Virus record (IMG/VR): IMGVR_UViG_3300042914_001976 | Coordinates: 1-21,565 of that record | Length of the DNA stretch: 21,565 bases | From: a virus | Strand: one strand, 5' to 3' | Shown: in pieces, positions 1 to 21,565 of the stretch | Numbering within the stretch: position 1 is the first letter of the stretch | Layout: the number at the start of each line of letters is the position of its first letter | Translations under genes and position numbers: made by a program | Notes under the pieces: generated by a model | Seen by the model: only the letters and a program-made list of their open reading frames with translations | What the model was told of the DNA's origin: nothing | Database searches by the model: none

Positions 1-17
1 CGGGGCATGGAGGAGCC

Positions 18-494
18 TCACTTGGTGTCTTCGGGCATCTCCTCTGCCGTCACCGACGCCACGCGGTCGCCGAGGTAGCAGAAGAGGTGCCCGAGGCTGA
101 GGCGCAGCGCGCGCCCAGCGGCACGCGTCGAGGCCATGGCGCGCCGGGCGAACTGGGGGCGCGAACCCCACGGCTTCTCGTCATCGGTCACGATACCCGA
201 GCCCCGCCCGATGATGGTTCCCGTCTCGATGTCGAGGATCTCGGCGGTGGCCTCCCAACCGCTGATGCCGCCGCCGAAATCGACGCGCTTGACCTCGACC
301 TCGCGCACGGCGTAGCCCATGGCGTTGGCGATGAGCGTGGCCCCGGCGACTTGAACGTACTGCCGTCCCTGCAACGTGATGCAGTACCGCTCGGTCACCG
401 GCTTGCTGAGGGCTTGCACGATCCGCACTTGCTCCCGCAGGGGCTCAAGCGCCGCGACGGGCTGTGCCGGCAGTTTGGCCAGTTCACTGCTCAT
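18..494 (-). CDS. Phage early protein resembling ssDNA-annealing/recombination proteins (element B)
   Basis: 158 aa, not firmly recognised. The C-terminal half (about residues 110-155) has an Ala/Arg-rich helix with the core FARRAMASTRAAGRALR, followed by a short hydrophobic stretch and EEMP. From memory, a similar 'MAQTRA...GRALR...EEMP' pattern occurs in phage proteins of the Erf/RecT neighbourhood, so recombination or annealing is a guess from family resemblance. The ATG at 494 overlaps the stop of the upstream membrane peptide (ATGA), implying translational coupling behind the RHH gene. It occupies the position held in element A by an unrelated coiled-coil protein (16805-17197), so the two early operons diverge directly after the membrane peptide. 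The stop codon is followed by a possible next gene that leaves the window (GTG at 21 or ATG at 8); too little is present to choose. Confidence 0.6.
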   Translation of the reverse strand: MSSELAKLPAQPVAALEPLREQVRIVQALSKPVTERYCITLQGRQYVQVAGATLIANAMGYAVREVEVKRVDFGGGISGWEATAEILDIETGTIIGRGSGIVTDDEKPWGSRPQFARRAMASTRAAGRALRLSLGHLFCYLGDRVASVTAEEMPEDTK

Positions 495-756
495 CGGACC
501 TCCCGGTCATCGAAGAGCGGCCACACAACGCAGAGGCCGACAAACGTGATTGCTGCCGCCGCGAGGGCGATTCCGATCCATTCTGCCATGGTCTGACTTC
601 CTTCCGAGCGATCTGCTCATTGAGGTTTCGGATCAGCACGAACCCCGCCAGCGCCTCGCGCACGATGTCAGCTCGGGAACGCCCAAGCTTTTGCGCGAGC
701 TCGGTGACGAGCGCGTGATCCTCATGAGAAACGGCGATTGCGTACCTCTTATCCAT
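484..756 (-). CDS. Ribbon-helix-helix-type DNA-binding protein, first gene of the early operon (element B)
   Basis: 90 aa as read. Residues 1-45 fit an Arc/MetJ/CopG-type fold: a short basic strand (MDKRYAIAVS), a first helix, GRSRADIVREALAGF as the second helix, and a hydrophobic end. Such proteins dimerise and bind palindromic operators. A 19-bp palindrome covers the -10 box and start codon of its own promoter (756-774), so autoregulation is likely. The C-terminal 40 residues are Ser/Arg-rich and are read out of frame over the tiny membrane peptide (491-589), so this tail may be a by-product of the overlap. The homologue at 17160-17450 has the same overlap. There is no clear ribosome binding site; the promoter geometry predicts a leaderless message. 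Confidence 0.65.
   Translation of the reverse strand: MDKRYAIAVSHEDHALVTELAQKLGRSRADIVREALAGFVLIRNLNEQIARKEVRPWQNGSESPSRRQQSRLSASALCGRSSMTGRSDEQ
491..589 (-). CDS. Tiny single-span membrane peptide nested in the 3' end of the RHH gene (element B)
   Basis: 32 aa, starting MAEWIGIAL and ending with a hydrophobic helix and then WPLFDDREVR. It overlaps the next gene at ATGA. It lies in a different frame inside the 3' part of the RHH reading frame (484-756). The element A counterpart at 17194-17283 (29 aa) has the same architecture: an N-terminal hydrophobic helix, then C-x-[VI]-WPL-[FL]-DDR-x-VR, then ATGA coupling. Conservation of the peptide, its stop and its coupling argues that it is translated. 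Function unknown; one membrane span with a charged, probably cytoplasmic C-terminus. Confidence 0.6.
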   Translation of the reverse strand: MAEWIGIALAAAAITFVGLCVVWPLFDDREVR

Positions 757-793
757 TCTTAGCCACGCTAAGAAGATCGGCTAGACCCGTCAA
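756..793 (-). promoter_or_regulatory. Early promoter with overlapping palindromic operator (element B)
   Basis: On the minus strand TTGACG (788-793), a 17-bp spacer and TAGCGT (765-770) form a sigma70-like promoter. The -10 box ends 8 nt before the RHH start codon, so the transcript would begin at or next to the ATG. A perfect palindrome with 8-bp arms and a 3-bp centre (756-774) spans the -10 box and the A of the start codon region, a natural RHH operator. The TGA stop of the preceding Cys-rich gene is part of the -35 hexamer. Layout and spacing match 17451-17485, but the palindrome differs. Confidence 0.6.
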
Positions 794-1041
794 GGGGCTT
801 GAGCGGGAAACCGATCATTCAGCGATTTCCTTCGCTCGGCGCACCCGCAGTCGGGGGCGACGGCATGGACCACGGCCGCCACGCCCGTCGCCCTGGCGAC
901 CGCGTGCACCACGTCGCCGAGGCCGCGCGCGGGGCCGTCGTAGTGCTCGCAGACGCTGCAGACGCCCGGCGAAGGCCGCAGCCTGTGCGCGACCGACAGC
1001 GGCTCAGTACACCATCCATCGGCGAGCTTTGAACACGTCAT
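790..1041 (-). CDS. Small Cys-rich phage protein with CxxC and CxC motifs (element B)
   Basis: 83 aa. The ATG at 1041 overlaps the stop of the larger Cys-rich gene (ATGA). Features are VCSVC near residues 27-31, the segment GPARGLGDVVHAVA, and a C-terminal DCGCAERRKSLNDRF. The paralogue at 17482-17733 is also 83 aa and keeps VCxVCxHY, GPARGLGDVVHAVA and DCGCxxRRxxLNxxFP. From memory, the C-terminal CGC..RR..LN motif is common in small phage proteins of unknown role. The paired cysteines could bind zinc or iron. It is the last gene of the late operon; its stop codon lies in the -35 box of the next promoter. Confidence 0.75.
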   Translation of the reverse strand: MTCSKLADGWCTEPLSVAHRLRPSPGVCSVCEHYDGPARGLGDVVHAVARATGVAAVVHAVAPDCGCAERRKSLNDRFPAQAP

Positions 1042-1721
1042 AGGATCTGCATCGTCCCTGCGTTCGCGAAGATGTTGGCATAGGCAACGCTGTTGCCAAA
1101 ATTGCACTGTGCACGGACCACCAGGTCTCCGGGCGCGTAGTCACGTTCCGCGATTTCTCCCGTCGTGCTGGTGGCGCGCCACACAAATCTGTCGAAATCA
1201 AGCGTGCCCGGCGCAGCGCACGATACGAAATCCTTCCTGTACAGCGCCAACAGGTTCCAGTTTCTGCCGAAGAACGGGCTTGCCGTGCAGTTGACCGTCG
1301 ACGTGGTCCAAAGTCCGACTTGCGCCTGCCATTCGCATCGATTGATGTCGTTGTTCAGCCCTGTGAACTGGTCGGGCTTCAGCAATGTGTAGCTCGACTG
1401 CGTCTGGTCGTTCTGCGGTCCAGTGCAGGAACTGCTGCAGAATGCCGCCGGCGTGTACTGCGGCAACGTCCTTGTGTACACAGCCGCCACGTCGCGGCAC
1501 GTGCCTACGCCTACGGGCGAGAGCACCCGCGTAGCGCCGTCCGAGTGCGTCGTGCTTGGTGCTCGATGGACGTTGCTGCTGCCGCAAGCAGGGCATAGGT
1601 CTGCGTCCACCAGGTTGTACGCGCCCGTCCACCGCGCGCTGTACACGTTTGCGTTGCAGGGACATTCGCCGCACGCCGGCGGCCCGCCCGGCCCGCAGCA
1701 GCATGCCTGGTGGTGGCTCAC
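1038..1721 (-). CDS. Large Cys-rich late protein, function unknown (element B)
   Basis: 227 aa from a GTG at 1721, which overlaps the stop of the lipoprotein gene (GTGA). This start leaves MSHHQACCCGPGG at the N-terminus and matches the GTG start of the homologue at 17730-18320 (MTIARTCCCEGEPPG). I count 15 cysteines, clustered at the N-terminus (CCC, then several C pairs) and spaced through a Trp/Thr/Ser-rich body suggesting beta structure. No signal peptide or membrane span. The position after the lysis-like cassette says it is late-expressed. It could be a disulfide- or metal-stabilised virion or surface protein. Only the N-terminal Cys cluster and the general composition are conserved between A and B, so it evolves fast. 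Confidence 0.65.
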   Translation of the reverse strand: MSHHQACCCGPGGPPACGECPCNANVYSARWTGAYNLVDADLCPACGSSNVHRAPSTTHSDGATRVLSPVGVGTCRDVAAVYTRTLPQYTPAAFCSSSCTGPQNDQTQSSYTLLKPDQFTGLNNDINRCEWQAQVGLWTTSTVNCTASPFFGRNWNLLALYRKDFVSCAAPGTLDFDRFVWRATSTTGEIAERDYAPGDLVVRAQCNFGNSVAYANIFANAGTMQIL

Positions 1722-2011
1722 TCCTCGGCCTCCACAAAAGACGGCGGCACCAGGTACCACCCCTCCGGCAGTTCGACGCGGTTGTCGCCGAGCCGCCACT
1801 GTGCGCCCTCGAGGGAGTAGACACGCGCTCGAGCGCATGGCCCGATGCGGACTGGGCTACCTTCGGAAACGAGCACCGTGCGCGTGCAGCCAGTCGCGCA
1901 AGCGACGGCCAGCAACGCGGAGATGACGGCCCCTGCCGCCGTCGACGGCCGTCCCTTGCCGCTCCGCGAACCACGCGAGCAGTCCGCGCACGATGCCCGT
2001 GAGGAGATCAC
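1718..2011 (-). CDS. Putative lipoprotein, o-spanin-like position (element B)
   Basis: 97 aa from a GTG at 2011, overlapping the stop of the holin-like gene (GTGA). After an Arg/Ser-rich N-terminal stretch, residues 27-41 are hydrophobic and end in CATGC, a plausible lipobox with the acceptor Cys at residue 42. The mature part contains EGSPVRIG and ends PEGWYLVPPSFVEAEE. The homologue 18317-18592 also has its lipobox Cys at residue 42 and keeps QGSPVRI and the GWY motif. A short lipoprotein next to a holin-like protein and a membrane-anchored coiled coil fits an outer-membrane spanin, but the family is not identified and the N-region is longer than usual. Confidence 0.6.
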   Translation of the reverse strand: MISSRASCADCSRGSRSGKGRPSTAAGAVISALLAVACATGCTRTVLVSEGSPVRIGPCARARVYSLEGAQWRLGDNRVELPEGWYLVPPSFVEAEE

Positions 2012-2175
2012 GCACGCGGCTCCGCGTCCTTCGCGAGGATCAGGCCGACGCCCGCGATGATCGCCGACACGGCCGCCGGCCAGTCGACTGCGTCCGGCCA
2101 TCCATTGAGGATGCCTGCCGCCGCCGTCAGGATTGCCGCGATGCCTGCAAGCGTTGTCTTACGGTTGCCTTTCAT
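2008..2175 (-). CDS. Holin-like small membrane protein (element B)
   Basis: 55 aa from the ATG at 2175, preceded by AAAGG on the message. Basic N-terminus MKGNRKTT, first hydrophobic helix about residues 8-23, an acidic turn with Trp residues, a second helix about 32-48, and a charged end (KDAEPRA). From memory, proteins with 'KTTLAGIAAILTA...GIGLILAKDA' are frequent in phage lysis regions and often called holin-like; this is not experimentally secured. It differs from the element A copy (18589-18756) at only a few residues, making it the best conserved gene of the cassette after the fibre. It overlaps the previous gene by 17 bp. Confidence 0.65.
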   Translation of the reverse strand: MKGNRKTTLAGIAAILTAAAGILNGWPDAVDWPAAVSAIIAGVGLILAKDAEPRA

Positions 2176-2341
2176 TGATCCGCCTTTCAAGCGCGGCAAT
2201 CCGCGCTTCGTAGCGCTTCATCTCGGACTGGATCTGCGTGAGCATGACCTCGACGCGCGTGAGCTTCGCAACGACGATAAACGTGGTGCCGATGACGGCA
2301 CCGACGATGCTCACGACGGCCGCGAGGTCTGCCACGTTCAT
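2159..2341 (-). CDS. Membrane-anchored coiled-coil protein, i-spanin/XhlA-like (element B)
   Basis: 60 aa. The ATG at 2341 overlaps the upstream stop (ATGA). Residues 4-25 form one membrane span; residues 27-58 are a charged amphipathic coiled coil (KLTRVEVMLTQIQSEMKRYE and following). The homologue 18740-18922 is exactly 60 aa and shares KLTRVEVML, the RIAALER heptads and the ERQP end. A single N-terminal anchor with a short coiled coil next to a holin-like and a lipoprotein gene fits an inner-membrane spanin or an XhlA-type lysis helper. No catalytic motif. Confidence 0.65.
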   Translation of the reverse strand: MNVADLAAVVSIVGAVIGTTFIVVAKLTRVEVMLTQIQSEMKRYEARIAALERRINERQP

Positions 2342-2646
2342 CCGAACAGCGGCCCGGGGTGGTTGCCGTCGACAATGATCTGCTTTACGTCGACGGCCGA
2401 AGTGGTGGTGGAACTGACCTCGTATGCGCCGGCGGCCACTGCGCTTCCAAGGCACAACGCCCTCGGAGATGTGGTGCCAGCGACAGGAATCCATGCTGCG
2501 GAACCAGCTCCGGCCACACGAACGCGGAAAACAGTGTCACCGAAGAGGTAAAGGGTTTCGGAAGCGTTGCATGCGACAGTCGTGGCGGTGAATGCGGGGT
2601 TCGCATTGTTCGCGGGCGCGGAAACAACGGTTATGGACTTGATCAT
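2338..2646 (-). CDS. Small tail-associated beta-rich protein (element B)
   Basis: 102 aa from the ATG at 2646 (MIKSITVVSAPAN...). No signal peptide or membrane span; the sequence is Ala/Thr/Val/Ser-rich with alternating hydrophobics, as in small virion beta-sandwich proteins. The positional homologue is 18924-19223 (99 aa); both start with a short Met-Ile segment and contain a central 'A.W.A...RV.G' stretch and a 'R(L/A)...A' region. Its place between fibre-associated protein and lysis cassette suggests a decoration or fibre-assembly role. No family recognised. Confidence 0.6.
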   Translation of the reverse strand: MIKSITVVSAPANNANPAFTATTVACNASETLYLFGDTVFRVRVAGAGSAAWIPVAGTTSPRALCLGSAVAAGAYEVSSTTTSAVDVKQIIVDGNHPGPLFG

Positions 2647-2659
2647 GTCTGGTACTCCA

Positions 2660-2998
2660 TCAGGGAACGACGTAGAAAGTGCCTTCCGAGTAGCGCGTCG
2701 TGACGCTCGCGGAAGTGCCCTGCAGGGCGTAGACGCCGTACTGCGGCGCGGACATGAGCGACGTGACCGAGTCATCGAACGTGCACACAATGTTTGTGTG
2801 CTGGCCCGACAGGCTCGTCGTGATCGTGCTATCCAGCGAGGAAAGGTTGAACACCTCGGTGCTAGAGCTGTGCGAGGGCTTGCCGATCAGCGTGAAGCTG
2901 TGCCCGGTAAGGTTCGCGTCAACGTGCACCGTGAAGGTGTAGTTCGCGCCCCTCTGAAGGACAAAGTCGCGCTGTGGGCTGTCTGCGTCATGCGCCAT
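2660..2998 (-). CDS. Fibre-adjacent beta-sandwich phage protein (element B)
   Basis: 112 aa starting MAHDADSPQRDFVLQRGANY, six bases downstream of the fibre stop. It follows a widespread phage pattern: 'QRGA..tF.v....' strand, a central 'G.a...' region, a 'Y.VYAL' strand and a terminal EGTFYVVP strand. The element A homologue 19226-19579 shows the pattern more clearly (IQQGATFSF, VYDIEVQD, LEGTVYITPEATR). Proteins of this type usually sit beside tail-fibre genes; biochemical function is unknown. A terminal 'GT..v.P' strand suggests a baseplate or fibre-attachment fold. Confidence 0.65.
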   Translation of the reverse strand: MAHDADSPQRDFVLQRGANYTFTVHVDANLTGHSFTLIGKPSHSSSTEVFNLSSLDSTITTSLSGQHTNIVCTFDDSVTSLMSAPQYGVYALQGTSASVTTRYSEGTFYVVP

Positions 2999-3003
2999 GG
3001 TCG

Positions 3004-3736
3004 ATCATCCGAAACAGAGGGTGCGAACTCGGACAAACCCCGCGCCGCCAGCGCCGCCGGCACCGCCTGCGGTCGATCCCTTGCCACCGCCGCCGCCGCC
3101 GCCGCCACGGACGGCCGCGCCGCCAGCGCCGCCTGTCCCCGAAGTGTGTCTGGCGCCGCCGCCACCGCCGTTGCCGAAGCCGGTCACGGTGTCGAAGCCT
3201 CCGGCAGTGCCCGCCACGCCAGTCGTGCCGCTTCCGCCGCTTGCTCCCCCGCCGCCGCGCTTGATCTGGTAGTCGTAGGTCGCATCGGCTTCACCAGATG
3301 CAGCCTTGCCGCCGGCACCAGCTGCGCCGTCAGTCGCTCCCGATCCGCCTCCACCAGGGCCCATCGGTCGGCCAACGCGGCCGTCTTCGCCACCTTCAGC
3401 GCCTTGGCCAAAGAATCCACCGCTCGGCGCGCCAATGTCGTTGGTCAACTGCCAGAAGATTGCTCCCGTCTCGCTGTCCGATCCGCCGACGGGAGCTCCC
3501 ACGAACGCCCCAGGCGCGTACAGCTTGGTGCCGAAAGAAGTTGTTGAACTGCTCGACCATGTACCGGCGGCCATCGCGGCACCACAAGTGACGGTTTCGG
3601 TAGCAGACAGATCCGCAGCGATGAAAGTCTTGCTTGAAATTCGACCAGCATTGCCGCCGCGACCACCGTTGGTCGTGTCGCCAGCTGTGCCAGCTTCGCC
3701 ACCACCGCACATCGTGACCTCGACCCACAGCGCGTT
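3004..3736. repeat. 733-bp perfect direct repeat, copy 1
   Basis: By line-by-line comparison, 3004-3736 equals 19585-20317 (offset 16,581) without a mismatch. It starts one base outside the fibre stop codon and ends at codon 69. The next 204 bp of the same gene carry 20 differences, and the genes on both sides are much more diverged. It bounds the 16.6-kb element A. Confidence 0.95.
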
Positions 3737-3940
3737 TGCCGGCTTGGTCCACGTGCCGCTGCTGGTGAAATCCTGCGTGTTGACGGTAAGCGTGCCGCCG
3801 CCGCCGATCTCCACGCCGCCGGCGGTCGTGCCGTCGCCGACGTAGAGCTTCTTGGTGTCAGTCGTGTAGATAGGCTCGCCCTGCTCGGGCGTGATCGAGG
3901 TGCGGTCGGCGGCCACGCCGCGTCGGAGCTTGAGTGCCAT
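3005..3940 (-). CDS. Glycine-rich tail fibre / receptor-binding protein, copy 1
   Basis: 311 aa. Residues 1-48 (MALKLRRG..., ITPEQGEPIYTTDTKKLYVG, DGTTAGG) match the N-terminal attachment domain found in many tail fibres, including the Mtd-type N-domain. Residues 60-85 contain the 'SGTWTKP...WVEVTMCGGG' entry strand of polyglycine adhesins. The rest is long Gly runs alternating with short loops and ends GFVRVRTLCFG, the layout expected for a polyglycine-helix sandwich that presents host-binding loops. Residues 69-311 are encoded by DNA identical to copy 2 (19586-20521), while the first 68 residues differ at five positions (about 90% DNA identity). Poly-Gly produces CCG/CCGCC repeats on the plus strand. 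Confidence 0.85.
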   Translation of the reverse strand: MALKLRRGVAADRTSITPEQGEPIYTTDTKKLYVGDGTTAGGVEIGGGGTLTVNTQDFTSSGTWTKPANALWVEVTMCGGGEAGTAGDTTNGGRGGNAGRISSKTFIAADLSATETVTCGAAMAAGTWSSSSTTSFGTKLYAPGAFVGAPVGGSDSETGAIFWQLTNDIGAPSGGFFGQGAEGGEDGRVGRPMGPGGGGSGATDGAAGAGGKAASGEADATYDYQIKRGGGGASGGSGTTGVAGTAGGFDTVTGFGNGGGGGARHTSGTGGAGGAAVRGGGGGGGGKGSTAGGAGGAGGAGFVRVRTLCFG

Positions 3941-3941
3941 G

Positions 3942-4604
3942 TCAGAAGGTCCCCATGTCGTTGGAGGGTAGGTACGGGCTCGCGAACGTCTGGAAGTCGA
4001 GGTCGTTCAGCGGGAAGGCGAATGTCGCGTAGTCGTAGGGATTGATCGCCCCGAAATCCCTGTCGCCCTCCTCCGCGTCGAACGTGCCCGCCTCAAAGTC
4101 GTTCGTCGGGAAGAAGAATGTTCCGAAGTCGTCGCCCGCGTCGAGCGGCGTCGTGCACTGGCCGTCGATCGCGTTCGGCGCGTAGAAGACCCACATCGCC
4201 TCGCCGCCGGCGCCCGAGACGATCGCCCGGTTCTGGGGGAAGATGATCACATATCCCGTGATCGGACGCACGAAGAAACCCGCGGGAATGTTGGCGGGGT
4301 CTATGCCGGGACCGATGTAGCCGGCGCTGTTGAATCCCTCGCAGACGTTGAGCGCCTGCCCGGTGTACCAGGTCTCGGCGGGCCGCACCGCGAAGGCGTT
4401 TCCCGTGCCGACGGTCGTCGGTTGGACCTCGGCCATGCTCCACGTGTAGAGCCACCGGTAGGTCCCGATCGACGTGTAGCTCTCGATCCTCGCGATGAAG
4501 AACTGCGGGCGCGCCTCTCGCACGCGGTCGATCGCCTCGGCGTCGCCCGACACGTCGGCGCGGCTGTAGGCGTGGTTCAGCTTGTTGAGCTGCGTGCGGT
4601 TCAC
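3942..4604 (-). CDS. Tail tip protein upstream of the fibre (element A)
   Basis: 220 aa from a GTG at 4604, overlapping the previous stop (GTGA). The middle (about 35-150) is beta-rich with aromatic and Gly residues. The last 60 residues hold short D-F-G-T-F type repeats (DDFGTFFFP, NDFEAGTFD, DYATFAFP, DMGTF). The homologue 20521-21153 shares the C-terminus strongly (EEGxxDxGAxNxYDYATFAFPxNDLDF) but little of the N-terminal half. Location between the tail-tip protein and the fibre suggests a connector or short fibre; the conserved C-terminus may bind the conserved fibre N-domain. No enzyme motif. Confidence 0.7.
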   Translation of the reverse strand: MNRTQLNKLNHAYSRADVSGDAEAIDRVREARPQFFIARIESYTSIGTYRWLYTWSMAEVQPTTVGTGNAFAVRPAETWYTGQALNVCEGFNSAGYIGPGIDPANIPAGFFVRPITGYVIIFPQNRAIVSGAGGEAMWVFYAPNAIDGQCTTPLDAGDDFGTFFFPTNDFEAGTFDAEEGDRDFGAINPYDYATFAFPLNDLDFQTFASPYLPSNDMGTF

Positions 4605-5533
4605 GGGTAGGTGAGGTAGGTGCCCTCGAGCGCCATCTGCTTCGCGAGGACGGAGTCGGTGTTGGTGTTGAAAATCACGTTGAGGTCGGCGTTACCGCGG
4701 TTCAAGCCGGTCCAGAAGACAAACTTGGCCTTCTTCGTCGAGCCGTCGATGATCGGGAGTCCGTTCGTGTCGTACTCGGGCACCTGGTTGCAGTCGCGCC
4801 AGTAGTCCCACCGGAAGTTGTAGGTGACGCGGTAGTACTCGTCGCGGATGTTGGTGACCGTCGCGGAAGTGCAGAACACTTCGTAGGCGCCCCAGTGCAG
4901 AAACGTGGTGTTGTTCCACTTGCCCTGCACGGTGTTGATCTTGTCATAGACCGCGACGAGCGTTCCCGCGGCGGTGTTGCTTGTGTCTTGGACCATGGAG
5001 ATCCGCACATCCATCGTGGGAACGCGGACCTGGGTTGGCTTGCCCGCGTCGTCGATGCCTGTCCCGCCGATGTTCACGCTCTTCCCATAGATGTAGCTCG
5101 GCGCGACGGCGAATCCGCCCAGACTCGAGGCGGTGCGCCATGCCTGCATCGTGCGCTCGCCCGCCTCCATGTCGACCGTCACGGGCAAGACGAGCTTGTC
5201 GGAGCCGCCGCCGCCCGAGATGTTCGCCCACGTGTACTCGCTCGAGTACGTGGCAATCACGTCGAACACGTAGCCCTTCGAGCCGAGCACGGGGTCGATC
5301 TGGAACGCGCGGAGCCGCAGCGTCGTGGTTTTCGAGGACGTCGAGAACACCGTCCCGGGGATCGGGTCGCCGGGCTCTCCGCACGTGGCGTCCTGGATCG
5401 ACTTCGCGGAGCTCGACAGCGTGAGGGAGAGCGCAATGTCGGAGACCACTCGCCACTGGATCACGAATCCCTGCGACGTGCTCGGCCCGCCGTCGGTCCA
5501 CTGGGTTCGTACGATGGTCGTGGTGAGTGCCAT
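4601..5533 (-). CDS. Tail protein downstream of the tape measure (element A)
   Basis: 310 aa, beginning four bases after the tape-measure stop. The N-terminal 90 residues and the rest are beta-rich, with an SGGGGSDKLVLPVTVD linker-like stretch about residue 105-120. The C-terminal third contains DEYYRVTYNFRWDYWRDCNQ. In small siphoviruses this position holds the distal tail protein or tail hub, so a hub/tip role is inferred from order only. The partial gene at 21153-21565 is its homologue (EFYEVVMDYLYDEYFHHSQ aligned to the same strand region). No lysozyme or peptidase motif. Confidence 0.7.
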   Translation of the reverse strand: MALTTTIVRTQWTDGGPSTSQGFVIQWRVVSDIALSLTLSSSAKSIQDATCGEPGDPIPGTVFSTSSKTTTLRLRAFQIDPVLGSKGYVFDVIATYSSEYTWANISGGGGSDKLVLPVTVDMEAGERTMQAWRTASSLGGFAVAPSYIYGKSVNIGGTGIDDAGKPTQVRVPTMDVRISMVQDTSNTAAGTLVAVYDKINTVQGKWNNTTFLHWGAYEVFCTSATVTNIRDEYYRVTYNFRWDYWRDCNQVPEYDTNGLPIIDGSTKKAKFVFWTGLNRGNADLNVIFNTNTDSVLAKQMALEGTYLTYP

Positions 5534-5537
5534 GTGG

Positions 5538-6281
5538 TTACCGAGAAGTTAGCTTTGAAAGCTGATCTAGCATCGTCTGCGCGTTGATGAAGATGTCGTA
5601 TTGGGGTGCGGCTCCGATGCCGAGCGAGCGAGCTTCCTGCACCCCGATCGATCGCGAAATGGTTTCCGAAGTAGGAAAGCCTCCGGAAAGCAAAGTACCG
5701 AGAGCGGATCCGAATGCGCCTGGTCCATATTCGAAAAGGTTCTGAATGTTGCTGCGCCCGGTGCCGTAAAGCGCCCGCGATTGAGAGAAGGCACGGCCGA
5801 AGCCGATCGGTGCCGCGCCCATCTGCCTCGAGTACGCGGCGAGCGCCATGCCGCCCTCGCGCGTGAACCCAAGGCGGCGGAAGTCGGCATCGCTGATCGC
5901 GCCGCCGCGCACGGCGTCCGACGCCGCCTGGGCATCCGCTCGGAGCCGCGCGTAGCTGTCGGCAAGTGCGTTCATGCTGATCGCCGCCGCGGCCACGCCG
6001 CCGAAGGCGAGGCCCGCGCCGCCCATCGCACCGGCGGCCATGCCGAACTGGCCGAGACCGGCGACGGCGCCCAAGCCTTGCAGTGCCCTTCCGCCTACGC
6101 CGAGCTTCGTGAGGCTCTCAGCGAGCTGGTTCGCCTGTCCGCGCATCCCGCCGAGCGACGTCGTCGTCGAGGCCGCCTGCGTCTGGACGCGCTTCAGCGT
6201 GCGCGTGGCCCGCTCGCCTGCCTTCTCGAGGCCGGTCGAGTTGCCCGTGATCGCGATGTTTACGTTTGAGACCTTAGCCAT
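5538..6281 (-). CDS. Very short tail tape measure protein (element A)
   Basis: 247 aa. The N-terminus (NVNIAITGNSTGLEKAGERATRTLKRVQTQ) is typical of tape measure proteins: a strand, then a helix with TGLEKA..A...L. Residues 65-110 are an Ala/Gly/Met hydrophobic stretch, like the membrane-active part of tape measures. The position after the chaperone and gp10-like genes and before the tail-tip genes fits. Usual siphovirus tape measures exceed 600 residues; at about 0.15 nm per residue this one would specify a tail of roughly 37 nm. The ATG at 6281 overlaps the upstream gene by 8 bp. Confidence 0.75.
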   Translation of the reverse strand: MAKVSNVNIAITGNSTGLEKAGERATRTLKRVQTQAASTTTSLGGMRGQANQLAESLTKLGVGGRALQGLGAVAGLGQFGMAAGAMGGAGLAFGGVAAAAISMNALADSYARLRADAQAASDAVRGGAISDADFRRLGFTREGGMALAAYSRQMGAAPIGFGRAFSQSRALYGTGRSNIQNLFEYGPGAFGSALGTLLSGGFPTSETISRSIGVQEARSLGIGAAPQYDIFINAQTMLDQLSKLTSR

Positions 6282-6834
6282 GCTTGGCCTCCATGTGCTT
6301 CGCGACTTGCTTCGCGATCGCCTCCTCCATGATCGGGATCAGGCGCATGGCCGTCATTTGGTAGGCCTTGCGAAGGAAGAACGCACCCTCCACGCGGCCG
6401 ATGGACATAGTCATCTTCCGCTCACCGCGCGACTTCAGGAGAAGCGCCTCGTTTGGCGTCGCCTTCCGCTTCAAGTCGTGGCCGAACTCGAGCCACTTCA
6501 GATACCAATGCGGCGTGTCGTAGCCGCCGCGGTTGCGGATACCGAGACCGCCCCACACGACGCGACCCCTCGAGTAGCCGCGCACGGTGTAGGCCATGTG
6601 ATCCTTGATGTGCGGGTTGGGCCGGGTGACGCCACGCACCTTCTCAGTGGCTGCCGGGCGGCCATACGGGGCCATGGCCTTCGCCACCATGCGGGTCTTC
6701 TTGAACCACTCGCGGAAACCAGACTTCATCGCCCTGGTGCCCATCGGCGCCGCGAGACCCCTGAACTTGCGGTTCAGCTCCTCGATCGTCGCTCCGTCGA
6801 TCTCGACGGCTACCTTGAAGGCGTTTCCAGACAT
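6274..6834 (-). CDS. HK97 gp10-like tail completion / minor tail protein (element A)
   Basis: 186 aa from the ATG at 6834; a TTG one codon earlier is less likely. The N-terminal pattern 'VAVEIDGATIEELNRKFRGL...AMKSGFREWFKKTRMVAKAMAPYG' matches the HK97 gp10 family (short strand, then two amphipathic helices ending KAxAP). A central 'HIKDHMAYTVRGYSRGRVVWGGLG' and 'WYLKWLEFGHDLKRKAT' fit the family beta core (the WLEFG motif). Such proteins sit at the head-tail interface or help tail assembly. The start overlaps by one base a TGA in one frame of the upstream region, see the chaperone entry. Confidence 0.75.
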   Translation of the reverse strand: MSGNAFKVAVEIDGATIEELNRKFRGLAAPMGTRAMKSGFREWFKKTRMVAKAMAPYGRPAATEKVRGVTRPNPHIKDHMAYTVRGYSRGRVVWGGLGIRNRGGYDTPHWYLKWLEFGHDLKRKATPNEALLLKSRGERKMTMSIGRVEGAFFLRKAYQMTAMRLIPIMEEAIAKQVAKHMEAKHG

Positions 6835-6939
6835 CAATCGCCATGCCTTTCGGGCCGTGAAGGGCGTGCATCACGGCTAGCGGGGTCGTCAAGTCCATCT
6901 TCAGGCCGATCGCGCGCAGGACCTCGCGCGCGGGCAAGG

Positions 6940-7209
6940 CTAGTCCATGCCTTCGGAGTAGAGCTTGTCGATCTCCTCCGCGAGTTGCCTCGATGCGACG
7001 GCCTCGAGGCGAAGGCACTGTTCGAGCGATTCGAAGGCCGGGGCGTCCCCGTCCATCACGTGGTTGTGGATGAGCCAGGCGACCAGGTTCTCGCCGCGTT
7101 CGCGCGCATCGAGGAGCGCCGCCATGTCGGCGACGTTCGGGCGGCGAAGCGTGATCCGCTCGCCGCGGAACTCGATCACCTTCGGCCTTGCGAGAAGTGC
7201 GGCGATCAT
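6940..7209 (-). CDS. Tail assembly chaperone (gpG-like) (element A)
   Basis: 89 aa, starting at an ATG that overlaps the tail-tube stop (ATGA). The small acidic, helical composition and the place between tail-tube and tape-measure genes fit the gpG-type tail chaperone that holds the tape measure during tail assembly. It ends LYSEGMD at 6940. The following 100 bp (6839-6939) have no independent gene, but in the -1 frame they read LALPAREVLRAIGLKMDL and onward like a real protein, as in a lambda-style G-T fusion. I see no convincing slippery heptamer, and the -1 frame stays open to 6644, overlapping the next gene. Confidence 0.65.
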   Translation of the reverse strand: MIAALLARPKVIEFRGERITLRRPNVADMAALLDARERGENLVAWLIHNHVMDGDAPAFESLEQCLRLEAVASRQLAEEIDKLYSEGMD

Positions 7210-7592
7210 GCGACGGTGATCGCGGCGTTGTGAAGGCGGACGGTGAAGGCGACGTTGACCACGCTGTTGGGCGCGATCGTGACGCGCGACTGCTCAACGA
7301 GCGCGCTGTTGCACGTGATCGAGGTGTTCGTGTCGAGCACGACCTTGAAGTTGGCGAGCGTGTCGCCAGGCGTCAGCGTCGATAGGCCGTGATCGGTCTC
7401 GAGGTAGAAGAGCTCGACGTCGACAGTGCCCTCGAGGATTCCAGATTCGAACTTCTTGAACGTGCCATTGACCGCGGTCGTCTCGATGGATGCCTGGGAG
7501 AGGTTCGCGGTCACGTTTGCGACGTTTGAGATGGTCGCGGCAGTTGGGCTACCCCACTGGACCAGTGAGTTTCCTGATGTCTTGATAGGCAT
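7206..7592 (-). CDS. Major tail (tube) protein (element A)
   Basis: 128 aa. Starts MPIKTSGNSLVQWGSPTA; the body has the alternating strands of small tail-tube proteins (SQASIETTAVNGTFKKFESG, then EGTVDVELFY, then VVLDTNTSITCNSALV, ending VNVAFTVRLHN). 'I.TTAV.GT.K.F..GI.EGTVDVELFY' is characteristic of tube subunits in which a conserved hairpin is followed by a loop. Placement after the tail terminator and before the chaperone agrees. The length is at the small end for the family. Confidence 0.8.
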   Translation of the reverse strand: MPIKTSGNSLVQWGSPTAATISNVANVTANLSQASIETTAVNGTFKKFESGILEGTVDVELFYLETDHGLSTLTPGDTLANFKVVLDTNTSITCNSALVEQSRVTIAPNSVVNVAFTVRLHNAAITVA

Positions 7593-7595
7593 GGC

Positions 7596-7997
7596 TTATA
7601 TCCTGTGCATGATGATGAGCGTGGCGGTGCAGATTGCGGGCGCAGCTTCGTCGCCTTCGCCCAGGATGGGTTCCTCGATCACGCGGTACGTGGGTTCGTA
7701 GCAGACGCTCTTTCCCGCGGCGAAGTCGGCGTGGGCATTGATCTTCACGATCGCATCCTCGGCGAGATTCTGCGCGTCGAACTGTGTCTCGGCGACGGCC
7801 TTCAAGCTCACGCTCCACTGGTCGACGTCGTTGTTCGCCGGGCCCTTGAGCGCCGCCGCCGCGCCGTCGGTGACCTCGAACACGATCGCGGGGAGCGTGG
7901 TCGACTGCATCCGCGAGCCGTTGTAGACGCGCGTCGACGCGGTCGTGGCCGTGCCGATCCAGGTCTTCACGCAGGCTTCGATCGGGTTTGCACTCAC
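7596..7997 (-). CDS. Tail terminator / completion protein, DUF3168-like (element A)
   Basis: 133 aa from a GTG at 7997, chosen because it overlaps the previous stop (GTGA) and GGAGG lies just upstream; a GTG five codons earlier is possible. 'STTLPAIVFEVTDG' followed by 'WSVSLKAVAETQFDAQNLAEDAIVKI' is the strand-then-helix pattern of DUF3168-type tail terminators, which cap the tail tube and join it to the head. The gene order (connector, closure, terminator, tube) is the standard HK97-like order. Confidence 0.75.
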   Translation of the reverse strand: MSANPIEACVKTWIGTATTASTRVYNGSRMQSTTLPAIVFEVTDGAAAALKGPANNDVDQWSVSLKAVAETQFDAQNLAEDAIVKINAHADFAAGKSVCYEPTYRVIEEPILGEGDEAAPAICTATLIIMHRI

Positions 7998-8326
7998 TGG
8001 ACCTCCGCGCACTGGATGACGGCGACGCGGTCGGCCTCATCGAGATTCACGATCGAGATGATCCGCAGTGTCTTCCCACGTACGCTCAGGCGGTCGACTT
8101 CGGTGAGGCCGACGCGCGCGATGTTCGGCCACCGCGTCCGGATCTCCCAGTTGCTCACGACTGCGACGCCGTCGGCGTACACGCTCTCCTGGGAACCCTG
8201 CTCGCGCATATCGCAGCGGATCGTGCCGTTGCCCGTGTAGGTGTTCGTCCGGCGGCCGAGATTGTCGGTCGTGGTCGACGCCGTGAGCACGGTCGCGGTG
8301 CGATGGAGTCGGCCGCCCGAGATCAT
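7994..8326 (-). CDS. Head closure / head-tail joining protein (element A)
   Basis: 110 aa from the ATG at 8326, overlapping the connector stop (ATGA). The N-terminal MISGGRLHRTATVLTASTTT, the middle GTIRCDMREQGSQESVYADG and the C-terminal 'DRLSVRGKTLRIISIVNLDE' fit the small beta-barrel head-tail joining family (SPP1 gp16 / HK97 gp9-like), which closes the portal channel after packaging. Function is inferred from pattern and position. Confidence 0.75.
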   Translation of the reverse strand: MISGGRLHRTATVLTASTTTDNLGRRTNTYTGNGTIRCDMREQGSQESVYADGVAVVSNWEIRTRWPNIARVGLTEVDRLSVRGKTLRIISIVNLDEADRVAVIQCAEVQ

Positions 8327-8838
8327 CGGATCGGGCTCCGCACGCGGTAGGAGTCCATTATGAACCCGACGGACATCGGGACCACGTTGAGGCCGATCGG
8401 TTGGAAGGCCTCTGGGTTGTTGTACCAGGCGCCGACGAGCGCGATCACGCAGTGCGTGAGCGGGTCGGGAAGCGCGTCGTGGCCGCAGGAGTAGGTGACG
8501 GTCACCATGGTCCCATCCTTGCGCGCAGGCGCCTGGAGGAACCGCAGCACGGGCATCGGACCGTCGGAAAGGTCTACCCACCAGTCGGCCGTCGGGAGCG
8601 TCTGCGAGCCTGCCGCGGTGACGTAGTTCACCGTCGTGATCGACGCGAACGGGAAGCCGGGAATGACGGTGTCGGTCCAGTCGGAAAGGTAGAGCGTTTC
8701 CGTCCGCTGCGTGAGCGCGCGCCCGGTGTCGCGCTCGACGAGCTGCATAGCCGCCTCGCGGAGGCGGATGAGGTCGGCGTCGTCATCGTCGTAGTCGATG
8801 CGAAGCGCGCTCTTGATCGTGGAAAGAGGGACCGACAT
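8323..8838 (-). CDS. Head-tail connector (gp6-like adaptor) (element A)
   Basis: 171 aa. The N-terminal 'MSVPLSTIKSALRIDYDDDDADLIRLREAAMQLVERDTGR' is the helical signature of the gp6/gp15-type adaptor that docks under the portal (LK..LRID...DD..I..L..AA...IE..TG). A beta domain follows (YLSDWTDTVIPGFPFASITTV), then C-terminal helices (LTHCVIALVGAWYNNPEAF). Its start lies only three bases beyond a rho-independent terminator that separates it from the capsid gene, so its expression probably depends on read-through. Confidence 0.85.
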   Translation of the reverse strand: MSVPLSTIKSALRIDYDDDDADLIRLREAAMQLVERDTGRALTQRTETLYLSDWTDTVIPGFPFASITTVNYVTAAGSQTLPTADWWVDLSDGPMPVLRFLQAPARKDGTMVTVTYSCGHDALPDPLTHCVIALVGAWYNNPEAFQPIGLNVVPMSVGFIMDSYRVRSPIR

Positions 8839-8840
8839 GG

Positions 8841-8873
8841 AAAAGACCGTGCTCCCCTTTCGGGGAGCCGGTC
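8841..8873 (-). terminator. Rho-independent terminator directly after the capsid gene
   Basis: On the minus strand GACCG and GCTCCCC pair with GGGGAGC and CGGTC (12 bp, one bulged A), closed by a GAAA tetraloop and followed by TTTT. It starts 17 nt after the capsid stop and ends just before the connector start. This would favour capsid protein over downstream connector and tail genes, which are needed in few copies. Confidence 0.8.
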
Positions 8874-8889
8874 CGCGTGGGAAAGATGC

Positions 8890-10137
8890 TTAGCCGCGGA
8901 TGTAGGCGAAGGCCTCGGGGAGCGTGATCTTCGCGTCGAGGCGCTGATACACGTTGAGGCGGGTCTGGAGGTTCGCCTGGAGGCTGTACGGATCCATCAG
9001 CGCCGTGATGCCGGTGCGGTCGAAGATCTCGTAGTACTCGAAGTTCCCAAAGAGCGCGTACACGGCGCCGTCCGCGGTCGTGGTCGGGACGTACTTTCCG
9101 ACGCGGTACGGGAAGCCGTAGATCGTGCCGGGCACGCCGACGGTGAGCGCGTTGCTGTTCGGCGCGCCCGCGGGGAGCCACAGATAGTCCGACGGCGAGC
9201 TCGCCGAGCGGAGCTTGCGGACATGGCGGAGGAACGAATCCGAGACGAGCCAGGAGACCTGGGGGCCGTTCCGGTACTCGGGCGCGACGGTGTGTGCGGC
9301 GTCGATCACGTTGTCGAACGTCGTCGTCGTGAGCGCGGCGCCCGATCCGAGATCGATGCCCTGGGCGATCGTTCCGCCGTTGCGGCAGAGGCCGTCCGGC
9401 TCGGGCACGGTCGCGCCCGGGTTGCCGATCGTAAACGCTTCCTCTTCCTTCAGCGCCATGCTGATCGCCATTTTGCGGGCGACGTAGTCCATGCCCGTGC
9501 CGACGTCGCCGGTGCCGATCGCGTCCTCGATGAACTGCTGAGAGAGGATCGTCGAGCACCGCAGGGTGCGCGCGCGCACCTGAACCTGGGTGCTGAACGT
9601 CGGGTCGCTCGCGGTCTGCGCGGCCTCTTCCGCGATCCAGGCGCTCGTCGGGAGCGCGTTCTCGATCGCGATGTTGCGGTTCGAGTTGACGCGGTTCACG
9701 GTCGCGATACCGCGGATCACGCCCACCATCTGCTTCTTCTCGACGATGCGGCGCTCGAGGTCGACGGGGATCGCGGCGTTGGTTGAGCCAAGGCTCAGCG
9801 CGCGGAACTCGCCGACGTCGCCGGTCACGATCGCCTTGAGCCACCGGTGCGCGTACTCGGGCGATGCGGGATCCGACGCGGCGACGCGGCCCTTGGGCGC
9901 GCGCGACTCGAACTCGGGGACGGACTCGAGTCGGGCGAGGCGGGCCTCGAGCGCCTTGTTCTGCATGAGGATCTCGGCGGCCGTAAGGTCCGCATCCATG
10001 CGCGCGAACTTCTGGCGCTCCTCGCCGTTGCCCGAAAGGTCGACGCTCTGCGGCGCGCGGCCGGTGCGTGCCTCGTACGCGGCGAGGCTCTTGCGGTACT
10101 CATGCGTAATCGACTGGAGCTCGTTCAGCTCATCCAT
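8890..10137 (-). CDS. HK97-fold major capsid protein with N-terminal scaffold domain (element A)
   Basis: 415 aa. Residues 1-105 are charged and helical (delta-domain-like scaffold, removed by the protease in HK97-type phages). From about residue 110 comes the HK97 fold: 'AAIPVDLERRIVEKKQMVGVIRGIATV', 'ENALPTSAWIAEEAAQTASDPTFSTQVQVRARTL' (E-loop and P-domain strands), then 'SQQFIEDA', 'MALKEEEAFTIGN' (long spine helix) and a C-terminal 'GFPYRVGKYVP' A-domain. It overlaps the protease gene by 8 bp and is followed by a terminator. The likely cleavage site lies near residues 95-115, not determinable by eye. Confidence 0.9.
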   Translation of the reverse strand: MDELNELQSITHEYRKSLAAYEARTGRAPQSVDLSGNGEERQKFARMDADLTAAEILMQNKALEARLARLESVPEFESRAPKGRVAASDPASPEYAHRWLKAIVTGDVGEFRALSLGSTNAAIPVDLERRIVEKKQMVGVIRGIATVNRVNSNRNIAIENALPTSAWIAEEAAQTASDPTFSTQVQVRARTLRCSTILSQQFIEDAIGTGDVGTGMDYVARKMAISMALKEEEAFTIGNPGATVPEPDGLCRNGGTIAQGIDLGSGAALTTTTFDNVIDAAHTVAPEYRNGPQVSWLVSDSFLRHVRKLRSASSPSDYLWLPAGAPNSNALTVGVPGTIYGFPYRVGKYVPTTTADGAVYALFGNFEYYEIFDRTGITALMDPYSLQANLQTRLNVYQRLDAKITLPEAFAYIRG

Positions 10138-10687
10138 GATCTGCCATCCTTCTGAAGTGAAGTGCGAGCCGCAGAATCGCGGCGTTTCGGTAGGCCGCGG
10201 AAACGTTCCGCAGGCTCGACGTTGTCTGGGGGTATGCGGCGTCCTGCACGATCGAGACCTCGACCAGCTGCGCTTTCTTGACGAGCCGCTCGGTCCGGTC
10301 TTTGTTCCAGGAGTCTTCGGTGACGTAGAAGCCGAACGACATCTCGCCGCTGAGGTCGCCGCGCTCGATGAGCGCGCGGACGTCGTTGCCGAGCGTCGTC
10401 TCGGGGAGAGTCGCGGAGAAGGCGAGGCCGTTGCGGTCCGACTTCAGTTTCAGCGTGCCCGAGCGCGTGCGCGCGAGGGGCATCGAGGCGTCGTGGTTGT
10501 AGTAGAGCTTGACGTCGGCGTTGCTCGAGAGCGTCTCGTTGAACGCGCCGGGCGCGATCCTCTCGACGAACTTGCGGCCGCCCTCGACGATCTCGCGCGA
10601 GTTCTGGCCGTAGACGGCCGCGTAGCCGGCGAGCGTGCGACCGTCGAGCTTCTGCTCGGTCGCCTCGAGCGTGCGCTTAGAAATCAT
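10130..10687 (-). CDS. Prohead protease, HK97 (U35/S78-like) family (element A)
   Basis: 185 aa; start supported by GGAGGGG seven bases upstream. 'LAGYAAVYGQ', 'ERIAPGAF' and 'VKLYYNHD' (His65) are the family N-terminal motifs, and 'GDLSGEMSFGF' (Ser117) carries the nucleophile. This protease cleaves the capsid scaffold domain during maturation. It overlaps portal by 11 bp and capsid by 8 bp. The C-terminal 30 residues (RNAAILRLALHFRRMADHG) are hydrophobic and basic, perhaps capsid-targeting. Confidence 0.9.
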   Translation of the reverse strand: MISKRTLEATEQKLDGRTLAGYAAVYGQNSREIVEGGRKFVERIAPGAFNETLSSNADVKLYYNHDASMPLARTRSGTLKLKSDRNGLAFSATLPETTLGNDVRALIERGDLSGEMSFGFYVTEDSWNKDRTERLVKKAQLVEVSIVQDAAYPQTTSSLRNVSAAYRNAAILRLALHFRRMADHG

Positions 10688-11828
10688 TCGCGGTCCCCTC
10701 CTGCTCGGAAGTGTCTTCGCCGAGATTCGTGCTCCCGCCGCCGGTTCCGACGTTCATCGCGAGCGTGGGCTCGTCGAGTCCGTCGAGCGGCTCGAGGTCG
10801 AGCTTCGCGCGTGCTTCGTTGCGCGTCATGAATCCGCCCTCGACGCCCGTGCGGAGAGCCGCCATGTGCTCGGCGATGCCTGGGCGGATAAGCGCGTCGA
10901 GGTCAAATGTCACGGTGTCGAACGGGCTCGCGAGCTTCGCGAGGATCTCGGATCGCCACGACTCGAGCCAGTGCACCAGGCACGCGTCGACGTACATACG
11001 CGAGAGCCACTCGATCGAGCCGTAGGACGTGCCGACGTTCTCAGAGAGGTAGGACGCGGGCACGCCGAAGAGGCGAGAGACGTCGCCGATCGAGTAACGC
11101 TTGGCGGCCTCGAGGCCAGTGTCGTCGACGGTCGACGAGATGCGCTCGAGCTTGACGCCTTCGCCCAGGACAAGCGGGCGGCCTGCGTTGAGCGAGCCTT
11201 GGTGTCGCTTCATGTAGTCGGCCTCGATCTTCTGGAGGTTCTCCATCGAGAGCTTGCCGGGGTGCACGATCGCGATCTTGGGGTTGCCCGCGTTCACGTA
11301 GGCCTGGTGCGTCATCTGCTCCTGCGCGGCGATGATCTCGACGGCGCGACGGCAAAGGCCGATCGGCGACTCGCCCCAGATTCCGACGGCGCTCGGCGCG
11401 CGCAGATGGAACACCTGTTCCGGCTGAAGCTTGCCAAACTCGGATGTGTTGTAGACGGCGACCTTGCCCGAGACGTCGATCGAGACGGTCTCGGGGTCGA
11501 GGAGAATTAGCTCGAGGAGCTCGCCGCCGCGCGTGCGGTTGATCGCCGCGCAGGCGTTCCCCCACAACAGCATCTGCATCGTCATCGCGCGGCGAAACTC
11601 GAACGCGGGCATATACGGCGACGGCGAGCGGAGCACGCTGTCGGCACCGGTCGCCGAGACCTCGAGCGGGACGCGCGCGGCGTCGTTCGAGATGAGCGAG
11701 ACGGCACGGTAGATCGGCGTGTACCGGAGCGCGCCGTGCGTCGAAACGAACGGCGTGGGACCGCTTCCCTCTCCGACGAGAGTGGCGGACCACGATCCAT
11801 AGAACATCCGGCGCAGGAGCCCGATCAT
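10677..11828 (-). CDS. Portal protein, HK97-type (element A)
   Basis: 383 aa from the ATG at 11828, preceded by GGGAGA at nine bases; an ATG at 11837 or TTG at 11849 would add a few residues without a better site. Family features: 'YTPIYRAVSLISNDAARVPLEV' helix, 'AMTMQMLLWGNACAAINR', 'LLELILLDPETVSI', 'VFHLRAPS', 'QAYVNAGNPKIAIVHPG' and 'ISSTVDDTGLEAAKRYSIGDVSRLFGVPASYLSE' (channel and stem region). The dodecameric portal sits at one capsid vertex and carries the terminase. The C-terminal 40 residues are acidic and probably disordered. 51 bp without a gene separate it from the terminase. Confidence 0.9.
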   Translation of the reverse strand: MIGLLRRMFYGSWSATLVGEGSGPTPFVSTHGALRYTPIYRAVSLISNDAARVPLEVSATGADSVLRSPSPYMPAFEFRRAMTMQMLLWGNACAAINRTRGGELLELILLDPETVSIDVSGKVAVYNTSEFGKLQPEQVFHLRAPSAVGIWGESPIGLCRRAVEIIAAQEQMTHQAYVNAGNPKIAIVHPGKLSMENLQKIEADYMKRHQGSLNAGRPLVLGEGVKLERISSTVDDTGLEAAKRYSIGDVSRLFGVPASYLSENVGTSYGSIEWLSRMYVDACLVHWLESWRSEILAKLASPFDTVTFDLDALIRPGIAEHMAALRTGVEGGFMTRNEARAKLDLEPLDGLDEPTLAMNVGTGGGSTNLGEDTSEQEGTANDF

Positions 11829-11879
11829 CGCGGGCATTCTCCCGCGCAAGTCAAGGCATGTCCGCGTCCAAAGTTGATT

Positions 11880-13622
11880 TCACCATTCGTCGTACATGGA
11901 GCCGCTTTGGCCTCCCCACGCGTGCACGGCGATGATCGCGGCGACGAGCGGGTCGACGATCGACCGGCGCTGTTCCTTCGTGATCGCGATGTTCCCGTTC
12001 CGGTCGCGCTTGGCGATCGCAGTCCGGCAGGCCGTCCGCATGATCGGATCGTCGGCGATCACGATCTTGCCCGACGCCCAGAGCTGTTGGAACAACTGGC
12101 ACCCAGGCCCGAACGTGGCGATCCCCATGGAGTAGGCCTCGACGTTGTGGCCGTCCTGGGCGAGGACCTCGACCATGTACTTCGAGCCCCACCGGTCATA
12201 GGCGACGGACTGCACCGACAAATGCTCCGAGACCTCGGTGAGCTTCGCGCGGATGCGCTCATAGTCGATCTCGCGCCCTGGCGTGAGCTCGATATGCCCG
12301 TTCGCCGCCCAGGTCCGCACGGGAAGGCGGTAGTCGATCTCGCGTTGGGCGACGTCTTGCTTCGGCCACCAGTACCATCCGCGCAGCACGACGCGCCCGT
12401 CTTCGAGCGGAATCGCCGCGACCATGGCCGTCATATCGAGCGTCTTCGAGAGGTCGAGGCCGATCCAGGCGGGGCGCCCGCGGAGCTCCTCCCACTCGAC
12501 GGTCTGGCCGCCTGGCCAGAGCGCCATGTCGAGCCACCCGCCCGTGTCCTCGCAGAGGCGCGCGCAGTGGTAGCGCGTGAACTCGTGGCGCCCGAGCGGG
12601 CTTTGCTTCATGGTGTTCCAGGCGCGCCGCAGGCTCTTGACGTCGGGCTGTCCGTACTCCATCGACGGGTTGGCCTTTGACCAGGCGCCTTCGTCCTCGA
12701 TCGCGTCCTCGGCGTCTAATCCGAAGAGCATCGGCATGAAGGCATCGTCCTCGACCTCGCCGCGGAGGATCGCCTCGCCGGTAGCGACCAGCTCGCCGTA
12801 GATGTTGTCGGGCTGCGCGCCGGGCGTCGTGATGATGAGGCCGAGCGATTCGCGGCGCTTGGAGCCGGTCGTGAGGAGCTTGGTGAGGAACCTCCCCTTG
12901 AATTCGGCCGCCTCGTCGGCGACCCACATCGACGGATTGAGGCCGTCGAGCGATTTCTCGAGCGCGGGAAGCGCGCTCATCTCGCAGTCGTTGGCCGGGC
13001 GGCCGATGCGGTCGAAGTAGACCTTCCACCCCTCGGCGCCGATGCGGCCGATCATGGTCTTGGCGGTGTCCAGGCAGATCTCGGCCTGGTGCTCGGTGTT
13101 CGCGAGCACGTGCACGCGGCGGCCGTCCCCCTGGGCCATGTCCCAGAGGCAGAGCCCGGCGGCGAGCGTCGTCTTGCCCGCGCCGCGGGCGACCTGGAGG
13201 ATCGCTAGCTTGACGCGTCGGCGGCGGTCCTCGGTGTACCGCCACCCCCAGAGGTTGGCCAGGACCCAGACTTGCCACGGGTGAAGCTCGAACGCGCGGC
13301 CCGAGTCGTCGCCGACGAGCGAGAGCTCGGCGAAGTGCTCTACGAGACGGTCGACCGAGTCCCAATCGAGGTAGACGTCGGCGCGCTCGAGGTCGCGGCT
13401 GAATCTCTGGCAGGCGGCGAACACCCATTTGGACGCGGGGCGCGAGCCGTCAAGCACGCTGTCGACGTACGCCGTCACGACGTCGCGCGCAGGCGTGCGA
13501 AATTTCGCGGCGCAGGACGGGTGATGACTTAGGGTCCCCCCCTTCCCCAAAATCCTACCCACCCCCTCCCCCCGTGTCGATGTGGATAACTTGTGGATAA
13601 CTTGTTCATCGTTGGGGTTCAT
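11880..13622 (-). CDS. Terminase large subunit, HK97-like (element A)
   Basis: Up to 580 aa. Packaging ATPase: 'ELHPWQVWVLANLWGW' (Q-motif region), Walker A ARGAGKTT (Lys150 from the ATG at 13622), Walker B MWVADE (233-238), coupling motif TTPG. RNase-H-like nuclease begins at 'WIGLDLSKTLDMT', with a further acidic region near 'VQSVAYDRWGS'. The family usually starts near TPARDVVTAYV (residue 43), so the first 42 codons, read through the DnaA boxes and G-tract, may be untranslated. GTG at 13562 or TTG near 13547 are alternatives; no ATG lies between. No small terminase gene is recognised; the upstream HNH gene stands in its usual place. Confidence 0.9.
   Translation of the reverse strand: MNPNDEQVIHKLSTSTRGEGVGRILGKGGTLSHHPSCAAKFRTPARDVVTAYVDSVLDGSRPASKWVFAACQRFSRDLERADVYLDWDSVDRLVEHFAELSLVGDDSGRAFELHPWQVWVLANLWGWRYTEDRRRRVKLAILQVARGAGKTTLAAGLCLWDMAQGDGRRVHVLANTEHQAEICLDTAKTMIGRIGAEGWKVYFDRIGRPANDCEMSALPALEKSLDGLNPSMWVADEAAEFKGRFLTKLLTTGSKRRESLGLIITTPGAQPDNIYGELVATGEAILRGEVEDDAFMPMLFGLDAEDAIEDEGAWSKANPSMEYGQPDVKSLRRAWNTMKQSPLGRHEFTRYHCARLCEDTGGWLDMALWPGGQTVEWEELRGRPAWIGLDLSKTLDMTAMVAAIPLEDGRVVLRGWYWWPKQDVAQREIDYRLPVRTWAANGHIELTPGREIDYERIRAKLTEVSEHLSVQSVAYDRWGSKYMVEVLAQDGHNVEAYSMGIATFGPGCQLFQQLWASGKIVIADDPIMRTACRTAIAKRDRNGNIAITKEQRRSIVDPLVAAIIAVHAWGGQSGSMYDEW
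13534..13579 (-). other. Five-run G-tract (G-quadruplex candidate) before the terminase
   Basis: On the minus strand the run order is G6, A, G5, T, G3, nine bases (TAGGATTTT), G4, AA, G7. This meets the usual definition of a quadruplex-forming motif with short loops. It lies between the DnaA boxes and the conserved part of the terminase. Confidence 0.8.
13581..13600 (-). promoter_or_regulatory. Two tandem perfect DnaA boxes
   Basis: TTATCCACA, the high-affinity DnaA 9-mer, occurs twice on the minus strand at 13581-13589 and 13592-13600, 11 bp apart (about one helical turn). It borders the G-tract and lies in the short HNH-terminase junction. This suggests a replication origin used with host DnaA, or host DnaA control of the late genes. 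Confidence 0.7.
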
Positions 13623-13896
13623 GGCCGTGTTCGATGGAATGGCAGTGGTTGCAAAGGGTTAGAAGGTTCGACCACACATACGTGAGGTCGGGCCGCACGT
13701 GTCGCGGAACGATGTGGTGCACGACGTCACCAGGCTTCCCGCATCGGGCGCAATGGGGATGCTGCATGATGTGGATGTTCCGCATCTTGCGCCACTTACC
13801 GCAGGCCACCAGGCTCTCTTTATGCACTGGCGTGCGGAACGTGCTCTTGAATGGGGGAGCGTGTCTAAACGTCTTGTGGGGGCTCTGCGGCCTCAA
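13606..13896 (-). CDS. HNH endonuclease (element A)
   Basis: Up to 96 aa. Zinc-binding CxxC pairs at 49/52 and 82/85, DVVHHIVP with His60/61, Asn77, and CNHCHSIEHG with His86/90 form the beta-beta-alpha metal fold of HNH nucleases. Phage HNH proteins beside TerL often assist DNA packaging or cleavage. The start is uncertain: TTG at 13896 overlaps the resolvase gene by 32 bp, while GTG at 13827 would give 73 aa and keep all motifs. The stop overlaps the furthest terminase ATG by 17 bp. Confidence 0.85.
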   Translation of the reverse strand: MRPQSPHKTFRHAPPFKSTFRTPVHKESLVACGKWRKMRNIHIMQHPHCARCGKPGDVVHHIVPRHVRPDLTYVWSNLLTLCNHCHSIEHGHEPQR

Positions 13897-14242
13897 TGCG
13901 TTCCCTCCGTACGTGACGGGCGCTCGAGCACTGGACCGAATCCTCGACCCAGTGCTCGAGCTGCATGATCGCGAGCCATGGGCGGCCGTTCGAGCGGTGG
14001 AGGATCACCCAGGGGCGCCCATGGGCGTCGCGCCGGCACTGCTCGACGGCCTTGCCGAGCTCGAGCCGTTCGGTGCGCTTGACCTCGACGTGGAGGTTCA
14101 TGCCCTCGCAGACGATGTCGGCGGCCGTACCGGCCTTGCCGCAGTACTGCGCCGTCCGACGGCAGAGCATCCCGAGCCTGTTGAGCTCCTGGACGATCTC
14201 ACGCTCGCCGACGGCGCCTTTCCTACGTTGCATCCCACCCAT
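13865..14242 (-). CDS. Holliday-junction-resolvase-like / PD-(D/E)xK nuclease (element A)
   Basis: 125 aa from the ATG at 14242, with GGAG nine bases upstream. Motifs: Glu13 in GEREIVQEL, Asp42 in ADIV, Glu53-x-Lys55 in HVEVKRTERL, and Gln68 in a helix, the order seen in archaeal-type Hjc and phage resolvases. It would resolve branched replication or packaging intermediates. It is separated from the primase-helicase by structured DNA and overlaps the HNH gene downstream. In-frame codons further upstream run through the inverted repeats and are unlikely to be used. Confidence 0.75.
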   Translation of the reverse strand: MGGMQRRKGAVGEREIVQELNRLGMLCRRTAQYCGKAGTAADIVCEGMNLHVEVKRTERLELGKAVEQCRRDAHGRPWVILHRSNGRPWLAIMQLEHWVEDSVQCSSARHVRRERIEAAEPPQDV

Positions 14243-14280
14243 TTCGATTTTCTCCACCGGGGGTACTTGCGCGTACTTGA

Positions 14281-14340
14281 CGGGGGAATTACGCTCTTCA
14301 GGCGCGCTTGACAAGCGAGCCGTGAGAGCGTAATCCCCCG
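14281..14340. repeat. Long inverted repeat with nested hairpin
   Basis: Left arm 14281-14297 and right arm 14325-14340 match over 16 bp with one bulged A (CGGGGGAATTACGCTCT against its complement). The 27-nt loop contains a second hairpin, CGCTT-GAC-AAGCG (14305-14317). It lies in the 128-bp gap between primase-helicase and resolvase. Confidence 0.8.
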
Positions 14341-14359
14341 GAAGAGTACACGCAAACCC

Positions 14360-14385
14360 AAGGCCACGGTTCATTCCGTGGCCTT
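14360..14385. terminator. 10-bp perfect hairpin at the end of the primase-helicase gene
   Basis: AAGGCCACGG (14360-14369) pairs with CCGTGGCCTT (14376-14385) over a 6-nt loop. It overlaps the last codons of the primase-helicase. The minus strand has only a weak T-tract after it (GGGTTT); the plus strand has TTCTTT. Terminator role is plausible, orientation uncertain. Confidence 0.45.
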
Positions 14386-15960
14386 GTTCTTTGATTTCGG
14401 CGAGCCGTGCAACGCCTCGAGGTCTCCCACGACCGTGTCGGTGAACGTGGGGTAGTCCCATCGGATCGCGAGTTTGCCGGGCCGCTTCGAGCTGCGCGTG
14501 TTCATCTGCTCGACGAATACGTCCTCCTCTTCATGCTTGAACAGCACGATGTGGGTGTCGACGGCTCGGCCGAGAGCGCCGGCTCCCGATCCTGCGTCGA
14601 TCGAGTCTTTGTTCGCCTGGTTGCCCTTGGCGGTGTGGTGGACAAGCACCACGCACGCGGACATCCGCGAGGCGTAGCGCGAGAACGCCCGTAGGAGCAC
14701 GGTCATGTCGGCGTTGCTGTTCTCGTCCATGCCCTTCTCGAGGAACCGATACAGGGCGTCGAAGATGACCAGGTCGTATTTCCCGAGCCCCTCGAGCTGC
14801 TCGAGCACGCTCTCGGCCGAGAGCGACGTCTCCCGGAGGCTTATCAAGTCGATCTTGTCCACGATCCTGGGCACAGAGATGCCCTTGGCGCGCATGACCT
14901 CTCGCATCCGGTGCGCCATCTCGTTCCGCGTAAGCTCGTTGTCGACCACGCAAACCCGCCCCTCGGCGACGTTCCAATGGCCGTGCCATCGGTTGCCCGT
15001 GGCGCACGCAAGCGCCAGGTCGGCCAAGAGGAACGACTTGGCGCACTTTGGCGGGGCGATGAGGCAGGCGACTTCGCCCCGCCTGAGCACGCCCTCGATC
15101 AGGTACGGGGTGCGTACGGGATGCTCCTCGAGGAGCGCCGCCAAGGAGATGGCCGGCAGGGGCTCTAGGGTCGCCTCTGAGGCGGGGGCGGCCGCGAGGG
15201 CTCCTCGGACCGTCCGTTCGACGTAGTCGGCCCTAGCGGCCTTCTCCTGCCTTCCCTCGCCCCGCATCTTCTCGACGAGCCGTGCCGTCATCTCCTCGGC
15301 TCGGAACCCACGTGCCGCGAGGTCGCAGCAGTAGGCCCAATCGGCCGCACTCGGGTCTCCTGCGGTACTCGGCGGTATCGCTGCGGTATTGGATGGCTTG
15401 GCCGGCTCCGGCTTGCGAAGGTACTTTTCGCACACCTCGTCCACGGCACCCTGAGCGTCGTTGACGTCCCGCCCGGTGAAGAGCCGGTCGCCCGTCACCG
15501 TGAAGAACCTTGCCTTTTGGTAGACCTCGACGGGTCCCCGCCGGTTCTGCGACCACTCGGGAAGTTCCACATTGTGGAAGATGGCGTGGACGCCCGTCTT
15601 GGACGGCGACCACTCCATGTAGGTCCCGCAGTCGCGGCCCCAGTCCCAGACGAACTCGCGCAGCGCCTTGGACTCGGGCGCGTCGAGGTTGTCGAAGTCG
15701 ATGCCGAGCCATCCGTCGCCGAGCATGAACCCGATGCCGAGCGCGACGTCGCCGTTCGCGACCTCGACGGCGTCCATGAACGACCCCCACGTGCTCGGGT
15801 CGGTGCTCGAGGCGGCGCCTCCGGTCTCGGGGTCGATGGGCATTTTGGTCCACCGCCCGTCCCGCTCGACGGCCCGCCAGTTCACCCATCTCCGCGCCGC
15901 CGTCATGGCCTCGGGGATGTCCTCGATCTCGAACGTGGTCCTGCCTTTCACGCTGCCCAT
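14371..15960 (-). CDS. Primase-polymerase-like / RepA-type helicase replication protein (element A)
   Basis: 529 aa with AAAGGAGG seven bases before the ATG. Residues 20-160 resemble the N-terminal domain of phage NrS-1-type and bifunctional primase-polymerases ('WVNWRAVERDGRWTKMPIDP', 'ASSTDPSTW', 'GIGFML', 'LGIDFDN'). Residues 280-500 form a RepA/AAA_25-type hexameric helicase: Walker A APPKCAKS (302-309, Lys308), Walker B LVIFDALYRF (Asp401), and LVHHTAKGN (439-447). Both glycines of the canonical Walker A are replaced by alanine, which is unusual. It is the only clear replication enzyme in the element and probably opens and primes the origin. A terminator lies upstream. Confidence 0.85.
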   Translation of the reverse strand: MGSVKGRTTFEIEDIPEAMTAARRWVNWRAVERDGRWTKMPIDPETGGAASSTDPSTWGSFMDAVEVANGDVALGIGFMLGDGWLGIDFDNLDAPESKALREFVWDWGRDCGTYMEWSPSKTGVHAIFHNVELPEWSQNRRGPVEVYQKARFFTVTGDRLFTGRDVNDAQGAVDEVCEKYLRKPEPAKPSNTAAIPPSTAGDPSAADWAYCCDLAARGFRAEEMTARLVEKMRGEGRQEKAARADYVERTVRGALAAAPASEATLEPLPAISLAALLEEHPVRTPYLIEGVLRRGEVACLIAPPKCAKSFLLADLALACATGNRWHGHWNVAEGRVCVVDNELTRNEMAHRMREVMRAKGISVPRIVDKIDLISLRETSLSAESVLEQLEGLGKYDLVIFDALYRFLEKGMDENSNADMTVLLRAFSRYASRMSACVVLVHHTAKGNQANKDSIDAGSGAGALGRAVDTHIVLFKHEEEDVFVEQMNTRSSKRPGKLAIRWDYPTFTDTVVGDLEALHGSPKSKNKATE

Positions 15961-16009
15961 GGAAACGCCTCCTTTGCGTCATCCGGCGCGCACTCCATGC
16001 GCCGTCCGT

Positions 16010-16046
16010 AAAAAGACAGGGCGCGCCCACCGTGGTACGCGCCCTG
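16010..16046 (-). terminator. Rho-independent terminator between OB-like gene and primase-helicase
   Basis: On the minus strand CAGGGCGCG (16038-16046) pairs with CGCGCCCTG (16017-16025), a 9-bp GC stem with a 12-nt loop, followed by TCTTTTT. It ends the early block and lies about 50 bp before the helicase start; I find no strong promoter in between, so the helicase may rely on read-through. Confidence 0.75.
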
Positions 16047-16068
16047 CCTGTGTTTGGCTTGGGGTTGA

Positions 16069-16485
16069 TCAGCCGCGCGCCGGGCGCACGGCGATGACGT
16101 TCTCGTACTGACCGTTCTTCTCGCTCTGGTACTCGATGCTCGCGCCCTTCTCGAGCGGGTCGATCGCCTCGATGAGCTTTCGGTCGAGCGTCGACATCTT
16201 CGCCGACATCCGCTCGCCGTTCTCGACCCACGACACGTAGAGCGCGGCGCGGGTGTACGGGCCCTTGGGCCCTTGCTTCTCCTCGACGCCCCAGAACGTG
16301 ACCTTGGCGCGCTTCCACGCGCCGAGCGGGGCTCCGCCACCGGCGGCGGGAGGGGGTGCGCTCCCGCCGCCGGCGTTGGAAGGAGCCTGGGGCTTGCGGA
16401 GCTCGGCGAGCAGGCGCTCGAGCTCCCCGATGATCCATTGGTTCGTGCTCATTGGTGTGAATGTCCTTCCCTTGGTGTTTCTCAT
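16069..16485 (-). CDS. OB-fold-like (possible single-strand DNA-binding) protein (element A)
   Basis: 138 aa from the ATG at 16485 (GAGG seven bases upstream; a GTG one codon earlier is possible). Residues 14-35 are a helix (NQWIIGELERLLAELRKP), followed by a Gly/Pro linker (AGGGSAPPPAAGGG). The C-terminal 75 residues read as five strands: 'WKRAKVTFWGVEE', 'GPYTRAALYVSWVENG', 'AKMST', 'GASIEYQSEKNGQYENVIAVRP'. The last strand ('NGQYENVIAV') resembles the end of OB folds in SSB-type proteins. It lies just before the helicase, the usual place for an SSB. No acidic C-terminal tail is present, so the assignment is inference. Confidence 0.5.
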   Translation of the reverse strand: MRNTKGRTFTPMSTNQWIIGELERLLAELRKPQAPSNAGGGSAPPPAAGGGAPLGAWKRAKVTFWGVEEKQGPKGPYTRAALYVSWVENGERMSAKMSTLDRKLIEAIDPLEKGASIEYQSEKNGQYENVIAVRPARG

Positions 16486-16808
16486 CACAGCGCCTCGCGC
16501 TGGACCTCGTCGTTGGTGCCGTCGGTGTACGTTCGGAGCTCGGCGCGGAGCTTCTCGAGCTCGGCGGCCTGCTTTTTCGTCTCGTCCAAGGCCACCCTTA
16601 GGTCATGCTGCACCACGTGATGCATCTCCAAGGCCTTCTTGAACTCATCGATACGCTCGGCCATAGACCGAATGTGCTTGGCAGCGTCGAGCATCACCTC
16701 GCTGCGCACGTCGCACGCTTGCCATCCGCTGCGGCCGGATGATCGAACCCAGCGGACCAGCGATTCATGCTTCAAGCGGTCGTAGATTGCCATGTCGTCC
16801 TGGGTCAC
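16485..16808 (-). CDS. Coiled-coil early protein (element A)
   Basis: 107 aa from a GTG at 16808 overlapping the previous stop (GTGA). Residues 1-35 contain 'MAIYDRLKHESLVRWVRSSGRSGWQA'; 38-100 form one long helix with heptads (MLDAAKHIRSMAERIDEF, then KKQAAELEKLRAEL). It shares the core ELEKLRAE with the neighbour 16805-17197 and may be a partner or diverged duplicate. No family recognised. Confidence 0.65.
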   Translation of the reverse strand: MTQDDMAIYDRLKHESLVRWVRSSGRSGWQACDVRSEVMLDAAKHIRSMAERIDEFKKALEMHHVVQHDLRVALDETKKQAAELEKLRAELRTYTDGTNDEVQREAL

Positions 16809-17197
16809 TTGGCACTCTCCTTCCGATCGATCTCGGCGCGGAGCTTCTCCAGCTCGCGCTGCGCGTCAAGCGCCTCGGCGCAGTACTGCGTCGAAAACTG
16901 TTGCCGGGCGCAGCCGGTGTTCATCCGAATCCGCTCGACCTCGATGCGGAGCTTCTCGATCTCGAGCGCGGCCTCGCGGATCACGCCGACGGCCTCGAGC
17001 ATCAGGCGGGCGGTCACGCGGTCGCCCGGCCCGACGTCGCCGACGCGGTCGATCAGGCGGTTGCGGACGTCCGCGGCGAGCTCGAGGAGCGTGTAGCGGG
17101 CCTTCAAAGGGTTGTTGCCGACGGCCGCGTTCCACTCGCGGGTCCAACGATCGTTGATCTCATTCGGCTCGATCTCCATCTTCGGGTCGTGACTCAT
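16805..17197 (-). CDS. Coiled-coil early protein (element A)
   Basis: 130 aa; ATG at 17197 overlaps the stop of the membrane peptide (ATGA). Residues 30-60 (YTLLELAADVRNRLIDRVGDVG) and 65-125 form helices; the C-terminus is a heptad-rich coiled coil (QRELEKLRAEIDRKE). Two cysteines lie at the break between helices (NTGCARQQF...YCAEA). It replaces, at the same operon position, the annealing-like gene of element B (18-494), so this site is variable between the elements. Function unknown. Confidence 0.65.
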   Translation of the reverse strand: MSHDPKMEIEPNEINDRWTREWNAAVGNNPLKARYTLLELAADVRNRLIDRVGDVGPGDRVTARLMLEAVGVIREAALEIEKLRIEVERIRMNTGCARQQFSTQYCAEALDAQRELEKLRAEIDRKESAK

Positions 17198-17450
17198 CGC
17201 ACCCCCCGATCGTCGAGGAGCGGCCAGATCGCGCAGAGCGCGAGGAATGCGATCCCGATGATCGCGCAGACGTTTCCGAACATGGTCGTGTCTCCTTCCT
17301 CGGCCTCGCCGTCACGGCAAGGTCGAGCATCACCGAGTAGCCTGCGATCGCCTCCTTGACGATCTGCCTACAGGATCTACCCATGCCACGCGAGAGGTCG
17401 TGCAACGTCTGCCAGGTGACTTCATCGACTGCGACGGCGCGCCTCTTCAT
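17160..17450 (-). CDS. Ribbon-helix-helix-type DNA-binding protein, first gene of the early operon (element A)
   Basis: 96 aa as read. Residues 1-45 (MKRRAVAVDEVTWQTLHDLSR, GRSCRQIVKEAIAGYSVML) match the RHH pattern and align with 484-756 at the second helix (GRS..[DQ]IV[RK]EA[LI]AG). The Ser/Arg-rich C-terminal half is out of frame with the membrane peptide and is probably an overlap artefact. The promoter lies six bases before the ATG, so the message is probably leaderless. Sequence differences in the first strand, which contacts DNA in this fold, go with a different palindrome near the promoter. Confidence 0.65.
   Translation of the reverse strand: MKRRAVAVDEVTWQTLHDLSRGMGRSCRQIVKEAIAGYSVMLDLAVTARPRKETRPCSETSARSSGSHSSRSARSGRSSTIGGCDESRPEDGDRAE
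17194..17283 (-). CDS. Tiny single-span membrane peptide nested in the RHH gene (element A)
   Basis: 29 aa: MFGN, then a hydrophobic helix (VCAIIGIAFLALCAI), then WPLLDDRGVR. The stop overlaps the next start (ATGA). It is read in another frame within 17160-17450. Architecture, end motif and coupling are shared with 491-589. Too short for usual gene callers. Confidence 0.6.
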   Translation of the reverse strand: MFGNVCAIIGIAFLALCAIWPLLDDRGVR

Positions 17451-17485
17451 GTGGCCACGGTATTAGATCGGTCGAAGGGCGTCAA
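17451..17485 (-). promoter_or_regulatory. Early promoter (element A)
   Basis: Minus strand: TTGACG (17480-17485), 17-bp spacer, TACCGT (17457-17462), then six bases to the RHH ATG. An 8-bp palindrome GTGGCCAC (17451-17458) overlaps the end of the -10 box. The stop TGA of the preceding Cys-rich gene lies within the -35 box. Same design as 756-793. Confidence 0.6.
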
Positions 17486-17733
17486 GGGCTTGAAGGAAAC
17501 TGGCGATTCAGTTCCTCGCGGCGTCTCTGGCATCCGCAGTCGGGCGCGACCGTCTTGACAACCGCCGCCACGCCCGTCACAGTCGCTACGGCGTGCACCA
17601 CGTCGCCCAGGCCGCGCGCCGGGCCTTCGTAGTGCGGGCAGACATGGCAGACGCCACGCGAAGGACGCGGACCGTAAAGCGGCAGCGCGACGGCGTGCGT
17701 GCATTCGCCGGCGCGGTGGTGCTCGCACTTCAC
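17482..17733 (-). CDS. Small Cys-rich phage protein with CxxC and CxC motifs (element A)
   Basis: 83 aa from a GTG at 17733 that overlaps the stop of the larger Cys-rich gene (GTGA); same length as 790-1041. VCHVCPHYEGPARGLGDVV and DCGCQRRREELNRQF are conserved; the N-terminal KCEHHRAGECTH adds further Cys/His ligands absent from the other copy, supporting a small metal-binding fold. Last gene before the next promoter. Confidence 0.75.
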   Translation of the reverse strand: MKCEHHRAGECTHAVALPLYGPRPSRGVCHVCPHYEGPARGLGDVVHAVATVTGVAAVVKTVAPDCGCQRRREELNRQFPSSP

Positions 17734-18320
17734 GTGACGGTCACCGTGCCGTAGTTGAACTGCCCGTACTTGGCGCCGGCAAAGCCAAAGCTTTGGCAAA
17801 GCGCACCGTCTCCAAACGTCTCGACGACCGCCAGCGTGAATCCTGTCGGCGTGCAGCTGTAGTTGGACGCAGTCCGGTACGTCAGGCGGCCGCATGCCGT
17901 CTGCACGCGGACCTCCCAGTATGGACGCGGCGGAACCGCGCAGGAATCAGGAGGAAACAGACGGACCGTGACATTGTCCGTCGCGGTGTACGTGCTGTTG
18001 ATCGTCTCGCAGGAACAGTTCAGACACGGGTAGGAATAGCTCCGCGCCGACGTCGAGAACGTCTGGGCAGTGACGTTGAAACTGCACGTGCCCGCGTTCC
18101 ATGTCACCACGCGATTCAGCGCCGTCTGCGTCACGGCCGCGGTGATCCGGTTCTGAAGGCTCGGGAAGTTCGCGAAGCACGTCGCGAACTCGGCGCATGA
18201 TTCGGGCACAAGCTCGCAGAAGCCGCTCCAGTTCACCAGGTAGCTCGACGGCATGGTGGCGCCGCAGTTGCAGCACCCCGGCGGCTCGCCTTCGCAGCAG
18301 CACGTGCGCGCAATGGTCAC
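17730..18320 (-). CDS. Large Cys-rich late protein, function unknown (element A)
   Basis: 196 aa from a GTG at 18320 (GTGA overlap). I count 17 cysteines, about 9% of residues: CCC at 7-9, CCNC at about 18-21, and CLNCSC in the middle. The body is Thr/Val/aromatic-rich, probably beta. It aligns with 1038-1721 in position and N-terminal Cys cluster; otherwise very diverged and about 30 residues shorter. A secreted or virion-surface role would need oxidising conditions; metal binding is the alternative. Confidence 0.65.
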   Translation of the reverse strand: MTIARTCCCEGEPPGCCNCGATMPSSYLVNWSGFCELVPESCAEFATCFANFPSLQNRITAAVTQTALNRVVTWNAGTCSFNVTAQTFSTSARSYSYPCLNCSCETINSTYTATDNVTVRLFPPDSCAVPPRPYWEVRVQTACGRLTYRTASNYSCTPTGFTLAVVETFGDGALCQSFGFAGAKYGQFNYGTVTVT

Positions 18321-18592
18321 TCGACCTCCTCGGGGCTCACCGCATACCACCCGCGGATATCCACCTTGCGGGCGCTGCGGACCCACTCGCCGCCCTCGAG
18401 CTGGAGCACGTGCACGGGTTCGGCGATCCTAACCGGGCTTCCCTGCCTGATCATCACCGTGTCTCCGCAACCACTCGCGAACGGCCATAGCAGCACGCTC
18501 GCGGCGAGGATCGAGGTCCGCGTCGCGCGCGCGAGGCCGCCTCGCGTAGTGGGCGAGGATCGCCACGGCGATCTCGGTAAGCAGTCGTTCAA
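18317..18592 (-). CDS. Putative lipoprotein, o-spanin-like position (element A)
   Basis: 91 aa from a TTG at 18592 that overlaps the holin-like stop (TTGA); no ATG or GTG lies in a suitable place. Hydrophobic stretch about residues 28-38 ends FASGC, a good lipobox with Cys42. The mature part has RQGSPVRIAEP and RGWYAVSPEE. It pairs with 18740-18922 as a candidate spanin set. Confidence 0.6.
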   Translation of the reverse strand: MNDCLPRSPWRSSPTTRGGLARATRTSILAASVLLWPFASGCGDTVMIRQGSPVRIAEPVHVLQLEGGEWVRSARKVDIRGWYAVSPEEVE

Positions 18593-18756
18593 GCACGCGG
18601 CTCCGCATCCTTCGCGAGGATCAGGCCGATGCCCGCGATGATCGCGGAGACCGCCGCGGGCCAATCGACGGCCGCGGGCCACCCGGTGAGGATGCCCGCC
18701 GCCGCGGTGAGGATCGCGGCGATGCCGGCGAACGTCGTCTTACGGTTGCCTTTCAT
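18589..18756 (-). CDS. Holin-like small membrane protein (element A)
   Basis: 55 aa, ATG at 18756 with AAGGAAA just upstream. Two hydrophobic helices (about 8-23 and 32-48) flank GWPAAVDWP; charged tail KDAEPRA. Differs from 2008-2175 at four residues or so. Same 17-bp overlap with the upstream coiled-coil gene. Confidence 0.65.
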   Translation of the reverse strand: MKGNRKTTFAGIAAILTAAAGILTGWPAAVDWPAAVSAIIAGIGLILAKDAEPRA

Positions 18757-18922
18757 GATGTTTCCTTTCGAGCGCCGCGATGCGGCTCTCATAGTGCGCC
18801 ATTGTCGCGCGGAGCTCGGCGAGCATCACTTCGACGCGCGTGAGCTTGCCCACGACGACCATGGTCGTGGTGACCACCGAGGCGATGATGCCGAGAGCAC
18901 CGGCGAGCGTGGCGACGTCCAT
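18740..18922 (-). CDS. Membrane-anchored coiled-coil protein, i-spanin/XhlA-like (element A)
   Basis: 60 aa. Residues 4-25 form one membrane span (GALGIIASVVTTTMVVVG), then the coiled coil KLTRVEVMLAELRATMAHYE with heptads to RIAALER. Same length and end (ERQP) as 2159-2341. It directly precedes the holin-like gene in the transcript. Confidence 0.65.
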   Translation of the reverse strand: MDVATLAGALGIIASVVTTTMVVVGKLTRVEVMLAELRATMAHYESRIAALERKHHERQP

Positions 18923-18923
18923 G

Positions 18924-19223
18924 TCACACTCCGTGGAACAATCCGTCGGTGATCATGATCCGCATGTCGGGAGTGGCAGACTCCGACGCGAACGTAAGTC
19001 GCGCCGCATTCGGCGGGTTGCCGATGCAATGCCACTTGCTCGCGGCAAGCCTAGCAAAGCTCGTCGATGAATTCGGGCCGGTCACGCGAATGATCGCGTC
19101 TGACCAGACGTACGCGGTGAATCCGCCGTTGGCCGAAATGGTGGCTCCGCCCAGGTTGGCGGTCGTAATCGCCGCTGCGGTCGTAGTCAGCTGCTGAACC
19201 GATGTGAAGATCATCGCCTGCAT
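18924..19223 (-). CDS. Small tail-associated beta-rich protein (element A)
   Basis: 99 aa from the ATG at 19223 (MQAMIFTSVQQL). Beta-rich: 'NLGGATISANGGFTAYVWSD', 'AIIRVTGPNSSTSFARLAASKW', 'PDMRIMITDG'. The place and length match 2338-2646. No family recognised; probably virion or fibre-associated. Confidence 0.6.
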   Translation of the reverse strand: MQAMIFTSVQQLTTTAAAITTANLGGATISANGGFTAYVWSDAIIRVTGPNSSTSFARLAASKWHCIGNPPNAARLTFASESATPDMRIMITDGLFHGV

Positions 19224-19225
19224 GG

Positions 19226-19579
19226 TTACCTCGTTGCTTCCGGGGTTATGTATACGGTGCCCTCCAGGATGCGGAGCACGATGCCCGACGCGGTATCCTG
19301 GACTTCGATGTCGTAGACGCCCGTCCAGGGCGCCGAGAATCCTGCGGTCTTCGTCGCGGAAAGGGTGACGCCGATATCGGAATGCGCCCCGTGAGCCACC
19401 CACGAGATCTCAGTCGGGTTGGTCACGCTGTCGATCGCGAACATGGTCGTGCTCGAGGCGTGCTGCGCGCGCGCCTTCATCCGCGCCGTCTGTCCCGCGT
19501 TGTGCGCGACGTGGAGGATGTGCTCCTGAAATGAGAACGTAGCGCCCTGTTGGATGATGAGGTCTCGTCCGATCGTCAT
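19226..19579 (-). CDS. Fibre-adjacent beta-sandwich phage protein (element A)
   Basis: 117 aa. 'RDLIIQQGATFSFQEHI', 'GQTARMKARAQ', 'TGVYDIEVQDTASGIVLRILEGTVYITPEATR' is a clear example of the 'QGATF...YDLEV...R.LEG.V.V.PEVTR' phage family seen beside tail fibres. The start lies six bases downstream of the fibre stop. Clearer family match than its element B counterpart (2660-2998). Confidence 0.75.
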   Translation of the reverse strand: MTIGRDLIIQQGATFSFQEHILHVAHNAGQTARMKARAQHASSTTMFAIDSVTNPTEISWVAHGAHSDIGVTLSATKTAGFSAPWTGVYDIEVQDTASGIVLRILEGTVYITPEATR

Positions 19580-19584
19580 GATTT

Positions 19585-20317
19585 ATCATCCGAAACAGAG
19601 GGTGCGAACTCGGACAAACCCCGCGCCGCCAGCGCCGCCGGCACCGCCTGCGGTCGATCCCTTGCCACCGCCGCCGCCGCCGCCGCCACGGACGGCCGCG
19701 CCGCCAGCGCCGCCTGTCCCCGAAGTGTGTCTGGCGCCGCCGCCACCGCCGTTGCCGAAGCCGGTCACGGTGTCGAAGCCTCCGGCAGTGCCCGCCACGC
19801 CAGTCGTGCCGCTTCCGCCGCTTGCTCCCCCGCCGCCGCGCTTGATCTGGTAGTCGTAGGTCGCATCGGCTTCACCAGATGCAGCCTTGCCGCCGGCACC
19901 AGCTGCGCCGTCAGTCGCTCCCGATCCGCCTCCACCAGGGCCCATCGGTCGGCCAACGCGGCCGTCTTCGCCACCTTCAGCGCCTTGGCCAAAGAATCCA
20001 CCGCTCGGCGCGCCAATGTCGTTGGTCAACTGCCAGAAGATTGCTCCCGTCTCGCTGTCCGATCCGCCGACGGGAGCTCCCACGAACGCCCCAGGCGCGT
20101 ACAGCTTGGTGCCGAAAGAAGTTGTTGAACTGCTCGACCATGTACCGGCGGCCATCGCGGCACCACAAGTGACGGTTTCGGTAGCAGACAGATCCGCAGC
20201 GATGAAAGTCTTGCTTGAAATTCGACCAGCATTGCCGCCGCGACCACCGTTGGTCGTGTCGCCAGCTGTGCCAGCTTCGCCACCACCGCACATCGTGACC
20301 TCGACCCACAGCGCGTT
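19585..20317. repeat. 733-bp perfect direct repeat, copy 2
   Basis: Identical to 3004-3736, same orientation. Left junction is one base outside the fibre stop codon; right junction is at codon 69 of the fibre, after which identity falls to about 90% over 204 bp. Confidence 0.95.
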
Positions 20318-20521
20318 CGCCGGCTTGGTCCACGTGCCGCTCGCGGTGAAATCCTGCGTGTTGACGGTGAGCGTGCCGCCGCCGCCGATCTCCACGCCGC
20401 CGGCGGTCGTGCCGTCGCCGATGTACAGCTTCTTGGTGTCGGTGGTGTAGATCGGCTCGCCCTGTGCGGGCGTGATTCCCGTGCGGTCGGCGTTGACGCC
20501 GCGTCGTAGCTTGAGTGCCAT
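19586..20521 (-). CDS. Glycine-rich tail fibre / receptor-binding protein, copy 2
   Basis: 311 aa, same architecture as 3005-3940. Differs from copy 1 only at residues 10, 15, 19, 34 and 60; residues 69-311 are identical at DNA level. The start codon shares one base with the preceding stop (TAATG). If the perfect repeat marks a crossover, the C-terminal DNA of this copy continues into element A late genes while its N-terminal DNA belongs to element B. Confidence 0.85.
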   Translation of the reverse strand: MALKLRRGVNADRTGITPAQGEPIYTTDTKKLYIGDGTTAGGVEIGGGGTLTVNTQDFTASGTWTKPANALWVEVTMCGGGEAGTAGDTTNGGRGGNAGRISSKTFIAADLSATETVTCGAAMAAGTWSSSSTTSFGTKLYAPGAFVGAPVGGSDSETGAIFWQLTNDIGAPSGGFFGQGAEGGEDGRVGRPMGPGGGGSGATDGAAGAGGKAASGEADATYDYQIKRGGGGASGGSGTTGVAGTAGGFDTVTGFGNGGGGGARHTSGTGGAGGAAVRGGGGGGGGKGSTAGGAGGAGGAGFVRVRTLCFG

Positions 20522-21153
20522 TAGGTGAAGGTCCCCATGTCGTTTTCAGGGAGATATGGGTTCGCGAACGTCGCGAAGTCCAGGTCATTCATCGGGAACG
20601 CGAACGTGGCGTAGTCGTACACGTTGACTGCGCCGTAGTCCGTCTCGCCCTCTTCTGCGTCGAACGTGCCGTACTCGTCATCGAGCAGCGGCTGCAGGAT
20701 GCTGCCGTAGTCGGTGTCGCCCGTCAGCGGTGTGTCGCAGAGGCCGTCGATGGCCTGCGTGTTGAGGATCAGCCACAGCAGCGTCCCGTCTTGGTTGCGG
20801 TGCGGGACCGCGAGGACGAACGTGTTGATCGGGATCGGCTTCGCGGTGAACCCTGCGGGAAGGTTCGTCTTTGTGACGCCGTACGCGTAGAACGCGCTGG
20901 CGTTCGACAGCTCGCTGACCGACAGGCCGGTATGAGGGTACGTGTTGGCCGTCGTGGCTACCTGGTAGCCGCCGGCGACGTTCTGCACGCGCGCCTGATA
21001 CAGCGTGTACACGTACCGCGCCTGGCCAGCATTGAGCACCGTCGTGTCGGTGATCTTGAAGAGGCGAGATTCCACGCCCTCGATCTCAGGCGACAGCCGG
21101 GCCGCCTTGTCGAGGTCCTTCTGCCTGCGGTACGTGTAGTCCGCGCGGTACAT
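20521..21153 (-). CDS. Tail tip protein upstream of the fibre (element B)
   Basis: 210 aa from the ATG at 21153, which overlaps the previous stop by one base (TGATG). The first 30 residues are charged and helical (YRADYTYRRQKDLDKAARLSPEIE); the middle is beta-rich; the end has D-[YF]-G type repeats (DTDYGSI, DEYGTFD, ETDYGAVN, YDYATFAFP, DMGTF). C-terminus strongly shared with 3942-4604, N-terminal half weakly. Confidence 0.7.
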   Translation of the reverse strand: MYRADYTYRRQKDLDKAARLSPEIEGVESRLFKITDTTVLNAGQARYVYTLYQARVQNVAGGYQVATTANTYPHTGLSVSELSNASAFYAYGVTKTNLPAGFTAKPIPINTFVLAVPHRNQDGTLLWLILNTQAIDGLCDTPLTGDTDYGSILQPLLDDEYGTFDAEEGETDYGAVNVYDYATFAFPMNDLDFATFANPYLPENDMGTFT

Positions 21154-21565
21154 CAGTACCAAACCCCCATGAACGCCTGGTACTTCATGCTCTGGCCAAG
21201 GAACCCGCTGGGCCAGATGTCGTTGAACGCGACTGCCGTCCGCGCGTCGCGCGCCCAGCGCACGTCGGCGTAGTCGGTGCCCATCATGCGCGGGCGGCCG
21301 TCCTGGTCGGGCTGCACGATCTGGCTGTGATGAAAGTACTCGTCGTACAGGTAGTCCATCACCACTTCGTAGAACTCATGCTCCAGGTGATTGATCGCCG
21401 CGCCGTCACAGATGAGGTTCTGCGCGCCGTACCCGAGGAAGGAGTCGGAGTTCTTCTTGCCAACGTACGCCTGCAGCACGCCCGTCAGCGCGTCGATGCC
21501 CTGGCTGTTCGCGTCGACCACGAACCGCAGCTTGAGCGCGACCTGTCGCACGTCGATGTCGCGCT
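21153..21565 (-). CDS. Tail protein, 5' end cut by the window (element B)
   Basis: The frame is open to the right edge (at least 136 codons), so the GTG at 21551 is probably internal. 'DVRQVALKLRFVVDANSQG' aligns with DVRISMVQDTS of 4601-5533, and 'HEFYEVVMDYLYDEYFHHSQ' with its DEYYRVTYNFRWDYW region. Probable tail hub/tip by position. Confidence 0.7.
   Translation of the reverse strand, partial: RDIDVRQVALKLRFVVDANSQGIDALTGVLQAYVGKKNSDSFLGYGAQNLICDGAAINHLEHEFYEVVMDYLYDEYFHHSQIVQPDQDGRPRMMGTDYADVRWARDARTAVAFNDIWPSGFLGQSMKYQAFMGVWY

Follow-up and report, generated by a model that had tools for sequence, protein, structure and literature searches.

The 21,565-bp stretch of DNA analysed here (the window) is a whole linear IMG/VR record and represents a metagenome contig rather than a piece of an isolate genome. 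Very probably, this contig is a chimera that arose during assembly from two small, circular tailed phages occurring together, A and B. Phage A is complete (16,581 bp), and only about 5 kb of phage B is present. Taken as a single genome, it would pass for a 21.6-kb phage with a pair of fibre genes and a pair of lysis regions; dividing it into a complete 16.6-kb phage and part of a second one is preferable. What remains of use is a fibre cassette that moves between lineages whose large terminase subunits (TerL) are only about 55% identical, and that is missing altogether from close relatives of A. The real biology beneath the chimera would be a recent exchange of this receptor-binding cassette.

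Direct repeats of the contig

Two direct repeats were identified at positions 3004-3736 and 19585-20317 by self-comparison of the window. The sequence-only reading had described them as free of mismatches, and the comparison confirmed that they are identical and maximal at exactly 733 bp. Their start-to-start spacing is 16,581 bp. Copy 1 (3004..3736) contains the distal 243 codons of a fibre gene, ends one base past the stop codon and links a B flank with an A flank; at the identical copy 2 (19585..20317), an A flank leads into a B flank. To the left of the repeats, the two flanks are ~50-60% identical, except in two conserved patches. To the right, flank identity falls from 95% to 75% until about 4160, and the flanks are unrelated thereafter. 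The 733-bp tract is the sole long stretch of perfect agreement between A and B; at the ~10% divergence of the adjoining fibre N-terminus, 733 identical bases would be expected with P ~1e-33.

Gene content and relatives of the two lineages

Relatives were retrieved with three queries, namely the terminase, the fibre and a 213-aa tail protein. The middle of the window (3737..19584, minus strand) belongs to lineage A and, together with one repeat, forms a complete circular gene order of 16,581 bp. It contains genes encoding tail and tape-measure-like proteins, head-tail connectors, capsid, protease, portal and TerL, as well as HNH, nuclease, primase/AAA, early and lysis-like genes. The assignments of TerL, portal, capsid and protease are supported by profile matches. 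TerL (11880..13622, minus strand) matches phrog_9 (1.3e-113) and TerL_nuclease (2.4e-33), the portal protein (10677..11849, minus strand) matches Phage_portal (3.3e-62) and the HK97-type major capsid protein (8890..10137, minus strand) matches Phage_capsid (4.4e-40). A primase/AAA helicase-like protein (14371..15960, minus strand) matches AAA_25 (8e-32) and PHROG primase families. An 89-bp imperfect palindrome (76%) occupies window positions 14267-14355, between the primase gene, whose stop end is at 14371, and the inside of the next gene.

The part removed with the middle and one repeat had been said to close into a circle of 16,581 bp, and this closure is borne out by the alignment of the excised A circle, in order, with the circular A-like relative L042, whose exact 127-bp terminal repeat gives a closed unit of 17,271 bp. 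Relatives closer than L042 show 90-92% identity to A. Positions 4162-19580 match L006/L041, L017/L044 and, in part, L019/L045 at roughly 78-93%, and 4162-13514 is 90% identical to L006. A 117-aa gene of A type beside the fibre gene (19226..19579, minus strand) is 81-88% identical in L041, L044 and L045. The DNA around it (19214-19580) is 85-92% identical to A-type contigs, which supports the earlier grouping of the 17.5-19.6 kb region with the middle. That grouping had been weakly favoured by rough hand counts of GATC (12, 17 and 20 in three segments); a recount gave 11, 17 and 22, so the counts were roughly right, but GATC separates the segments poorly. Tetranucleotide composition gave no useful separation either, whereas homologues do separate the segments.

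The outer flanks belong to lineage B. The left flank (1..3003, minus strand) contains early genes and small membrane/lysis-like genes. Among its products are an RHH protein (484-756, RHH_1 match), a 266-aa Cys-rich protein (1038-1838) and the product of a 112-aa gene (2660-2998), the latter two being 92-97% and 85-95% identical, respectively, in the closest B-type contigs. The right flank (20318..21565, minus strand) contains the fibre N-terminus, the gene for the 213-aa tail protein, which is 91-98% identical in 12 contigs, and a partial 132-aa tail gene. Positions 776-3257 and 20271-21565 match L024, and over most of their length L025/L047, at 80-93%. Within these regions, 776-2326 and 2657-3257 are 86-88% identical to L024, and 20271-21565 shares 92.7% identity with L024 and L025. 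L024 is a B-like contig with an exact 127-bp terminal repeat and a closed unit of 17,330 bp; another B-like contig, L076, closes at 16,395 bp. Once the middle and one repeat are removed, the B flanks match L024 collinearly and without a break through the fibre gene, where they lie side by side. The normal gene order proposed earlier for the joined flanks is thus matched by a circular relative.

Judged by homology, the middle comes from one phage and the flanks from another, because they have different sets of relatives and because the TerL of A is 96-98% identical in A-type relatives and only 53-57% identical in B-type contigs. Contigs of both types co-occur in metagenomes 34071, 44701 and 43427. 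Both parents were found separately with parental junctions, as relatives and not as the same strains, which agrees with the earlier claim that two related circular phage genomes meet here in a shared fibre gene. The search for a free A circle or a joined-B contig of the same strains, which had been proposed as a check, gave none in viral_contigs, a collection from which records near the window may have been omitted. A 30-mer of the repeat had zero exact matches in viral_contigs, where records near the window may be omitted, and a 33-mer of A likewise had zero, with the same possible omission of near-identical records; these scans thus gave no second, independent instance of either junction.

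L024, L042, L044 and L076 are uncultivated closed HK97-type tailed phages of 15.7-17.3 kb without close isolate relatives, and this group is near the lower size limit of siphophages. The relatives with matching ends all close at 15.7-17.4 kb. Among isolate phages, TerL matches are all below 60%; the best-ranked TerL match is about 29% identical, and the best-ranked TerL and capsid matches together fall at about 27-30%. The smallest siphophages reported are Arthrobacter phages of cluster AN, with an average of 15.5 kbp, and Rhodococcus phage RRH1, with 14,270 bp (PMC5513430). The phages described here resemble cluster AN and RRH1 in having a very small tailed-phage genome with a full set of head and tail genes; the likeness is one of size and gene set, as isolate TerL matches remain below 60%.

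Assembly of the contig

For every tested k up to 734, the window has the same k-mer multiset as circle A and joined B combined, and a difference arises only from k = 735. Sequence data shorter than ~735 bp therefore cannot separate a cointegrate from two phages. At k = 127, A and B give a graph of four unitigs, which are B-left, the 733-bp node, the A loop on this node and B-right. Two edges enter the 733-bp node and two leave it; of the trails leading from B-left to B-right, the window alone takes in all edges of the graph.

The following course of events is proposed. Phages A and B would recently have acquired an identical 733-bp distal fibre segment via homologous recombination. The shared segment would form one node of a short-read graph with two entries and two exits, on which the A circle is a self-loop. 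The assembler may then have passed from the B left flank into the node, once round A, into the node again and out through the B right flank. Such a walk through a shared repeat had been listed earlier only as an alternative and is now the leading reading.

Overruns of this kind are found in three sister contigs. L044 (3300034101_002197; 1-2737 / 15732-18468) extends 2.7 kb past a unit of 15.7 kb, into a second branch of 83% identity. L049 (3300035670_001786; 1-392 / 16794-17185) and L043 (3300044701_002879; 1-159 / 17413-17571) overrun into second branches that are 97% and 99% identical, respectively. The anchor of the overrun is exactly 127 identical bp in all three, and 127 is the largest k in common SPAdes settings. 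L043, L044 and L049 are likely assembly overruns into another strain. Against a chimera in the window, its own ends carry no 127-bp signature, the above search of viral_contigs, where records near the window may be omitted, gave no free A circle or joined-B contig of its strains, and conservative assemblers often stop at nodes of this type rather than cross them.

Several features of the window are in line with published work. De Bruijn assemblers cannot pair upstream with downstream contigs across a conserved region (PMC11443906), several genome configurations can fit one graph (PMC9104695), phage repeats and mosaicism lead to chimeric contigs (PMC10563150), and chimeras and concatenation occur in assembled contigs (PMC7111523). 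As in known de Bruijn chimeras (PMC10563150, PMC11443906, PMC9104695), the window has a shared node longer than the read length, two entries and two exits, and a circular loop, and its group includes sister contigs whose ends diverge beyond anchors of exactly 127 bp, as in known overrun contigs. Unlike known chimeric contigs, the window combines parents whose relationship is no more than distant (TerL about 55% identical), with one parent's whole unit enclosed by the flanks of the other.

Alternative explanations

The sequence-only reading favoured a real cointegrate, left by a single crossover between two related phage genomes in the fibre gene. Under this rival, one crossover in the fibre segment common to A and B, during co-infection or while a single cell carried both, would have produced a heterodimeric circle or concatemer of ~34 kb. 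The anatomy of the window exactly fits a reciprocal crossover in a pre-existing identical segment, with one complete unit lying between repeats of the shared sequence in the same orientation, and both lineages are present in the same samples. However, when contigs were classified by the genes flanking the fibre site, 13 had a B-fibre-B junction, two had A-fibre-A and three had A-A without a fibre, and the mixed A/B junctions of the window occurred in none of these 18 classifiable contigs. Four remoter contigs that could not be confidently classified (L034, L035, L077 and L078) were left out of this count; the flanks of L035 are mixed at only 41-53% identity, and it has no fibre gene. In addition, if B is of the usual size, the cointegrate of ~34 kb would be twice the unit of every relative with matching ends (15.7-17.4 kb), and a packaging limit would presumably apply. 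The identity of the repeats must also pre-exist in any case. A single crossover re-pairs the flanks and leaves differences between the repeats intact, so A and B already shared the 733 bp, and two separate phages then suffice to explain this contig. With parental junctions in all classified relatives, a pre-existing repeat identity and overruns in three sister contigs, the physical single-crossover cointegrate is not preferred and is considered improbable. A joint A/B genome inside a cell is given a similarly small chance. It is also quite unlikely that two distantly related 17-kb phages yielded, by recombination in the exchanged fibre cassette, a genuine heteromultimer abundant enough to assemble; if true, it would represent fibre exchange caught at the cointegrate stage.

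A chimera in which the 733-bp identity itself is artificial, slightly different fibre alleles having been collapsed to a consensus, is less likely still. In its favour, closely similar strains can be fused by assemblers into one consensus (PMC11443906), and the tract is the only long perfect agreement between A and B. Against this, the window and most B contigs with 88-98% identical flanks share only 45-50% identity in the middle of the fibre gene, and therefore independent alleles would be too far apart to collapse unless they had already been exchanged.

A tandem array of diverged prophages with a fibre gene homogenised by gene conversion, the other alternative raised earlier, would account for related units that point the same way and share a single identical tract, but it is very unlikely, since no tyrosine integrase (PF00589) was found in the window or in seven relatives, no bacterial DNA was seen in the contig, both ends of which are phage B, only one remote TerL match (25% identity) was found in 84,980 species genomes, and the relatives occur as single closed circles.

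Probable exchange of the fibre cassette

Beneath the probable assembly chimera, the sharing of the 733 bp would itself be ordinary phage gene exchange. The two copies of the fibre gene are assigned by their N-termini. The A copy (3005..3940, minus strand) encodes 311 aa and matches Mtd_N (4.4e-12) and PHROG tail families. The B copy (19586..20521, minus strand) has an N-terminus whose DNA is 92.6-98.5% identical in B contigs (L024, L047, L058, L076, L079-L081, L083, L084 and L086). The distal part of the fibre is glycine-rich, with a match to Gly_rich_2 in Pfam (0.003) that is below the cut-off, and no solved structure was matched by the fibre sequence. A diversity-generating retroelement, suggested by the Mtd_N match, was rejected after no reverse transcriptase (PF00078) was found in the window or in seven relatives.

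The A fibre N-terminus and the C-terminal 73 codons of an upstream 220-aa gene occupy 3737..4161 (minus strand). Together with the repeat (3004-3736), this segment forms a 1,158-bp cassette that is absent from the closest A-type relatives. In L041/L006, L044/L017 and L045/L019, the sequence corresponding to window position 19580 is joined almost directly to that of 4162. The upstream gene in L041, L044 and L045 ends in ...NAIDGVCT*, the next gene follows immediately, and no Mtd_N gene is present in these three contigs. Because the cassette is so cleanly absent from L041, L044 and L045, it is evidently a present-or-absent module in lineage A.

The fibre genes of L024, L046, L047, L049, L058, L076, L079-L081, L083, L084 and L086 were compared. 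Among B contigs, the N- and C-terminal ends of the fibre are conserved and the middle is hypervariable; identity of this middle to the window is 45-50% in B contigs with 88-98% flanks, except in L086 (77%). Such a pattern is that of exchange in a distal segment which presumably binds the receptor. L046 and L049 agree fully in the N-terminal part, after which identity falls to 63% and 45%; an allele swap is seen between these two contigs. Within the window, identity between A and B rises from 69% at the end of the preceding gene through 90% over the fibre N-terminus to 100% distally. These steps along the cassette suggest successive exchanges, the last of which would be very recent.

Exchange of tail fibres among phages is well documented (PMC10684548). 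As in the documented cases, a conserved N-terminal attachment part is combined with a swapped distal part, and a near-identical tract lies within otherwise divergent genomes. Unlike those cases, the evidence for exchange here comes from a probably chimeric contig and from uncultivated phages that lack isolates. A relative of the same fibre, 69% identical, was also detected in L072/L073 (3300032335_000508; 30,612 bp), a different, AT-richer phage with 57% GC and a 123-bp terminal repeat, and the fibre family therefore crosses phage groups.

Follow-up and report, generated by a model that had tools for sequence, protein, structure and literature searches.

The DNA analyzed here, which we refer to as the window, is a 21,565-bp IMG/VR virus contig (IMGVR_UViG_3300042914_001976) that is classed as linear. 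Comparison of this DNA with its relatives leads us to conclude, with a probability of roughly 0.88, that the stretch preceding the terminase large subunit (TerL) gene is the cos site of a small (~16-17.5 kb) tailed phage. Comparison of contigs shows the virion genome to be linear, with a left end that begins at TerL and a right end 9 bp away on the side of an HNH endonuclease gene. The predicted function is an ordinary one that contig ends reveal in an uncultured phage group, and a double DnaA box is its unusual neighbor. If correct, this reading uses metagenome contigs alone to locate the cut and define the cohesive end in a large group of uncultured, very small tailed phages, and it suggests that contig ends across relatives can expose packaging sites. 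It also separates a conserved packaging element, a run of G residues, from a lineage-variable site for host DnaA, and it points to a different candidate for the replication origin.

The site lies between two genes encoded on the minus strand. At the right end of the genome is the HNH endonuclease gene (positions 13606-13896; 96 amino acids; Pfam PF01844, 1.1e-9, and PHROG HNH families), and on the other side is TerL (11880-13550; PF20441, 2.4e-33; PF03354, 7e-14; phrog_9, 1.3e-113), the start codon of which is uncertain. Candidate TerL start codons are TTG at 13550, GTG at 13478, and ATG at 13622. The frame is open up to ATG 13622 in the window; because this frame is not open in relative L133 and L121 lacks the ATG, the true TerL start probably lies further in. 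No terminase small subunit (TerS) was recognized among the proteins scanned, which were part of the gene set. We found no DNA relatives among named phages, and TerL is only ~29% identical to the TerL proteins of named phages. Likewise, no relatives of TerL were found in bacterial genomes, and positions 13300-14700 produced no Rfam family at the gathering score.

Ends of the linear genome at the HNH-TerL junction

The initial annotation had suggested a packaging site just upstream of TerL, and it is there that the contig ends of relatives cluster. Approximately 30 related metagenomic contigs share an end at a single aligned position, which lies 22 nt beyond the last G run. In the window, these aligned contig starts place the first base of the left end (TGCGCCGCGAAATTT...) at position 13514 on the minus strand, which is the T that follows CACCCGTCC and opens TGCGCCGCG. 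When left ends were compared with siblings that span the junction, 26 were exact and another 5 fell within 1 nt, out of ~38 that could be placed, in a tally counted by hand from the alignments that leaves out contigs too divergent to place; ~7 placeable left-end contigs do not start at that base. Direct starts at the left-end base are seen in L124, L125, L126, L132, and L134, and the lineages that share this end include ones with TerL proteins down to ~53% identity with that of the window. Contigs that do not end at cos are L122, L123, L130, L137, L344, and L347 on the left and L362, L369, L182, and L183 on the right.

On the HNH side, the right-end contigs of ten relatives (L162, L163, L205, L210, L357, L359, L366, L367, L368, and L371) stop at the base equivalent to position 13524, which by analogy with them would be the last base of the right end in the window (...ACCCTAAGTCAT, minus strand). 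These HNH-side contigs finish 9 nt before the left-end base, with terminal sequences such as ...GGTGC, ...GGGAAT, and ...CTCAT. The 9-nt segment is present in relatives that span the junction, where it reads CACCCGTCC, CGCCTGTAA, CCGTCCGCA, CACACCGCC, or CACCTGTCT, and it is absent from left-end and right-end contigs alike. The exceptions are a few end contigs that differ by 1-2 nt or run into the 9-nt segment, and the left end of L357 points to 7-9 missing nt. The simplest reading is a staggered cut that produces a 3' cohesive end of 9 nt, CACCCGTCC at positions 13515-13523 (minus strand) in the window. The polarity of this overhang is inferred, since it is read from bases missing from contig ends. 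The description of PhageTerm accounts for this pattern in 3' cos phages: 3' overhangs are lost during end repair, and cos ends come to lie at contig limits in assemblies (PMC5557969).

Eight genome-length contigs (15.8-17.2 kb) have both of their ends at cos (L179, L180, L357, L359, L366, L367, L368, and L371), and each starts on the TerL side and stops on the HNH side. There are also circular assemblies in which the junction is intact, namely L172, L177, L352, L363 (127-bp end overlap), and L360 (87 bp). The window itself is longer than one genome unit (~17.3 kb) and is perhaps a strain-mixed, wrap-around assembly. A tail-fibre-like region occurs in it twice (2993-4088 and 19574-20670, 94.7% identity), and neighboring genes have weaker copies. 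A further record, IMGVR_UViG_3300042866_001699 (L333, L343), is likewise an assembly of more than one unit: it is 26.9 kb long and contains TerL twice, along with two pairs of boxes.

We considered the possibility that the contig ends at the junction simply reflect failures of sequencing or assembly at G-runs, in which case there would be no physical end. G-runs are hard to sequence, and L122, L137/L183, L182, and L344 do end in or near runs. However, the left ends are located beyond the G run rather than inside it, with most of them at one base ~42 nt past the conserved G-run and the right ends ~33 nt past it. Moreover, the same 9 nt are missing across divergent lineages, whereas dropout would be expected to scatter ends within a read length. 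We therefore regard a sequencing or assembly artifact as very improbable and favor a physical end at cos. Two contigs open with short foreign-looking sequences, CCGATCT at positions 1-7 of L304 and GCTCTTCCGATCT at positions 1-13 of L337, which from their appearance we take to be Illumina adapter remnants; the one in L304 directly adjoins the predicted left end, which is what ligation to a physical end would produce.

The predicted cos site resembles that of HK97, in which the ends carry 10-nt 3' overhangs and the HNH protein GP74 stimulates cos cleavage (PMC9410871). What appears to be shared with HK97 is a linear genome with ends fixed at one site, a short 3' overhang (9 nt missing from both end types in contigs, within the ~9-12 nt taken for this type), and HNH endonuclease and TerL genes that flank the cut and take part in packaging (PMC9410871). 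Unlike HK97, the overhang is 9 nt long and of another sequence, the HNH and TerL genes directly face each other across the junction, a G-run stands at fixed spacing, no TerS was recognized among the scanned proteins, and DnaA boxes are present in some lineages. The Microbacterium cluster EE phages, such as Burgy (17.45 kb), share the size, siphovirus layout, 3' overhangs, and right-end HNH gene (PMC9670927). Burgy differs in that it has no DnaA box sequence TTATCCACA anywhere, no G-run at its ends, and two small genes before TerL.

A G-run at fixed spacing from the cut

The G-run tract occupies positions 13536-13573 and, read on the minus strand, consists of G6 (13573-13568), G5 (13566-13562), G3 (13560-13558), G4 (13548-13545), and G7 (13542-13536). 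The run before TAGGATTTT, which ends at 13558, is 34 bp from the right end in the window. A run of at least five G residues was observed in 41/41 cos regions compared, and in every one of these regions the last run before a T lies ~30-34 bp from the right end (30-44 bp when measured from the first run); we picked the right-end anchors manually, using the end contigs and sibling contigs, and the 41 regions do not represent independent lineages. Within each genome, a run of six or more G residues with TA after it is found essentially nowhere but at cos. Given this constant distance from the right end, the alignments identify a G-run with a T after it, located ~33 bp inward of the right end, as a fixed-geometry part of cos. 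In the mechanism we propose, HNH and TerL would together cut concatemers at cos, as in HK97, and the G-run would position the packaging complex.

A role in ribosome binding cannot fully explain the G-run, since the run is kept in relatives in which TerL starts well beyond the left end (>50 nt; L213, L215, L218, L359, and L371). In several clades, a TTG or ATG lies ~7 nt after the G run in the TerL frame, and an influence of the run on terminase translation is possible in some clades only. The initial annotation had gone further and described the runs as a G-quadruplex motif. According to this idea, the runs would fold into a quadruplex that controls replication, packaging, or TerL translation, and the dense G tracts on the coding strand are compatible with it, as are the start codons ~7 nt after the run in some clades. 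However, the canonical four-tract pattern (G3+N1-7) is not matched in the window, where the loop TAGGATTTT is 9 nt long, and it is found in only 4/41 relatives. The conserved unit is instead a single run whose distance to the cut stays constant, even where TerL starts >50 nt past the left end. A regulatory quadruplex is thus highly unlikely, and the G-run is better read as a packaging element.

DnaA boxes beside the probable cos site

Two exact copies of the DnaA box TTATCCACA are located on the minus strand just past the stop codon of the HNH gene, between HNH and TerL. Box 1 (13592-13600) and box 2 (13581-13589) are 11 bp apart from start to start, which leaves a 2-bp gap, and they are the only exact copies in the whole 21.6-kb record. 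Under a first-order Markov model, chance would yield 0.02 single boxes and ~2e-7 pairs on the same strand within 30 bp of each other. Exact boxes were counted over the entire records of 65 relatives, and the 28 genome-length relatives contain 27 of them versus 0.64 expected. For 200 shuffled 9-mers used as a control, the 95th percentile was 4 and the maximum 27, a maximum that may be the motif itself. Thus, the two perfect boxes that the initial annotation had placed beside the G6-G5-G3-G4-G7 runs are present as described, and its view that they are unlikely by chance agrees with these counts.

Nearly all boxes of the genome-length relatives lie within ~110 bp of the right end at cos. Clusters beyond chance range from the pair in the window to four exact boxes in L133, with three in L206 and L323 and a single inverted box in L128-L131; the double box AGTTATCCACAAGTTATCCACA recurs in several lineages. 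Exact boxes thus recur at one location in a number of divergent lineages, and they are missing from others: they occur in 18/41 cos regions compared. Since the remaining 23/41 have none, the boxes are not essential to cos. The records of L292, L348, L300, and L337 contain one more exact DnaA box, which lies on the other strand at a distance of ~610-690 bp from those at cos.

The boxes are probable host-DnaA sites, and the double box of the window in particular is likely to bind host DnaA. In vivo, E. coli DnaA favors two boxes that are separated by 2-3 bp, and DnaA can reportedly halt RNA polymerase as a roadblock (PMC11317965). The double-box sites in E. coli likewise consist of two TTATCCACA boxes with the preferred 2-bp gap (PMC11317965), whereas the predicted pair in the window is in a phage, beside cos. 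In some lineages, including that of the window, the predicted double box has this preferred gap and stands just upstream of the G-run, where host DnaA would most likely bind it. Bound DnaA may help the circularized genome to replicate, or it may block transcription between the early genes and cos/TerL, either of which is a weakly drawn suggestion. A more speculative idea is that host DnaA on the double box beside cos links the onset of packaging to phage replication or to the removal of transcription from cos. We consider such coupling improbable; if true, the host initiator would have been recruited as an accessory factor of the packaging site. The titles and abstracts scanned contained no report linking DnaA boxes with a cos site.

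We also weighed whether the boxes form the replication origin, such that host DnaA would bind, open the DNA, and load the replisome at the HNH-TerL junction. The exact double box with its preferred gap argues for this, as do the enrichment of boxes over expectation and the recurrence of 1-4 exact boxes at this location across several divergent lineages. However, more than half of the cos regions are boxless, and L182 is boxless even though its PrimPol is 77% identical to that of the window (the right end of L182 may be slightly short). In addition, the detrended cumulative GC-skew minimum, which had been expected to mark an origin at the HNH-TerL junction, lies at 0.38-0.77 of the genome in 27 genome-length relatives, far from cos, and comes within 8% of cos in 0/27. 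The phage also has its own PrimPol-helicase gene with a conserved stem-loop beside it. An origin at the boxes is therefore doubtful. GC skew was set aside as an indicator of an origin at cos, since its extremes are common to boxed and boxless genomes, mostly lie elsewhere, and are gene-driven.

A stem-loop downstream of the PrimPol-helicase gene

The PrimPol/AAA_25 primase-helicase gene (14371-15960, minus strand; PF13481, 8e-32; PF22448, 8.5e-7) matches the primase structures 6a9w (PDB, 1.4e-15) and 7ola. Directly downstream of it is a long, covarying stem-loop (14259-14360, minus strand) with an invariant GTCAA...CAA flank, ~0.7 kb from the boxes. Among nine sequences, 8 of its 14 base pairs are changed on both sides, versus 4.3 expected in shuffles, a result reached in 0/500 of them, and slid controls fall far below its covariation score. 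A model of the stem-loop finds L168, which was not used in building it, with an E value of 6.7e-11, and the match in L168 is also just after the primase gene.

In the plasmid pRN1, replication requires a stem-loop of ~100 nt that follows the PrimPol gene (PMC4234260). The element in the window shares with it this size, the position right after a primase-helicase gene, and a structure that is kept while the sequence changes (PMC4234260). It differs in the helicase, since the domain in the window is AAA_25 (RecA-like) by Pfam rather than the SF3 type of pRN1. From these sequence comparisons, the stem-loop is a better candidate for the origin than the DnaA boxes; alternatively, it may function as a terminator or a regulatory RNA.

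We tentatively consider an arrangement in which the stem-loop acts as the origin, in line with the proposal for pRN1, and the DnaA boxes control transcription, for example as a roadblock between the early genes and TerL, although we hold this at somewhat below even odds. The compensatory changes, the independent member found by the model, and the pRN1 precedent speak for the first part, and the reported ability of DnaA to block RNA polymerase (PMC11317965) speaks for the second. Against the first part, the model finds no stem-loop in relatives with another primase type, and the element has the alternative roles named above. Against the second, box orientation is mixed among relatives, and a terminator hairpin in place of the boxes in boxless relatives is not supported. 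Such a hairpin was rejected as folding z-scores were no different, with medians of 0.07 in boxless and 0.37 in boxed relatives and values below -2 in 3/22 and 2/15, respectively.

Two other candidates were discarded. Lowest folding energy was not discriminating as an origin marker in these high-GC genomes, and a G-run motif shared between cos and the stem-loop did not hold up, as C-runs lie beside the stem-loop in some relatives only. Relatives without a detectable match to the primase of the window (L352, L356, L359, L361, L362, L363, and L371) have paired C7-C10 runs ~3 nt apart, and in L352, L356, L361, L362, and L363 a hairpin with weak matches to the stem-loop model (E 0.02-0.04) lies beside these paired runs.
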